From Thermoguttaceae bacterium (GTDB taxonomy: Bacteria > Planctomycetota > Planctomycetia > Pirellulales > Thermoguttaceae): DNA of 64,000 nucleotides. How positions within the stretch are numbered: the stretch's first letter is position 1; every line of letters begins with the position of its first letter. Shown here piece by piece: positions 1 to 64,000 of this stretch. Location: positions 1 through 64,000 of the forward strand of contig JAFRXD010000086.1 of the NCBI GenBank assembly GCA_017441605.1, in the 5' to 3' direction. The notes below the pieces were generated by a model, which ran no database searches, was not told where the DNA came from, and saw only the letters and a list, made by a program, of their open reading frames with translations. The position numbers and the translations under genes were made by a program.

Positions 1-371
1 CGTGTTGACGTCGAGACCGGTGAAGGTGTACGAGGTCTCGGAGGTCGTGTCTTGGATATCGCCCAAGAGAACCGCGTACAGTTCCGCGCCCTCGACCGCG
101 TCCCAAGTTACCGTAATCGAATCGGTCGTCGCCGTGTACGCGAGGTTCGTCGGGGCCGCCAGTTGCGCGTAGTCCTCGGTTTGAACTTCGAGCGTCGCGG
201 CTTCGGAAGCGTAGGCGCCTTCGCCCGTCGCTTGAACCGAGAAGTCGTACGCCGTGTTGACGTCGAGACCGGTGAAGGTGTACGAGGTCTCGGAGGTCGT
301 GTCTTGGATATCGCCCAAGAGAACCGCGTACAGTTCCGCGCCCTCGACCGCGTCCCAAGTTACCGTAATCG
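1..371 (-). repeat. Exact tandem FN3 duplication, 252-bp period
   Basis: Bases 1-119 are repeated base for base at 253-371, an offset of 252 bp (84 codons). The first copy is cut by the window edge. They are consecutive FN3 modules of the partial surface-protein gene, so this is a recent in-frame tandem duplication. Confidence 0.9.
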
Positions 372-2034
372 TGTCGGTCGTCGCGGTGTAGGAAAGGTTC
401 GTCGGGGTCGTCAGCGTCGGGTAATCGAGCGTCGTAACGTCGATCGTCGCCGCTTCGGAATCGATCATATCGTCGCGGATCGCGACAACGCTGAACGAAA
501 CGGTCGTCGCGACGTCGAGGTCGCCAAGGTTAAACTCCGTTTCGGTAACGGTCTCGGTACCGGAAACGACGGTCGTGTCGTCGCCCAAGAAACCGCCCAT
601 CGGATCGTCGGTCGCCGCTTCGTAAGAGTAAGAAACGACGTAAGCGGTGGCGTAATCGACGGCGTCCCAAATGATGGACGCGGTGTCGTAGCTAACGGTC
701 GCGTCGGTAAGAGACGGGGTCGCGAGTTGCGCTTGCGCGACGGTCAGCTCGAAGTCGGCGACGCCGAGAGACTTGCCGTTGTTGCCAACCGCGCCGACGG
801 AAACGACGTAAACGCTCTCGCTCGAAGCCAGACCGCCGATATACTTCAGCGTGGAGCCGGAGATCTCGAAGTAGGAGTTGGGATTGTCGACAAGCTCGCC
901 GTCGTTGTAAACGACGAAAGCGTAACCGGCGACGCCAAAGCGCTCGTCGGCGGAAGAGTTGACGGTAATGTCCGCGAGATCGACGTTCTCGTCGACGACC
1001 GCGTAAACCGAGCCGGAGGTCGGATTGAGGGCGACGAATTGGTTGAACTTAACCGTCTTGGCGACTTCGCCGCCGCTGGTCAGATCGACGACGACCGCGT
1101 CGGCGACGCTCGAGCCGAGGGAGAACGCGTAGTAGCCGGAAGCGGCGGAAACGTCCAAAGACGCGCCGGTGGAGTCGGTCGCGGTCGCGGCGTCGAAACC
1201 GGACGCGTAAAGTTGAACCGCGACGGTCGCGGAGTGATCGAGATAGACGTCGGTCAGCTCGGCGTTGTAGACGTTCAGCTGGCGCAGACCGGAGCACTTG
1301 ACGAAGTCGAGCGTCTCGAACTTGTTGCCGTAGACGGTCGCGGCGTAAAGCGCGGTGTTGACGCCGTTATTATCGGCGAACTCGATTTCGGTAAGTTGGT
1401 TGTTCGAGCAATCGAGCGTGAACAGCTTGCTCTGCGCGGAAAGATCGAGCGAGGTCAGCGCGTTGTCGTTGCAAAGGAGGGTTTCCAAGTTCGCGCAGTT
1501 CGACAGATCGAGCTCGGTCAGACCGTTGTTCGAGCAGTTGAGGTAGGTCAGCGTGGACTCGTTGATCGTCAGATTCAACTTGCTGTGCCCGTTCTTGCCC
1601 GCCCAACCGGAAATGTTCACGCTCTGAAGCGCCGGGAAACCGGAAATGTCGACCGTGTCGGGATTGGGAGACAACGGGACGCCATAGTTGGAAAGATCAA
1701 TGCTCGTGAGATGACCTTCGGAGTTCCAAGTAAAGTACGACTCCTGACCCGTGAACGCGGCTTGGAAAGCGCTGTTCAACGCGACCAGTTCGTCGTTGTT
1801 TATGTTTGTCGCGGTCGTGTTGAGAACCGAGTTGACGTCGATAACCGCGTCGGAGGACGCGACGACCGTCGAGTACTCGACCGTCTCGTTAGCGGCGGCG
1901 ACCGTCGCCAGATCCGTAACGCTCAAGAGTTGACGATCTTCGAGCGTTTCCAGACGAAGTTGGGAAGGACGAGCGCCCTTCAAAGTTTCCGACTTTCGAA
2001 GCTTCGAAAAATAGGAGGAAAAACTTTTTTTCAT
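1..2034 (-). CDS. Large LRR/FN3 surface protein, 5' part (runs off the left edge)
   Basis: The minus-strand frame is open from the ATG at 2032-2034 to base 1, so only the first ~678 residues are seen. The N-terminus is basic (MKKSFSSYFSKLRKSE), then LRLETLEDRQLLS at residues 26-38, a variant of the planctomycete LEPR-XLL motif. Residues ~75-290 hold LRR-like units of the type LTELDLSNCANLETLLC, followed by a cadherin-like stretch and FN3 modules (ATTDTITVTWDAVEGAELYA). The last two FN3 units are nearly identical, repeating every 84 residues. No classical Sec signal is visible. It probably belongs to the same adhesin-like family as the giant genes beyond 18 kb; the C-terminus, which would test this, lies outside the window. 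No clear Shine-Dalgarno precedes the start. Confidence 0.85.
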   Translation of the reverse strand, partial: MKKSFSSYFSKLRKSETLKGARPSQLRLETLEDRQLLSVTDLATVAAANETVEYSTVVASSDAVIDVNSVLNTTATNINNDELVALNSAFQAAFTGQESYFTWNSEGHLTSIDLSNYGVPLSPNPDTVDISGFPALQSVNISGWAGKNGHSKLNLTINESTLTYLNCSNNGLTELDLSNCANLETLLCNDNALTSLDLSAQSKLFTLDCSNNQLTEIEFADNNGVNTALYAATVYGNKFETLDFVKCSGLRQLNVYNAELTDVYLDHSATVAVQLYASGFDAATATDSTGASLDVSAASGYYAFSLGSSVADAVVVDLTSGGEVAKTVKFNQFVALNPTSGSVYAVVDENVDLADITVNSSADERFGVAGYAFVVYNDGELVDNPNSYFEISGSTLKYIGGLASSESVYVVSVGAVGNNGKSLGVADFELTVAQAQLATPSLTDATVSYDTASIIWDAVDYATAYVVSYSYEAATDDPMGGFLGDDTTVVSGTETVTETEFNLGDLDVATTVSFSVVAIRDDMIDSEAATIDVTTLDYPTLTTPTNLSYTATTDTITVTWDAVEGAELYAVLLGDIQDTTSETSYTFTGLDVNTAYDFSVQATGEGAYASEAATLEVQTEDYAQLAAPTNLAYTATTDSITVTWDAVEGAELYAVLLGDIQDTTSETSYTFTGLDVNT

Positions 2035-2430
2035 TAAAAATGTCCCCATATATATGGCGGTTGTTTTGGCTCGCTCTCTCGAACGAACCGAATCGTTAAA
2101 ACGAAGTTACGGAATCTTCCCTACCGCAACTCGTCTCGAAACATATGCGCTCAAAGTCGCGCCGCGACGCGCGCCGCCGACTTTTCGCTTTCCCTGTGAA
2201 AGCGCGCTGGCGTTTTCGCCGCGCTCTCAACTACTAAGCGACTCTGCGAAACGCTCGTATTGCGACTCTACTGAATTTTAAAATTTTTTGCAACGTCGAA
2301 AAGCCCGCGGATTCCAAATTCGGCAAAATTTAAACTTTTTTTGCAATCTTGCTCAGTCTAATCGACTCATTTTGCCTATCTTTAATAATCTGCGCGAGCA
2401 ATTTTATCGACACGACCCAACTTCCTTGTC
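2035..2430. other. Intergenic region with AT-rich block
   Basis: This 396-bp gap separates the oxidoreductase stop from the start of the left-edge surface-protein gene; both are minus-strand. About 2270-2400 is distinctly AT-rich and probably holds promoter signals for the surface gene, but I could not fix a -35/-10 pair. A perfect 12-bp palindrome, CCATATATATGG, lies at 2046-2057, just upstream of the ATG. A 75-codon plus-strand frame at 2054-2281 shows no recognisable protein features. Confidence 0.5.
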
Positions 2431-3654
2431 CTAGTACAGGTAATTCGCGAGCCGCGCGTCCTCCAATTCGTCGAGGGCCTTCTGAATTGTGTCGAAGGGA
2501 AGCCCCGCGCGATTGTCCAAAATGAAACGAACGACGTCGCAGTCCTCCAACGCCTCTTCGACCGCTTCTCGAAGGTCTTCCAGCTCGTCCAGCGTCTCCT
2601 TCGACTCCCCGTCGTCCCAAACGAACTTCTGATCGGGGGTCGCGGTGATCGTCACGGTGATCCGCTTCTCGTCTTTCGCGGCTTGAATCGCGTCGGCGAG
2701 CGCCACCGACTTGCCCTTCTCTTTGCGACTCATATCGGCGGCGGTCATAAACGCGAAAATATTGATCGTCTCTTGCTTGTCGACCGGCGAGACGCCCGTC
2801 TCGAAAAACTTGCAGATCTCGACCAAAAGCGGCTCGTACCCCTCGTAGTCCCCCACGTTCCGGACTTCCTTCTCGCCGTAGACCTTGCAACTATACGGCG
2901 CCGAACCCTTGCGAATTCCTCGGAACGTCCCGATTCGCTTGTCTTTCCAGACCCCGACGACCACGTCCGCGCCCGGAGTGTTCGTTCGAGAAACCGAAAC
3001 GCAATCGGGCCCCATCACGGTAAAGAGCGACTCCACCCCGTGAACCCCGTACCAGTAGAGCGACGGGTGCTTCGGATTGATCGAGCAAGGGCTGGTCGCG
3101 TCGGCGCCGAGAATTTGCCCGATCGGGCTGTCGTTTCGCATCTCCTGATACGCCTTGACGTATCGTAGCGACGACGCCGAGAACACCGGAACCCCCGCCT
3201 CTTCCGCCATCTCGAAAATATCGAGGACGTCGCGTAGCGAGCCGCCCATCGGTTTGTCGATAAAGACCGGTTTTTTCGCGGCGATCACCGGCTTGACCTG
3301 CTCTAGGTGCATTCGACCGTCGACGCTTTCCAGCAGAATCCCGTCGACCTCCGGCAACATCTCCTCGATCGTCGAGTAGACTTTCAGCCCCGCGTCGGCG
3401 CACTCCTTGGTATAGCCCTCGACCCGATCCCAGCTGTCCGGATTATCGATAACCCCGCCCGGATAAACCGACGTTACCTCGAATTTCTTAAAGATTTCCG
3501 CCCCGTCGGGATTGTTGATCGTCTTGACGAACGCCGGAACGTGCGAGGTCGTCGCGCCGATCACGCCCAGCTTAAAAGTTCCCTCGGCGCCGAAAGAAAC
3601 GGCGACCAGCGTCGCGAAAAGTAGCGTCGGAATGGCGACGAGCGTTTTTTTCAT
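2431..3654 (-). CDS. Secreted Gfo/Idh/MocA-family oxidoreductase
   Basis: 407 residues. Residues 1-23 are a Sec-type signal peptide (MKKTLVAIPTLLFATLVAVS). The Rossmann start is a degenerate KLGVIGATTSH rather than GxGxxG. A DKP version of the family's EKP motif appears as FIDKPMGGS, and FSASSLRY and YWYGVHGVE follow in the substrate domain. The family uses NAD(P) to oxidise or reduce sugars and related compounds; the substrate here is unknown. The last ~70 residues are an acidic helical tail (DELEDLREAVEEALED, then KALDELEDARL) that I do not recognise as part of the family. GGAGAG lies at good spacing before the ATG. It is the last gene of a minus-strand operon, 60 bp after the Hsp70 gene. 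Export is typical of planctomycete members and suggests a role in extracytoplasmic glycan breakdown. Confidence 0.85.
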   Translation of the reverse strand: MKKTLVAIPTLLFATLVAVSFGAEGTFKLGVIGATTSHVPAFVKTINNPDGAEIFKKFEVTSVYPGGVIDNPDSWDRVEGYTKECADAGLKVYSTIEEMLPEVDGILLESVDGRMHLEQVKPVIAAKKPVFIDKPMGGSLRDVLDIFEMAEEAGVPVFSASSLRYVKAYQEMRNDSPIGQILGADATSPCSINPKHPSLYWYGVHGVESLFTVMGPDCVSVSRTNTPGADVVVGVWKDKRIGTFRGIRKGSAPYSCKVYGEKEVRNVGDYEGYEPLLVEICKFFETGVSPVDKQETINIFAFMTAADMSRKEKGKSVALADAIQAAKDEKRITVTITATPDQKFVWDDGESKETLDELEDLREAVEEALEDCDVVRFILDNRAGLPFDTIQKALDELEDARLANYLY

Positions 3655-3714
3655 TGAGTCTCTCCATTAAATCGTTCGATCGTTTCGGAATATAAACGGT
3701 TACGGCGCCGAAAG

Positions 3715-6714
3715 TTAGTCCCAGCGCAGTCCCAACGGAAGTTCTTCCCCAAAGACGCGCGCGCTCGCGTCGAGCCCCCCGCCGCTCCGCGAAAGCGCCG
3801 CGAGCGTCGTCTCCTCCGCCCCTCGCTTCGCCAGAAAAGCGGCGACTCGCTCCCGCGTTTCGAGCGGAACGTCGAAGCTCGAGTCGCTCGACGCGCGCGT
3901 CAACTGCGCCAGCGCGAAGTAGTCGTCGAGCGCCCCTTCGACCCCCGGAGTCTCCAAGTCGGCGAGAAGACGAAGCGCCCACCGATTCGCGACCGCGCTC
4001 GGCAGCGTTCGATCCAAAGGGGCTCGGAACAACGTCCGCGCCCCGACCCGACCCAGCGCCCAAATTAGCGCCGGGCGAACCGCGCGCAGCTTCTTTTTCC
4101 GCGCGACGTCAAGGATCGTCTCGCCGATCTCCTCTTTTCGTTCCAGCGGCAATAGCTCCAGCGCTCCGAGCGCCCGCCAGATCTCCGCGCCCTCGCTCGA
4201 CGCGAAGTCCAAGTCGGGTCCGCGACCCCTGCCTTCGACGAGCGCCTTGCGCAAGTCCCGCAAGTTCGCGAGGATAGGTTCCGCGAGCGTCAGTTGGCGA
4301 CCCGCCGTCAGTCCCGACGCGATTCGGCGCCAAAGAATCCAGTATTGCGCGACCGTCTCCGGCGTCTTCCACGCCAGCTTCCCGGCGATCGTCTTCCACG
4401 CGCGCTCGACTCGCCAGTCGTCCGTCGCCGCGCCGAATCCCGGCCGAAGCGCGAAACCCAGCCAATTCAGCCAGCGCGCCTCGATCGCCGACGAAATCCG
4501 ACGCCCCGACGTCAAATCGAGCGTCGTTTCCGCGAGCCGTCTCAGCGCGATCGCCGGAATCTCGCCCTTGGAAACCCCGAGCGACTCGCAAACCTTCCGA
4601 AACAGATCTCTCGGTTTGACGCGATCTAGCCCGGAAAGTTCCTTGTCGCTCCCGAACGTCGCGCGCAAAACCTCCCGCGCTCGCTCGATTTGCGACTCGT
4701 CGATCGCCCCCTCGCGCTCCAAAGAGGAGTCCCCCGCGACCCAGTCGGATCGCGTTCCGCCCCGCGCGTCGAACTGCAGAGCCCAGCGCGACGCGCGCGA
4801 GCCCGGCTTCGCGCCCTCCGGCAAAACCTCTTGCAAAAACAGCTCGATCGTCCCGATTTCCGTCGGTTTCGCGACGAGCCGCGCGCGGATCGTTCCCGAC
4901 TCCTTCTTCGTTTTCGATCGCGTTTTAAGCGCCGTTCGTATCGGGGCCAGCTCGCGGGTCTCGTTCGGCTCGATCTCGATTAGATCCCCGGGCGCGTCCG
5001 TCGCGCGAACCGACGAGACGAAAATCGGAAACGCGACCGGGCGATCGACCGTCAGCTCGAGCGTCTTCTCCAAGACGATCTCGTCCCCCGGCTCGCTCTG
5101 CGCCGGCAAAAGGCAGACCGCCTTCGGCTTTCCGTTCGAGTTCGCCCCGCCCCCCGGCTCGACCCCGACGTAATACGTCCGCGCCAGCGACGCCCCGACC
5201 CGCGTTCCCCGACCCCGAAGAACCAGCCCGTAGTACGCCGCCCCGCGCGCCACCGCCAAATACAAGTTCTCGTTGCGCAACTCGATCGGCGCGACCCCGT
5301 TCTGCCACTCCGTCAGCGACTCCAAAACCCGAGCGCGCAACTTCGGCGACTCGAACGCGCCCCCGTTGAACAGAACCAAATCGACCTCCGGCGCGCCTTC
5401 CGCCGAGCGCGTCTGGCGAAGCCCCCCCAGCGCCCCCGCGCGCTCCAAATCTCTGCCCGCGTCCTTATGCGCCGCCAAAAAACTCGCCAAATGCTTCGTG
5501 ATCGCGGGGTCCGCCGCGTACGGCAATCCGATCTCCCGAACCCCCGACCGCGTTCGGATCGGGCGGCTCGTCGACTCGACCCTCGGGAAAAAACCGTCGA
5601 TCAGCAGTTTCTCGACCTCCGCGCGCTCCAGCTCGATCGCGACGCTCCCCGAAAGCAACTTCGACCCCGAACCCGGCAAGACGAACCGCCGAACCGAGCT
5701 TTGACCCTTGTCCTCGCCCAAAAAACGCTCTTTCGCCTCCCGCGCCTCTTTGAGCAAAAGCGCGCGCTCGCGCGACGTTAACGGCTCCCGGCGCTTCTCG
5801 AGTATCTTTCCCTCGATATATTGGCAAAGCGCCAAGTCCAGATTGTCGCCGCCCAGAACGAGATGATCTCCGACCGCGACCCGATAGAACTTCGCGCTCT
5901 TCGCCCGAACCTCCGAGCCCTCTCCCTCCTCGCGCGCCAGCGCGTAAATCAGCGCGAAGTCGGTCGTTCCGCCCCCGACGTCGATCGCGAGGATCTTCTG
6001 ACCCGGCTTGACCGTCTCGTCCCAGTCGTTTTCCCGGCGCGCGATCCAAGAATAAAACGCCGCCTGAGGCTCCTCGACCAGCGCGACCCGAGGAATCCCC
6101 GCCGTTTTTGCCGCCTCCAGCGTCAGCGCCCGCGCCGTCTCGTCGAACGACGCCGGAATCGTCAGAACGACGTCCTGCGTCTCCAGCGGAAAGTCCGGAA
6201 AACGCGCGTTCCAAGCCGAGCGAATATGTCCCAAATAAAACGAGCTAATTTCGACCGGCGACCAACGCTTGCTCGACGTCTCCTCCGAAGGGCTCGACGA
6301 CCAAGGAAGAATTGGCGCCGTTCGATCGACCCCCGAATGGCACAGCCAAGACTTCGCCGAGGACGCGAACGAATCCGGCTCCGTCGCGGAACAATCGCGC
6401 GCCAACGTCCCGACGACCCCGAACTTCCCGTCTTTCGGATTCGTCGCCCCGCGACCCTTCAGCGAAAAATCCCGGCGCTTCTCAGCGTCGTCCCAGGGCA
6501 GCGTCGGCGCCGCGCTCGTTCGCGCGAAAAACGACGGCAAAACCTCGCGCTCCTCGACCGCGTTCGGCGCCACCCCTTGCGGAATCCGAAATATCTCGAT
6601 CGCGCTTCCCGAAACGGACTCGCCCTCGAGATCGACGAACGCGACCGCGCTGTTCGTCGTCCCCAAATCGATCCCGACGACGTACCGCGCCGGTATTTCT
6701 TCTATCGCTCGCAT
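3715..6714 (-). CDS. Hsp70-family protein with DUF3731-like C-terminal half
   Basis: 999 residues from the ATG at 6712-6714, which puts the ATPase motif GIDLGTTNS at residues 14-22. The frame extends upstream, but that part would overlap the preceding gene. Other Hsp70 landmarks are AIDVGGGTTDFAL (phosphate 2) and LVLFNGGAFESP. The insert with SSAKSWLCHSGVDR is typical of the long Hsp70 relatives associated with DUF3731 (DNA-K related protein). The C-terminal ~400 residues lack the usual DnaK substrate-binding sandwich and instead carry the helical DUF3731-like region (LFRKVCESLGVSKGEIPA, WLNWLGFALRPGFG, YWILWRRIASGL). It should be a cytoplasmic ATPase or chaperone; clients are unknown. It starts 23 bp after the DUF4838 gene and is surely co-transcribed. 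No strong Shine-Dalgarno is visible, which suggests translational coupling. Confidence 0.88.
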   Translation of the reverse strand: MRAIEEIPARYVVGIDLGTTNSAVAFVDLEGESVSGSAIEIFRIPQGVAPNAVEEREVLPSFFARTSAAPTLPWDDAEKRRDFSLKGRGATNPKDGKFGVVGTLARDCSATEPDSFASSAKSWLCHSGVDRTAPILPWSSSPSEETSSKRWSPVEISSFYLGHIRSAWNARFPDFPLETQDVVLTIPASFDETARALTLEAAKTAGIPRVALVEEPQAAFYSWIARRENDWDETVKPGQKILAIDVGGGTTDFALIYALAREEGEGSEVRAKSAKFYRVAVGDHLVLGGDNLDLALCQYIEGKILEKRREPLTSRERALLLKEAREAKERFLGEDKGQSSVRRFVLPGSGSKLLSGSVAIELERAEVEKLLIDGFFPRVESTSRPIRTRSGVREIGLPYAADPAITKHLASFLAAHKDAGRDLERAGALGGLRQTRSAEGAPEVDLVLFNGGAFESPKLRARVLESLTEWQNGVAPIELRNENLYLAVARGAAYYGLVLRGRGTRVGASLARTYYVGVEPGGGANSNGKPKAVCLLPAQSEPGDEIVLEKTLELTVDRPVAFPIFVSSVRATDAPGDLIEIEPNETRELAPIRTALKTRSKTKKESGTIRARLVAKPTEIGTIELFLQEVLPEGAKPGSRASRWALQFDARGGTRSDWVAGDSSLEREGAIDESQIERAREVLRATFGSDKELSGLDRVKPRDLFRKVCESLGVSKGEIPAIALRRLAETTLDLTSGRRISSAIEARWLNWLGFALRPGFGAATDDWRVERAWKTIAGKLAWKTPETVAQYWILWRRIASGLTAGRQLTLAEPILANLRDLRKALVEGRGRGPDLDFASSEGAEIWRALGALELLPLERKEEIGETILDVARKKKLRAVRPALIWALGRVGARTLFRAPLDRTLPSAVANRWALRLLADLETPGVEGALDDYFALAQLTRASSDSSFDVPLETRERVAAFLAKRGAEETTLAALSRSGGGLDASARVFGEELPLGLRWD

Positions 6715-6737
6715 ATCGCAGCGCCAAACTACTCGCG

Positions 6738-9038
6738 TTAAAGTTGACTCCGAACGATCGCGAGCCGATCGACGAAAACGTCCCCGTCGACCGCCTCGAT
6801 CCAAATCGTCGCGCCCGCGCGCAACGTCCCGGCTTCCAATTCCGCCCCTCCGGTCTCGTCGAGCGAAATCTCCGACTCGCCGACCCCGAGCTTAAACGAC
6901 GCGCCCTCTCCGGTCCGACAACTCGGGTAAATCCGATCTTTCTCCTCCGCCGGGCTCAGCGACTCGATCTGTTCCGGAACCGTCCACTCCCCGCGCTCCC
7001 CTTTCGGGATTTTGACCTCCCAGCCGTTCGACGCCGACTCGCTCTCCGCGAAATCGTCCCCGGACTCCTTCCGAACGAAATCGATTTCCTGCAAATCGAG
7101 CCACGCCGAGTCCGGCGCGCCCTCGCAAACCTCCGGCTTCCTCGCGAACGGGGTTCGCCAACCGACGTACTCCTCCAGCGTCTCCTTCCGGAAATTCGGA
7201 TACATCGGATCCGGCTCGCTCTCCCGGCGCTTGACGAACCCGTAGTCGTCCAGCTTTTGAAGAAAATCTTTCGCCGCTTGGACGGGGTCTTTCGGTCCGA
7301 GGAACTCCAGCCCCCGCAGTCGCGTCTCGACCTGCGCGCGGCGATACTCTTGCGCCCAGACCGCGTCGAGCGGCAATCGCGATTTCTCGACTCGCTCGAC
7401 CAAATCGGGATAGCGCTCGGGGTTTTCCTTCGCCAGTCGCGCCGCGATCTCCGACGCGCGGTTCAAGAGCGCCGAGCATTTCGTCAGCGTCTCGACGTCG
7501 AGCCAGTCGCGCGTCGTCATGAGGTAAATCGTCAGGTTGAAATTGTCCCGCTCGACGGCGTCCGAGAGTAAATCGAAATACTCCCGATAAACCGGAACCA
7601 GCTCCGGCGCGTAATAATTCGAGACGAACTCCTCGAACAGCGCCTCGACGTCCGCGTTTGGATTCCACAGGAGTTTCGCGACCAGCCAAGCGCGAAGCTC
7701 GATGAAATCCCCGGTCGGGCTATGGTAGTCTCCCTGCTCCAAGATTCCCAAAACGTTGTGTTCGGCGTAGAACTTGATGTTTGGCGCGATAACCCGATAG
7801 TTCGGAAACGGCAATACGTAGTAGCCAAAATCGGTCGCGTAATCCCAGACGAAAAGTTTGTCGCAAATCGCGCTCCATCCGAGCAAGTCTTCGCGAAAGC
7901 TCGAATTGATCTCCGCCGACAACGGTTCGCCAAACGAGCATTCGATCGAGCAGAGCCGAACCACGACGTTTCGACGAGGTTTCGTAATTTTCGGCGGCTT
8001 GCGCGTGTATCGGTACGCCAGCGTCTCGACGTAAACGTTCGGAAACTCCTCCTCCAGCGCCTCCGCGATCTTGTTGACCGCGCGAAGAAGCGACCCGCTG
8101 TGAGAGCCCTCCTCCTCGTCGATCGCCGCGCACTTCTCGCACTGGCAATATCCCTCGCAGTCGTTCTGGCTCATATCGATAAACGTCGCCCCCGGGAACT
8201 CCCGCAGAACTTTCTTCGAGTTCTCGATCATTTCCGCGATCATCTCGTCGTTCGAGTAGCAAAGCTGCGTCCCCCGACCGTAAGCCTGGCCCGGCCCCAA
8301 CTGGTCCTCCATTCCCCAGCAGAACGGCGCCCCCACCCGGCGATTACCGTCGATAAACGCGAACCAGTCCGGATGCTCTTTGAAATAATCCTTCGGAGGA
8401 ATAAGGGAAAACGCCGAATGGCACCCGAAGATAATATCGATTTTTCCGCCCCGTTCCGGCGAAATATGCGCCGAGCCTCCGTTGCAACGAAGCCGAACCG
8501 CGAACGGATCGGTGAACGCGTCCTTATAAAACGACTCCCGATAGATCAATTCCGGCGCGTAGTCGACGTCGTATTCCCGAAGCGACAAATTCGGCTCGCT
8601 CGGAACCGTCTCCGACGTCGACGTCCACCAGCGAACCCCGAGCGACTCCAAAAATTCCTGAACCGCGTAAATCGGACCCCGCTCCGGAGCCCCGGTCAAA
8701 ACGAGATTCGACCCGACCGTTTTCAGAACGATTCCGTCCGGCTTGATCGCGCTCTCGTCGAACTCCCCGAGCAGCTTTTGCGACAAAACCCCGGGTCCGA
8801 TTACCAAGCCCCCTTCCCCGGAAAATTCCCCTTCCGAGACGATCGGAACCCGAACCGTCGAGATTCGCTCCAAATACGTCTGGAGATCGCTCGCCGCCGT
8901 TTGCTGAACCGAAGTCGGACTCTCCGGCAAGACGATCGCGCGAACCGGGGTTCCAGACTCCTCGAACTTTATTTCCCCGGAAAAGGCGACCGCGGCGCTC
9001 AGCGTCGCGACGACCGTTAGTAAAACGCGCGGAATCAT
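6738..9038 (-). CDS. Secreted DUF4838-containing protein (alpha-glucuronidase/GH67-like fold)
   Basis: 766 residues from the ATG at 9036-9038, which has GGAGG six bases upstream; the longer upstream frame runs through the promoter. Residues 1-20 form a signal peptide (MIPRVLLTVVATLSAAVAF). An N-terminal domain resembling those before GH67/GH20 catalytic domains follows (SVQQTAASDLQTYLERIS, GLVIGPGVLSQ, VQEFLESLGVRWWTS). The DUF4838 region includes IDMSQNDCEGYCQCEKCAAI with a CxCxxC cluster, and VYVETLAYRYTRKPPK. The C-terminal ~180 residues look like a beta-sandwich accessory domain. DUF4838 proteins are thought to act on polysaccharides, but the reaction is not established. It is the first gene of the operon with Hsp70 and the oxidoreductase, directly behind a good promoter. 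Confidence 0.85.
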   Translation of the reverse strand: MIPRVLLTVVATLSAAVAFSGEIKFEESGTPVRAIVLPESPTSVQQTAASDLQTYLERISTVRVPIVSEGEFSGEGGLVIGPGVLSQKLLGEFDESAIKPDGIVLKTVGSNLVLTGAPERGPIYAVQEFLESLGVRWWTSTSETVPSEPNLSLREYDVDYAPELIYRESFYKDAFTDPFAVRLRCNGGSAHISPERGGKIDIIFGCHSAFSLIPPKDYFKEHPDWFAFIDGNRRVGAPFCWGMEDQLGPGQAYGRGTQLCYSNDEMIAEMIENSKKVLREFPGATFIDMSQNDCEGYCQCEKCAAIDEEEGSHSGSLLRAVNKIAEALEEEFPNVYVETLAYRYTRKPPKITKPRRNVVVRLCSIECSFGEPLSAEINSSFREDLLGWSAICDKLFVWDYATDFGYYVLPFPNYRVIAPNIKFYAEHNVLGILEQGDYHSPTGDFIELRAWLVAKLLWNPNADVEALFEEFVSNYYAPELVPVYREYFDLLSDAVERDNFNLTIYLMTTRDWLDVETLTKCSALLNRASEIAARLAKENPERYPDLVERVEKSRLPLDAVWAQEYRRAQVETRLRGLEFLGPKDPVQAAKDFLQKLDDYGFVKRRESEPDPMYPNFRKETLEEYVGWRTPFARKPEVCEGAPDSAWLDLQEIDFVRKESGDDFAESESASNGWEVKIPKGERGEWTVPEQIESLSPAEEKDRIYPSCRTGEGASFKLGVGESEISLDETGGAELEAGTLRAGATIWIEAVDGDVFVDRLAIVRSQL

Positions 9039-9114
9039 ATCGGCCTCCGATCTTCTCGTCGCGAAAGGACTCGTTTTCTCGTTTGCGCGCCGACGTCGGC
9101 GCGAACCGATGTGA

Positions 9115-9143
9115 ATTATACCCCCCCGCGACCCCAAATTCAA
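9115..9143 (-). promoter_or_regulatory. Sigma70-type promoter for the DUF4838-Hsp70-oxidoreductase operon
   Basis: On the minus strand, TTGAAT (9143-9138) is followed by a 17-bp spacer and a perfect TATAAT (9120-9115). Transcription would start near 9108, leaving a ~70-base leader before the ATG at 9038. Confidence 0.7.
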
Positions 9144-9264
9144 CCCCCGCGCGAACCTTCCCGACCTTTTTTGACTTCCGCCCCCAAAAAACCGAAAGCG
9201 AGAGTCCTCGTTTCCCCGAGCGCGGCGCTCGCGCGCGAGTCTCGTTTCCGCCGAAAATTTCTCC

Positions 9265-9293
9265 TTGACGTCTCGTTCGATAGCGATTAAAAT
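9265..9293 (+). promoter_or_regulatory. Sigma70-type promoter for umuC
   Basis: TTGACG (9265-9270), a 17-bp spacer and TAAAAT (9288-9293) lie 79 bases before the umuC ATG. It diverges from the operon promoter at 9115-9143. I could not recognise a LexA operator next to it. Confidence 0.65.
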
Positions 9294-9372
9294 AGCTCCA
9301 GAGCGCCCAAAGTTCTCGGCGAACCTCTCCCGTTGGGGCGCTCGCTCGAGTGTTGAATCCCCCGATTTCGCC

Positions 9373-10749
9373 ATGTCCAGAATCATCGGTCTCGTCGACT
9401 GCGATAGTTTCTTCGCCTCCTGCGAAAAGGTCTTTCGACCCGACTGGGCGAACCGGCCCCTCGTCGTTCTGTCCAACAACGACGGTTGCGTCGTCGCCCG
9501 ATCCCCCGAGGCGAAAGCCCTCGGAATTCCCATGGGCGAACCTTATTTTAAGATAAAATCGTTCGCAAATTCGCGCGGCGTGGTCGTTCGTTCGGGCAAT
9601 TACGAACTCTACGGCGATATGAGTCGCCGCGTGATCCAAACCCTCTCCCAATGGACCCCGAGCGTCGACGTTTATTCGATCGACGAGGCGTTTCTCGATC
9701 TGACCGGACGTTTCGTCGACTCCAAGGGGAATTTCCGAGGGATCGAAGACGACCCAATGGACGGCAAATCGCTCGGCGACATTCCCCGCCAAACCCGCGA
9801 AGAGCTCGAAAAACTCGCCGCGGAAATCACGAGAATCGTCGAAAAGTGGACCGGGATCCCCGTCTCGATGGGTCTCGGTCCGACCAGAACCCTCGCGAAA
9901 GCCGCGAGTCGAATCGCCAAAGACTCCGCCGCCGCGACCGGCAAAAAATACGCGCTCCTCTTCTCGAGGCGAGAGCGCGCCCAAGCCCTCGCGAATCTCC
10001 CCATCGAAAAGGTCTGGGGAATTGGGCGGAGGCTCTCGAAAACCCTCGCCCTCGGAAAAATCGAAACCGCCCTCGACTTCGCCCGGCTCGATCCCCGACG
10101 CGTTCGCGAAGATTTCTCGATCGTTCAAGAGAAAACCTTGCGCGAGCTAAGGGGCGAGCTTATGTTCGACGTCTCGACCCCGGAGCCGCAAAAGTCGCTC
10201 CGAGTTTCCCGATCCTTCGCCGACCCGATCTCGAATCTCGAGGAGCTGGAAAAACCGGTCGCCAACTTCGCCGCGAAAGTCGCCGAGAAACTCCGCGCGC
10301 GGAAAATCGTCGCCGCCGGATTGCAAGTCGCCATCGCGACGAGCCACTTTAACGAAAAAGTCCCGAGAAGAAACGTCGCCGCCGCCGCGAATTTCTCCAA
10401 ACCGACCAATTCGACCCCCGAAATCCTAAGCGTCGCCCTGCGGCTCCTGCGAGGCCTCTTCGCCTCCGGCTACGACTACAAGCGCGCCGGAGTTACCGCC
10501 CTCGCCACCACCGACGAGGAGTTCGCCCGATCCCAAGGCTACCTCTTCGAGCCCGACCCGACTCGTCCCCAAGAGATCCGCGAACGCGACCGAAAACTCT
10601 GCTCCGCCATGGACAAAATCAACTCCGGCTTCGGCCGCGACGCCCTCTTCTTCGCCGCCCAAGGCGCCGCGAAACCCCAATTCGCGAACGCGTCCTTCGT
10701 CTCCCCTTGCTACACCACCGACTGGAACTCCCTGCCCGTCGCGCGCTAG
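9373..10749 (+). CDS. umuC: Y-family DNA polymerase, UmuC type
   Basis: 458 residues, starting at MSRIIGLVDCDSFFASCE. The frame extends 36 codons upstream but that part overlaps the promoter. Catalytic acidic residues are D9 in the first motif and D104/E105 in YSIDEAFLD. PVSMGLGPTRTLAKAASRIAK and IEKVWGIGRRLSK (helix-hairpin-helix) follow, then the little-finger region. The C-terminus (CSAMDKINSGFGRDALFFAAQG-type) matches DUF4113, usual in UmuC. The protein performs error-prone translesion synthesis, normally with cleaved UmuD; no umuD is in the window. No good Shine-Dalgarno is seen. After the stop there is only a weak hairpin (GGCGC/GCGCC, 10763-10777) without a T-run. Confidence 0.93.
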   Translation: MSRIIGLVDCDSFFASCEKVFRPDWANRPLVVLSNNDGCVVARSPEAKALGIPMGEPYFKIKSFANSRGVVVRSGNYELYGDMSRRVIQTLSQWTPSVDVYSIDEAFLDLTGRFVDSKGNFRGIEDDPMDGKSLGDIPRQTREELEKLAAEITRIVEKWTGIPVSMGLGPTRTLAKAASRIAKDSAAATGKKYALLFSRRERAQALANLPIEKVWGIGRRLSKTLALGKIETALDFARLDPRRVREDFSIVQEKTLRELRGELMFDVSTPEPQKSLRVSRSFADPISNLEELEKPVANFAAKVAEKLRARKIVAAGLQVAIATSHFNEKVPRRNVAAAANFSKPTNSTPEILSVALRLLRGLFASGYDYKRAGVTALATTDEEFARSQGYLFEPDPTRPQEIRERDRKLCSAMDKINSGFGRDALFFAAQGAAKPQFANASFVSPCYTTDWNSLPVAR

Positions 10750-10781
10750 CGGCAAAACAAAAGGCGCTCTCGGCGCCCGAC

Positions 10782-10810
10782 TAGACGGAAACAAGATTTT
10801 CGATTACAAT
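10782..10810 (+). promoter_or_regulatory. Candidate promoter for apgM
   Basis: TAGACG (10782-10787), a 17-bp spacer and TACAAT (10805-10810) lie in the 139-bp gap after umuC, about 80 bases before the apgM start. The -10 is good and the -35 weaker. Confidence 0.5.
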
Positions 10811-10888
10811 ATAGGAGGACAATTTCGGACGCTTCGAAATTAAGTTAATCGGAGCGCCCTCGACATAGACGACAAAGAGGAATCAAAA

Positions 10889-12103
10889 ATGGATTTGCAC
10901 GAACTGATCCAATCGTTGAAGACGGACGAAGGCGGAAAGATCGTAATGGTCGTTTCCGACGGTATTGGCGGTCTGCCGCTCCAACCGGGCGGACCGACCG
11001 AACTGGAAGCCGCCAACACCCCGAATCTCGACGCGCTCGCCAAGCGCGGCGTCTGCGGTATGTCCCTCCCGATCCTGCCGGGTATTACCCCGGGCAGCGG
11101 ACCCGGACACCTCGGGCTTTTCGGATACGACCCGCTCGTCTTCCAAATCGGGCGCGGCGTCTTAGAGGCGGCGGGAATCGCCTTCCCGGTCGGACCGAAC
11201 GACGTCTGCGCGCGCTGCAACTTCTGCACCATCGACAAAGACGGGCTGATCGTCGACCGTCGCGCCGGGCGCATTCCGACCGAGGAATCGACCGAAGTCG
11301 TCAAGACCCTTCAAGCGATTAAGATCCCCGGAATCGAAGTCTTTGTCGAACCGGTTAAAGAGCACCGATTCGTCGTTGTCTTCCGAGGCGAGGGGCTCGG
11401 CGGAAACGTCGCCGACACCGACCCGCAAAAGACCGGCGTCAAGCCGCTCGATCCGGTCGCGACCAATCCCGACTCCGAAAAGACCGCCCAAGTCGCGAAA
11501 CAGTTCTACGACCAAGCGCTCGAAATTCTGAAGAACCAGCCGAAAGCGAACTGCCTCACAATGCGCGGTTTCGCGAAAAAGCCGTCTCTTCCGAGCTACA
11601 AGGAACTGTACGGGCTCAACGCCGCCGCGATCGCCGTCTACCCGATGTACAAAGGGCTCGCGTCCCTCGTCGGTATGGAATTGGTCGGCAAGCCCGCCAA
11701 TCTGCAAGAGGAAGTCGAAGTTCTTAAAGAGAACTGGGACAAGTACGACTTCTTCTTCCTGCACTGGAAGTACACCGACTCGCGCGGCGAGGACGGCGAT
11801 TTCGAGGCGAAGCGCCAAATGGTCGAAGAGCTCGATAAAGTCGTGCCGGAGATCGCCGCCCTGCTCGGCAAGAACGACGTCCTCGTCGTTACCGGCGACC
11901 ACAGCACCCCCGCCAAGATGGCGTCCCACTCGTTCCACCCGGTTCCGACGATGATCGTCGCCGAAATCGCGCGTTTCGACTCCTGCCAGAAATTCGGCGA
12001 GACCGAGGCGAACAATTTCGGAGGTCTCGGACACTTCCAAGCGCAACACCTTATGCCGCTCGCCATGGCGCACGCGGGGCGCTTGGGCAAATTCGGCGCG
12101 TAA
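10889..12103 (+). CDS. apgM: 2,3-bisphosphoglycerate-independent phosphoglycerate mutase, archaeal type
   Basis: 404 residues; interconverts 3- and 2-phosphoglycerate in glycolysis and gluconeogenesis. It belongs to the alkaline-phosphatase-like metalloenzyme superfamily. VSDGIGGLPL carries the first metal-binding Asp (D24), TPGSGPGHLGLFGYDP follows, and VVTGDHSTPAKMASHSFHP near the C-terminus supplies Asp and His ligands. The length is normal for the ApgM group and shorter than the ~510-residue GpmI. AGAGGA lies before the ATG. It is probably monocistronic: its own promoter lies upstream and a strong terminator follows 18 bp after the stop. Confidence 0.95.
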   Translation: MDLHELIQSLKTDEGGKIVMVVSDGIGGLPLQPGGPTELEAANTPNLDALAKRGVCGMSLPILPGITPGSGPGHLGLFGYDPLVFQIGRGVLEAAGIAFPVGPNDVCARCNFCTIDKDGLIVDRRAGRIPTEESTEVVKTLQAIKIPGIEVFVEPVKEHRFVVVFRGEGLGGNVADTDPQKTGVKPLDPVATNPDSEKTAQVAKQFYDQALEILKNQPKANCLTMRGFAKKPSLPSYKELYGLNAAAIAVYPMYKGLASLVGMELVGKPANLQEEVEVLKENWDKYDFFFLHWKYTDSRGEDGDFEAKRQMVEELDKVVPEIAALLGKNDVLVVTGDHSTPAKMASHSFHPVPTMIVAEIARFDSCQKFGETEANNFGGLGHFQAQHLMPLAMAHAGRLGKFGA

Positions 12104-12121
12104 AAAGCGCGTTGTTCCGAC

Positions 12122-12164
12122 GGGACTCGCTCGATAAGCTCGAGCGAGTTCCCATTTTGTTTTT
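12122..12164 (+). terminator. Rho-independent terminator of apgM
   Basis: GGGACTCGCTCGA pairs with TCGAGCGAGTTCCC around a short loop, with one imperfection, and is followed by ATTTTGTTTTT. The position 18 bp behind the apgM stop fits. Confidence 0.85.
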
Positions 12165-12166
12165 GG

Positions 12167-12191
12167 GCGCGGTCGAGTCTCGCGACCGCGC
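12167..12191 (+). other. GC-rich hairpin in the leader of the thioredoxin gene
   Basis: A perfect 9-bp stem (GCGCGGTCG with CGACCGCGC) around a 7-base loop begins two bases after the T-run of the apgM terminator and ends 31 bases before the next ATG. No T-run follows, so it is not an ordinary terminator on this strand. It could stabilise mRNA ends or restrict read-through; function unknown. Confidence 0.6.
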
Positions 12192-12222
12192 GCTTTCACA
12201 AACGTCCGATTTGGAGCGAGTT

Positions 12223-12795
12223 ATGAAACGATTTCCACGCGTTTTCGCCCTATTTCTTTTCGGCGCGATACTCGTCGCGCTTTCCGGTTGCGCCAAAGAG
12301 GACGAAGCCGATTCGAGCGCCCCGATCGAGTCCTCGTTGAACTACTCGCTAGCGGAGCCAATCGACCTTGCCGAGCTCAAAACCCGTAAAGAATACGACG
12401 AATTCTGCAAAAGTTGCGAAATCGCCGTTGTGAAATTCGGAGCCGAATGGTGCGGGCCGTGCCAAAAGCTAACCCCGGAATTGCGCAAAATGGCGGGGTA
12501 CTACGAGACCCAAGACGCGAAGTTCGCGGACGTCGACGTCGACGATCCGGAAATGGACGCGCTCGCGAACGAGCTCGGGATCAAGGCGATTCCGAACGTT
12601 TTCGTTTTCTATCGCGGCTCGCTTTACTCGAATATTGTCGGCTACAATCCCGGATCGCTCGCCAGTTTGATCGATAGTATTTGCCAAACCGAGGCGGCGC
12701 CGACCGAGCCCGGCGACTGGACCGACGAGGCGGTCGCGCGCTCCGAGTCGGAAGAACGAGGCGCGGAAAGTCCCGCCCCGGAGCCGACCGAATGA
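12223..12795 (+). CDS. Thioredoxin-like lipoprotein
   Basis: 190 residues from the ATG at 12223 (GGAG upstream). The longer upstream frame lacks the signal peptide context and covers the terminator. Residues 1-22 are a lipoprotein signal ending in LVALSGC, so Cys23 would be lipidated and the protein anchored outside the cytoplasmic membrane. The thioredoxin active site WCGPC is at residues 76-80, and the cis-Pro loop follows as KAIPNVFVFYRG. The C-terminal ~30 residues are acidic and proline-rich (ESPAPEPTE). It is likely an extracytoplasmic disulfide reductase or exchange protein; the substrate is unknown. Its stop overlaps the rnpA start by four bases (ATGA), so it heads the rnpA-yidD operon. 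Confidence 0.9.
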   Translation: MKRFPRVFALFLFGAILVALSGCAKEDEADSSAPIESSLNYSLAEPIDLAELKTRKEYDEFCKSCEIAVVKFGAEWCGPCQKLTPELRKMAGYYETQDAKFADVDVDDPEMDALANELGIKAIPNVFVFYRGSLYSNIVGYNPGSLASLIDSICQTEAAPTEPGDWTDEAVARSESEERGAESPAPEPTE

Positions 12796-13235
12796 CCGAA
12801 CTCGGCGAAAGGAAACGATTTCGGTTCGACGCGACCAAGCGAATCAAAAAAACCCGCGAGTTCTCGCTCGTTTATCGCGCGAGAATTCGCTGCGGAAACG
12901 AGCGAATGGTCGCGCTTTGCCGTCCGACTTCCCCGGAAGCCCCGGCGCGACTTGGGCTTTCCGTCTCGAAAAAAGTCGGCAAGGCGCATATTCGCGTTCG
13001 ATGGAAGCGCTTGATTCGCGAGGCGTTTCGACTGCAATACGAAGAGATTCCCGCCGGATTCGACTACGTGGCGATCCCTTTGAGACAAGAGAGGGTTCCC
13101 AAGTACGGTCAGATCGCCGTCGACGTGAAAGAGCTTTTTCGCCGGGTCGCGAGAAAGGCGGAGCGAATCGCGGCAAAACGTCGAGCCGAAGAGGTGGCGA
13201 CTCGCGCCGAGTCGTCGCCCGACGAGTCGAAATGA
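12792..13235 (+). CDS. rnpA: Ribonuclease P protein component
   Basis: 147 residues, start ATG overlapping the upstream TGA. It binds the RNase P RNA and helps in 5' maturation of tRNA precursors. The protein is basic, with an aromatic-rich N-terminal beta strand region (FSLVYRARIRCGNERMV) and the signature LGLSVSKKVGKAHIRVRWKR followed by LIREAFR. The usual RNR triplet reads RVR here. The tail is lysine/arginine then acidic. The usual rpmH neighbour is missing upstream; a thioredoxin lipoprotein gene takes its place. yidD follows with another four-base overlap, as in most bacteria. Confidence 0.95.
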   Translation: MTELGERKRFRFDATKRIKKTREFSLVYRARIRCGNERMVALCRPTSPEAPARLGLSVSKKVGKAHIRVRWKRLIREAFRLQYEEIPAGFDYVAIPLRQERVPKYGQIAVDVKELFRRVARKAERIAAKRRAEEVATRAESSPDESK

Positions 13236-13492
13236 GCGCTCCTCGATTCGCGGCGCGCGATTTGCTTCGCGCGATTTGGAAGGCGCCGAGACGAATCGCC
13301 ATTTGGCTCGTTCGGTTCTACCAGGTCTGTATTAGCCCGCTGATCGGACCTTGCTGTCGGTTTCGTCCGACGTGCAGTCAGTATTGCGTTCTGGCGATAC
13401 AAAAATACGGGCTAATCGTCGGGCTTCTCAAGACGGCTTGGCGCGTGTTGAGGTGCAATCCGTTTAATCGCGGCGGATACGATCCGCCATAA
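13232..13492 (+). CDS. yidD: Membrane protein insertion efficiency factor YidD
   Basis: 86 residues. The signature is complete: CISPLIGPCCRFRPTCSQYC, then AIQKYGLIVGLLKTAWRVLR and CNPFNRGGYDPP at the C-terminus. The family is a small amphipathic membrane-associated protein that aids YidC-dependent insertion. The start overlaps the rnpA stop as ATGA, giving translational coupling; yidC itself is not next to it. A longer in-frame extension into rnpA exists but is not supported. Confidence 0.95.
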   Translation: MSAPRFAARDLLRAIWKAPRRIAIWLVRFYQVCISPLIGPCCRFRPTCSQYCVLAIQKYGLIVGLLKTAWRVLRCNPFNRGGYDPP

Positions 13493-13507
13493 ATCGACGA
13501 GGTCGCA

Positions 13508-13990
13508 ATGCGAACCGAATTCTATTGCGAGCGTTGTCGCGCGGCGTTGCCCGCCGACGATTCCCTGTTCGGGCGCGAGGTGCTGTGCCCGCGCTGCCGG
13601 GAGAAAACCGCGCTTCGATACCGATCGATCGACGAGTTGACGAAAATCGAGCAAGGGACGGCGAAGGAGATTGAGAACCCCCCTCGCGCTCTCGAAACCC
13701 TCGATTCGAAAGCGAGTTCGGAGTCGAGCGGGTCCGAGCCCGCGTCCGACCAATTCGAGTTCGAGGAATTTCTCGACGATTCGGATCTCGCGCTTCGCGA
13801 GGCGATGAGAAAGACCGCGCCCCTCTTCGAACCGAACCCGTTCGCGATCTCGTTTCCGCTAGACCAATATTTCGAAAGCGGGTCGGTCGGAGCGGAAGCC
13901 GAGGACGCGGAGGAGGAATCGACGCCGCCGACTTCCTACGACGTCGACGATCTCATCAAGGGCGTCGACAAGCCGGACGGGGGATTCTAG
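13508..13990 (+). CDS. Small zinc-ribbon protein with acidic, disordered tail
   Basis: 160 residues; not recognised as a named family. An N-terminal zinc ribbon is plain: C7xxC10 and C27xxC30 (FYCERCRAAL, EVLCPRCREK). The rest is acidic and low in complexity (SSESSGSEPASDQFEFEEFL, EAEDAEEESTPP) without membrane segments. GAGG precedes the ATG. It lies 15 bp after yidD and ends one base before the next gene, so it is part of the same transcript. Planctomycetes have many such short zinc-ribbon proteins of unknown role. Confidence 0.8.
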   Translation: MRTEFYCERCRAALPADDSLFGREVLCPRCREKTALRYRSIDELTKIEQGTAKEIENPPRALETLDSKASSESSGSEPASDQFEFEEFLDDSDLALREAMRKTAPLFEPNPFAISFPLDQYFESGSVGAEAEDAEEESTPPTSYDVDDLIKGVDKPDGGF

Positions 13991-13991
13991 G

Positions 13992-14960
13992 ATGCGCTTT
14001 TCGATCGTCAAGCGAAATATTAAGGACAGCGTCTTTACGACCCTCCTCTCTATCCCGGAGCGCCGATACTTGGTTTATCGCGCGATCCACCCCGAGGACG
14101 AAACGACGACCCCGGAAGATTTGCGCCCCGCCGAGATTAAGCGCGCACTCGTTTACGGAAAGTACAACGACTGCGGGTTTACCGTCGGAGACAAATTGTT
14201 GATTTTGCTTGAGGCGCAATCGACTTGGAGCTACAATATCGTTTTTCGCGCGCTTTACTACCTGTTCTTGACCTACTGGTTTTTGATCGGGAAACGGAAA
14301 CAGAACGTTTTTGGCAAAGACGCGGTTCGCTTGCCCGAGGCGGAACTTTACGCCGTTTGCACGGCAAAGGTCAAGAAGCGCCCGAAATACTTGCAGTTCT
14401 CCAAAATCCATTTTAACAAGCCGAGCTCCCCTTGGGTCGACGGGCGCGTTCGAATACTTTACGGAGACCCCGACGGGCGCGATATTATTAGCCAGTACGT
14501 CGCGTTCTCCCAAATCTTCGACGACCAACTGAACGCGAGGCGCGCCGAGGTCAAAGCGGCGGAACTCCGCGCCAAAAAAGAGAGACGAAACGTCCAAGAG
14601 GTCTTTCGTGACATTGGAAAAGAGGCGGTTCGAGAGACGCTTCGTCTTTGTCTCGAACGGGATATTTTGAGCGAGTTCTTGCAAGAAAGGCAGTTTGAGA
14701 TCATGATTATTCTAGAAGACGATTTTGTTCAAGAGCAAATTACCCGCGCCAAGGAACAAGAGTGGTTGGAACGCGGCGAAAAACGCGGCGAAAAACGCGG
14801 ATTCGATAAAGGAAAGAAGGAGGGAAAGGAAGAAGGATTGGGCGAGGCAAACGCGAATTGCGCGAGAAAGATGCTCGCCGACGGACTTCCTATCGCCCAG
14901 ATTGCAAAATACACAAATCTCAATCCTTCCGCGATAAGAAAATTGTCGAAAGTCGCCTGA
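13992..14960 (+). CDS. Rpn/PD-(D/E)XK transposase-family nuclease
   Basis: 322 residues. VGDKLLILLEAQSTWSYNIVFRALYYL resembles the PD-(D/E)XK core of the Rpn recombination-promoting nuclease / PDDEXK_2 family, with the acidic residue of GDK and the ExQ of LEAQ as catalytic candidates. The C-terminus has the family's charged repeats (ERGEKRGEKRGFDKGKKEGK) and a closing helix-turn-helix-like segment (CARKMLADGLPIAQIAKYTN). Family members cut DNA and promote RecA-independent recombination, at least in E. coli. No terminal inverted repeats or target duplications were found around it, so it is not obviously mobile now. It begins one base after the zinc-ribbon gene stop, hence co-expressed with rnpA-yidD. 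Confidence 0.82.
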   Translation: MRFSIVKRNIKDSVFTTLLSIPERRYLVYRAIHPEDETTTPEDLRPAEIKRALVYGKYNDCGFTVGDKLLILLEAQSTWSYNIVFRALYYLFLTYWFLIGKRKQNVFGKDAVRLPEAELYAVCTAKVKKRPKYLQFSKIHFNKPSSPWVDGRVRILYGDPDGRDIISQYVAFSQIFDDQLNARRAEVKAAELRAKKERRNVQEVFRDIGKEAVRETLRLCLERDILSEFLQERQFEIMIILEDDFVQEQITRAKEQEWLERGEKRGEKRGFDKGKKEGKEEGLGEANANCARKMLADGLPIAQIAKYTNLNPSAIRKLSKVA

Positions 14961-15034
14961 ATAGCATCGTCTCGCGAGGGCGATTTGAAAGCCGTTGGAA
15001 TATTATTGTCCGCGTCGATCGCGGAGAAAGAACT

Positions 15035-15721
15035 ATGTCGATAAAATCCGTTGCGTTGTTGTCCGGAGGGCTCGATTCCTCGACCGTTTGCGCGATCGCT
15101 AAATCCGAGGGGCGCGAAATTTACGCGTTGACGCTGAACTACAATCAGCGGCACGTCTGGGAGCTTCGCGCCGCGCGAGCGGTGGCGGAGCGAATCGGGG
15201 TCGCCGAGCACGTGATCTTTCCCATGGATCTGACCCTCTTCGGAGGCAGCTCCCTCACCGACGATAAAATCGCCGTGGAAAAAGACGCGCCCCTCGAGCT
15301 CATTGGCGCGAGAATCCCCTCCTCCTACGTGCCGGCGCGCAATACGATCTTTCTGTCGCTGGCGCTCGGGTACGCCGAGGCGCGCGGCGCGAGCGAGATT
15401 TGGCTCGGGGTCAATTCGGTCGACTACAGCGGGTATCCCGATTGCAGACCCGAGTTTATCGACGCGTTCGCGAACGTCGCGCGACTGGGAACGAAGGCGG
15501 GCGTCGAGGGCGGGAGATTTGAAATAAAAACCCCGCTTATGCGCTTGGACAAAGCGGGGATTATCAAACTCGGTTTGTCGCTCGGAGTCGATTACTCGAT
15601 CACGCGCACGTGCTACGATTTGGACGACGCCGGGCTCTCCTGCGGGCATTGCGAGGCGTGTCTGCTTCGCAAAAGAGGGTTCGAGCAAGCCGGCGTTCCC
15701 GACCCGACGCCTTATCGGTAA
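15035..15721 (+). CDS. queC: 7-cyano-7-deazaguanine synthase
   Basis: 228 residues from the ATG at 15035 (GGAG nearby); the frame extends 59 codons further upstream but that part overlaps the nuclease gene and has no QueC features. It converts 7-carboxy-7-deazaguanine to preQ0 with ATP and ammonia, in queuosine biosynthesis. The PP-loop is LLSGGLDSST (residues 8-17), and YVPARNTIFLSLALGYAE and VNSVDYSGYPDCRPEF are family signatures. Zinc ligands are C193, C203, C206 and C209 (CYD...CGHCEAC). Partner genes queD, queE and queF are not in the window. It is 74 bp behind the nuclease gene and converges with the next gene at 8 bp, with no terminator between. Confidence 0.95.
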   Translation: MSIKSVALLSGGLDSSTVCAIAKSEGREIYALTLNYNQRHVWELRAARAVAERIGVAEHVIFPMDLTLFGGSSLTDDKIAVEKDAPLELIGARIPSSYVPARNTIFLSLALGYAEARGASEIWLGVNSVDYSGYPDCRPEFIDAFANVARLGTKAGVEGGRFEIKTPLMRLDKAGIIKLGLSLGVDYSITRTCYDLDDAGLSCGHCEACLLRKRGFEQAGVPDPTPYR

Positions 15722-15729
15722 CTAGCGTA

Positions 15730-18024
15730 CTATTCGCATATTACGATGTCCTTGGCGCGCTCGGAGGGGTCGACTTTGAGCTCGACGACCTTGCCGTCCG
15801 CGATTTTGCCCTCGACCGTCGTGTTGCGAGGAGCGCGGAATTTGAACTCCGCGTTCCATTCCTTCGGACAGGCGGGATTGACGTAAATCTTGTCCCCGTA
15901 GGATTGGAGAACCGCTCGCTCGGCCGCAACGCAAAGGATTCCCCCGTGGTCTTGGTCCGGCGTCCAGTCGTAGTTCGGCCCCCAGAACGCGGGGAAGCGC
16001 ATCGTCGGATCTTTGGCGGCGGCGCGGCGGGAAAGATAGCTCCGCAGGTTCTCCCGATCCCCCAGCGCCGCGTACTGGACGTCGTCCGGATCCCAGCCGG
16101 TAAATCCCTTGTTCGCGCGCTTTTCCATCGTTCTTTGAACTAGGTCGAGATCCGGCTTGTCGAATCCGTAAAGATGGAACGGAAACAGCGAGTAAAGCTC
16201 CGGATTCTCGACGTTTCTCCGCATATCGAACCGCGCGGCGGGCGCGAGCAGCGTCTCGCCGGTCTCCGCGTCTTTAAGCAACGGCAATGCCGGCGTTTCG
16301 GCCAGTAGCTTTTCGCAGAACGCCCGATCGCTCTCGGGAAGTTGATCGTCGGAAAGCGCGAGAAGCCTCGCGACAACGGCGCGAATTCCGGCGATTTCCG
16401 GAGCCGCGTCGTCGCAGTCCTGCCACGTTTCGCACGCTTGCGACGGGGACATCTTTAGCTTGCCCGTCTCGGGGTCGACTTTATAGAACGAGTCGAAAAA
16501 CTTGAGAATCGAGATCGAAAACGGTATCGCCTTTTCTTTTAAGAACGCCTCGTCCTCGACGTAGTCGTAATAATCAAGCGCGAGGAACGCGATTTCGAGT
16601 CCTCCGACCCATTCCCAGCGGTGCCAGCGCGACTCTTGCAACGGGTCGTCCTTCGCGCTCCAAGAAACGAGCCCGTAGGTCTCCGGAAAAACGTCGCCCC
16701 AAAAATATATGCACTCGGGGTAATAAGCCCCCTCGAAGTCGTTCCCAAAATACTTCTTAACGCGATACTCGCACAGCGGCAGCAATCCGAAGTACATATC
16801 GAAGAACGGCTTCATAAGGTCGAAGTCCCCGCTTTGCGGCATGGCGTAGTAGGACAGCCGCGTGTTTTGGAACCAATAGCCGGGACCCCAGCGACGGTAA
16901 TCGTGCCTGCCCGCGCCCCCGTTGAGCGGGGCGGTCGTAAAGAGTCCGCCGTTGAACTTGATCGGATAGTTTCCGCGTCCGTGCGCCGCCATAATAAAGC
17001 GCTGCAGCGCGTAGCCTTGCGAGACGACGAACGTTTCGTTCGCCAACGCGGCGCGCTCCTCCTCGGTCGCGCTCGCGCTCTCGTTGGGCGAGAAGCGAAC
17101 CCAGCTTCGGTCGGAGAATTCGCGCCAGTACTTGTCGCGCGCGGCTCGGCGGGACTCGATCGAGACGCTCTTCGCGTCGTCGAGAAGTTTGATCGCCTCG
17201 GCGCGCCATTGCTCGGGCGACTCGGCGCTCGGGGTCGTCCAGGCGGCGATTTCGAATCGGTTCGCGATCCCTTCCGGCGCGACGAGCCGGTTCCCGCTCT
17301 CGCGTTTCGCCCCTTCGCAAGAGACGACGCAGCCGAACGTTCGATCGACCAGCGGATCGACGCGACCCGGGAAGTCGTCGAGCCCCTGAGTTTTGGAAAC
17401 CTCGTCGAAATAGGGCGTTTTGACGTTCCGGTGATAGACGGCGATTCGATTCTCCGCGCCAGGGTCGGTCATAACGACGTCGGGACGGATTTGCGCCGGG
17501 GTTTTCGAACCCCAAAACAAATCGCTAACCTCCGCGTTTTCGATCGTTCCGGCGTCCTCGTCACGCCAGAGATAGAAGAACGCGTTGGGAGCGCTCGGAC
17601 GATCGGTCCGCGACTCTACGACGACGACGTCGCGCTCGACGTCGACCCAAAGATCGATTTCCGTCCGCTCGTTTTCCGCGCCGTAGCGCAGCGTTACGAG
17701 TCCGCGCTCGACGTCGAGCGTTTGGGCGTAGTTCGGGTCCCCCGCGCAAGGGGCGAACCCGCCTACGCAGACCTCCGCCAACTTGACGAGCCGCCCCAAT
17801 TCGTCCCAAGCGTCGGTTCGCGCGACGAGCAGGTGGAGACGCCCCGCGTCCCCGTCGAAATAGGCGTTGACCCCGACTTCCCCGTTCCCGAGCGGCATTG
17901 TTTGGTTCCACCCCGACATAGGGTTCGTCCAAACGACTCGATAAGGGGACTCCGCCAGCGTCGTCGACGCCAGCGCGAACAAAAAGACCAGCGCCGCTAT
18001 CGGGCGCGCAATTTTTCGCGGCAT
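15730..18024 (-). CDS. Secreted DUF5703/GH95-like glycosidase
   Basis: 764 residues. Residues 1-24 are a signal peptide (PIAALVFLFALASTTLA). The N-terminal beta-sandwich begins VVWTNPMSGWNQTMPLGNGE, as in DUF5703 and GH95 proteins. The middle and C-terminal part is an alpha-helical barrel (FNGGLFTTAPLNGG, RRWGPGYWFQNTRLSYYAMP, GLEIAFLALDYYDYVED) and a closing beta domain (IYVNPACPKEWNAEFKFRAP). GH95 enzymes are mostly alpha-L-fucosidases or galactosidases; the substrate here cannot be told. GAGG lies before the ATG. It is the last gene downstream of the giant-gene cluster on the same strand, 87 bp behind the nearest giant gene, so partial co-expression is possible. Confidence 0.83.
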   Translation of the reverse strand: MPRKIARPIAALVFLFALASTTLAESPYRVVWTNPMSGWNQTMPLGNGEVGVNAYFDGDAGRLHLLVARTDAWDELGRLVKLAEVCVGGFAPCAGDPNYAQTLDVERGLVTLRYGAENERTEIDLWVDVERDVVVVESRTDRPSAPNAFFYLWRDEDAGTIENAEVSDLFWGSKTPAQIRPDVVMTDPGAENRIAVYHRNVKTPYFDEVSKTQGLDDFPGRVDPLVDRTFGCVVSCEGAKRESGNRLVAPEGIANRFEIAAWTTPSAESPEQWRAEAIKLLDDAKSVSIESRRAARDKYWREFSDRSWVRFSPNESASATEEERAALANETFVVSQGYALQRFIMAAHGRGNYPIKFNGGLFTTAPLNGGAGRHDYRRWGPGYWFQNTRLSYYAMPQSGDFDLMKPFFDMYFGLLPLCEYRVKKYFGNDFEGAYYPECIYFWGDVFPETYGLVSWSAKDDPLQESRWHRWEWVGGLEIAFLALDYYDYVEDEAFLKEKAIPFSISILKFFDSFYKVDPETGKLKMSPSQACETWQDCDDAAPEIAGIRAVVARLLALSDDQLPESDRAFCEKLLAETPALPLLKDAETGETLLAPAARFDMRRNVENPELYSLFPFHLYGFDKPDLDLVQRTMEKRANKGFTGWDPDDVQYAALGDRENLRSYLSRRAAAKDPTMRFPAFWGPNYDWTPDQDHGGILCVAAERAVLQSYGDKIYVNPACPKEWNAEFKFRAPRNTTVEGKIADGKVVELKVDPSERAKDIVICE

Positions 18025-18056
18025 AATTAACCTCGCGTTCTATGCGGTTGACCAAA

Positions 18057-18074
18057 TCGGGCGCGAGCGCCCGA
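18057..18074 (-). terminator. Possible weak terminator behind the 5564-residue gene
   Basis: A perfect 7-bp stem (TCGGGCG/CGCCCGA) with a 4-base loop lies between the giant gene's stop and the DUF5703 gene. On the minus strand only TTTGG follows, so termination would be weak. Confidence 0.45.
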
Positions 18075-18111
18075 CCGTCATTTTACGCAAAGAATCCGCG
18101 AAGTCAAATTT

Positions 18112-21100
18112 TTATCTGTTTCTCGAGCGCGCCGCCGATTTTGCGAGCAGATCCCAGAATTCTTCGAGGTCGTCTTCAAAATAGTTTTCAAAGTCCGCGC
18201 CGGACGAGCGGTTCGCGCTTCCGCGCGATTGGGCAAACAACTCGCTCCCGTTGGTCGCTAGACTTTCTTCAAAGAACTCTTGTTCCTCGTCGAGAACGGC
18301 GCTCGAGGTCGTCGCGGGTTTAGTCGTCGCGTCGAAGGTCGTCCACGCGGAGTCGGCAAACCCTTCGGCGATCGCTTTGACGCGGAAAAAGTAGGTCGTT
18401 CCGGAGACCAAGCCGGAGATCGTTTTCGCGCCGGTCGTCGCATAAGTTTTGGTTCCGGCGCCGACGAAGCTCGGATCGGTTCCGTACTCGACGACGTAGG
18501 TCGTCGCGTTTTCTACCGGGTTAAGTCGGAACGTTACCGCCGCTTTGGTGGTCGACACGCTCGTAATCTCGGGCGCGGCGAGGATTTGGACGTCGGGCTT
18601 GGTCTCGGCGACCAGCTCGACCCAGTCGGACTCTCCGAACTCGGTCGAGACGGCTTTCACTCGGAGGTAGTAGGTCGTTCCGGACGCCAAGCCGGAGATC
18701 GTCTTGATTCCGGTGGTTGGGTAGGTCTTGACGCCCGCGCCGACGTAGCTCGGATCGGTTCCGTACTCGACGACGTAACTCGACGCGTTGGCGACGGTTC
18801 CGATCTTAACGACGACGGCGGTCTTGGTCGTCGAGACGCTCGCGGTCGGGGCGTCGATTCCGGTGGTTCTCGCCTCGAGGGTCGCGGACCACTTGGAGTC
18901 GTTGGCGGCGAGGCTCGTCGCTTTAACGCGGACGAAGTAGGTTTGACCGTATGTCAAGCCGGAGATCGTTTGAACGCCCGCGCTCGCGAAGGTCGCGGTT
19001 TCGCAAGTCGCGAAGGTTTCGTCGGTTCCGTACTCGACGACGTACGCGGTCGAGTTGGCGACTTCGGCGATTTCGAGATCGAGCGAAGTATTGGCCGCTT
19101 GCGCGAGCGCGACGGTCGGGGTCGCGAGGGTCGCGCCGCCCGGGATCAGTTTGACGGTCGCGGCGTAGTCGGAATCGGCGTAGCCGGGCGCGGTCGTCTT
19201 GACGCGGACGTAGTAGGTCGCGCCGGTTTGCAAGCCTGAGATCGTCTTCAGCCCGACGCCCGCGTACGATCTGGTCTCACAGGTCGCGAAGTTCGAGTCG
19301 GTTCCGAACTCGACGACGTATTTCGCCGCGTTCTCGACCGGAGTTTCCAGTTTGACGACGATCGCGCTCTTAGTCGCGGTCGCGGTAAAGGTCGGAGCGG
19401 CGAGTTGACCGAGATACGCTTTCGTGGTCGTGGTTTTGACGACGGACCACTTGGAATCGACGCGATTAACGCCGTCGCCGATCGCCTTCGCGCGGAAGTA
19501 GTAGGTCGTTTCCGGATCGAGACCGGAGAGGGACTTGGTTCCGTAGGTCGAGTAGGTCAGGGTCTTCGGGTCGGTAAAGTTCTGATCGGTCGCGTATTGG
19601 AGCGCGTAGCTCGAGGCGTTGGCGACGACGGAAATCGCGAGGTCGAGAGATCCGTAGTTGACGTTCGAGGGCTTGAGGGTCGTCGCGCTCAGCTCGCCCG
19701 CCGCGAACTCGATCGTCGACCGCTTCGAGTCGTTGTAACCGTCCCCGCTCGCCTTGACGCGGAAGTAATAGGTCGTTCCGAACGGCAGGTTGGTAAAGGT
19801 CTTGGCTCCGCCGGTCTGGTAGGTCTTGACGGTCGCGCCGGTAAAATCGGGATCTTGCGAGTATTGCAACTCGTAAGTCGCGGCGCCGTCGACCGCCCTG
19901 ATATTGACGATCACGGCGCTCTTGGTCGCGGAGGCGGAGAGCGTCGGAGCGGCGACGCGCGGGGCGCCCGGGATCGGCGAGGCGGTCGTCCACGCGGAGT
20001 CGTAGAAGTTTTCGCCGGTCGCCTTAACGCGGACGTAGTAGGTCGTTAGGGTCGTCAGTTTCGAGAAGGTCTTCGCCGACCCGATTTGCGAGGAGGCGTA
20101 TTCCTTATGGACGACGCCGGACTCAAAGCTCGGGTCGGTCGAGTACTCCATGACGTAACGGTCGGCGCCCTCGATCGAGAAGATCTTGACGACGATCGCG
20201 GTATTAGTCGTGTCGACGGCAAACTCCGGCGCCTTCAAGGTCGCTTTGTCGGTCGTAACGCTAAGCTCTTTCCAGTTCGAATCTTTGTAACCGCTCGCGG
20301 TCGCTTTGACGCGGAAGTAGTAGGTCGTCGAGGAGAGGAGGCCGCTCGCGGTGAAGTAGCCGGGCTGGGTCGTCGCGGTCTCGTAGGTCGCGAACTCGGG
20401 GTCGGTTCCGTACTGGACCACGTAATCGGTCGCGTTGGCGACGCTTCCGATCTTGACGGTAATCGAGGTCGGCTTGGCGAGCGACTTGATCATGTTCGGG
20501 GTCGCGAGTTGTTCGGAAACGACGTTGGCGTCGTAGCTCCAGTCGACGGAGCAAACGAACTCGCCGCCGGACTCGCCGTCGGTATTGAACGAGGCCGACT
20601 TCAACCCGCGATAAAGATAGACGTTACCGTCGGAGGAACCGACGAGCAGGTCGGCGGCGCCGTCGCCGTCGTAGTCGGTCGCGAAGGGTCGCGAGCGCTT
20701 GGCGGAATTCGGGAGCGCGAGGTCGCCGTCGACGTCGGTCAGGCGAACGGCGCTCTCAAATCTCGGATTGGCGGGGGTTCCGACGTTCAGGAGGGTCCAG
20801 AAGGCGCCGTTAGAGTCCCCCGCGACGATATCGAGCTTGCCGTCGCCGTCGACGTCGGCGAGGGTCGGAGCGGCGCGCCCGGCGCTCAGGACGAGCTCGC
20901 CGGTTCCGTTGGCGCTCGTCAGGGCGAGGGCGTTGCGGAAGTCGAAGAGTCCTTCGGACGCGGAGTCGACGAGAACGTAGAGTTTGCCGTCTCCGGCGCC
21001 GACGAGGAGGTCGTATCGACCGTCGACGTCCCAGTCGCAAACCTCGAAGACGGCGCGGCTTCCGACGCTCAGTTGGGACTTGGCGCCGTCGAGCCCGACG

Positions 21101-24100
21101 GTAACGAATTCGGGGGCGGTCAGGGGCCAGTTGGCGCCGGTTCCTTGCCCGCGATAGAAGAGGATCGTTCCGTCGGCGAGACCTACGAACAGGTCGAGGG
21201 CTCCGTCGCCGTCGACGTCGACGGCGCGCGGGGCGGCGCCTTGGCAGCCCTGACCTGGGACGGTCAGCTCGACGGTCGCGTTTCCGTCGCGATAGGTCGC
21301 GTAGAACGGATCGGCGTAGCTGGGAGCGGCGTTAGAGCCGGTATTGAGGCGGACTTGGACGCGCCCGAGCCCGTCGGCGGATTTTTCGCCGACGAGAAGG
21401 TCGAGCTTGCCGTCGCCGTTCCAGTCGACGAGCGAGGGGACGCTATAAGAATTGGCGGTCGCGACGGTTCCGGAGAGGGCGAATCGGATCGGGGTTCCGG
21501 CGGTCGCGGCGCTGCCCTTGAGCGCGTTTCCAGCCGCGTCGAGAACGAGAGAACCGTCGATTCGCAGGGTTAGCGGAATCGTTTCGCGCCCGGCGACGTT
21601 AATCGAGTTGAGATCGATCTCAAGGGTCTTGGTCGCGGCGTCGTAGACGAACTTCGCGGCGGGGAGATCGAGCGCGGTTCCGGCGACGTCGTCGAGAACG
21701 GAAACCGCGCGGACGATCGAACCGCCGGCGATAAGCTCCGCGAGGTTCGTCGGTTCGGAGAATCGGACGCTCAGAACGTTCTCCTCGATCGAGGTTCCGA
21801 GGACAAACGGGGCGGTTCGGTCGATTCTGGCGGTCAGCTCGGAGTCGGACCAGTTGCCCGCGGCGTCGGTAACGCGAACGCGGAGATTTCTGGCGCCCTC
21901 GCGCGGGAGGGCGAGATTGATCGCGACGTCGCGTCCGGAATAGGACCCGGCGAAGAGCTCGGAGGAGTCGGAGGAGTCGTAAATCCTGACGACGACGTTC
22001 TCTTCGGAGGCGAGCCCGGCGAGCGCGACTTCGGAACTCGAGGCGTTGATTCCCTGCGAGAAGGCGAGGCTCGGGGCTTCGGAGTCGACGGTCCAAGAGA
22101 CGGAGAACCGCCCGGAGCCGAGGTTTCCGGCGAGGTCCGCGACGTTCGCGAGATCGACGGTCAGGACGTAGTCGCCGTCCTCGGTGGCGAAGTTCCGCAG
22201 ACCGACAAGTTTCCATTCCTGAACGGCGTCGGTCGACTTGAGGGACTCGGGGAGAATTCCCATCGCGAGGCGCGCGTCGAGGGGGACGTTAACGCCGTTT
22301 CGGGTCAGGGTCAGGTCGGCGCGCGAGAGGGTCGCGAAGTCGATTTGCTCATCGAATCCAAGGTAGAGCGCGTCGTAGCCGTAGTTTACGGCGCTACGGT
22401 CGACTCCGAACCAGACGGCGTTGGAGGGTCCGACGACGTCTTTGACCCACTCGATCGACGCGACGCCGACGCCGCGCTTGTTATCGGTTCCGTGAACGTC
22501 GGTCGCCTTGACGGAGAGGACGTACTTGCCGTCTTCGCTCGTCAAGTTAGTTAAGCCGGAGAGAACGAACTCGGTCGCGGATCGGGCGTTCAAGGCCGCG
22601 CCGGAGGCGGAGGTTAGGAGGTTCTCGCCGGAGTCGCGGGTCAGGGTCAGGTCTTCGAGCCCGAAGGTCGAGGCGTCGACCGGGAGCGAGAAGACGATCG
22701 CGAGGGAGCCGACGGCGTCTTGCCCGCACTCGGCGGGCTGGTCGATACTTACGACGATCGGGGACTCGGAGGCGTTGATCCACTCGAGGCTCGTCGAGCC
22801 GGTTTCGGCGAGGTTGCCCCAGACGTCCGTAATTCCAAGGGTCGAGACGGTCAGTTTGTACTCGCCGTCGGCGCCGGTGGCGGCGGAAAGACCCGAGATT
22901 CGATAAATCGTGTCGGAGATCTTTTGGATCGAGACGAGATTGTCGATCAGGTTGCGCCCGCCGTTTCGGGTTAGGGACAGGTTCGCGGTCGTAAAGGTCG
23001 ACTCGGCGATCGGTTCGGAGAACTCGATGTCGACGCTCTCCAGCGGCGCGACGCGGATATTCGACTGCAATTGCTCAATCGACGCGATTCGCGGACCGGC
23101 TTGGTCGCCGGGACGATAGAAGAGGGTATAAGTATAGACGTCAGAGGCGGATTCAAACTTGTCGAGAATATGAAGAGTGTTCTCGTTCTTGACGTCGACG
23201 CCGTCGATAAAGGTTCTATGGGTTTGCCAGAAGTTGGCGGAGTTCAACTCTTTGCCGTCGGAGCGGACGACGCGATAGAGCTCGTAGTCGCTCGCGCCGG
23301 GGTCTTGGTCGCGAACCCAGACGTAGTTCCAGCCGGAGTCCGCGGCGCTCGCCGTTAGATCGACGGTCAGGGCGTCCCAACCGATCGAGCCGGAGATCGA
23401 GTAGTTGGTCGTCGTCGCGACCGATTCGATCTCGCCGCTGGAGAGGTACAACGTATCGGGGAGGTCGTAAACCTCGATTACCGTTTCGTTATCGTTGACG
23501 AGGAAGTCGGGCAAGTCGTCGGCGCCGTCCGAATCGTCTTTGACCGAGTGGATCAACTCGTGAATCGTCACGTTTTTGATCAAGGAGAATTGGAGGTCGT
23601 TGAATCCGTTGACGTGCTGGAAGGTCGCGTTGTAGTCGATGAAATGTCCCTGGAGGGTCGATTCCATAAACCATTGTCCGACGGCGGTTCCGTCGGCGGG
23701 AATCGTCCCGAAATCGACGGTTAGAGAATTGGGAACCTCTTGACCGTTGAGCTTCGAGCCGGCGATCGTAAAGTCGATTAAGAGTCCTTTTTCGTTCTCG
23801 ACGATTTCCGGTTGGGCGGAGATAATTCGCAGGTTTTGCGCGTCCCCGGCGCCTTTGTTTTGGACGAGAACGGCGAGCTCGAACGGTTCGGAGGGCTCGA
23901 CTTCGTCGGTCCATGGGTCGTCGCCGATTACGTCGCGCTGCCAGAAGTAGGTCAATTCCAACTCCGGCTGCGGATAGACGGTGATCGAGGCGGGCGCCAT
24001 CGTCATCGAAAACTCTTTGCCCGCCGCAACATAGCGAAGGATTCCGCCAACGGAGTATTGTTGCGGACCGTTCTTGGCGCATTCGGTGGAGGGGACAAAG

Positions 24101-27100
24101 ATCCAATTGGCGACGCCCGCCGCCATTCCCTCCAGATCGCCGAGGTTGTCGAGGTCGGCGTTATAGAAGTTCTCGGTCGTCGGGGGATAGATTCCGAACA
24201 TATTCGTAACATCGTTCCCCCACTCGTCGTAGATCATAATATCGACGGCGACGTCGGAGATCGGCTCGTCGGTCGCGTTTTCCAAAACGAGCTTGGCGTC
24301 GAACGCGTCGCGCGTTAGAACCGCGTTTTGCTTGAGCTGAAGTTTGACTTTGGCACAGACGCCTTTATCGGCGGCGTGATATTTTTGGTAGATCTCGTAA
24401 GAGACTTGAACGAATTCGTCGAACGACATCGTATCGTTCAATTCATAGCCCAGATCTGCCTCCAATTCGGTTCTGGACGAATACCCTATCAATTCGGCGG
24501 CCTCTTCGGCTGTTGCGTAATCGTCAAGGATACCATCAAACTCCACATCGGAAAAATCTAAATCTGCAGGATAACTAAAATAATCCTCTAGAGACTCGTC
24601 CAATTCTTCATCGTCCCCTTCCGAACCATATCGCAACATATCTTGGTTAGACGAGGAATTTGAAGAAGGGATACAACCTCCGTTTACCAGTGTCCAAGAA
24701 TCGTGAACTTCAACGGAGGCTCCTAAATAGTCAAAACTCGCGCTAATTGTAAAAGTGATGGGTTGTACGCACGCTTGGAGACTCCATCCCGAACGGGAAT
24801 CCCCAGAGCACCCGACAGTAATTGTCGTATCGAACGAAGCGCGCCCCGACACGGAGGTAGTAGTAACATTATGAGTCTTAAGATCCGCTATTTTCGATGT
24901 TCCAGTAATCTCGGCTCCAGCGGAAAGAGGAATATTTACTCCAAATGAAACAGACCATTCCGCATCTTTGCCACATTCTTTCTTATACGAAGCCGAAGCG
25001 GACAACTCAACCGTCACGTCCACCCCACATTTAGCAACCCAATACGCTTGGGCGTAAACGTCCTCTGATAACTGGTACTCCTTACTAATTGTTTTGGCAG
25101 GTCCCCAGTGGGCTTTCACCATAATCGCCCCGGAAAGGCTAGCTTCAATATGCGACCCTAATCCCGTCAATCCACCACATTCACAACACAACCCGCCATC
25201 AATGGAGAAGGAAACCCGAGGCTCCAGATCTAAAATAGAAAGGGTGGTGGGTAACGCTTTATTCACCGCCCTCAATAGTTTATTCAATAAAAATCCCTTG
25301 ATATTAAGCGACCCTCCAACCTCAACCCCGCACGGCTTACAATCGTCGTCGTCCCCGTCGTCCTCCTCGTCCCCATTCGCGTTTTCACAACTATTGGTAA
25401 CCGAAACGGAGGTCGAAGAAGAGGCTGGGGAAAGGGGAGAATTATTGTTAGGGCCGGAACCGCCAGAAAAGGAAACGCCACCGGAACCGCCGCCCCATCC
25501 GCTTCTATAACAAATCGAATCGATCACAACGGAAGTCGAGGTTTCCACTAGTCGATCGCCGGAACATTCGTAATGACCCGCGTATCCAAGCAGGAAGGAG
25601 CAAGGAGATCCACCGCTCGTTACGAGGGGCGACAAACGGTCGTCGTTGACCGTCGTCGTCGAATTTAAGGAAGAGGTTTGAGACGCGTTAACGTTTCTTC
25701 GTTCGAAAACCATGATATTCATCGCGACGCCGCGCGCATTGGCGGTCGTTTGATCCGCAAGGACGGGCGCCTCGACGAGCTCTTCGTTGGCGTCGGCGGT
25801 CGCGGGGTCGCGGCGCTCGAAGATCACGGGAATCACGACGCTCGAATTGGCGGAGAGGACGTCGAGTACGTCGACGAGCGGGGTAACGACGAACTCGCCG
25901 TAGTCGGTTTCTGGGCCAAACAACGGAGCGAAGTCGTAAACGGCTATCAGTCCATGGTTTTCGATCGTGAAATCGATTTGGCGAATTTCGCCGACTTCCA
26001 TATCGCTAACGTCCACAAGCGCGGGACTGACCGTAATCACCGGCGCGGGGACGTTGGTCTCGAAAATCGTCTCGATCGAAACGTCGTACTCGTCCTCGAT
26101 CGTCGTCGGGGTAACGGTCCACTCGTAGCGAACCGTTTGCATCTGGAGGAACGCGTCAAGATTTTGGTCGTCGTCGAGATAAATCGTTTCATGGTAGTTG
26201 TTGTGTTTCTCGGCGTCGACGTAGATATCGTAGTATCCCTCGGCGAGCCCGACGACGCTCCAAAGTCCGTCGTCCCCGGTCGTTCCGACGGAAACGACCT
26301 GTTTGGTAAGCGCGTCGACGACTTTGACGCTCGCGCCGGAAACGGCGGGGCCGTCGTCGGTATAGTAAGTCCATTCGTCGACGGCTCTAACGGTCAGATC
26401 GGAGTAGACCTCGCTTTTGGCGCGGAATTTGAAGTCGACGCCAAGCCCGGTATTGCCGTAATGAAGAACGAAACGCCCTTGGTACATTTGCAACGGCATG
26501 TCGGCGCTCGGATTGAGGAGCAGTTGAACGGTTCGCGCCTCGCCGGGAGCAAGGGAATCGAGGGTCGTTCCGTTGACGCAGGAGAGCCAGGCGAAATCGC
26601 TTGGCAAATCGACGGTAATCGGACCGGTCTCGACGCCGCTCTCGTTGCAAATCTCGAACTCGACGATCTTTTGGGCGCCGACGGTCATCGAGGTCGAAAG
26701 GATCGGCTTGTCGGTCGTTAGGACGGCGTGGGACGGATAGACGTTGAACGCAAGGGCGATTTCCTCGTCGCGGGTCTCCTCGCTCGTTACGCGAAGTTTC
26801 GCGGTCGAGGCGGGAGCGTCGGCGCTAAGGGCGGTCGCGGTTAGGGTTACGGTCGCGGAACCGCCCGCGGGAATTATGGTCGAGGAGAAATTAACGGCAA
26901 GGCGAACGTTGTCGGCGAGTCCTTCGACGAGCGCGTCGAGATTTGTGATCGGCTCGGCGGTCTTGTTGCGAATAACGAATGAACCGACAACGGTTTGGCC
27001 AGTGGAAATATTGATCGTCGCCTTGGTCGCATCGAGACTCAATTTCATTAAGCTGAAACGGTCTTGAACGGGGGCCGTCGTCTTGCCGGGACGTCGCGCG

Positions 27101-30100
27101 CCGACGGAATAGCTTCCGACTTCGGTCGACAGAGGAATCCACGTCGTCTCGAAAGAACCGTCGCTCGCGGTCGTTACGGTCAGGGTTCGCAAAACGGAGC
27201 CGTTGGAAATATCGATCGTTACGTCGACGCCTCCGACGCGCGCGCCGGTATTGACGTCGTAGGCGTAGCCGTAAAGCGGAATCGGGGTCGACGGATCCGC
27301 CTTTTCGACGTCGGTTTGGACGACGGCGGCGTAGGGCGGAACGTAGTTTTGCTCGCCGCTAGTCGCGAGATTGTTCGTTTCGCACAGCTCGGTAATCGTC
27401 TCGTCGGAATCGACGACGACGATCCAGTAGACGGAGTCGCCCATATCGAGCGGGGAGCAGGAGAAGGAGCGATAGACGGAGTTGTTCCCGTCGGCGTTGG
27501 AGATCGCGTCGTTTCGCTCGAAGGTCGCGACTAGTTGGGCGTCGTCGTCGAGGGTCGGTTTAGTCGAGACCCAGACTTGCTCTTTCCAAGAGGATCGGGT
27601 CTCCGCGCGTCCCTCGTTAACGACATAGTAAGAGACTTCGAACGAACTAAGATCGGTTTCGCTCTGAATTGATTGGACGTTCGAGGGGCGCAGATCGGGC
27701 CAAAGAGCGTCGGAGACGAGCGCTTTCGCGGTTCCTTGGGAAAAACCCGGAGCGGTCGCGGTAATCGTCGTCCAAATCTCCATCGCGAAAGACTCTCCAA
27801 GGCCGGTAGCGATCGTCGCGGTCGCGGAAGCGCTTCCGGCGGGAATCGTTATCGTTTCGGGAACGATTAGAATCGGGTCGGAGGAGACGAGAGACACGAC
27901 GAGATCGTCGGTAGCGGCCGTATTGCGCGAGACGGTAACAGTCGACGCGTTTTCTTCTCCTTGCGAGAGAAGCGCTTTGCTCAATCGAACGGTCAGCGCG
28001 GCTCCGTCGTCGTCGGCGACGAGGATTTGAGTCGCGGCAGTTCCGGTCGAATCGGAGCTCATCGAGCAGCCGCAGTTTTCCTGAACTCCTGTCGCGGTAA
28101 TCGTTACGAGGACGTCGCCGTCGACGATTCCGTTATCGTAGGATGCGCCGTAGAACTTGACCGAGGTTCGTCCGGCGGGGATTGTAACCTCGTTCGGAAC
28201 GCCGATTTTCGAGGGATTGGAGCTGGTCAAGCGAACGCGCAGGGCGCTGGAGGCGCTCTCGGTTCGGGTTACCGTTCCGACGAACGCGCCTCCTCCGACG
28301 CCCTCGCCGACCGCGTCGACGTCGAGCGAGATCGCGATGGTCGGCTCGTCGTCGTCGAGGATTGAAATCGTTTTCGACGCGGAGGTAAAGGTCGGGCTGG
28401 TCGCGGCGATTTTGACTTCCTCGACGCTCTCGGGTCGATCGTCGTCGACGACTGAGACCGTTACGGCGGCGGCGCTTTCGTTCGCGGGGATTACGACGCT
28501 CGACGGCAAGTTCAGTTGCGAGGAGCTCGACGCGGTCAGGCGAACGGTAATCGGCTTGTCGGTAACGCAGCTTCGGGTAACCGTTAGGATAAATTCCTCG
28601 CCCTCGTTTAGGGAGTATTTCGAAACGGAAAGCGAGAGTTGCGGATAGTCGATATTGACCACTTTAACGCTCGCGTATTTCGTATCAAAACCGGTCGCGG
28701 AGAACGCCAGTTCGACGTAAACGTCGGAATCGCACTCGTCGTCTTTGACAGCGGAGTAGAAGAACGGGGCGGAGGCTTGCCCGGCGGGGATTGTAACGGA
28801 CTCGGCAACGGTTAGTTCGGTCGGGTCGTTGGAGGCGATCGAGACAACGAGGGGTTGCGAGAGATCGCCGGCTCGGGAGACGGTTCCACGAACGTTTTGG
28901 GTTCCCTCGTCGAGGGAAGAGGCGCTTAGCGAGACGTTTAAGGTTTGCGTTAGCGCGGTCGCGGTCGAGGTCGCGCGCGAGTTGTTCGTTTCGTCGCTCT
29001 CCAAGACGGTATTGTCGTAGTCGGCGACGACAACGAACTTAACGTTCCCGGTATAACCGGTCGAAGGGACGGTGATCGTTTGGCGTCGTTGAATCGATTC
29101 GTTCGGCGCGAGGGCGTCGGTATAGCGAACGGTCTTGATAAGCTCGGCGTTTTCGAGGGTTCCGTCGGTCGAAATGTAGATCGCGTCGCGGCGAACCTCG
29201 CTTACGGTTCGCGGGCCCGCGTTCTTTTCATTCCAGACCAGCTCGATTAGAGAGCCGGAAACGGCGGTCGCGGGAGCGGTAACGGAGGTAACGCACAGAT
29301 CGGTGTCGCGGGGGGCGGTTTGGGCCTGGAACGTCGTCCAGTCGGAGTCGTAATAGTGATCCGCAACGGCTTTGACGCGGAAGTAGTAGGTGGAGCCTGA
29401 CAAAAGCGACGAGAAGGTCATCGTCCCGGCGGCGGTATAGGTCGCGGTTTCGACGGTCGCGAAGGTTTCGTCGGTTCCGTACTCGACGAGGTATTGGCGC
29501 GCGTTGGTCGAGGCGGCGAGTTTGGCGGTAATCGACGTTCCTTTGACGGCGACGTTGGAGACGCTGGGGGTGACTAGAGATCCGAGGTCGGTCTTGGCGG
29601 ACGCGGTCGTCCAGTCGGAGTCGTAAAATCCTTCGGCGGCGGTTTTAACGCGAACATAATAGGTCGCGTCGATCGTTAGTCCGGAGATCGTCCTATCGCC
29701 GGGGTCGTCGCAGTATATAAGTTGATAGCCCTGGAAAACGGGATTGGTCGCGTATTCCAAGACGTAGCGGTTCGCGCCCGCGACGGGACCGATCGTCGCG
29801 ACGAAGGAAGTATCGGTAATTTGCGAAAGGGTTAGGGTCGGGGCGGCGAGTGGCGCGCGGGCGGTCGTCGCGGTCAACTGGCTCCAGTCGGACTCGGTTT
29901 CTCCGTCGGTCGCTTTGACGCGGAGGTTGTAGGTCGTTTCGGGGGACAGTCCTTCGAGGACGAGCTCGCCCGAGGCGAGAACGTTGAGCGTTTCGCAGTT
30001 CTCGTAGTTCGAGTCGGTTCCGTATTCAAGGACGTATGAGGTCGCGTTTTCGACTTCGCCGATTTCGACAGTTAGGGAGTTCTCGGCCGCGAAGGTTAGG

Positions 30101-33100
30101 GCTAGGGTCGGGGCTTCTAGGATTTCCGTTTGCGAGGAACCGTTGATAGTCGTTGTTCCGACGATTTCGCCATTCATTAGATAGGAAATCGTAATGGGCG
30201 CGACGGAGTCGGGCGGAAGCGTTATCGATCTATATCTATGTTGAATCTGGGTTCCAGAGCCGTCGACGACTTGAATATCATTCCACGCGGTCGAATAAGC
30301 AATATTTAATTCAATAGAATCCGATGGGTTCGTCGCGATTCGTTTGATATTTGAATCAAAACGCAACGAGTTCAGGGTTGGGCTATCCGAAATAACGAGA
30401 GACGTTAATTGATTGGATTCGCACCAGAGCGTTTTCAAATTCGCGCTACCGGTCAGATCGAGAGACGTTAGTTGATTAGAACTGCACCTGAGCGATTGCA
30501 AATTCGCGCAACCAGACAGATCGAGAGACGTTAGTTCATTGCCATCGCACCAAAGCGTTTGCAAATTCGCGCAATCGGTCAGATCGAGAGACGTTAGTTC
30601 ATTGTCCCAGCACCTGAGCGTTTGCAAATTCGTGCAACCAGACAGATCGAGAGACGTTAGTTCATTGTAATCGCACCAGAGATATTGCAAATTCGCGCAA
30701 CCGGTCAGATCGAGAGACGTTAATTCATTGGAATAGCACCAAAGCGTTTGCAAATTCGGGAAATTGGTCGGATCGAGAGACGTTAGTCCATTGGATCCAC
30801 AATCGAGGAATTTCAAATTCGCGAAACTGCCCAGATCGAGATTCGTCAGTTTATTGTAACTATACCTAAGCGTTTGCAAATTCGCGCAATCGGTTAGATC
30901 GAGAGACGTTAGTTCATTGGAATCGCACCAAAGATAATACAAATCCGCGCAACCGGTCAGATCGAGAGACGTTAGTTCATTGGAATAGCAGTCGAGAACT
31001 AGCAAATTCGCGCAATTGGTCAAATCGAGTTCCGTTAGTTGATTATGATAGCAATAGAGGTATTGCAAACTCGCGAACCCAACAACGTTCAGTTCCGTTA
31101 GTTGATTGGCTCCGCATAGGAGACTTTGCAAACTCGAGAGCCCTATAAGATCGAGAGACGTTAGTTGATTGCCATAGCAATCAAGCGTTTGCAAATTCGC
31201 GCAACCGGAGAGGTCGAGAGAAATCAAACTGCAATAATTGACATTGATCGTTTGAAGATTGAGAAGTCCGGAGGCGTTTAATTCACACAGGGGGAGATGG
31301 GCGGAACTAGTTCCGTTGCAAACGAACTTCGTCAATGCGTCGCAGTCGGTTAGATCGACGCTCGTCGCGGTCGTTTGGGAGCAGGTCAGTTCGACGAGTC
31401 GCCCTTGGTCGTTCCAGACGACGCCGTCGCTTTCGGCGGTCAAGCCTAGGGACTCGACAACGGCTAAGTCGCCGAGGTCGTAGGGGGACGACTCGGAACC
31501 GGTCTCGGCGGTCAACCGGCTCCAGTCGGACTCGGTTTCTCCGTCGGTCGCTTTGACGCGGAGGTAGTAGGTCGTTTCGGGGGACAGTCCTTCGAGGACG
31601 AGCTCGCCCGAGGCGAGAACGTTGAGCGTTTTGCAGCTCTCGTAGTTCGAGTCGGTTCCGTATTCAAGGACGTATGAGGTCGCGTTTTCGACTTCGCCGA
31701 TTTCGACGGTTAGGGAGTTCTCGGCCGCGAAGGTTAGGGCTAGGGTCGGGACGGTTAGGAGTGAGGGCGCCGCGTCGACGAACTCGTAAGCCCCGAGATC
31801 CACGATTCCATTGGCAATTCTTGGATTTCCGGCAAGATCAAATTCGGCGGAAACGTATTGGTTATCGCCCAAATCGATCGCTTGAGAGTTTTCGGCGAGC
31901 GAGTAATCGCCGTTTTCGGGGTCGGCGAAAAGCGGAAGGGTCATGTCGTAGACGTAGTTGACGACATTGGGATCGGACGCGTTCGTCCATACGGAATATG
32001 GCGAGAGAACGTTGCGGGCATTGCGGACGCCGTAATCATTGATCTCGTTGGTTCCGTTCTCGCTATTCGTCGCAAGGATCGAGTTATAGAGATTGATCTC
32101 GCCGTATTTTAGATAGACGCCGCGTCCGTAAGACGCGAAATTACCCGCAACCGAGCAATTATAGAGGTTCGCGGTTCCCCCGTAAATGAAAACGCCTCCG
32201 CCCTCGTAAGCGAAACCGCCTGTAAAGAGACAGTTTTCGACATTGACCGCGTAGTCGGTAGTCGTCAGATAAACGCACAATCCGGAACCGTATTCCGCTT
32301 TTCCATCGAAGATTCTAAAACCGATAATCTTCGTAAAGTTCGATTTTGCAGCAACGGTAAAAACGCGCGACGCGCCGCCGCCGCTAATCGTAATCCCCAA
32401 ATCGGCGCCGTCGATGGTAATCGCCTTGTCAATGCAAAGATCGACGCCGTTAAGAACAATCATCGCGCCTCGTAACGCTTCGTCGAAGGAAACTGTTTCG
32501 CCGTCGTTAGCGTAGGCGATCGCCTCGCGCAAGGAGATTTTTCCGTCGGTATCGTCGACGACGTCCTCGTAGGTAGTAACGACAAGAGATGGCTCCTCCG
32601 GAGTTCTGGCGAACGAAGTTCGATATTCGAAAGCGCCGATATCGACGGTCGGCGTTTGTTTCCAACCGGCGTTCGTCCTTTGATTTCCGGCGAAATCGAT
32701 TTCGGCGGCTCGAGAATTGTCGCCGCGATCGATCGCCCAGCTCGTTTGCAACAACCTTAAATCGAGCTCGCTCTCGTTGGTCAAAACACCGGCGGCGCTT
32801 AACGTCGGTCCCGAAACGAACCCGGGGGCTCCGCCAATCGCGCAACAATAAGCGGCGTAACCTCGTCCGGTAATTTCGGCGTCGTACGGAGCCGCGTTTT
32901 GGGCAACGATCGTATTATAAAACGCGACGGAGCAATAAGTCGCGACTCCACCACCGTAATTCTTCGCGTAATTCCCCGCGATTGTACAATTAGTCAACGA
33001 ACCGGATCCGTAGTTGATATAAACCCCGCCTCCAGAGCAACAACTAAAATTATATACGGACACGGAATTTCCATAAATCAACGTATTATCGACGCTAATG

Positions 33101-34806
33101 ACGCCGTCGTATTGAAATATTCCGGCTCCGCAGTTGGTCGCGACGTTATCGCGAATAACGCATCTTGAAACAACAAGATTTCCAATGGAATTGATCCCGC
33201 CGCCGTCGACGGAGACGCCATTGGCGACGTCGAGGGCGATTAGAAAAGCGCCGGAGTAAATAGAAAAGACACGGGACGCGTTATTTCCACTGATCGTAAC
33301 TCCGGGTTTCGAGTTCTCGGCGTCCCAAAGATCGGACGCGTCGATCGTCACGTTTTTATCGACTTCAAGAGCGGAGCCGTTCAAAACGATCGTTTTGCCT
33401 TTAAGGATTGGGGCGAAAGAGATTGTATCTCCGGCTTTGGCGTAGAGGATCGCTTCTCGCAAGGAGATAAGATTGTCGGAATCGTCGACGATGTCGAGCT
33501 CGGAGGTGACGACGAGAGAGGGGGTTTCGGGAGTATTTTCGAACGTTCCTTGATACTCGTAGGCGCCGATATCGACGGTCGAGGACGATTTCCAACTAGC
33601 GACGATTCTGCTATTTCCATCGATATCGAGGGAATCGGTCACAAGGGAATTATCGCCCCTGTCGATCGCGCGGCTTCCGGGGGCGAGTCTCAAATCGAGG
33701 GTATCGGGATTTGTCAGAGTTCCGTTCGAATCAAAGACGGGCGCTTCGACAAATTCGGGATCCAATCCGATAAGACTGTTGGTCGAGGACTCGACATAAA
33801 AGCGATAAACGTCTTCGTAGCTCTTCCATTCGCCGTAATTTAACGCGACAATCGAATTCTCTAAGATCGTGTTTTGGGAACTCCATAGACCTCCGGCGTA
33901 TTTCGCGCTATTTCCGCTTATCGTCGCGTTGGAGAGAGTTAGAGTTCCGTACCCGGCGTAAATACCTCCGGCGTAAGAATTCGCTTTATTCGCGGCGACA
34001 ACAGAATTCGACAGAGAGACCGAGGCAAAATTAACCAAAGCTCCGCCTCCATAAGAGGACGCGTCATTGCTAACAAGCGAGCAACCGGTAAGAGAGCCGT
34101 TTTTTTGGTAAGCGTAAAATCCCGCGCCGGAAGCGGCGACGTTCCCTTTTACGACGCAATGATCAAAGGAATAAGAACCGGAGTATCCGGATAGATAAAC
34201 GCCTCCCCCTTGATTGGCCGCCGCGTTCTCGGAAATAACGCAATCGACAAGCGATAGGCTTTTGGTCGCGTAAACGCCTCCGCCGTTGTCGCGCGAATAT
34301 CCTCGCGTAATCGTCAATCCGACGAACGAGACGTTGGCGGTAACGTTGAAGACGCGAGAGGCGTCGTTTCCGCTAATCGCGATTCCGGGCGCATCGTTCG
34401 CGTCGTCCCAAATGGCGGAGGCGTCGATGGTAATCGCTTTATCGACGACTAGTTCGGAACCGCCTAGGGTAATCGTTCCGCCTTTTAGGGAGGCGTCGAA
34501 GACGATCGAGTCCCCGTCTTGGGCGCTCGCGAGAAGGGCGCGCAACGAACCGGGGTCGTCCAGCGAATCGGTTAACGAAGAGACGACGCATTGGGTTCCC
34601 TCGGCAACGAGGGGCGCTTCCTCGGCAATAAGGGCGGACGCGACGGGCGCGAGTCCCTCGGGGGTCGCGCTGAGGAGTTGTCGCTCTTCCAGCGATTCTA
34701 AGCGCAAGGTTCGCGTTTTTGGGGATTTCGCTTTCGGTGAATCGATTTTGCGGGTCTTTTGTTCGACGAGGGCGCGGGCGATACGGGCGAAGTTTTTGCG
34801 AGTCAT
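18112..34806 (-). CDS. Giant multidomain surface protein (5564 aa)
   Basis: Start taken at the ATG 34804-34806 because MTRKNFARI aligns with the N-termini of two paralogues; a TTG five codons upstream is possible. Modules in order (approximate residues): basic N-terminus and LESLEERQLLSA (36-47); three right-handed beta-helix units, two with SLREAI starts (70-1013); FN3; LRR tract (1186-1480); three FN3; CARDB; Calx-beta repeats (1953-2370); CARDB; carboxypeptidase-regulatory-like and other sandwich domains (2500-3040); a cysteine-containing AT-richer island (3050-3490); unknown domain; three SbsA-like Ig (3900-4240); VCBS/FG-GAP (4446-4740); eight FN3 (4770-5500). The end is EEFWDLLAKSAARSRNR. 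There is no hydrophobic signal peptide, no transmembrane helix, and no LPXTG or dockerin. I infer a secreted or surface adhesin; the ligand is unknown. Confidence 0.9.
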   Translation of the reverse strand: MTRKNFARIARALVEQKTRKIDSPKAKSPKTRTLRLESLEERQLLSATPEGLAPVASALIAEEAPLVAEGTQCVVSSLTDSLDDPGSLRALLASAQDGDSIVFDASLKGGTITLGGSELVVDKAITIDASAIWDDANDAPGIAISGNDASRVFNVTANVSFVGLTITRGYSRDNGGGVYATKSLSLVDCVISENAAANQGGGVYLSGYSGSYSFDHCVVKGNVAASGAGFYAYQKNGSLTGCSLVSNDASSYGGGALVNFASVSLSNSVVAANKANSYAGGIYAGYGTLTLSNATISGNSAKYAGGLWSSQNTILENSIVALNYGEWKSYEDVYRFYVESSTNSLIGLDPEFVEAPVFDSNGTLTNPDTLDLRLAPGSRAIDRGDNSLVTDSLDIDGNSRIVASWKSSSTVDIGAYEYQGTFENTPETPSLVVTSELDIVDDSDNLISLREAILYAKAGDTISFAPILKGKTIVLNGSALEVDKNVTIDASDLWDAENSKPGVTISGNNASRVFSIYSGAFLIALDVANGVSVDGGGINSIGNLVVSRCVIRDNVATNCGAGIFQYDGVISVDNTLIYGNSVSVYNFSCCSGGGVYINYGSGSLTNCTIAGNYAKNYGGGVATYCSVAFYNTIVAQNAAPYDAEITGRGYAAYCCAIGGAPGFVSGPTLSAAGVLTNESELDLRLLQTSWAIDRGDNSRAAEIDFAGNQRTNAGWKQTPTVDIGAFEYRTSFARTPEEPSLVVTTYEDVVDDTDGKISLREAIAYANDGETVSFDEALRGAMIVLNGVDLCIDKAITIDGADLGITISGGGASRVFTVAAKSNFTKIIGFRIFDGKAEYGSGLCVYLTTTDYAVNVENCLFTGGFAYEGGGVFIYGGTANLYNCSVAGNFASYGRGVYLKYGEINLYNSILATNSENGTNEINDYGVRNARNVLSPYSVWTNASDPNVVNYVYDMTLPLFADPENGDYSLAENSQAIDLGDNQYVSAEFDLAGNPRIANGIVDLGAYEFVDAAPSLLTVPTLALTFAAENSLTVEIGEVENATSYVLEYGTDSNYESCKTLNVLASGELVLEGLSPETTYYLRVKATDGETESDWSRLTAETGSESSPYDLGDLAVVESLGLTAESDGVVWNDQGRLVELTCSQTTATSVDLTDCDALTKFVCNGTSSAHLPLCELNASGLLNLQTINVNYCSLISLDLSGCANLQTLDCYGNQLTSLDLIGLSSLQSLLCGANQLTELNVVGFASLQYLYCYHNQLTELDLTNCANLLVLDCYSNELTSLDLTGCADLYYLWCDSNELTSLDLTDCANLQTLRYSYNKLTNLDLGSFANLKFLDCGSNGLTSLDPTNFPNLQTLWCYSNELTSLDLTGCANLQYLWCDYNELTSLDLSGCTNLQTLRCWDNELTSLDLTDCANLQTLWCDGNELTSLDLSGCANLQSLRCSSNQLTSLDLTGSANLKTLWCESNQLTSLVISDSPTLNSLRFDSNIKRIATNPSDSIELNIAYSTAWNDIQVVDGSGTQIQHRYRSITLPPDSVAPITISYLMNGEIVGTTTINGSSQTEILEAPTLALTFAAENSLTVEIGEVENATSYVLEYGTDSNYENCETLNVLASGELVLEGLSPETTYNLRVKATDGETESDWSQLTATTARAPLAAPTLTLSQITDTSFVATIGPVAGANRYVLEYATNPVFQGYQLIYCDDPGDRTISGLTIDATYYVRVKTAAEGFYDSDWTTASAKTDLGSLVTPSVSNVAVKGTSITAKLAASTNARQYLVEYGTDETFATVETATYTAAGTMTFSSLLSGSTYYFRVKAVADHYYDSDWTTFQAQTAPRDTDLCVTSVTAPATAVSGSLIELVWNEKNAGPRTVSEVRRDAIYISTDGTLENAELIKTVRYTDALAPNESIQRRQTITVPSTGYTGNVKFVVVADYDNTVLESDETNNSRATSTATALTQTLNVSLSASSLDEGTQNVRGTVSRAGDLSQPLVVSIASNDPTELTVAESVTIPAGQASAPFFYSAVKDDECDSDVYVELAFSATGFDTKYASVKVVNIDYPQLSLSVSKYSLNEGEEFILTVTRSCVTDKPITVRLTASSSSQLNLPSSVVIPANESAAAVTVSVVDDDRPESVEEVKIAATSPTFTSASKTISILDDDEPTIAISLDVDAVGEGVGGGAFVGTVTRTESASSALRVRLTSSNPSKIGVPNEVTIPAGRTSVKFYGASYDNGIVDGDVLVTITATGVQENCGCSMSSDSTGTAATQILVADDDGAALTVRLSKALLSQGEENASTVTVSRNTAATDDLVVSLVSSDPILIVPETITIPAGSASATATIATGLGESFAMEIWTTITATAPGFSQGTAKALVSDALWPDLRPSNVQSIQSETDLSSFEVSYYVVNEGRAETRSSWKEQVWVSTKPTLDDDAQLVATFERNDAISNADGNNSVYRSFSCSPLDMGDSVYWIVVVDSDETITELCETNNLATSGEQNYVPPYAAVVQTDVEKADPSTPIPLYGYAYDVNTGARVGGVDVTIDISNGSVLRTLTVTTASDGSFETTWIPLSTEVGSYSVGARRPGKTTAPVQDRFSLMKLSLDATKATINISTGQTVVGSFVIRNKTAEPITNLDALVEGLADNVRLAVNFSSTIIPAGGSATVTLTATALSADAPASTAKLRVTSEETRDEEIALAFNVYPSHAVLTTDKPILSTSMTVGAQKIVEFEICNESGVETGPITVDLPSDFAWLSCVNGTTLDSLAPGEARTVQLLLNPSADMPLQMYQGRFVLHYGNTGLGVDFKFRAKSEVYSDLTVRAVDEWTYYTDDGPAVSGASVKVVDALTKQVVSVGTTGDDGLWSVVGLAEGYYDIYVDAEKHNNYHETIYLDDDQNLDAFLQMQTVRYEWTVTPTTIEDEYDVSIETIFETNVPAPVITVSPALVDVSDMEVGEIRQIDFTIENHGLIAVYDFAPLFGPETDYGEFVVTPLVDVLDVLSANSSVVIPVIFERRDPATADANEELVEAPVLADQTTANARGVAMNIMVFERRNVNASQTSSLNSTTTVNDDRLSPLVTSGGSPCSFLLGYAGHYECSGDRLVETSTSVVIDSICYRSGWGGGSGGVSFSGGSGPNNNSPLSPASSSTSVSVTNSCENANGDEEDDGDDDDCKPCGVEVGGSLNIKGFLLNKLLRAVNKALPTTLSILDLEPRVSFSIDGGLCCECGGLTGLGSHIEASLSGAIMVKAHWGPAKTISKEYQLSEDVYAQAYWVAKCGVDVTVELSASASYKKECGKDAEWSVSFGVNIPLSAGAEITGTSKIADLKTHNVTTTSVSGRASFDTTITVGCSGDSRSGWSLQACVQPITFTISASFDYLGASVEVHDSWTLVNGGCIPSSNSSSNQDMLRYGSEGDDEELDESLEDYFSYPADLDFSDVEFDGILDDYATAEEAAELIGYSSRTELEADLGYELNDTMSFDEFVQVSYEIYQKYHAADKGVCAKVKLQLKQNAVLTRDAFDAKLVLENATDEPISDVAVDIMIYDEWGNDVTNMFGIYPPTTENFYNADLDNLGDLEGMAAGVANWIFVPSTECAKNGPQQYSVGGILRYVAAGKEFSMTMAPASITVYPQPELELTYFWQRDVIGDDPWTDEVEPSEPFELAVLVQNKGAGDAQNLRIISAQPEIVENEKGLLIDFTIAGSKLNGQEVPNSLTVDFGTIPADGTAVGQWFMESTLQGHFIDYNATFQHVNGFNDLQFSLIKNVTIHELIHSVKDDSDGADDLPDFLVNDNETVIEVYDLPDTLYLSSGEIESVATTTNYSISGSIGWDALTVDLTASAADSGWNYVWVRDQDPGASDYELYRVVRSDGKELNSANFWQTHRTFIDGVDVKNENTLHILDKFESASDVYTYTLFYRPGDQAGPRIASIEQLQSNIRVAPLESVDIEFSEPIAESTFTTANLSLTRNGGRNLIDNLVSIQKISDTIYRISGLSAATGADGEYKLTVSTLGITDVWGNLAETGSTSLEWINASESPIVVSIDQPAECGQDAVGSLAIVFSLPVDASTFGLEDLTLTRDSGENLLTSASGAALNARSATEFVLSGLTNLTSEDGKYVLSVKATDVHGTDNKRGVGVASIEWVKDVVGPSNAVWFGVDRSAVNYGYDALYLGFDEQIDFATLSRADLTLTRNGVNVPLDARLAMGILPESLKSTDAVQEWKLVGLRNFATEDGDYVLTVDLANVADLAGNLGSGRFSVSWTVDSEAPSLAFSQGINASSSEVALAGLASEENVVVRIYDSSDSSELFAGSYSGRDVAINLALPREGARNLRVRVTDAAGNWSDSELTARIDRTAPFVLGTSIEENVLSVRFSEPTNLAELIAGGSIVRAVSVLDDVAGTALDLPAAKFVYDAATKTLEIDLNSINVAGRETIPLTLRIDGSLVLDAAGNALKGSAATAGTPIRFALSGTVATANSYSVPSLVDWNGDGKLDLLVGEKSADGLGRVQVRLNTGSNAAPSYADPFYATYRDGNATVELTVPGQGCQGAAPRAVDVDGDGALDLFVGLADGTILFYRGQGTGANWPLTAPEFVTVGLDGAKSQLSVGSRAVFEVCDWDVDGRYDLLVGAGDGKLYVLVDSASEGLFDFRNALALTSANGTGELVLSAGRAAPTLADVDGDGKLDIVAGDSNGAFWTLLNVGTPANPRFESAVRLTDVDGDLALPNSAKRSRPFATDYDGDGAADLLVGSSDGNVYLYRGLKSASFNTDGESGGEFVCSVDWSYDANVVSEQLATPNMIKSLAKPTSITVKIGSVANATDYVVQYGTDPEFATYETATTQPGYFTASGLLSSTTYYFRVKATASGYKDSNWKELSVTTDKATLKAPEFAVDTTNTAIVVKIFSIEGADRYVMEYSTDPSFESGVVHKEYASSQIGSAKTFSKLTTLTTYYVRVKATGENFYDSAWTTASPIPGAPRVAAPTLSASATKSAVIVNIRAVDGAATYELQYSQDPDFTGATVKTYQTGGAKTFTNLPFGTTYYFRVKASGDGYNDSKRSTIEFAAGELSATTLKPSNVNYGSLDLAISVVANASSYALQYATDQNFTDPKTLTYSTYGTKSLSGLDPETTYYFRAKAIGDGVNRVDSKWSVVKTTTTKAYLGQLAAPTFTATATKSAIVVKLETPVENAAKYVVEFGTDSNFATCETRSYAGVGLKTISGLQTGATYYVRVKTTAPGYADSDYAATVKLIPGGATLATPTVALAQAANTSLDLEIAEVANSTAYVVEYGTDETFATCETATFASAGVQTISGLTYGQTYFVRVKATSLAANDSKWSATLEARTTGIDAPTASVSTTKTAVVVKIGTVANASSYVVEYGTDPSYVGAGVKTYPTTGIKTISGLASGTTYYLRVKAVSTEFGESDWVELVAETKPDVQILAAPEITSVSTTKAAVTFRLNPVENATTYVVEYGTDPSFVGAGTKTYATTGAKTISGLVSGTTYFFRVKAIAEGFADSAWTTFDATTKPATTSSAVLDEEQEFFEESLATNGSELFAQSRGSANRSSGADFENYFEDDLEEFWDLLAKSAARSRNR
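18310..20500 (-). repeat. Eight consecutive FN3 modules
   Basis: Units of ~85-95 residues share the pattern VVEYGTDPSF ... KTISGL ... TTYYFRVKA ... DSxW. Two lie in a conserved block with the linker AAGEL, also found in three paralogues. Confidence 0.85.
20590..21470 (-). repeat. VCBS/FG-GAP-type repeats
   Basis: Calcium-loop-like motifs DWNGDGKLDLLVG, DVDGDGALDLFVG, DWDVDGRYDLLVG, DVDGDGKLDIVAG and DYDGDGAADLLVG recur at irregular spacing of 50-75 residues, as in integrin-like beta-propeller repeats. Confidence 0.88.
22090..23110 (-). repeat. Three SbsA-like Ig modules
   Basis: Three ~110-residue units share IEFSEPI/IVFSLPV/LGFDEQI, then LSLTRNGGRNLI-like text, a DGEY/DGKY/DGDY turn and LEWI-type ends, as in bacterial SbsA_Ig/Big_5-like domains. 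Confidence 0.75.
27700..28950 (-). repeat. Four Calx-beta-like modules
   Basis: Units with SLSVSKYSLNEGEEF, IPANESAAAVTVSVVDDD and related text recur about every 100 residues. They are flanked on both sides by CARDB-like domains (VVVADYDNTVLESDETNN; VVVDSDETITELCETNN). Confidence 0.8.
29871..30112 (-). repeat. Direct repeat copy A (FN3) flanking the LRR tract
   Basis: 242 bp, nearly identical to 31509-31750 at a constant offset of 1638 bp with only a few mismatches and no indel. It encodes an FN3 module (LTFAAENSLTVEIGEVENAT). Confidence 0.9.
30370..31330 (-). repeat. Leucine-rich repeat tract, 63-bp period
   Basis: About fifteen units of 21 codons, mostly of the form LTSLDLTGCANLQ followed by LWCDSNE. 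Two positions per repeat are often Cys. A cap-like segment with EGRL/QGRL-type text precedes it, also seen in the paralogue at 51773-60877. Confidence 0.92.
31509..31750 (-). repeat. Direct repeat copy B (FN3) flanking the LRR tract
   Basis: Partner of 29871-30112; together they bracket the LRR region at 30113-31508. Confidence 0.9.
31770..34600 (-). repeat. Three right-handed beta-helix units
   Basis: Each unit opens with a DxISLREAIxYA-like or GSLRALL segment and DASLKGGTITLGGSEL text, continues with GGGVY/GGGIY-rich short repeats (NCSVAGNFA, DCVISENAA), and ends in SxAIDRGDN...GAYEY as in choice-of-anchor-Q proteins. Boundaries: ~33.54-34.60, 32.62-33.53 and 31.77-32.59 kb. Confidence 0.85.
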
Positions 34807-34863
34807 TGCGTTGGATTTCAAAAGGTCGACGGGGTTAGAAGGGTCGGGGAAACTTGGAACGTT

Positions 34864-37800
34864 TTAGTCGCGAGGCGTCGCGGAACGAGCTAGGAGAGAC
34901 CAGAACTCGTCGGAGTCGTCTTCTAGCGGGAATTGGAACAAAAGGTTCGCGTCGGAACTCTCGGCGGACTCGGTTGGAACGGGCGAGTCGGGGTCGAGGG
35001 TCGGCGCCGGGGTTTCTTCGGGGACTCTATCGTTTGGAATCGCGATAGTTAGGTGGTCGAACGGGCGCCCGTCGGGATCGTAGAGGCGAATCGTCGCGAG
35101 GCGCGCGGGGGCGAGGGAGTCGTCGTCGTAAAAGTGGGACGCGACTAGGGACGTTCCCAAGCGGTCGCAGGTCGAGGTCGCGCCGTCGCCCCAGTCGATT
35201 TCCCAACGCGCGATTAGGGAACCGTTTCGAGCGGTCTCTAAATTGAGGATCGCGGCGCTTCCTTCGGCGGCGGTTTCGACGTCGACTTTGAGCGCGGGGT
35301 TGGACTCGACGACTTGCAGGACGATCTCTTTCGAGGGACCGAAAGCGCCGGAGGGATCGCGGGCTAGGGTTCTCGCGCGGCGCTCGCCGGTGGTCGTCGG
35401 GGCGACTAGGACAAGGTTGTCCGGGGCGAGCTCGTAGTCTTCGAGGGCGTCGTCGGGTTTGCCGGACAAATTCCAGTAGTAGGCGAGGCGCGAGGCGGAA
35501 TCGTCGGGGGTCGGAAGTTGGGCGTCGTTCCCTAGCTCGACGAGGAGCCGGTCGAGTTCGAAGGCGCCGGTCGTCGCGGAAATTTGTCGCCAAACGGAGT
35601 CGTCGCAACCTCGCGCGACCGCCTTCGCTCTAACGTAGTATTTCGTTTCGGAATAGGGCAAGTCGAGGGTCGTCTCGCCCGATTCGTAAAGGAAGCGCCG
35701 AGAGCAGAATTCGAAATTGGGGTCGGACCCGTATTCTAGGACAAGGCGGTCCGCGCCCGGGACGGCGCCGACGTTGAGAACGATTTCCAACTCGCCGACC
35801 GAAACGAGTTCGAGGGTCGGGGGAGCGAGGGGTTGGATTTCGGCGCCGGGCTTCGCGCAGAAGCGAGTCCAAGGGGAGTCGGCGTAACCGGCGCCGATCG
35901 CCTTGATTTGGAAGTAGTAGACGGAGCCGGTCGCGAGCCCCGAAATCGTCTTGGTTCCGGTCGAGGAGTAGTTTTTGCGGGAATAGGTCGCGAAGTTCGG
36001 ATCCAAGCCGTAGTAAAGGAGATAGGAGTTGGCGCCGTCGGTCGGCTCGAGTCGGAAGGAGACGCTCGCGTCGCCGACGGACTCGAGGGAAACGTTGGGC
36101 GGGGTCAGGATCTGAAATTCGGGCAGGGTTTGAGCCTCGAAAGGGGTCCACTCGGAGTCGTCGCGGGTTTGCGCGGTCGCTTTGACCCGGAAGTAGTAAA
36201 GGGTTTCAAACGAGAGCTCGGAGATCGTTTTAACGCCAAGCCCGGAGAAGGTCGCGACGCTCGCGTCGGCGAAAGTCGGATCGGTTCCGTATGCGACGAC
36301 GAACTCGGAACCGTTCGCGGGGGCGACGATTTGAAACGCGATCGAGGATTTGGTCGATTCGATCGAACGGACCTCGGGGGGCGCCAAGTATCGTTCCTCG
36401 CTTTGAGTCGCGAAGGTCGCGGTCGTCCAGGGGGAATCTTCGCGGTCGGGCACGGTCGCCTTAACTCTAACGTAGACGTCGGTTCCGGAGGGGAGATTCG
36501 CGAGGGTCTCGACGCCCGGGGACGTCCGGCGTCTAGTCCATCGGGTCGCAAAGTTTGGGTCGAGCGAGTATTCGAGAACGTATTCCTCGGCGAACTCGAC
36601 CTCTCCGATCGCCAAGTCGAGGGACGTTAGCGTCGCGCGAGCCGCGACGAGCGTCGGAGAGGACAGAACGCCCAAGGGGGCGAGGGTTCGGGCTTGGAGG
36701 GTCGCCCAATCGGAATCGTTGCGCCCGGGCGCGGTCGCCTTGACGCGAAGATAGATCGTCGAGTCGGAGGGGAGCCCGGCGATCGTCTTGTCGCCGCTCG
36801 AGGAGAAATGGGCGGATCCGAAGGACGCAAAGTTCGGCGAGGCGCTATATTGAACGACGTAGACGGTCGCGCCGAGGACGGGGGCGAGTTGAATCGCGAG
36901 GGAGGAGACGGTCGCGTCGAGAAGGGAGACGCCGGGAGTATCGAGCGGCGGCGCGACGTCCGGGGTCGTGGCGTCGAACCAAGTCGGGGCGGAGTCCTCG
37001 CGGTCGTCGGCGGTAGCGAAGACGCGGAAATAGTAGGTTGAACCGGGAGTTAGATCGGCAAAGGTCGTTAAGCCGAACTGGGTTTCGACGACGGCGAAAG
37101 AGGCGAAGGAGGGATCGGTTCCCCACTCGATTCTGCAACCGGTCGCGTTTGGAACTTCGACGACGGAAACGATTATCTCGCTCGAAGTCGCGCCGAAAAG
37201 GGAGACGAAGGGGCAATCGAGGACGTCGCTTTCCTCGTAGAGGGTCGTCGCGACGATAAGCGTCGGCTCGGAGTCGAGGCGATTCTCGGCGACGGCTCGA
37301 ATGCGAAAGCGATAGGTCGTTTCGGGTTCGAGCGCGGCGATCGAGGTCGCACCGGGGGCGGCGAGCCGGACGAGGGTCGAGTTCTCAAAGGATTGGTCGG
37401 TCGAGTATTCGAGTAGGTAAGCGTCGGCGCCGTCGACGGATCCGACGACGAGCGCGATTTCGCGAGTGGCGATCGAGGCGACTTCGAGGGTCGGGGAATC
37501 GAGTTTCGGGGCGACGAGTCGGAGGGTCGTCGCCTCGACGCGGGACCATTGGGAGTCGATCGTCGCGGGGGCGGTCGCTTTGACTCTGAGGTAATAAGTC
37601 GTTGCCGGGCTTAAATTCGGAACGGCGACAGAGCCGGGAGTCGAGCAATAGCGACTCTCGGCGTTTTCGAAGTTGGGATCGGTTCCGTATTGAAGGAGGT
37701 ATCGGGCGGCGCCGTCGACGGTTCCAATTTCGAGCGCGATTTCGGTCTCGGAAACGGAAGAAACGGCGAGGGTCGGGGGATCGAGGGTCGGAATTTCGGA

Positions 37801-39996
37801 TCGATATTCATAAGGTCCCAGATCGACGGCGTTTTGGAAGCGCGGGGCTCCGGCGAGATCGGTCTCGACGGACACGAGGGCGTCGTTTCCCTTGTCGATC
37901 GCTTGCGATCCCGGCGCGAGAGAATAGTCTCTCGCGTCGGGGTCTAGGAAGAGGGGAAGATTCGCGTCGTAGAAGAAGAAATCCTCGTTCGACGCGACCT
38001 CTACCATTTCAAAGGAGACCGCGAGGAGTCGCCTCGCGCGAACGGTCCCGGCGGAATCCTTGGCGATTTCTCCGGCGTCGGGGGACGCGTTGAATAGGAG
38101 AATGGAATTGTCGAGGGCGACTTCTCCGGCGGTAAAGATAGCGCCGCCGGAGCCCTCGGAGCAGGAGTTGTCGACGAGGGCGCAGTTGACGAGTCTCGCG
38201 ACGCTCGTTTCGTCGCAGTAGAAGGCTCCGCCGGAGTCGGTCGCGCGGTTATTGTCGAAGAGGCAGTCGACAAAGTCGGCGTTTGAATTACCGCAGACGC
38301 GGACGGCGGCGCCGAGCCCCGCCTCGTTGTCCTCAAAAGAGCAATCGACGAAGGACGTCTCGCCGTAAAGGGCGGCGGCGCCCCCTCCGTAACCGGAAAA
38401 CCACCAGAGGTTTCCGTCGGTCTTGGCGACGTTTCCGACAAATTTGCAACGAGCGAACGTTCCCAAGAGCGCGTAAATCCCCCCGCCGATGAGAGCGGAG
38501 TTTTCTTGGAAAAGGCAATCGTCAAAACGGACGTCGGCGCAAACGTAGAGGGCTCCGCCGTACGTACAACTCGCGCTATCGCAGACATTGCGACTGAAAA
38601 CGCAATTCGTCGCGGAACCGACAAAGTTCGCGATCGTTCCGTCGCCGTCGACGTCCTCGAACGCCAAATCGAACCCGGCGCCGACGTAATCGCCGCTATT
38701 TTCGGATATAACGCAGTTCGCGGCGCGGAATTCCTCTTCGAATCTGACGTAGGCGCCGCCACCGGAACTCGCGGTATTGCGAGAAATTTCGCAGTTTGTC
38801 AAGATCAGCTTCGAACCGCGATAATAGATGGCTCCCCCCATCATCGCGCTATTGGACAGCAAGTCGGAGTCGACGATTTCGAGCGGGGCGCAACCGCCTT
38901 CTATCGCGCCGCCCCCTTCGGAGGCGACGTTGTCGACAAAACGACAACCGACGATTTTGTCGTCGTTACAATCGCTGTAGAAGGCGCCGGCCCAATAGGC
39001 GGAATTCGCGACGAACTCGCAGTTTTTATAAGAGGAGTCGCCATAGGAATAGACGGCTCCTCCGCAACTCGACGCGGAATTGTCGGCAAAGCGGGAATCG
39101 ACAACGGAGGCGTCGAACAAGGAAAAGAGGGCGCCGCCCCATTTGGAGGCGTTTCCCTCGAACGCGCACGCTTGGATCGTCAAATCGCCGGCGCAGTAGG
39201 TGTATATCGCGCCGCCGTCGACGGCGGAGGAGTTGTCGACAAACGCGGAGTTTTGGACGACTAGGGAACCGGCGTAATAAATCGCGCCGCCGCGTCCTTT
39301 GAGAGAGTCGTTCGAGTCGTTCGAGGCGACGTTGTCTTTGAAAACGCAATCGGAAATCAGAAGACGATTGTAGAGGGAAAGGAGACCGCCGCCGACGCCG
39401 TAGGCTCTATTGCCGACGACGCGACACTTATCGAGCGCGAACGCTTTTCCCCCGTTCGCGACGTAGATCCCGGCGCCTTCGTCGGCGCGCCCGCCGGTTA
39501 CGGTCAACCCGCTAATAGCGCAGGAATTCCGAATAAGAAAGGCGCGGGACGCCCCGTTGGCGTCGATCGTCAAGCCGGGAGCGTCGCCGGTTTCGTCCCA
39601 GAGGTCTGTCGCGTCGATAACGATCAATTTGTCGACGACCAATTCGGAGCCGGAAAGAACGATCGTTTTTCCCTTTAGGGCGGGGGAGAAGCGAACGACG
39701 TCGCCGTCTTTCGCGTTAAGGAGAGCGCGGCGGAGGGAGCCTTCGACGGTCGCGGAATCGGAAACCGAATCGACGATCCAGGTCGCGCTCGACGAGGCTT
39801 CGGCGGAAATAACTTCCGAATTGAAAACGGATTCGTCGACTAGCGCGGAGGATTCGTCAAGAGACTCGAACGGCTCGGCAAATTGCGCGACGGAGTCGCT
39901 CGGCGGTTCGAACGAGGGGGAACAAGGGACGGCGCTCAGAAGGGCGCGCGCCTCCAGTTCTTCCAAGACGGAGCGACGGGTTTTGGCTTCGATCAT
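34864..39996 (-). CDS. Giant surface protein with beta-helix, FN3 and PKD-like domains (1710 aa)
   Basis: Start taken at ATG 39994-39996; a TTG 17 codons upstream is less likely. The N-terminus is very short before LEELEARALLSA (residues 11-22). Residues ~70-730 are one long right-handed beta-helix unit with GGGAIY/GGAVYSYGD repeats, closing with SQAIDKGND and DLGPYEY. Eight FN3 modules follow (~736-1480). Next comes a PKD-like domain (~1483-1656) with ARWEIDWGDGATS and HFYDDDS. The C-terminus DDSDEFWSLLARSATPRD carries the family's terminal motif. No Sec signal peptide or membrane anchor is seen. It is smaller than its neighbours and lacks LRR and PPC modules. Upstream (40062-40085) a strong hairpin follows the neighbouring gene, so it may have its own promoter, which I could not identify. 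Confidence 0.88.
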   Translation of the reverse strand: MIEAKTRRSVLEELEARALLSAVPCSPSFEPPSDSVAQFAEPFESLDESSALVDESVFNSEVISAEASSSATWIVDSVSDSATVEGSLRRALLNAKDGDVVRFSPALKGKTIVLSGSELVVDKLIVIDATDLWDETGDAPGLTIDANGASRAFLIRNSCAISGLTVTGGRADEGAGIYVANGGKAFALDKCRVVGNRAYGVGGGLLSLYNRLLISDCVFKDNVASNDSNDSLKGRGGAIYYAGSLVVQNSAFVDNSSAVDGGAIYTYCAGDLTIQACAFEGNASKWGGALFSLFDASVVDSRFADNSASSCGGAVYSYGDSSYKNCEFVANSAYWAGAFYSDCNDDKIVGCRFVDNVASEGGGAIEGGCAPLEIVDSDLLSNSAMMGGAIYYRGSKLILTNCEISRNTASSGGGAYVRFEEEFRAANCVISENSGDYVGAGFDLAFEDVDGDGTIANFVGSATNCVFSRNVCDSASCTYGGALYVCADVRFDDCLFQENSALIGGGIYALLGTFARCKFVGNVAKTDGNLWWFSGYGGGAAALYGETSFVDCSFEDNEAGLGAAVRVCGNSNADFVDCLFDNNRATDSGGAFYCDETSVARLVNCALVDNSCSEGSGGAIFTAGEVALDNSILLFNASPDAGEIAKDSAGTVRARRLLAVSFEMVEVASNEDFFFYDANLPLFLDPDARDYSLAPGSQAIDKGNDALVSVETDLAGAPRFQNAVDLGPYEYRSEIPTLDPPTLAVSSVSETEIALEIGTVDGAARYLLQYGTDPNFENAESRYCSTPGSVAVPNLSPATTYYLRVKATAPATIDSQWSRVEATTLRLVAPKLDSPTLEVASIATREIALVVGSVDGADAYLLEYSTDQSFENSTLVRLAAPGATSIAALEPETTYRFRIRAVAENRLDSEPTLIVATTLYEESDVLDCPFVSLFGATSSEIIVSVVEVPNATGCRIEWGTDPSFASFAVVETQFGLTTFADLTPGSTYYFRVFATADDREDSAPTWFDATTPDVAPPLDTPGVSLLDATVSSLAIQLAPVLGATVYVVQYSASPNFASFGSAHFSSSGDKTIAGLPSDSTIYLRVKATAPGRNDSDWATLQARTLAPLGVLSSPTLVAARATLTSLDLAIGEVEFAEEYVLEYSLDPNFATRWTRRRTSPGVETLANLPSGTDVYVRVKATVPDREDSPWTTATFATQSEERYLAPPEVRSIESTKSSIAFQIVAPANGSEFVVAYGTDPTFADASVATFSGLGVKTISELSFETLYYFRVKATAQTRDDSEWTPFEAQTLPEFQILTPPNVSLESVGDASVSFRLEPTDGANSYLLYYGLDPNFATYSRKNYSSTGTKTISGLATGSVYYFQIKAIGAGYADSPWTRFCAKPGAEIQPLAPPTLELVSVGELEIVLNVGAVPGADRLVLEYGSDPNFEFCSRRFLYESGETTLDLPYSETKYYVRAKAVARGCDDSVWRQISATTGAFELDRLLVELGNDAQLPTPDDSASRLAYYWNLSGKPDDALEDYELAPDNLVLVAPTTTGERRARTLARDPSGAFGPSKEIVLQVVESNPALKVDVETAAEGSAAILNLETARNGSLIARWEIDWGDGATSTCDRLGTSLVASHFYDDDSLAPARLATIRLYDPDGRPFDHLTIAIPNDRVPEETPAPTLDPDSPVPTESAESSDANLLFQFPLEDDSDEFWSLLARSATPRD

Positions 39997-40061
39997 TTTG
40001 TTCCGCTTTCGTTGCGTCGTCGAACGAGTTTGTTTCGCAAATACCAAAAAGGGGTCTGGTA

Positions 40062-40085
40062 GGAGCGAGCGCCGGGGCTCGCTCC
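40062..40085 (-). terminator. Terminator-like hairpin after the 3869-residue gene
   Basis: A perfect 9-bp stem (GGAGCGAGC/GCTCGCTCC) with a 6-base loop lies 16 bp after the stop. On the minus strand it is followed, after about ten bases, by CCCCTTTTT. Confidence 0.65.
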
Positions 40086-40101
40086 GTATTTCGAGGTCGG
40101 T

Positions 40102-43100
40102 CTAACGTTTTTCCTCGCGAGAGGAAACGAGCGATCGGGCGAGGGCGTCGAGTGAATCGCCCAGCTCGAGGTCGAGAGCGTCGTCAAGTTCTTGGTCGTA
40201 GAGGACGACGATCGCCGGGGTGACGATCCTCGGGGCCGGAGTAAGGTCGTTCGCGGCGGTCGTCTTCGCGGTCAGGGTCGTCCAGGAGGACTCGCCTTGG
40301 GAGGTCGAGGTCGCCTTGACGCGGAAGTAGTAGGTCGTTCCGGAAGTTAGCCCGGAGATCGTCTTGACGCCGGAGCTCGGGTAGGTTTTGGTCGAGCTCG
40401 ACGAGAAAGAGGAGTCGGTTCCGTACTCGACGAGGTAGGACTCGGCGCCGTCGACCGCTCCGATATTGAGAACGACGGCGGACTTGGTAACGGAGGCGGA
40501 GACGCTCGGGGCGGCGAGGCCGGTCGTTCGGGCTTGGAACTCGTTCCATTCGGAGTCGGCGACGCCGGTCGCGGTCGCCTTAACGCGGAAGTAGTAGGTC
40601 GTTCCGGAGGCAAGCCCGGAGAGGGTTTTGGCGCCGGAGGTCGTATAAGTCTTTGTCGCGCAGGTCGCGAAGGACGGGTCGGTTCCGTATTCGAGGACGT
40701 ACTTCGCGGCGCCGTCGACGGGGTTGATTTTTAAGACGATCGAGGTCTTGTTCGGGGTAACGGCGACGGTCGGGGGAACCGGGCTCGCGGCGGTCGTCGT
40801 CGCGGAGGCGGACGCCCAGGGCGAGTCGAGGTAGTTCGCGGCGGTCGCCTTAACGCGAACGTAGTAAGTCGTTCCGGGGTTTAGATCGGCGAGCGAGAGG
40901 GCTCCGGGGGAGGAGAGGGAAACGCTCGTCGCGGAGGAGAAATTCGGAGAGGTTCCGTATTCGAGAACGTATCGAGTCGCGTTCGGAACGGCTCCAATAA
41001 CGAGATCGAGCTCGGTCGAGTTGGCGGAACAGGAGAGGGTCGGGGCGTTTAGCGCGGGGGCGCCCTCCTTGGTGGTCGCGCTAAAGGAGGTCGACCAGTT
41101 AGAATTGACGCGGGAGACGTTGTCGCCCAAGGCTCTCGCGGAGAAGTAGTACTTCGTCTTCGGGGTCAAGCCGTCGACGCGACAGCTACTCGTCGCGCCG
41201 CAGGTCGCGTACTGAGCGTTGGAGAAATCGGGGCTCGTCGAGTAGCGAACTTCGTATCCGGAGGCGTTGGCGGAATTATAGCTCTTGACGACGACGAGAT
41301 CGGAGCCGACGCTCGTCGCGTAAGTCTTTGGCGTCGCGAGCTGACCGGCGGAGTAGCTAAGGACGTTCCACATCGAGTCGTTGGCGGCCGAGCCGGTCGC
41401 TTTGACGCGGAAGTAGTACTTGGTCGCGAAGGTAAGCCCGGTAATCGTTCGGACGCCGCTATTGAACGTTTTGGTTTTCGCGTTGGAGAAGTCCTCGTTC
41501 TCGCCATACTCGACGACGTACTTTTCACCGTTCGTTACCGGTTTGATATTGAGGGTAATCGAGGTCTTAATCGCAGAGGCGGAAACGACGGGCATCGCGA
41601 GTTGTCCGCCGGTGTAGATCTTGGACTTGACGCAGTATTCGGAATCGGCGCGCCCGGTCGCGGTCGCTTTGGCGCGGACGTAGTACCAGGTTCCGGAAGT
41701 CAAGCCGGAGATCGTCTTAACGCCGGAGCTGGAATAGGTCTTGGTCGAGAAGGTCGCGAAGTTGGCGTCGGTCGAGTACTCGACGACGTACTTCTGGGCG
41801 TCGTCGACGGCGCTAATTTTTACGACGACGGCGGTTTTGGTACCGGAAAGGGAGATCGTCGGGACGTCGAGGGGCTCGAGAACCGGCAGGGTGGCGACGC
41901 AACCGACGGTCCAATCGGAGTCGAGCGCCCCTTCCCCGATCGCTTTGACGCGGAAATAATAGATCGTATCGGGGGTAAGATTCGAGATCGTCGTCGCGCC
42001 GAAGGTCCCGACTCGCTCGATCGCGTTCGCGAAATTCGGATCGAGCGAGTATTGTAGAACGAGAGCCGAAGCGCCGGAAACGGGCGCGACGTCGAAGGTT
42101 ATCGAGTCGGAGTTCGAGGAGGCTTGGACGGAAGGGGCGTCTAGGGTTGGCGTATCGTCGAGGGTGGTCGCGACGAGGGGTTCGGTCCAAGCGGAATCGA
42201 CGCGGGAGACGTCGTCGCCAAGCGCTTTGACGCGGAGGTAGTATTGGGTGGAAGGGTTTAGTTCGCCGACGGTTATCGTTCCGGCGGATTCGTCGACAAA
42301 GATCGAGGAATCGTCGAACTGGGAGTTTGTCGCAAGTTCGACGGCGTATCCGGAGGCGCCGGTTACGGCGACGACTTTGAGGGTAATCGAGCGAACGTCG
42401 ACGGCGAGGATCGAGGCGGAGACGTCGTTGAGCTGTCCGGCGGCGCGAGCGAGAGTCGTCCATTCGGAATCTCGAACGTCCTCGCTATTGGAAGTCGCCT
42501 TAACGCGGAAGTAATAGAGGGTTCCGAAGGTCAATCCGGAGATCGTTTTGGCCCCCTCGGTCGAGTAAATTTTGGTCTTGGCGCCGACGAAATCGGGACT
42601 CGTTCCGTATTCGAGCAGGTAGGCGTCAGCGTTGGGAACGGCGTCGATTTTTAAGACGACGGAGGTCTTTGTCGAGGTCGCGGAGACGTTCGGGGCGGCG
42701 AGCGCCAGTCCGCCGGGGATTAGGGTAAGCGTCTCGGTATAGGGAGACTCGGGGGCGGTCGTCGAGGTCGCTTTCGCGCGGACGTAGTAGATTGTTCCGG
42801 AAGTCAAGCCGGAGATCGTTTTCACGCCGGCGGTCGAATAGGTCTTGCTCGCGAAGGTCGCAAAGGTCGGGTCGGTTCCGTATTCGACGACGTACTTCTG
42901 GGCTCCTTGAACGGCGCCAATTCTTAGGACGATCGCGCTATTTGTGGTCGACGAGGAGAGGGTCGGGGTCGCCAGCGCTCTAACGTAGAACTCGTAGGCT
43001 CCGAGATCGACCGAATCGCCGTTGATTCTCGGATTGCCCGCGAGGTCAAGCTCGGTCGCGACGAGGGAGTTGTCGCCTTTGTCGACGGCTTGCGAGCTTG

Positions 43101-46100
43101 CGGCGAGGGAATAATCGCCGTTCACGGAATCAAAGAATAAGGGCAGATCGGGGTCGTAAAGATAGTTGACGACGCCCTCGTCCGAGGCGTTCGACCAAGA
43201 CGCGAACGACGACAAGACATTTCTTCCGGTCACAACGGCTTTAATCCCGTCCGCTTGAATTCCCGCGCGTCCAATCGCGACGATCGAATTGTACAAGCTA
43301 AGGGTTCCGGTCGTATAAATCTCCGCCCCTTCCCCTTCATTATCGATTATCGAGACATTGCGCAAATCCGCCCTTGTATTGACGTTATTGGTAGATCCGG
43401 TCAAATGGACGCCTCCCGTTGCATTCGCCCTGTTTTTCGCAATAAGGGAATCGGTTATCGAGAGGTTTTGAATCGAATTAGAGCCGGAAAAGAAATACGC
43501 GGCGCCACCGTATCGAGCCGCTTCGTTGCCCATGAACGAGCAACGCGAGGCGGTTACGGCGCCTTTGCCGTAAAGAGCTCCGCCGGATCCATTGAGCGCG
43601 ACGTTGCTTTGGAAAGACGAGTCGACAATAGACGCGACCCCGTTCACGCTCATCGCGCCGCCGAACGCGGCTTCATTTTCGCAAAAAACGCAACGCTCGA
43701 CCGTTCCCGTTCCGAGCATTCCAACGTGGAAACCGCCCGAAAGATTTCCGCTACTATTAGAAGCGACATAACAGTCGCGAAGTTCGATCAACCCGTCCGA
43801 GTCAAACGCGCCCCCGTAAGAAACGGCGTTATTATTTGTCGCAATCGAATTCACGGCAACGAAAGTTCCACCTTTCCAAGAATGAACCGCTCCACCGGTA
43901 TAGGAAGCGGCGTTATTGACAAATCGGCATTCGTAGGCGGTCGCCGAACCTCCGGCAATAACGTCGACGCACGCCCCATATCTTCCTTGATTCGAGACAA
44001 AGAAACAATTGAAAAACTCGACGTTCTCGGACGTTACGAGCGCCCCGCCGCCCTTATCGGCATTTCCTTCGGTTATAGTCAACCCTATCAGCTTTGCCGC
44101 GCTTTCGACGACGAAAACGCCCGATAGTCCGGCGCCGCTAACGGCGATACCGGGGGCGTCGTTTGCAGCGTCCCAGAGACTGGACGCGTCGATCGCGATC
44201 GCCTTGTCGAGCAACAGCTCGCTTCCACAAAGCGTAATGGTCGCGCCCTTTAAGGAGTTATCGAAAACGACGTTGTCGTCGTCCTCGACTTGGGCGAGAA
44301 TCCAACGCAAGGAGCCTTCAAGCGTCGCGGAATCCTCGGCGGTCGTCACGGTCCAGGTTTGGAAATCGTTCTCGGTAATAGGGGCGACGATTCGCATCGA
44401 GTAGGAAATCGGCTCGCGCGCCTCGTTTTTGACGCGAACGAAGTAGGAGTCGGCGGGTAAACCGACGAGGGAGATTTTTTCGAGGCCGGTTCCACCGTTC
44501 GACGCGGCGACGAGATTTCCGTCGGCGTCGCAAAGCTCGAGGGAGACGTCGGCAAAACCTTCGGCGGGATCGTAGGTTACCTCGACGTAGTGGCGCTTCT
44601 TGCCCTCGTAATTCGTCGCGAACTTGAACCAGTCGACGTCGGTCGGATTGTGGAGGGTTAGCTCGCGCGTCGAGTCACCGGAAAGGATTCCCAAGTCGTA
44701 GGCTTGGGCGCGAGTATTGTTGGTCTCGTAGGCGTCGGGGTCGAGATTGGTCGTCGCTTGGATCGAAGTCCAAAGGGAGGCGTCGAAGTTCGTCGCGGTC
44801 GCTTGGACGCGGAAATAGTATCTAACGCCGGGGGTTAGACCGGAAATCGTTTTGGCGCCGGTCGTCGAATAGGTTTTCGTCGTGCAATTTCGGAAATTGG
44901 GGTCGGTTCCGTATTCGAGAACGTATCGGGTCGCGTTTTCGACGACGTTGATCTTGACGGTGATCGCGGTCTTCGCGGGCGTTGCGGAGAGAGTCGGCGC
45001 GGCGAGGCGCGGGAGATACTCGTAGGCGCCCAGGTCGACTATTCCGTTGTAAACGCGGGGGTTGCCCACGATATCGAACTCGGCGGACGTCAGAGAGTTG
45101 TCGCCTTTATCGAGGGCTTGGGAATCGCTCGCGAGGCGATAGCTCTCGGTCGCGTCGGCAAATAGGGGGATCGCGGGGTCGTAGAGATAGTTGACGACGC
45201 CGGAGTTCGAGGCGTTCGACCAAGCGTCGTAGGAGGATAAGACGTTGCGGGCGTTTACCGTAGCGTTGAAGCAATCGGCGTCGTCGCCGCTTTGCGTCGC
45301 CGTATTGCTCGCGATAATCGAATTGTCGAAATTATGGGTTCCATAATAGCAGCGGACGCCTCCGCTGTAAGTAGCGGAGTTGTTGGCGATAGTGCAGTTG
45401 ACATAACTTCCCATTCCGTCGTAAATGTAAGCGCCGCCGCCGGAAGAAGAGGAATTGTCAGAGATCAAGCAGTTGGAGAACGTCGATGTTCCAAAGTCGA
45501 GATACGCGCCGCCGCCGTAAGTTGCGCCGGTATTGCCGGTAATCTCGCAGCCGACGAAAGAACGGCTTCCGGAATAGCAATACAACCCCGCGCCATATCC
45601 CGATGAATTCATTGCGTTTCCGCTAATAGAGCAGTTGGAGAACGTCGAGGTTCCGGCGCGCAAATAGACTCCCCCGCCATAACTGTTCGCGTAATTCCCG
45701 ACGATAGCGCAGTTTTCCATTGTCAATGAAGCGCTAGAATAGAGACCGCCGCCTTGATAGGCGTTGCCTTCGGCAATCGTCAACCCTTTAATCGTCGAGT
45801 CGGCTTGGACGGTGAAAACGCGGGACTTATTTGAACCGCTAATCGTAATATCGCGACCGGTTCCATTGATCGTTACCGGAGTTCCCACGTAAAGATCGAC
45901 TCCCCCCAACGCGATCGTCGCGCCTTGTAGGTCTGGCGCGAACGTAATCGTATCCCCTTGGTTTGCATAGGCTATGGCTTCGCGCAAGGAGATTTTCCCG
46001 TCGAACTCGTCGACAAGGTCTTCGGCGGTCGTAACGACGACCGACGGGGCTTCGGGGTTCTTGACGAAGGTTTCTTGGAATTCATAAGGACCGCAATCGA

Positions 46101-49100
46101 CGATGGGACTGGAATTCCAACTGGCGAAAATTCTTTGATTTCCGGCAAAATCGATCGTCGAGCGAACTTTGTCGTTAACGCCGCGATCGATCGCGAGACT
46201 GTTTCGCGCGAGATGGAAATCGACGGAAGAAACGTTGTTCGGTTTCCCATTGGAATCGAAGGTCGGAGGAACGAGGAAGTCGGGGTCGACACCAATAAGA
46301 CTTCCGACGGCGAAATACCCGGAACCTCCGACTTGCGATTCGTATTCGGCTCGATTTAACGCGACGATCGTATTGTAAAAGTAAAAAGTTGACGTTACGT
46401 TCGAGTCAACGCCTCCGCCGCGGGAGGAGGTCGCGTTACCGGAAATCGCGCAGTTATAGAACGCCGCCGTTCCTCTAATAAAGACTCCGCCGCCGTAACT
46501 CGAAGCGTAATTGCCGTAAATCAAGGATCCTTCGAAGGAGTAAGTTTTGCCGGAGACGGAGCCGTAGACTCCGCCGCCGATATAAGTCGCCGTCCCGCCG
46601 CGAATTAAAGAACGCGAAACGTTTAAGTTCGCCGCGGTGTACACGTTGCCTCCATTGTAAGAGGATCCATCGGCGATATCGAGGGCGATCAACGAGGTGT
46701 CCGCGAATATGGCAAAGACTCGGGAAGCGGCGTTGGCGCTTATCGTAATTCCGGGCTTGCCCTCTTGGTAGTCCCAAATGGACGAGGCGTCGATGGCGAC
46801 GGCTTTGTCGACGACGAGGGAAGAACCGCTCAGGGTAATCGTTTTTCCTATTAAAGACGAGGCAAACTCGATAGTCTCGCCGCTCTCGGCAAATAGAATC
46901 GCCTCGCGAAGGGAGATCAACCCGTCGGTATCGTCGACTACGTCTTGATCGGTCGTAACGACGAGGGATTTGGCTTCCGGTGTTTTCGCGACGGCGAGTT
47001 GATACTCGTAGGCGCCGATATCGACGGTCGCGGTCGACTCCCAGCTCTTTTGCTTTCTTGGGTTTCCGTCAAGGTCGCGAGCGTCGGACGGGACGGAGTT
47101 ATCGCCGCGATCGATCGCGACGCTGTTCGCTACGAGTCGGATATCGACCGACTCCGCATTGGTCAAGGCTCCGTTCGACCCGAAGACGGGCGCGACGACA
47201 AACCCGGGATCGATTCCTATTAAATTATGGTTCGACGAGGGATCCAACGGACCGTAAATGTCTTCGAAGCCCTGGCGTCCGCTCCGATTGAGCGCGACGA
47301 TCGAATTCTGGAAAAGAGGAGAATACGACTCGGCATAGAGACCTCCACCGTAGTTGCCAGCGTAGTTCCCGGCAACGGTGCAATTCGCAAAAGTCCCCGA
47401 ATTGAAGGAAGAAACGTAAATGGCTCCGCCATAGTCGGAAGCGACATTTCCGACAAAGGAACAATTAATGAAGTTGAAGTTTTTCTGAGAATTGTAAAGA
47501 TAAAGGGCGCCTCCGTAATAACCGGAGTTGCCGACAAACTCGCAAGCCTTCGCGACAAGATTCCCCGAAGAATAAATGGCGCCTCCGTAATAACCGGAGT
47601 TACCGGAGAACCTAGAGCGAGTCAGCTCGGCGTCGCAGTAAGAAAGATAGTACCCTCCTCCATAGTAATTCGTCGTCGTCTTATTCCCAACGACTTCGCA
47701 ATCTGTCGTTTTAAGCGAGCCGTAGTAAGCGTAACATCCACCGCCATAGTACTTCGCAATGTTATCGGAAAGGGAGCAGTTAACGAGTTCGCCGTTCGCG
47801 TACGATAAATACAGCCCTCCGCCATTGTTCGTCGCATTGTTGCCGAACACGACGCAATCTTTGAGGAACAGATCATTGTTAGCGTAAATCCCGCCGCCAT
47901 TGTAACCGTTTCCTCCGGTTATCGTTAGTCCGATTAGGGACGCCTTCGTGGAGACGTTAAAGACGCGAGAGGCGCCGTTTCCGCTAATCGCGATTCCCGG
48001 GGCGTCGCTCGTCGCGTCCCAGAGATTGGAGGCGTCGATGGTAATCGATTTATTTACGGAGAGTTCCGTTCCGCCCAGGGTAATAGTCTCGCCTTTTAGG
48101 GAGGAGTGGAAGGTAACGGTATCGCCGTCTTGGGCGTTGGCTAGGGCGTACCGGAGGGAGCCTTGGGTCGTCGCGGAGTCCTCGGTCGTCGTAACGAGGA
48201 GCCTTGCGATCGAGGGATCGTATTCGCAGGGACCTAGGTCGACGACGCCGTTTCCAATTCTTTGAGCGCCGCGCAAGTCGGTATCGACCTCGACATAGGA
48301 GTTGTTTCCTTTGTCGATCGCTTGGGAGTTTTCGGCGAGGCGATAGTCTCCGCCGTTCGGGTCGACGAACAACGGCAACGATTCGTCGTAGCGGTAGTTG
48401 ACGACCCAGGAGGTCGAGGCGTTCGCCCAAGAGTCGAACGAGGAAAGGGACCTGAGGGCGACGACGGAACCGTCGACTTCGGGATTGGTCGGGGCTTCGT
48501 TGTCGACGATGATCGAATTGTAAAACGCCAATTCCCCGGTAACTTCTTGCAGCGCGCCTCCGCCGGAATTGGACGCCACATTATCGACAATGGCGCAGTT
48601 CGTAAAATCGCCAAGTGGGGCGGTCGTTCTGGTCGAGTTAGAATAAGAATAGACGCCGCCGCCTTTAGGAGAGGCATTTTCGGCAATGAGACAATTTTTG
48701 AACAGGGCTACTCCGTCCCAATACAAAGCGCAACCACCCCCGCTGTTATTGGTCTCGTTCCTCAGAATTTCGCAGTTCACAAAACAACTAGTTCCGCCGG
48801 TAACGGCGATTCCGCCACCCTTTAATCCGTCAAACGTCTTGTACGGATCTCTATTTGAGGCGTTATACGAGATGCGACAACGCTCAAAGTATCCCGTAGA
48901 ACCGATTTGAACGTAAACGCCACCGCCCCAGCTTCCTGCCTCGTTACGCGAGATATCGCAATCAACGACCGTTGCGTTTCCATTGCAAACGCGGATCGCC
49001 CCGCCTCCGCCGGGTTTATAGGCGTTTCCAGCCTCGCTTACGATCGAAATAGCTTGATTTCCGGTAAAACTACATCCCTCGAAGGTCGCGATTCCCTCGA

Positions 49101-51711
49101 CGTTGGCGCCACCGCCAAGAACCGCCGAATTGTCTCTAAAGTCGCATAGCGAAAAGGTCGCGGTAGAAGAACTTGAAACGCAAACGCCGCCTCCGCGGGA
49201 GTATATGGAGACGTCGATATCATCGAAGCGCCCGTCCGCGCAACAGGAGACAAAGGCGCACTTTTCAAAGTTCGCGTCCGAAAGCAAGTAGGCTCCGGCC
49301 CCGTCGTCGGCGCGCCCGTTGGCGATGGTCAAGCCGACAAATGATGTTTTGGCTTGAACGTAAAAAACGCGCGAGAGGTTGTTTCCGTCGATCGCGACGC
49401 CCGGGGAATCGTTCGTCTCGTCCCAAAGATTCGAGGCGTCGATAGTAATCGATTTAGTTATTTGGAGTTGAGTTCCACCTAAGACAATCGTCGCGCCTTT
49501 TAGAGAGGAGTGGAAAGTAATCGTATCGCCGTCTTGGGCGTTGGCTAGGGCGTAACGGAAGGAGCCTTGGGTCGTCGCCGAGTCTTCGGTCGTCGTTACA
49601 ATAAGATCGTAGTCGCTCGGGTCGAACTCGCAAGCTCCGAGATCGACGTTTCCGTCGGCGATTCTTTGAGCGCCGCGCAAATCGGTTTCCGTCGAGACAT
49701 AGGCGTTATTACCTTTGTCGATCGCTTGGGAACAGTCGGCGAGTCGATAATCTCGGCTCGCTTTATCGATAAATAGGGGCTTCGAGGAATCGGGGACGTA
49801 GTTTACGACTCCGGAATTCGAGGCGTTCGTCCAAGCGACGTAAGAGGAAAGGACGTTGTTGGCGTTAACGGCGGCGGTTTTGTAAATTTCGTTATAGCTC
49901 TGGTTGTTAGGGGCGGAATTAGAGTCGATAATCGAGTTGCGAATCTCGGTCGCGCCATAGGCGGCGAGTCCGCCGCCGCAGTACGATTTCGCGGTATTGT
50001 CAACGACGGTCGCTCCGGTAATGGTCGAGTTCCCAATCAAGTAAAGCCCCCCGCCGTAGCATTCCGCTTGGTTGCCGGAAATAAGCGCGTTCTCAACGTC
50101 GACAGCGGAAGAGCCCAGAGAAAAAACGCCGCCTCCATAGCGAGCGCTATTGTCCGTAATAATCGTATTTTTAATAGTTACGTTCGCGTAATCGAGCGCC
50201 TCGACGCCGCCGCCATAGATCGTCGCGGCATTGCCGGAGACAACGGAATCGAGTAGCGCGGCGCTCGTCGGATCGACAAAGGCGATCGCCCCTCCCCCAT
50301 AATTGGACGAGTTGTCGTTAAAGGAACTTTGGCAAATCGTTACGGAGGCGGCTCCTCCGGCGTAGAGCGCGCCTCCGTTGGCGTAAGAAGAGGTCGCTCC
50401 GCTCGCGGTCGCTTGGTTCCCAGAGAAGGAACAGTTTTGAACTTCGGTATTTCCATGGGAATATAGGGCGCCACCGCTAGCGATGGCGGCGCGGCTGGAA
50501 GAGACCGAAATGGAGTTGTTCGAGAAATCGGAGTCGATCAGGGTCAAAACGCCTTTGTTGCAAATCCCTCCGCCGCAAACGTAGATATCGTACGCGGCAT
50601 TAGACCCCCAAGAGGCGGAATTGTTCTTGACGACGCAGTTCGTGACACTCGCGGAGGGCAATTCGAGATAAAGCCCTCCGCCCCAACCGGCGTTGTTATC
50701 GGAAATGTTGCACCCTTCGAGAATCGCGACGTTTCCAGTCGCGCAGATCCCACCGCCGTAGCATTTATTATCCTCCGTAGTTCCCGGGGAACCGGAGTAG
50801 TTTCTCGCGCCGTTATTGAATCTAACTTCGCAGTCGTAGAGAGCGAGCTCGCCCTCAGCGCAGATTCCCCAGCCCCTAACGTCAAAAGTCGCGTCCGAGA
50901 CATATACGGATCCGCCATTGGAGTCGATTTTGGAGTCGGTAGCGGTCAATTTTCCGGAGGAATAAACGCCAAGTCCTCGAACGATCGCGTCTTGTCCCGA
51001 GACGGAAAAGTTCGTCGAGTTCCCGCCAATCTTGCAATTCGTCAAGGTCAGATCGCCCGCGTTGTAAATACCGCCGCCTCTAAGGTCGTACGAGGACGTC
51101 GGAACAAGCCGGTTCTCGGAGACAAGGCACTTATCCATAACGACGGTCGTTTCCGAGTCGATATAAACGCCCGCGCCTTTCTCCGAACATCCGCCCGTTA
51201 TCTTTAAACCGATCAACGTCGCAAGCGCAGAGCTTTCGTAAGGCAAAGAGGCCCACATATTCTTGACGTAAAACGCCCGATCAACTCCGTTGGCGTCGAT
51301 CGTTATCCCGGGCGCGTCCCGTTCGTCGTCCCAAAGACTCGTCGCGTCGATCATCAATAAATCGTTCCGGTACAACGAAATCTCAAGTGTCCATCCAAGC
51401 GTTATCGTTTTCCCCTTGAGATCCGGCGAAAAAGTAATCTCCTTCTCCGAAACGGAATTCGCGTATTGAATCGCCTCGCGCAGGGAAACGATACCGTCAG
51501 TCGGATCGACAACGTCGAGGGTCGTCGTTACAATCAACGAGCGCTCTTCGCTCTGAGGATCCACCGGGCTCGCGCTCAGCAAGGAGCGGTCCTCCAATGA
51601 TTCTACGCGCAACTTGCGCGGTTGGGGCGATTTCCCCTTCAAGGCATCCTTATTCGAAACAAAACGCTCGAAAACCGCGCGGACGACGCGGGAAAAGTTA
51701 TTGGGGCTCAT
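40102..51711 (-). CDS. Giant surface protein with six beta-helix units, PPC and eleven FN3 (3869 aa)
   Basis: Start at ATG 51709-51711 (MSPNNFSRVVRAV), matching its paralogues; the 200 codons further upstream overlap the neighbouring gene and are arginine/proline-rich nonsense. VESLEDRSLLSA sits at residues 36-47. Five beta-helix units follow (~58-2235; several with SLREAI or TTTEDSATTQGS starts and SQAIDKGNN ends), then FN3, a PPC domain (~2326-2441, ELTLHNPTDVDWFKF and LPADSYFVRVKN), a sixth beta-helix unit (~2448-2908), ten FN3 modules (~2911-3821), and the tail DLELGDSLDALARSL plus basic residues. No signal peptide or transmembrane helix is seen. Inferred role: secreted or surface adhesin or polymer-binding protein. 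The last ~540 codons are almost identical to the gene beyond 61005. Confidence 0.9.
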   Translation of the reverse strand: MSPNNFSRVVRAVFERFVSNKDALKGKSPQPRKLRVESLEDRSLLSASPVDPQSEERSLIVTTTLDVVDPTDGIVSLREAIQYANSVSEKEITFSPDLKGKTITLGWTLEISLYRNDLLMIDATSLWDDERDAPGITIDANGVDRAFYVKNMWASLPYESSALATLIGLKITGGCSEKGAGVYIDSETTVVMDKCLVSENRLVPTSSYDLRGGGIYNAGDLTLTNCKIGGNSTNFSVSGQDAIVRGLGVYSSGKLTATDSKIDSNGGSVYVSDATFDVRGWGICAEGELALYDCEVRFNNGARNYSGSPGTTEDNKCYGGGICATGNVAILEGCNISDNNAGWGGGLYLELPSASVTNCVVKNNSASWGSNAAYDIYVCGGGICNKGVLTLIDSDFSNNSISVSSSRAAIASGGALYSHGNTEVQNCSFSGNQATASGATSSYANGGALYAGGAASVTICQSSFNDNSSNYGGGAIAFVDPTSAALLDSVVSGNAATIYGGGVEALDYANVTIKNTIITDNSARYGGGVFSLGSSAVDVENALISGNQAECYGGGLYLIGNSTITGATVVDNTAKSYCGGGLAAYGATEIRNSIIDSNSAPNNQSYNEIYKTAAVNANNVLSSYVAWTNASNSGVVNYVPDSSKPLFIDKASRDYRLADCSQAIDKGNNAYVSTETDLRGAQRIADGNVDLGACEFDPSDYDLIVTTTEDSATTQGSFRYALANAQDGDTITFHSSLKGATIVLGGTQLQITKSITIDASNLWDETNDSPGVAIDGNNLSRVFYVQAKTSFVGLTIANGRADDGAGAYLLSDANFEKCAFVSCCADGRFDDIDVSIYSRGGGVCVSSSSTATFSLCDFRDNSAVLGGGANVEGIATFEGCSFTGNQAISIVSEAGNAYKPGGGGAIRVCNGNATVVDCDISRNEAGSWGGGVYVQIGSTGYFERCRISYNASNRDPYKTFDGLKGGGIAVTGGTSCFVNCEILRNETNNSGGGCALYWDGVALFKNCLIAENASPKGGGVYSYSNSTRTTAPLGDFTNCAIVDNVASNSGGGALQEVTGELAFYNSIIVDNEAPTNPEVDGSVVALRSLSSFDSWANASTSWVVNYRYDESLPLFVDPNGGDYRLAENSQAIDKGNNSYVEVDTDLRGAQRIGNGVVDLGPCEYDPSIARLLVTTTEDSATTQGSLRYALANAQDGDTVTFHSSLKGETITLGGTELSVNKSITIDASNLWDATSDAPGIAISGNGASRVFNVSTKASLIGLTITGGNGYNGGGIYANNDLFLKDCVVFGNNATNNGGGLYLSYANGELVNCSLSDNIAKYYGGGCYAYYGSLKTTDCEVVGNKTTTNYYGGGYYLSYCDAELTRSRFSGNSGYYGGAIYSSGNLVAKACEFVGNSGYYGGALYLYNSQKNFNFINCSFVGNVASDYGGAIYVSSFNSGTFANCTVAGNYAGNYGGGLYAESYSPLFQNSIVALNRSGRQGFEDIYGPLDPSSNHNLIGIDPGFVVAPVFGSNGALTNAESVDIRLVANSVAIDRGDNSVPSDARDLDGNPRKQKSWESTATVDIGAYEYQLAVAKTPEAKSLVVTTDQDVVDDTDGLISLREAILFAESGETIEFASSLIGKTITLSGSSLVVDKAVAIDASSIWDYQEGKPGITISANAASRVFAIFADTSLIALDIADGSSYNGGNVYTAANLNVSRSLIRGGTATYIGGGVYGSVSGKTYSFEGSLIYGNYASSYGGGVFIRGTAAFYNCAISGNATSSRGGGVDSNVTSTFYFYNTIVALNRAEYESQVGGSGYFAVGSLIGVDPDFLVPPTFDSNGKPNNVSSVDFHLARNSLAIDRGVNDKVRSTIDFAGNQRIFASWNSSPIVDCGPYEFQETFVKNPEAPSVVVTTAEDLVDEFDGKISLREAIAYANQGDTITFAPDLQGATIALGGVDLYVGTPVTINGTGRDITISGSNKSRVFTVQADSTIKGLTIAEGNAYQGGGLYSSASLTMENCAIVGNYANSYGGGVYLRAGTSTFSNCSISGNAMNSSGYGAGLYCYSGSRSFVGCEITGNTGATYGGGAYLDFGTSTFSNCLISDNSSSSGGGAYIYDGMGSYVNCTIANNSATYSGGVRCYYGTHNFDNSIIASNTATQSGDDADCFNATVNARNVLSSYDAWSNASNSGVVNYLYDPAIPLFADATESYRLASDSQALDKGDNSLTSAEFDIVGNPRVYNGIVDLGAYEYLPRLAAPTLSATPAKTAITVKINVVENATRYVLEYGTDPNFRNCTTKTYSTTGAKTISGLTPGVRYYFRVQATATNFDASLWTSIQATTNLDPDAYETNNTRAQAYDLGILSGDSTRELTLHNPTDVDWFKFATNYEGKKRHYVEVTYDPAEGFADVSLELCDADGNLVAASNGGTGLEKISLVGLPADSYFVRVKNEAREPISYSMRIVAPITENDFQTWTVTTAEDSATLEGSLRWILAQVEDDDNVVFDNSLKGATITLCGSELLLDKAIAIDASSLWDAANDAPGIAVSGAGLSGVFVVESAAKLIGLTITEGNADKGGGALVTSENVEFFNCFFVSNQGRYGACVDVIAGGSATAYECRFVNNAASYTGGAVHSWKGGTFVAVNSIATNNNAVSYGGAFDSDGLIELRDCYVASNSSGNLSGGFHVGMLGTGTVERCVFCENEAAFGGAMSVNGVASIVDSSFQSNVALNGSGGALYGKGAVTASRCSFMGNEAARYGGAAYFFSGSNSIQNLSITDSLIAKNRANATGGVHLTGSTNNVNTRADLRNVSIIDNEGEGAEIYTTGTLSLYNSIVAIGRAGIQADGIKAVVTGRNVLSSFASWSNASDEGVVNYLYDPDLPLFFDSVNGDYSLAASSQAVDKGDNSLVATELDLAGNPRINGDSVDLGAYEFYVRALATPTLSSSTTNSAIVLRIGAVQGAQKYVVEYGTDPTFATFASKTYSTAGVKTISGLTSGTIYYVRAKATSTTAPESPYTETLTLIPGGLALAAPNVSATSTKTSVVLKIDAVPNADAYLLEYGTSPDFVGAKTKIYSTEGAKTISGLTFGTLYYFRVKATSNSEDVRDSEWTTLARAAGQLNDVSASILAVDVRSITLKVVAVTGASGYAVELATNSQFDDSSIFVDESAGTITVGELNPSTQYYLRVKALGDDVSRVDSAWTEPLVATTLDDTPTLDAPSVQASSNSDSITFDVAPVSGASALVLQYSLDPNFANAIERVGTFGATTISNLTPDTIYYFRVKAIGEGALDSDWTVGCVATLPVLEPLDVPTISLSGTKTAVVVKISAVDDAQKYVVEYSTDANFATFSTKTYSSSGVKTISGLTSGTWYYVRAKATATGRADSEYCVKSKIYTGGQLAMPVVSASAIKTSITLNIKPVTNGEKYVVEYGENEDFSNAKTKTFNSGVRTITGLTFATKYYFRVKATGSAANDSMWNVLSYSAGQLATPKTYATSVGSDLVVVKSYNSANASGYEVRYSTSPDFSNAQYATCGATSSCRVDGLTPKTKYYFSARALGDNVSRVNSNWSTSFSATTKEGAPALNAPTLSCSANSTELDLVIGAVPNATRYVLEYGTSPNFSSATSVSLSSPGALSLADLNPGTTYYVRVKATAANYLDSPWASASATTTAASPVPPTVAVTPNKTSIVLKINPVDGAAKYVLEYGTDPSFATCATKTYTTSGAKTLSGLASGTTYYFRVKATATGVADSEWNEFQARTTGLAAPSVSASVTKSAVVLNIGAVDGAESYLVEYGTDSSFSSSSTKTYPSSGVKTISGLTSGTTYYFRVKATSTSQGESSWTTLTAKTTAANDLTPAPRIVTPAIVVLYDQELDDALDLELGDSLDALARSLVSSREEKR
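40252..41870 (-). repeat. Duplicated C-terminal FN3 cassette, copy 1
   Basis: Collinear with 61119-62737 at a constant offset of 20,867 bp at all three anchor points I checked (40254, 40334 and 41831). Identity is very high; for example a ~180-bp stretch near 40381 has two mismatches. It codes for about six FN3 modules. Confidence 0.88.
42990..51540 (-). repeat. Six right-handed beta-helix units interrupted by FN3 and PPC
   Basis: Units lie at about 49.62-51.54, 48.23-49.61, 47.00-48.22, 46.09-46.98, 45.01-46.08 and 42.99-44.37 kb. Each runs from a CSLREA-like opening to an AIDKGDN...DLGAYE ending. Confidence 0.82.
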
Positions 51712-51772
51712 AGGTTCGGTTTTTCTTAAAGGGGATTGCGAGGGTAAAAGGGGGGAAAACGAAAAGGCTCGA

Positions 51773-54700
51773 CTACGGTCGGACGGCGGCTTCGGCGAGC
51801 AGATCCCAGAACTCTTCGAGCTCCTCGAACTCGTCGAGGCAGGCGTCGTCGAAGGGGGACTCGGCGTCGAGGACGGCGCTCGAGGCGGGGGGCGTCGTCG
51901 CGGCGGTAAAGCGAACGGGGACGGAATCGTCGTAACCCGGGGCGGTCGAGCGGAGGCGGAAGTAGTAGGTCGCGCCAGATTGCAACCCCGTAATGGTTTT
52001 GGAACCGGCGGTCGCGTAGACTTTCGTCGAGTAGGTCGTGAAGTTCGGATCGAGTCCGAAGTCGAGAACGTACTTTGTCGCGCTCGGGACGGCGGCGAAC
52101 TTAACGACGATCGAGGTCTTGACCATCGTAAAGGAAACGGAGGGCGCGGCGAGCTCGCCTTGATAGGAGACCGTGCTCTTGACGAGGGTCGAGGTCCAGG
52201 CGGAATCGCAACGGTTCGTTCCGTCTCCCAAGGCTTTGGCGCGGAAGTAGTAGGTCGAGTTTTCGTCGAGCCCGGCGATCGTCTTGGCGCCAAAGGTCGA
52301 GAAGGAAACAAGGGTCGAGTCGGAGAAATCGGGGCTCTTGGAGTATTCGATCGCGCATCCGACGGCGTTGGGGACGCTCGTTACGGAAAATTCGACGCGG
52401 TCGTAGTTTACGCCTGTCGATTTGAGGGTCGTCGAGGCAAGCTGGCCCGCCGCGAAGGAGATCTCGGACCACTTCGAGTCGTTGACGCCCTCGCCGATCG
52501 CTTTAACGCGGAAGTAGTAAGGGGTTCCGAACGGGGCTTTGGTAAAGGTTTTCGGACCGCTCGTTTTATAGGTCTTCGCGACCGCGTCGGAGAAGTCGGG
52601 ATTCAAGCCGTATTCGAGGACGTATTGGTCGGCGTCGTCGACCGGTTTAATATTGACGACGACGGCGGTTTTGGTCGCCGAAGCGGAGAGATTGGGCGCG
52701 GTTAAGGTAAGTCCGCCGGGAATCAGGGTCAGGGTCGAGCTCGGGGAATCGTCGAGTCCCTCGGCGACGGCGCGAACGCGGACGTAGTACGGAGTTCCAG
52801 TCTCAAGCCCCGAGAAGGTCTTCGGTTGCGCGACGGAAGTATAAGTCTTCGTTTTGCAAGTCGCGAAGGTCGGGTCGGTTCCGTACTCGAGCACGTAGCG
52901 CTCCGCCCATTCGACTGGATAAATCTTAACGACAATCGCGGTTTTGGTCGTCGAACCGGCGATTTCGGGCGCGGCGAGGATCTTAACGACGGGAACGGGG
53001 GCGGAAAACTCGAGGGAATAGGGAGTCGAGTCGCCGGACGCGAGGTAGTTAAAGGCGCGAACGAAGTAGGTTCCGGCGGGAAGCGCCTCGATAGAAATCG
53101 TTTCGACGCCGGTCGTTTCACGGGAGGCGGCGACGAGCGCGCCGTTCGCGTCGTAGAGCTCCAAGTCGACGTCGACGGTCGCGCTTTGGGGGTAGGTCAA
53201 TTTAACGAGGCGCCCTTCTCCGTCGGGATCGCTCAGAACGAACTTGAACCAGTCGACGTCGGTTCCGTCGTGCAACGTGAGATCGCAACGCGATTCCCCG
53301 GAAAGGGTTCCGAGATTGGTCGCGGCTTCGATGGAATCGTTCGGCTCGAACAGGTCGCGCTCTCCCGAGGTCGAGAGAACGAGCTCCGACCAGACGGAGT
53401 CGACGAGCCCGTCGGCGATCGCTTTGACGCGAAGCCAATAGGACGTCTCGGGGGTCAGTCCGTCGATCGCGAAAACGCCGTTTCCAACTAAGGTTAGGGA
53501 GTTCTCAAAGGTCGGGTCGGTTCCGTATTCGACGACGAATTGAGTCGCGTTGGGAACGTCGGTCGCGACGAGGACGATCGATTTATCGGAAACGGTCGCG
53601 GCGAGAATCGGTCGATCGAGTGTTCCTTCCGGCAGGCTCGCGGGGGGCGCGAACCGGAAGGAATAACGCCCGGTCGCGGGGGACGCGCTTCGGTTGTAAA
53701 CCCTTAGGCGATAGGCTCCGGCGAGGAGATTGGCGAGGCTTAGCTCGTCGACGTCGCCGGAGCGCTCGGAACCGGCGACGAGACGCCCTTCGGAGTCGTA
53801 AAGGAGGAGACCGAGGGCGAAGCGGTCGGCGTCGTAATCGTAAAGGGCGCGAACAACGTTCTCTTCGCCTCCGTTGGCGACGATCGCGAAGGAATACCAG
53901 TCCTCGTCTGTTTCGGAGTGGAATGTGAATCCGGTAAATTCGGCGGACTCGGAAAGGGTTCCGAGGGAGCGACTCGCGTCGATCGAATCGTTGGGCTCGC
54001 AGTAATCGCGGGGGATCGTCGTGGTTTCGTCGAATTCGAACCAGGCGGACTCGCGGGCGTCGGCGACCGCTTTGACGCGGCAGTAGATCCGGACGCCCTC
54101 GGGCAAGTTGTCGAGGGTTTTAACGCCCGAGGTCGCGTAGGTTTTAGTCGAGGCGTTTTCGTAGCCGGGGTCGGTTCCGAACTCGAGAACGTAGGTCTCG
54201 GCGCCATCGACTTCGGTCAAGTCGACGTCGAAGGAGTTTCGATTAATCTCGAGAATCGTCGCGATCGGGGCGTCGAGGGCGTTTTCCTCGGGGGCGAGGA
54301 TCGCGAGCTCGTAATCGACGACGCCGGGTCTCGGGGAGGCGTTATAGACGCGGAGCCAGTAGTCGCCGGGTCGGAATTTCGCGAGGGAAATCGTTTCGAC
54401 GTCGGAGGTTCCGTTGGCGAGGGCGACGCGCTCCCCTTGCGAGTCGAAGAGCTCCATATCGAGGTCGGCGCCGATCGTTTCGGAGAAGGTCAGGCGAATC
54501 TCGCGGTCGGAACCGCAGGTCGCGGCGAGGGAGAATTTGAACCAGTCGACGTCGGAGTCGGAATGGAGGTTCAAGGCGCGCGTCGACTCGCCGAAAACGG
54601 TTCCCAGATCGAACGCTTCGTCCAACGCGTCGTTCGGCTCGCAGGCGTCGCGCGGGGCGTCGGTCTTAACGGAGATCGCGGTCCATTCGGACTCCGCGGC

Positions 54701-57700
54701 GAGTTCGTCGTTGGGAAGAGGCGCGTCGCCCTCGTCGAACAAGGGCGCGGAATCGATCGGGGTTCCGCCAAGGGCCTTAACGCGAACGTAGTAGAGGGTC
54801 GAGGGCGCGAGCCCGGCGAGGGTCTTGGCGCCGGGGGAGTCGAAAACGCGCTCCGAGGCGCCGGTAAAGTCGGGGTTCGTCCCGTACTGCGCGACGTATT
54901 GGCTCGCGCCGGGCACTTCGGCGATATCGACGACGACGCTGGAGTCGGAGGGCGCGGCGTCAAAGACGGGGCGGTCCAACTCGCCTTCTCGCAAGGGCGC
55001 GGGAGGCGCGATCGTCAGCGCGCAATCGCCGGGTTTGGCGGTCGAGCGAACGTTCGCGATTCTGACGTAGTACTCGCCGGCGGGCAGGTTCTCCAGGCTA
55101 ATTTCCTCGACGCCGGTCGGTCCCTTCGAGGTCGCGACACGAGCCCCGCTCGCGTCGTAAAGCTCGAGCGCGACGTCGATTCCGTCGGTCGCTTTGGCGT
55201 ATTCGACGCGAACGAAGTTCCCGGCGCCGCCGTTGGCGACGGTCGAGAATTTGAACAAATCGACGTCGGACGCCGAGTGCAAATTGATTTGGAGAGTCGT
55301 CGCGTCGCAGATAGCGCCCAAATCGGTCGCGAAAGGCGTCGAGTCGTTCGGCTCGTAGGCGTCGGGCAGGACGTCGGTCGTCGACTCCCAAGCGGCGGAT
55401 TCGCCGTAAGTTCCGACGTAGTCCCTGGTCCAAACGGAGGAGACGCGACCGAGCGCCTCGGCGCGAACGCGAACGTAGAGGGTAACGTCGGAGGGGATTT
55501 GCTCAATCGCGCAAGAGCCGGCGGAGTCGCGCGTTATCGAGGAGCTCGCGGCGAAGGTCGGATCGGTTCCGTACTCGATCGCGTATCGCGAGGCGTCCTC
55601 CGAGGCGCCAATTTCGAGCAGAACGCTAGCGCCGTCGCGGGCGACCGAAAGGGACGGCGGAGCGAGACGCCCCTCGGAAGAGGTTTCGTAAGCGCCAAGA
55701 TCGACGACGTTTTGAACGCGCGCGTTGCCGTCGAGATCGACGAGGACGCCGCTCGGGAGGAGCTCGTCGTCGCCGCGATCGACGAGCTGACCGTCGAGCG
55801 CGGGTCGGTAGTCGCCTCCCTCGAAATCGGCGAAGATGGGGTCGTTCGGCGCGTAGGGATAATTCTCGACGCCCGACTCGCTCGCGTTCGACCATTCGGC
55901 GAAGGAGGAGAGGGAGTTGCGACCGTTAACGACGGTTTCGGACGTCCTGGCAAGGTCGTCCCCTTCGTCGCCGTTGAGGGCGACGACGCAGTTGTCGAGG
56001 GCGAAAAGGTCGCGCGTTCCGCGTCCGTAGAAGCGCGCGCCGTCGCCGTCGTCGAACGCGTTGGAAGAGAGCGCGGTAGCCTCGGCGGAGTTGGCGACGA
56101 TCGAGGCGTTGACGAGTGTCAGCCCGAAATCGCCGCAGACGCCGCCACCTTGGGCAAAGGCGGAGTCTTGGTTCCGAATCGTTCCGTAAGAGGTCGCTTC
56201 GACTAAGTTTCCGGAGATTTCGACGTTGGTCGCGACGACCGAGGCGAGGGCGGCGTTGGAATAGAGCCCGCCCCCTCTGGCGTTGGCTTCCCGTCCGGAG
56301 ATCGCCTCGACGTCGTTGCCAAAGAGGGCGCAGTTCGTTATGGAGACGTTGGCGGCGGAGTTTCGCGAGGCGTCGACGCAAACGCCGCCCCCTTGGGCGG
56401 TAACGGAGACGCTCGGATTGACGGCTTTGGCGGAGTTGGCGAAGATTCTGGACTCAAGGATCGTGGAAGGACCGCCGAGATAGAGCCCGCCGCCCTCGGC
56501 GCGCGCGGAGGTTTCGGCGACGTTGTCGCGAATTTCGACGTTACTCGCGGTCAGTTTTCCGATCGAGTAAACGCCGCCGCCGGATCCGGAGTAATTGCCG
56601 ACGACCAAGGAGTTTCCGTCGATCGTAAGCTCGCCCTCGGAGCAAAGGCCGCCGCCGAAGGAATTGGATTTGTTCGTTTGAACGACGGACTCGTTCGAGA
56701 CGAGAACGACGCCTTGGGAGTAAACGCCCCCGCCTTGGTGTTTCGCGTAGTTATTGGAGACGTCGGACGAGTTTACGACGAGCGAGCCGTTTTCGGCGAC
56801 GAACGCGCCGCCGCCGAAGGAGCGCGAGAAGCTGGCGGCAAAGTCGTTCGGCATATAGAATTCCGACGTATTTAGCCTTATGGAACTATCGACGACGACC
56901 GCGGTTCCGGAGCTCGCGACGTAGATTCCGGCGCCGAAGGAATATGCAAGGTTTTGGGTCTTCGCCTCGGTCTTGTTCTTGGCGACGACGCTGGAAATCA
57001 ACGCGAGATCGGCGCCGACGTAAATCCCGCCGCCAAAGACGTAGGCGGTCGAGACGCTTTCGGCGGTCGAGGCGGCGTTGTCGCGAACGACGGTCTCCGC
57101 GAGGGTCAGATCGCCTAGGGCGCAAATCCCCGCGCCGCGAACGGTCGTCGAGTTTTGTTCGCTCCACGCGGCGTTTTCTGCGACGACGCAACGCGTTAGT
57201 TCGGCGGCGTAATTCTCGGCGACGAGGACGCCGCCCCCCTGCTCCGCTTTTCCGCCGGTAATACTAAGCGCCACAAGGGTCGCGTCGGCGTCGATATTGA
57301 AGACGCGAGACTTGGAGTCGGCGTTGATCGCAATCCCGGGGACGGAGTCGGCGTCGTTCCAAACGGCGGAGGCGTCGATCGTTATCGCCTTGTCGACGAT
57401 CAGCTCGCCGTTGACGAGAAGGATCGTTTGCCCGGCGAGCTCGGGGGCGAACCGGACGACGTCGCCGTCTTTCGCCTTGGCGAGGGCGCGGCGCAGGGAG
57501 CCGGTCGTCGCGTAGGAGTCCTCGACGTTGGTAACGAGCAACGGGTCGAGGGTGGCGACGCTCGCGATGGTCCAGTCGGAGTCGATATAGTTCGCCGCGG
57601 TCGCTTTGACGCGGACGTAGAATTGGGTCGCCTCGGGGAGATCGCTCAAAACGACGGTTCCCGCGCTCGAAGTCGTTCTCGTCGAAGCGTTGGCAAACTC

Positions 57701-60700
57701 CGGATTCGTCGCGTATTCAAGGACGTAGCTTTCGGCGCTCGGGACTACGGAAACGGTGACGGAGATCTCGGTCTCGGTCGCGACGACGGCAACGGTCGGG
57801 GCGTCGAGTTTGACGGCGAGGGTGGTCGCGGTCGCTTCGGTCCATTCGGAATCGTCGAACCCGTCGGCGGTCGCTTTGACGCGGAAGTAGTACTCGGTAT
57901 TGGGGTTCAAGCTCGCGATTTGGACTTCGCCCGAAGCGGAGAAGGTTGCGGTCGAGGAGTTCTCGTAGGTCTCGGACGTCGAGTATTCGACGACGTAACT
58001 CGTCGCGTCGGCGACGGCGCCGATCGAGAGGATCGCGGAATTATCGGTGGCGGCTAGGACGGTAAGGGTCGGGGCGTCGAGCGCGGCAAGGTCGGTCGTC
58101 GTGGACGTCTCGAGCCAGTCGGAATCGGCGAGCCCTTCGGCGGTCGCTTTGACGCGCAGGTAATAGGTCGTTCCCGGAATTAGATCGGTTATCGATTTCG
58201 TCCCGGCCGAGGCGTAGACATTCGTTTGGCAATCGGCGAAAGTCGAGTCGGTAGCGTATTCCACGACGTAATTTTGGGCGGAATCGACGCCGACGATCTC
58301 GAAGCTCAGCGCGTTCGCGGTCGAGGTAAGATCGGAAACGGTCGGAACGGGAAGCGCGGTTTTTACGGAAGTCGTCTCGGACCAATCGGAATCGACGTTA
58401 ATATCGCTAGTCGCCTTGACGCGGAAATAGTATTGAGTCAGGGGATCGAGATCGGAAATGTTCGCGGTTCTTCCTCTGACGGTCGTTCTCGAGAACGTCG
58501 CAAAGTCGGGATCGGTTCCGTATTCAATGATATTGTAGTAGCCGTAATTATTTATCGTTAAGACGACGGAGGAACTAGTCGGCGTCGCGGTAACGACGGG
58601 CGCGGAGAGAGCGCCCTCGGGATTGAGACAGGTCGTTCCGACGAGTTCTCCGTCTTTCATATAACGGAACGAGCCCCTTGGACAAGTATCGCCGTCATCA
58701 TAATTCTCGACAAAGTGGGCGTCGATAGTAAAACGGAAAAAACCGCCACTTTTTTCAACCGGGTCCACCCCCTCCCAGCAATCCCAAACAATTAAATCAT
58801 CGTACTCCTCCGATTCCGCGACATTTACGTAAAGATCCGGATACTCCCACCTAAGGTACTCTTCGTTATATTCGCAAGTAGGGTAAAGGTAGAGGTCCGA
58901 AATCGATTTGAGGACGGGACCGTCGATATATATCGTCCGAGAATATTCGGATCCGCACCATTTCAGGGACGAAATATTATTGGAATAGCAACTTAGATTC
59001 CTTAAGTAACCCAGCGCGGAAAGATCCAACTCGGTCAAAGAATTATTCGAACAGTCAAGGCTTTGTAAATAGCTTCCTTTCGAGACGTCGAGCGACGTAA
59101 GATTCATACCGGAGCAATCAAGAGACACAAGAACTCCCGCCTGATAATCCACTCCGTTGTAAATAACGTCTCGTTCGGTCCATTCGACTCGCGGACTCGA
59201 CGGTTCAATTCCCAAGGATTGAAGTAGAGCCAGATCGGCGGCGCGATAGCGAGTCGTGGCGGCTGTCAGGGTCGTCCAATCGGAGGCGTCTCCCCCCTCG
59301 CGGATCGCTTGGACACGCCAATAATAGGCGGTATCTCGGGTTAAAGAGTAAATTTCGACAACGCCGGCTTCGGCAAAACTCTTTTGACGGACGCCGGTCG
59401 CAAAATTCGGATCTTTCGAGTATTCGAGAACGTAACCGTCCGCGCCGTCAACTTCGCCAATTTCGAGCGAAATCGCGTCAAAATCGGCGGAAACAAGGGT
59501 CAACGCGGGAGTTTCTAGCGCTATCAAAGTCTCGGCGGTCAGATCGGTCCAGTCGGACCCGGTTTCTCCGTCGGTCGCTTTGACGCGCAGGTAGTAGGTC
59601 GTTTCGGGATCCAATCCCCCGAGGACGAGCTCGCCCGAGGCGAGGACATTGAGCGTTTCGCAATTCTCGTAGTTCTCGTCGGTTCCGTATTCTAGGACGT
59701 AGGAGGTAGCGCCGTCGACTTCGCCGATTGCGACGGTTAGGGAGTTCGCGGTCGCGGAGGTTAGAGCGAGGGTCGGAGAGGGCAAAGAGGCCTCGTACGT
59801 CTGAGAAATCGTCGTGCTCCCCACTTGAGCGCCGTCTCGATAATAAACGACCGATATAGGAAAGGCGGCGTCGGGCGCGACGGTAAATCCCCAACGTCTA
59901 TAATCCGTTTTATAGGTCGCTTGGATCGCTAAGCCGTTCCCGTCGACAACTTCAAGCGAATCCCACTCGTTCAAAATTGGAATTTCAACGTTTACGTCGA
60001 CTCCTCCCCGCAACGAAATCGTTTCGATAGAAGAAACGAAATACAGGTCGTTCAATTCGGCATTGCCGGAAAGATCCAACTCCTCTACCGAACTTAAATA
60101 GCAGAAAAGAGTCTTCAAATTAGGAGAATAAGACGCGTCGAATTCGGACAAACTGCCGCCGAAAACTCGGAGATCCTCTAGAAGAGCGCAATTGGAAAAA
60201 TCGAGACTCGCAATACTCTCTCCGCAATACAACGTTTGTAAATACGGACAATTAGAAACGTCAAGATCGGTTAGGGGATTACCTTGGCAATAAAGTAAAC
60301 TCAAATTCTCGCAGTTGGAAACGTCCAGTTCGTCGAGAAGATTGTTATGACAATACAGCCAAGTCAGTCTTCCACACCCGGAGACATTAAGTTCCTCGAG
60401 ACTATTGTAGCAACAATCCAACCACTCTAAATTCGGGCAATTTGAAAGCTCAATGGAAGTCAACTGGTTAGAACTACAAGTCAACGTTCGCAAATCAACG
60501 CAGCCGGAAACGTTCAGCGTTGTAAGACCTAAACGCGAGCAACTCAAACTAACAAGTCGTCCCTCGTCGTTCCATTCGACGCCGTCGCTCTCGGCGGTCA
60601 AGCCGAGAGCCTCGACGACCGCCAAGTCGCCCTCGTCGTAGTCGCCGACGGCGGAGCTCAACTTGTCCAGCCCCAAGACGTTCGGCTCGGGAGCGTTTTC

Positions 60701-60877
60701 GGAGACGACGCCCCAGTTTCCGGACGTCGCGAGGAGCCCTTCGGGGGTCGCGCTCAAGAGCTGTCGCTCTTCCAGCGACTCCAAACGCAAAGTTCGCGTT
60801 TTAGGCGATTTCGCTTTCAAGGAAACAATTTTGCGGCTTCGTTGGAAAAGGTCTTTGGTAAAGTTCTTGCGAGTCAT
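51773..60877 (-). CDS. Giant surface protein with LRR, beta-helix and four PPC domains (3034 aa)
   Basis: Start at ATG 60875-60877 (MTRKNFTKDLF) by alignment with paralogues; a TTG five codons upstream is possible. LESLEERQLLSATPEGL (motif at residues 32-43) is identical to that of the 5564-residue protein. Then come: LRR block (~93-290), two FN3, a second short LRR block (~546-746), four FN3, a beta-helix region (~1113-1730), and alternating FN3 and PPC domains (PPC at ~1836, 2076, 2295 and 2511, each with EPNDS and HSxxDxDxFKF-type text and a LPAGxYxxR strand). Four final FN3 modules precede ELEEFWDLLAEAAVRP. It lacks a hydrophobic signal peptide. The repeated PPC domains resemble those on secreted peptidases, but no protease domain is present. 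Probably a surface or matrix protein. Confidence 0.9.
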   Translation of the reverse strand: MTRKNFTKDLFQRSRKIVSLKAKSPKTRTLRLESLEERQLLSATPEGLLATSGNWGVVSENAPEPNVLGLDKLSSAVGDYDEGDLAVVEALGLTAESDGVEWNDEGRLVSLSCSRLGLTTLNVSGCVDLRTLTCSSNQLTSIELSNCPNLEWLDCCYNSLEELNVSGCGRLTWLYCHNNLLDELDVSNCENLSLLYCQGNPLTDLDVSNCPYLQTLYCGESIASLDFSNCALLEDLRVFGGSLSEFDASYSPNLKTLFCYLSSVEELDLSGNAELNDLYFVSSIETISLRGGVDVNVEIPILNEWDSLEVVDGNGLAIQATYKTDYRRWGFTVAPDAAFPISVVYYRDGAQVGSTTISQTYEASLPSPTLALTSATANSLTVAIGEVDGATSYVLEYGTDENYENCETLNVLASGELVLGGLDPETTYYLRVKATDGETGSDWTDLTAETLIALETPALTLVSADFDAISLEIGEVDGADGYVLEYSKDPNFATGVRQKSFAEAGVVEIYSLTRDTAYYWRVQAIREGGDASDWTTLTAATTRYRAADLALLQSLGIEPSSPRVEWTERDVIYNGVDYQAGVLVSLDCSGMNLTSLDVSKGSYLQSLDCSNNSLTELDLSALGYLRNLSCYSNNISSLKWCGSEYSRTIYIDGPVLKSISDLYLYPTCEYNEEYLRWEYPDLYVNVAESEEYDDLIVWDCWEGVDPVEKSGGFFRFTIDAHFVENYDDGDTCPRGSFRYMKDGELVGTTCLNPEGALSAPVVTATPTSSSVVLTINNYGYYNIIEYGTDPDFATFSRTTVRGRTANISDLDPLTQYYFRVKATSDINVDSDWSETTSVKTALPVPTVSDLTSTANALSFEIVGVDSAQNYVVEYATDSTFADCQTNVYASAGTKSITDLIPGTTYYLRVKATAEGLADSDWLETSTTTDLAALDAPTLTVLAATDNSAILSIGAVADATSYVVEYSTSETYENSSTATFSASGEVQIASLNPNTEYYFRVKATADGFDDSEWTEATATTLAVKLDAPTVAVVATETEISVTVSVVPSAESYVLEYATNPEFANASTRTTSSAGTVVLSDLPEATQFYVRVKATAANYIDSDWTIASVATLDPLLVTNVEDSYATTGSLRRALAKAKDGDVVRFAPELAGQTILLVNGELIVDKAITIDASAVWNDADSVPGIAINADSKSRVFNIDADATLVALSITGGKAEQGGGVLVAENYAAELTRCVVAENAAWSEQNSTTVRGAGICALGDLTLAETVVRDNAASTAESVSTAYVFGGGIYVGADLALISSVVAKNKTEAKTQNLAYSFGAGIYVASSGTAVVVDSSIRLNTSEFYMPNDFAASFSRSFGGGAFVAENGSLVVNSSDVSNNYAKHQGGGVYSQGVVLVSNESVVQTNKSNSFGGGLCSEGELTIDGNSLVVGNYSGSGGGVYSIGKLTASNVEIRDNVAETSARAEGGGLYLGGPSTILESRIFANSAKAVNPSVSVTAQGGGVCVDASRNSAANVSITNCALFGNDVEAISGREANARGGGLYSNAALASVVATNVEISGNLVEATSYGTIRNQDSAFAQGGGVCGDFGLTLVNASIVANSAEATALSSNAFDDGDGARFYGRGTRDLFALDNCVVALNGDEGDDLARTSETVVNGRNSLSSFAEWSNASESGVENYPYAPNDPIFADFEGGDYRPALDGQLVDRGDDELLPSGVLVDLDGNARVQNVVDLGAYETSSEGRLAPPSLSVARDGASVLLEIGASEDASRYAIEYGTDPTFAASSSITRDSAGSCAIEQIPSDVTLYVRVRAEALGRVSSVWTRDYVGTYGESAAWESTTDVLPDAYEPNDSTPFATDLGAICDATTLQINLHSASDVDLFKFSTVANGGAGNFVRVEYAKATDGIDVALELYDASGARVATSKGPTGVEEISLENLPAGEYYVRIANVRSTAKPGDCALTIAPPAPLREGELDRPVFDAAPSDSSVVVDIAEVPGASQYVAQYGTNPDFTGASERVFDSPGAKTLAGLAPSTLYYVRVKALGGTPIDSAPLFDEGDAPLPNDELAAESEWTAISVKTDAPRDACEPNDALDEAFDLGTVFGESTRALNLHSDSDVDWFKFSLAATCGSDREIRLTFSETIGADLDMELFDSQGERVALANGTSDVETISLAKFRPGDYWLRVYNASPRPGVVDYELAILAPEENALDAPIATILEINRNSFDVDLTEVDGAETYVLEFGTDPGYENASTKTYATSGVKTLDNLPEGVRIYCRVKAVADARESAWFEFDETTTIPRDYCEPNDSIDASRSLGTLSESAEFTGFTFHSETDEDWYSFAIVANGGEENVVRALYDYDADRFALGLLLYDSEGRLVAGSERSGDVDELSLANLLAGAYRLRVYNRSASPATGRYSFRFAPPASLPEGTLDRPILAATVSDKSIVLVATDVPNATQFVVEYGTDPTFENSLTLVGNGVFAIDGLTPETSYWLRVKAIADGLVDSVWSELVLSTSGERDLFEPNDSIEAATNLGTLSGESRCDLTLHDGTDVDWFKFVLSDPDGEGRLVKLTYPQSATVDVDLELYDANGALVAASRETTGVETISIEALPAGTYFVRAFNYLASGDSTPYSLEFSAPVPVVKILAAPEIAGSTTKTAIVVKIYPVEWAERYVLEYGTDPTFATCKTKTYTSVAQPKTFSGLETGTPYYVRVRAVAEGLDDSPSSTLTLIPGGLTLTAPNLSASATKTAVVVNIKPVDDADQYVLEYGLNPDFSDAVAKTYKTSGPKTFTKAPFGTPYYFRVKAIGEGVNDSKWSEISFAAGQLASTTLKSTGVNYDRVEFSVTSVPNAVGCAIEYSKSPDFSDSTLVSFSTFGAKTIAGLDENSTYYFRAKALGDGTNRCDSAWTSTLVKSTVSYQGELAAPSVSFTMVKTSIVVKFAAVPSATKYVLDFGLDPNFTTYSTKVYATAGSKTITGLQSGATYYFRLRSTAPGYDDSVPVRFTAATTPPASSAVLDAESPFDDACLDEFEELEEFWDLLAEAAVRP
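52990..55370 (-). repeat. Four PPC domains alternating with FN3
   Basis: PPC-like units at about 54.99-55.37, 54.29-54.65, 53.64-53.99 and 52.99-53.35 kb, separated by single FN3 modules. All have an EPND start, a D(V/E)DW(F/Y)-like core and a YxxRxxN-like end. Confidence 0.82.
60010..60600 (-). repeat. Leucine-rich repeat block
   Basis: About eight to nine 20-21-residue units, such as LTSIELSNCPNLEWLDC, LDELDVSNCENLSLLYC and LTDLDVSNCPYLQTLYC. They are more diverged from one another than the units at 30370-31330. A cap segment VEALGLTAESDGVEWNDEG precedes them. Confidence 0.85.
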
Positions 60878-60937
60878 TGTTTTGGCTTTCAAAACGCGGC
60901 GTTTGGAGTCGGAAGTATTTTGGTGGCGGAGCGATGG

Positions 60938-60973
60938 CGGGAGCGGGTTCGCTATTGGAAACGCGCGCTCCCG
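60938..60973 (-). other. Hairpin between two giant genes
   Basis: An 8-bp perfect stem (CGGGAGCG/CGCTCCCG) with a 20-base loop lies in the 127-bp gap after the right-edge gene. No T-run follows on the minus strand, so termination is uncertain. Confidence 0.4.
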
Positions 60974-61004
60974 GACGGATTAGAGACGACGGTTTTGGCG
61001 AAAG

Positions 61005-64000
61005 TTATCGCTTGTTGGAGCGGGACTTCGCGAGGGAATTGGCCAGGGCGTCGAGGGAGTCGTCGAGCTCGAGGTCGAAGGGATCCTCAAAGGAGTCGTC
61101 CAGAATCGCGCTCGAGGTCGCGGCGGTCGTCTTCGCGGTCAGGGTCGTCCAAGAGGACTCCCCTTGCGAGCTCGAGGTCGCCTTGACGCGGAAGTAGTAG
61201 GTCGTTCCGGAAGTTAGCCCGGAGATCGTCTTGACGCCGGAGCTCGGGTAGGTTTTGGTCGAGCTCGACGCGAAAGAGGAGTCGGTTCCGTACTCGACGA
61301 GGTAGGACTCGGCGCCGTCGACCGATCCGATATTGAGAACGACGGCGGACTTGGTAACGGAGGCGGAGACGCTCGGGGCGGCGAGGCCGGTCGTTCGGGC
61401 TTGGAACACGTTCCAGTCGGAATCGGCGGAGCCGGTCGCGGTCGACTTGACGCGGAAGTAGTAGGTCGTTCCGGAAGCGAGCCCGGAGACGGTTTTGGTT
61501 CCAGAACTCGCGTAAGTCTTGGTCGCGCAATTGGCGAAGGACGGGTCGGTTCCGTATTCGAGGACGTACTTTTCGGCGCCGTCGACCGGGTTGATCTTAA
61601 CGACGATCGCGGTCTTCGAGGGAGTGACGGAAACGTTCGGAGGCACGAGGCTCGCGGCGGTCGTCGTCGCGGAGGCGGAGGTCCATGGCGAGTCGAGGTA
61701 ATTCGCGGCGGTCGCCTTAACGCGAACGTAGTAAGTTGTTCCGGGGATTAGGTCGGCGAGCGAGAGCGCGCCGGACGAGGAGAGGGGAACGCTCGTCGCG
61801 GAGGAGAAATTCGGAGAGGTTCCGTATTCGAGAACGTATCGAGTCGCGTTCGGAACGGCGCCAATAACGAGGTCGAGCTCGGTCGAGTTGGCGGAACAGG
61901 AGAGGGTCGGAGCGTTTAGCGCGGGAGCGCTCTCCTTCGTGGTCGCGCTAAAGGAGGTCGACCAATTGGAGTCGACGCGCGAGACGTTGTCGCCCAGGGC
62001 TCTCGCGGAGAAGTAGTACTTCGTCTTCGGGGTCAAACCTTCGACGCGGCAACTACTCGTCGCGCCGCAGGTCGCGTATTGAGCGTTGGAGAAATCGGGG
62101 CTCGTCGAGTAGCGAACTTCGTATCCGGAGGCGTTTGCGGAGTTGTAGCTCTTGACGACGACGAAATCGGAGCCGACGCTCGTCGCGTAAGTCTTTGGCG
62201 TCGCGAGCTGTCCGGCGGAATAACTAAGGACGTTCCACATCGAGTCGTTGGCGGTCGAGCCGGTCGCTTTGACGCGGAAGTAGTACTTGGTCGCGAAGGT
62301 AAGCCCGGAAATCGTTTTCACGCCGGCGGTAAAGGTCTTCGTCCTCGCGTTGGAGAAGTCCTCGTTTTCGCTATACTCGACGACGTAGCGCTCGGCGCCC
62401 GCGACCTCTTTGATATTGAGGATCACGGAGGTTTTCACGGCGGAGGCGGAAACGGCGGGCATCGCGAGTTGTCCGCCGGTGTAGATCTTGGACTTAACGC
62501 AGTACTCGGAATCGGCGCGCCCGGTCGCGGTCGCTTTGGCGCGGACGTAGTACCAGGTTCCGGAAGTCAAGCCGGAAATTGTTTTAACGCCGGAACTCGA
62601 GTAGGTCTTGGTCGAGAAGGTCGCGAAGTTGGCGTCCGTCGAGTACTCGACGACGTACTTTTGCGCGTCGTCGACGGGGTTGATCTTAACGACGACGGCG
62701 GTTTTGGTTCCGGAGAGGGAAATTGCCGGCGCGTCGAGGGGATCGCCGAGCTCGGGCTGGGTCGCGACGGAGATCGAGGTCCAGGCGGAGTCGGCGTAGC
62801 CGGTCGCGGTCGCTTTGACGCGAACGTAGTAGGTCGAGTCGGGGTCGAGGTTGGAGATAACGAACGACCCGGCGGCGGAGCGCGTTGCGGACGACGCGCC
62901 GGAGAAGTTGGCGTTTTTGCCGTACTCGACGACGTATTTCGCGGCGTTGGCGACCGAGCCGATCGTTACGGTAAGAGAATCGGAGGTCGCGGCGGTCGCG
63001 ACAAGGGTCGGAGACGCGAGGGTTTGAACGTCTTGAAGGGTCGTCGCCTCGCGGGCGGTCCACGGAGAGTCTTGATAGCCGGAGGCGGTCGCTTTGACGC
63101 GCAGGTAGTAGGTCGTTCCGGAAGCGAGCCCGGAGAGCGTCTTGGCGCCGGAGGAGGAATAGATTTTGGTCGTCGCTTCGGCGTAAGAGGGGCTTTCGCT
63201 ATATTCTAGGATGTACCCGGTCGCGTTGGAGACCGCGCCGATATTGACGACGAGGCTCGTTTTGTTGGCGGTAATCGCGACGGACGGGGCGGCCAAGGTT
63301 TGGGAGTCGGCTTTGGTGGTCGCCTCGAGGCTGGTCCACGTGGAGTCGGCGTACCCGGAGGCGGTCGCTTTGACGCGCAAATAGTAGGTCGTGCCGGAGG
63401 CGAGCCCGGAGATCGTCTTGGCGCCGGCGGATGTATAGTTTTTAATCGTGTATTCGTCGAAAGTTGGGTCGTCGCTATACTCCAAGACGTACGCGGTCGC
63501 GTTCTCGACGGCGCCGATATTGGCGACGATCGCGGTCTTGGTAGTAGAGACGCTAACGGTCGGAGCGACGAGGGTCTGGACGTCTGGCGTTGTGGTCGCC
63601 TCGAGGCTGGTCCACGGGGAGTCGGCGTATCCGGAGGCGGTCGCTTTGACGCGCAGGTAGTAGGTCGTTCCGGGATCTAGTCCGGAGATCGTCTTGGTTC
63701 CGGCGGAGGTATAGTTCTTAATCGTGTATTCGTCGAAGGTTGGGTCGTCGCTATATTCTAAGACGTAGGCGGTCGCGTTCTCGACGGCGCCGATTTTGGC
63801 GACGATCGCGGTCTTGGTAACGGATACGCTAACGGTCGGCGCGGCGAGGGTCTGGACGTCGGAGTTCGTGGTCGCCTCGGCGGAGGTCCACGGGGAGTCT
63901 TGGTAGCCGGAGGCGGTCGCTTTGACGCGCAGGTAGTAGGTCGTTCCGGAGGATAGCCCGGAGATCGTCTTGGTTCCGGCGGAAGCATAGGTCTTGATCG
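61005..64000 (-). CDS. Giant FN3-repeat surface protein, 3' part (runs off the right edge)
   Basis: The frame is open from the right edge to the stop at 61005, so the last 998 residues are seen; the N-terminus lies outside. An internal ATG at 63485 falls inside an FN3 repeat and is not the start. The visible part is almost wholly FN3: about eleven modules of ~90 residues with VVEYGTDPSF, KTISGL and TTYYLRVKATASGY text. The four at the right edge repeat every 276 bp with nearly identical DNA. The C-terminus is FDLELDDSLDALANSLAKSR plus basic residues, matching the tail of the 3869-residue protein. The last ~540 codons are a near copy of that gene. Probably a surface adhesin of the same family; whether it has the LEPR-XLL-like N-terminus is unknown. 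Confidence 0.9.
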   Translation of the reverse strand, partial: IKTYASAGTKTISGLSSGTTYYLRVKATASGYQDSPWTSAEATTNSDVQTLAAPTVSVSVTKTAIVAKIGAVENATAYVLEYSDDPTFDEYTIKNYTSAGTKTISGLDPGTTYYLRVKATASGYADSPWTSLEATTTPDVQTLVAPTVSVSTTKTAIVANIGAVENATAYVLEYSDDPTFDEYTIKNYTSAGAKTISGLASGTTYYLRVKATASGYADSTWTSLEATTKADSQTLAAPSVAITANKTSLVVNIGAVSNATGYILEYSESPSYAEATTKIYSSSGAKTLSGLASGTTYYLRVKATASGYQDSPWTAREATTLQDVQTLASPTLVATAATSDSLTVTIGSVANAAKYVVEYGKNANFSGASSATRSAAGSFVISNLDPDSTYYVRVKATATGYADSAWTSISVATQPELGDPLDAPAISLSGTKTAVVVKINPVDDAQKYVVEYSTDANFATFSTKTYSSSGVKTISGLTSGTWYYVRAKATATGRADSEYCVKSKIYTGGQLAMPAVSASAVKTSVILNIKEVAGAERYVVEYSENEDFSNARTKTFTAGVKTISGLTFATKYYFRVKATGSTANDSMWNVLSYSAGQLATPKTYATSVGSDFVVVKSYNSANASGYEVRYSTSPDFSNAQYATCGATSSCRVEGLTPKTKYYFSARALGDNVSRVDSNWSTSFSATTKESAPALNAPTLSCSANSTELDLVIGAVPNATRYVLEYGTSPNFSSATSVPLSSSGALSLADLIPGTTYYVRVKATAANYLDSPWTSASATTTAASLVPPNVSVTPSKTAIVVKINPVDGAEKYVLEYGTDPSFANCATKTYASSGTKTVSGLASGTTYYFRVKSTATGSADSDWNVFQARTTGLAAPSVSASVTKSAVVLNIGSVDGAESYLVEYGTDSSFASSSTKTYPSSGVKTISGLTSGTTYYFRVKATSSSQGESSWTTLTAKTTAATSSAILDDSFEDPFDLELDDSLDALANSLAKSRSNKR
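61119..62737 (-). repeat. Duplicated C-terminal FN3 cassette, copy 2
   Basis: Partner of 40252-41870 with no net insertion or deletion across the checked points. The sequence beyond it at the 3' end differs by small indels but keeps the same tail motif. Confidence 0.88.
63085..64000 (-). repeat. Tandem FN3 repeats, 276-bp period
   Basis: The landmark GCGGTCGCTTTGACGCGC recurs at 63085, 63361, 63637 and 63913, exactly 276 bp (92 codons) apart, within highly similar flanks. The array continues past the edge. Confidence 0.92.

Follow-up and report, generated by a model that had tools for sequence, protein, structure and literature searches.

The window analysed here, the initial 64 kb of the 69,214-bp contig C47, carries a row of genes for giant modular proteins that resemble one another at both ends, differ in their middles and have no Sec-type signal. 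How are such proteins exported, and which of the two shared ends would be read by the export machinery?

The giant gene cluster

The genome is incomplete (3.93 Mb in 98 contigs, 82% complete). The nearest named relatives of its exporter genes, described below, belong to MAGs of Planctomycetia and Thermoguttaceae, of which several derive from ruminant guts. The initial annotation described five adjacent giant genes on one strand; all five (g1 to g5) were found at the same positions and with the same lengths, on the minus strand with intergenic gaps of 57–127 bp (Table 1). The ATG codons of g1, g2, g3 and g4 are at 34806, 39996, 51711 and 60877, respectively. Only 998 aa of g5 lie in the window, and the gene is complete on contig C47 with its ATG at C47:68801. 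The middles of these proteins consist of beta-helix/POMP and choice-of-anchor Q repeats, leucine-rich repeats (LRR) and Fn3 arrays.

Table 1. Features of the giant gene cluster (window coordinates, except where prefixed C47)
Feature	Coordinates	Strand	Description
g0	1..2049	-	sixth LEPR-XLL gene; 683 aa seen, LRR + Fn3; 3' end lost at contig start
g0 LEPR-XLL-like motif	1915..1974	-	RLETLEDRQLLS; N-terminal profile, E 5.6e-6
g1	18112..34806	-	5564-aa modular protein: choice-of-anchor Q, CSLREA, LRR, Fn3
g1 LEPR-XLL-like N-terminal motif	34660..34734	-	profile E 2.6e-15
g1 C-terminal tail	18115..18228	-	ADFENYFEDDLEEFWDLLAKSAARSRNR; tail profile E 2.3e-16
g2	34864..39996	-	1710-aa modular protein: beta-helix/POMP repeats, Fn3
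g2 LEPR-XLL-like N-terminal motif	39925..39996	-	profile E 1.7e-12
g2 C-terminal tail	34867..34974	-	LEDDSDEFWSLLARSATPRD; tail profile E 5.3e-11
g3	40102..51711	-	3869-aa modular protein
g3 LEPR-XLL-like N-terminal motif	51565..51639	-	profile E 1.9e-14
g3 variant tail	40105..40212	-	LELGDSLDALARSLVSSREEKR; no tail-profile match; 16/22 identical to g5 tail
g4	51773..60877	-	3034-aa modular protein: LRR, POMP repeat, Fn3
g4 LEPR-XLL-like N-terminal motif	60743..60817	-	profile E 2.6e-15
g4 C-terminal tail	51776..51889	-	LEEFWDLLAEAAVRP; tail profile E 6.8e-13
g5	61005..64000	-	3' part of 2598-aa Fn3-array protein
g5 LEPR motif	C47:68658-68735	-	outside window; N-terminus TRKLRLESLEDRRLLS
g5 variant tail	61008..61124	-	SSAILDDSFEDPFDLELDDSLDALANSLAKSRSNKR; tail profile E 0.019; short-tail profile E 0.004

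The N-terminal motif

At the N-termini of g1 to g5, LExLExRxLLSA or a near variant of it comes after a short segment that is basic in most of the proteins. The pattern L-E-x-L-E-x-R-x-L-L is present in the initial ~60 residues of g1 to g5 and of g0. It had been recognized on the four genes that are complete in the window, which we confirm; because contig C47 completes g5, all five and not four proteins bear it. This core, its N-terminal position and its occurrence on very large modular proteins are shared with the families PF07595 and NF012209 (LEPR-XLL, Planctomycete extracellular motif). Unlike those families, the present proteins have no P before R, carry a C-terminal partner motif and score below the curated cut-offs (21.4–22.0 against 25.5 bits, and 13.6 against 17 bits). 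Since the motif is the same but the score is sub-threshold, we refer to it as LEPR-XLL-like.

A profile of the five N-termini detects approximately 60 LEPR-XLL ORFs genome-wide (the longest of 8047 aa), some of them clustered on C13 and C47; such ORFs are present in 20/20 genus genomes. Mean pairwise identity is 0.66 in the LEPR segment and 0.23–0.24 after it, and the initial 45 aa are basic (mean charge +4.2). The absence of a Sec-type signal, claimed earlier, is borne out: g1 to g5 show no N-terminal hydrophobic segment, with a best 19-residue Kyte-Doolittle mean of 0.7–1.1 in the first 100 aa. In Tuwongella, which has 52 LEPR-XLL genes, 20 of the proteins were detected, 8 of them in the SDS fraction only (PMC8567305). 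Our giants appear to be surface-type proteins, for which an extracellular location is predicted.

The C-terminal tail

The tail has the consensus SSAxLDxDSxFENYFxDELxxFWDVLAxSxxK and the end form ...FENYFEDELDEFWDVLAKSIAK-COOH. Within this genome, a profile search bears out the link between tail and LEPR-XLL proteins that the initial annotation had suggested: a profile built from 21 tails gives 33 matches at E<=0.02, and 27 of them sit at the C-terminus of an ORF that also has the LEPR motif. The remainder comprises two matches that look like frame-broken ends of upstream LEPR ORFs (on C14 and C16), two that are truncated where a contig ends (C4, C21) and two short fragments without LEPR (C93:40240, C77:34461). 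The claim of a related C-terminal motif in all five clustered proteins stands for g1, g2 and g4; g5 is matched weakly, and g3 is missed by the profile (Table 1). We count g3 with the tail group because its end resembles that of g5, both following LELxDSLDALAxSLxxSRxxKR in the last 22 residues.

In 17/21 proteins the core [FIL]W[DENS][LV]L lies exactly 10 residues from the C-terminus, and it occurs nowhere else in the 121,369 aa of these proteins. Mean pairwise identity over the last 22 aa is 0.54, against 0.27–0.30 in three upstream windows. Given this drop, mere membership in a terminal Fn3 repeat was rejected as the sole reason for the shared tail. Tail codons have a pS of 0.56 and a pN of 0.21 (pN/pS ~0.37), the pattern that old copies under purifying selection would show. 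Both ends are thus kept while the middles diverge, given that identity is high at the ends and low in the adjoining segments and that pN in the tail is lower than pS.

Two representative tails of this genome returned no matches in NCBIfam or Pfam at E<=10, curated C-terminal signal models included. As in PEP-CTERM, LPXTG and the T9SS CTD, a short conserved C-terminus is found on unrelated middles; here, however, it is an acidic soluble segment lacking a transmembrane helix or sorting box. The long tail is amphipathic when drawn as a helix (mean moment 0.44 versus 0.23 for shuffles), and a model of the g1 C-terminus has a beta domain with a low-confidence helix across the tail.

Many tail genes are clustered on C13, C29 and C47. 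No recurrent transporter was seen beside tail clusters when ~300 kb of flanks were read by eye (C13, C29, C62, C16, C26, C77, C93, C46, C67, C56, C53 and C14).

Several tails are interrupted. At C93:72779-72880 (L117), a tail match has an in-frame TAG straight after ...DDELEGF, where others have FW, and this protein thus stops short of the tail core. Tails also end early nearby, on C2 and at C93:11655. At C14:99875-103288 and C16:69381-73982, the frame of the LEPR gene is broken ahead of the tail, which continues in another frame (assembly error or pseudogene).

Range of the tail and other C-termini

In this genome, roughly one in two LEPR-XLL proteins has no long tail. Some of these have a short form such as SGALLDDAFADEDFLIGLEF, and others end in basic strings. 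A third C-terminal class, found on three LEPR proteins (C16:63106, C29:24575 and C36:114539; L034, L086 and L081), is tryptophan-rich (RDWWSWWW, GYDWGFWRW, RSWDWWF) and preceded by a DPED/DRD-rich stretch.

Outside its own species, the long tail gives single weak matches only (59 relatives; 296 genomes of the order). Among 80 LEPR ORFs read from the genus genomes, judged for the short tail where the C-terminus was available, a part carries a shorter relative, SSALLDEAFADFFEEEL or SxALLDEAFADFFEEEL, at the extreme C-terminus. A profile of this short tail has 12–22 matches in genomes G007, G014 and G017, few or none in other congeners, and none beyond the genus in the order sample. The short tail is not amphipathic as a helix, so the helix model fits the long form at best. 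With the long tail private to one species, the short tail restricted to the genus and LEPR present in all genus genomes, the C-terminal tag appears young and clade-specific and the N-terminal tag old. Judged from sequence, the tail is a true second motif, clade-specific and not a fixed partner of LEPR-XLL. Absent from Pfam and NCBIfam, the motif changes between species of one genus, so that the divergence of a putative sorting tag could be followed.

A giant gene might also have been duplicated and its middle shuffled in this species, the last piece being carried along without any sorting function. Restriction of the long tail to one species and its clusters on C13, C29 and C47 are what such a recent expansion would leave behind, but we regard this explanation as unlikely: the tail is twice as similar among paralogues as the sequence just ahead of it, its pN/pS is low at a high pS, its core keeps a fixed distance from the stop codon, and a related C-terminal motif is found on the LEPR proteins of congeners.

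The HlyD/M50/SecA module in planctomycetes

Contig C39 encodes a conserved set of three proteins side by side, a GAF-HlyD (685 aa), an HlyD (433 aa) and an M50-HlyD (757 aa) (L261:7282-13078). The trio matches the "type-I-like" HlyD/M50/secondary-SecA module of Kamneva, Poudel and Ward, who left its biological role unknown (2015; PMC4452313). A second SecA_DEAD protein is also encoded in this genome (C90:42623, 663-aa frame), and each of the 20 genus genomes has at least two SecA_DEAD matches, in two main forms of ~1265 and ~663 aa. The second SecA was not found in the trio locus, lying instead on another contig among unrelated genes, as it does in G015, G018 and G001; the 2015 paper likewise reports secondary SecA away from the HlyD/M50 locus (PMC4452313). 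Our reading differs from the published module in this separate location of SecA and in proposing LEPR-XLL giants as cargo and a RiPP recognition element (RRE) as their reader.

HlyD of the type I secretion system (T1SS) type (TIGR01843) is under the cut-off in 20/20 genus genomes (best 39 bits versus 209), and T1SS was rejected as the main route on this basis.

In planctomycetes, a LEPR gene lies within 10 kb of M50-HlyD at only 3/80 loci. Because the genes are dispersed, the link between giants and module in this phylum rests on homology and co-occurrence; such dispersal would be expected of a single machine with many substrates. M50-HlyD is present in 10/12 LEPR-positive genomes versus 57/282 others (Fisher p 1e-5, in a test that ignores shared ancestry and with a phylum LEPR profile that is insensitive far from the genus).

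The N-terminal domain of M50-HlyD

M50-HlyD proteins of Planctomycetes and Proteobacteria are colinear over their whole length and keep the HExxH site. Their first 100 residues match Pfam PqqD in 23/25 planctomycete members at E<=0.1 (best 1.6e-5), many of these matches falling under Pfam's cut-off. In an AlphaFold model of the domain (pLDDT 85.6), the secondary-structure elements follow the bbb-aaa order by which RREs are defined (PMC12710340), and the top Foldseek matches are TbiB1 and TfuB1 with bound leader peptides (probability 0.99–1.00, with E-values of only 0.004–0.07). The M50-HlyD N-terminus is thus predicted to adopt an RRE/PqqD winged-helix fold. Leader peptides are the ligands of RREs (PMC12710340), so that this domain would naturally be expected to bind the LEPR leader. 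It would differ from PqqD, TbiB1 and TfuB1 in being fused to an M50 protease and HlyD, and in having as its proposed ligand the leader of a giant protein and not a RiPP precursor.

LEPR giants beside the module in Proteobacteria

Proteobacterial loci were reached by tblastn of plasmids with M50-HlyD. (Secondary SecA was also tried as a plasmid probe and discarded, as it returned mostly ordinary SecA.) In these operons, a giant gene adjoins genes for HlyD and M50, often with a SecA-like gene, HlyD and TolC. At 12/14 plasmid loci, the gene adjoining the module encodes a giant with a LEPRxLL/LEPRxMFD N-terminus: Pontibrevibacter, Pseudosulfitobacter, Thalassospira, Methylosinus, Alisedimentitalea, Azospirillum, Niveispirillum, Burkholderia, Mesorhizobium, Cupriavidus, Sinorhizobium and Indioceanicola. 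No LEPR giant is next door in Phyllobacterium and Magnetospirillum. The count leaves out two loci (L303, L304) in which the N-terminus of the giant is beyond the available stretch. Annotators already name a giant LEPR-XLL protein in Pontibrevibacter, Pseudosulfitobacter and Thalassospira; the N-termini of the remaining giants read LEPRVLLNAD, LEPRLLLAAD, LEPRFMFDAA, LEPRMMFDAA, LEPRVVYDAS, LEPRLLLSAD, LEPRLLYDAA, LEPRYLLSAD and LEPRVMFDAA. The motif is upstream of the annotated start in Alisedimentitalea; in Azospirillum, the gene bearing it is a DUF4347 gene that immediately precedes the giant gene and overlaps it by 4 bp. These loci contain 522 ORFs of 250 aa or longer; only four of them have a LEPR motif near the start, and all four are module-adjoining giants (the N-termini of the remaining giants were read from separately retrieved sequences). 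Annotated SecA is missing from several loci, so the SecA-like ATPase is not universal. The tail is absent from the proteobacterial LEPR giants. Among open-access papers, we found none linking LEPR-XLL to the HlyD/M50 module.

These loci bear on two further explanations. In the first, the tail would be a type I secretion C-terminal signal for an ABC exporter, with the LEPR end used for retention only, in the fashion of LapA-like adhesins. It would account for the extreme C-terminal position, acidity and helical amphipathicity of the tail, for acidic giants with no hydrophobic signal segment, and for the RTX domains of a Vibrio LEPR-XLL giant (PMC10868602). We nevertheless hold it to be quite unlikely, as proteobacterial LEPR giants adjoin the HlyD/M50 module and end without a tail, and as T1SS-type HlyD is under the family cut-off in all 20 genus genomes searched with the HlyD model. 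Giant-adhesin T1SS (LapA/RTX, HlyB-HlyD-TolC) are alike in that their cargo is giant, acidic, adhesin-like and devoid of a Sec-type signal, and in their HlyD/TolC-type parts and C-terminal tag, but here no T1SS-type HlyD exceeds its cut-off and the machine-linked signal is N-terminal. The exporter is most likely distinct from the classical T1SS.

In the second, the giants would take the general Sec route guided by an unusual signal within their basic N-terminal segment, leaving the HlyD/M50 module to other cargo. The basic first 45 aa are compatible with this, and the R. baltica motif was originally termed an export signal peptide (Studholme 2004, as cited in PMC8567305). The lack of a hydrophobic core, and the fact that in Proteobacteria the genes for LEPR giants are tightly linked to those of the module, make this very unlikely in our estimation.

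A proposed export route

We think it probable, from sequence and gene neighbourhood, that the LEPR-XLL-like leader addresses the giants to a dedicated RRE-M50-HlyD exporter and that the tail, as a second signal specific to the clade, serves in sorting or retention. The exporter would comprise a fusion of RRE/PqqD, M50 (site-2 protease) and HlyD, further HlyD adaptors (one GAF-fused in planctomycetes), a SecA-like ATPase and a TolC-type channel. The RRE domain of M50-HlyD would first bind the LEPR leader, as its fold and gene neighbourhood suggest. Powered by the SecA-like ATPase, the M50/HlyD complex may then translocate the unfolded chain across the envelope, and the M50 site could cleave the leader. 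The chain would exit N-terminus first and the tail would emerge last, whereupon, as a clade-specific signal, it may retain the protein or pass it to the surface. We infer for the tail a role in export, retention or assembly.

The initial annotation had proposed a dedicated route recognizing both ends. The dedicated route is upheld for the N-terminal tag by the LEPR giants beside the module in Proteobacteria. The same cannot be said of one machine recognizing both ends: the evidence for this amounts to co-occurrence, because the tail is limited to a species or genus and is absent from proteobacterial giants and from about half of this genome's own LEPR proteins.

In a broader form, which we rate as an even chance, Planctomycetota and Proteobacteria would share a distinct secretion system with LEPR-XLL as its leader, read by an RRE-site-2 protease-HlyD protein, and each clade would add a C-terminal tag that decides what becomes of the giants at the surface. 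Two questions, the export of planctomycete giants without a Sec-type signal and the cargo of the 2015 module, would then be joined as one leader-reader pair. This pair is testable, and ready operons for the purpose exist in Alphaproteobacteria.

Other features of the loci

At four proteobacterial loci (L301, L305, L306 and L316), a small DUF3467 gene, possibly for a chaperone, separates the gene of the LEPR giant from those for HlyD and M50. At L325 (NZ_CP123586.1), the annotated start of a giant calcium-binding protein is downstream of the LEPR motif, and the leader is absent from the record.

Three other minus-strand genes of the window were noted. Directly downstream of the giant gene cluster is a DUF5703/GH95-like glycosidase (15730-18024). 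An Hsp70-like protein of 1029 aa with DUF3731 is encoded at 3715-6804. The 407-aa ORF at 2431-3654 matches GFO_IDH_MocA over its first half and, weakly, ExbD over its last third (fusion or misread start). Elsewhere in the genome, an ORF of 1091 aa on C16 (L269:10030-13305), with the N-terminus MSDSPMKYILGLDLGVGSVGWAV, appears by eye to be Cas9.
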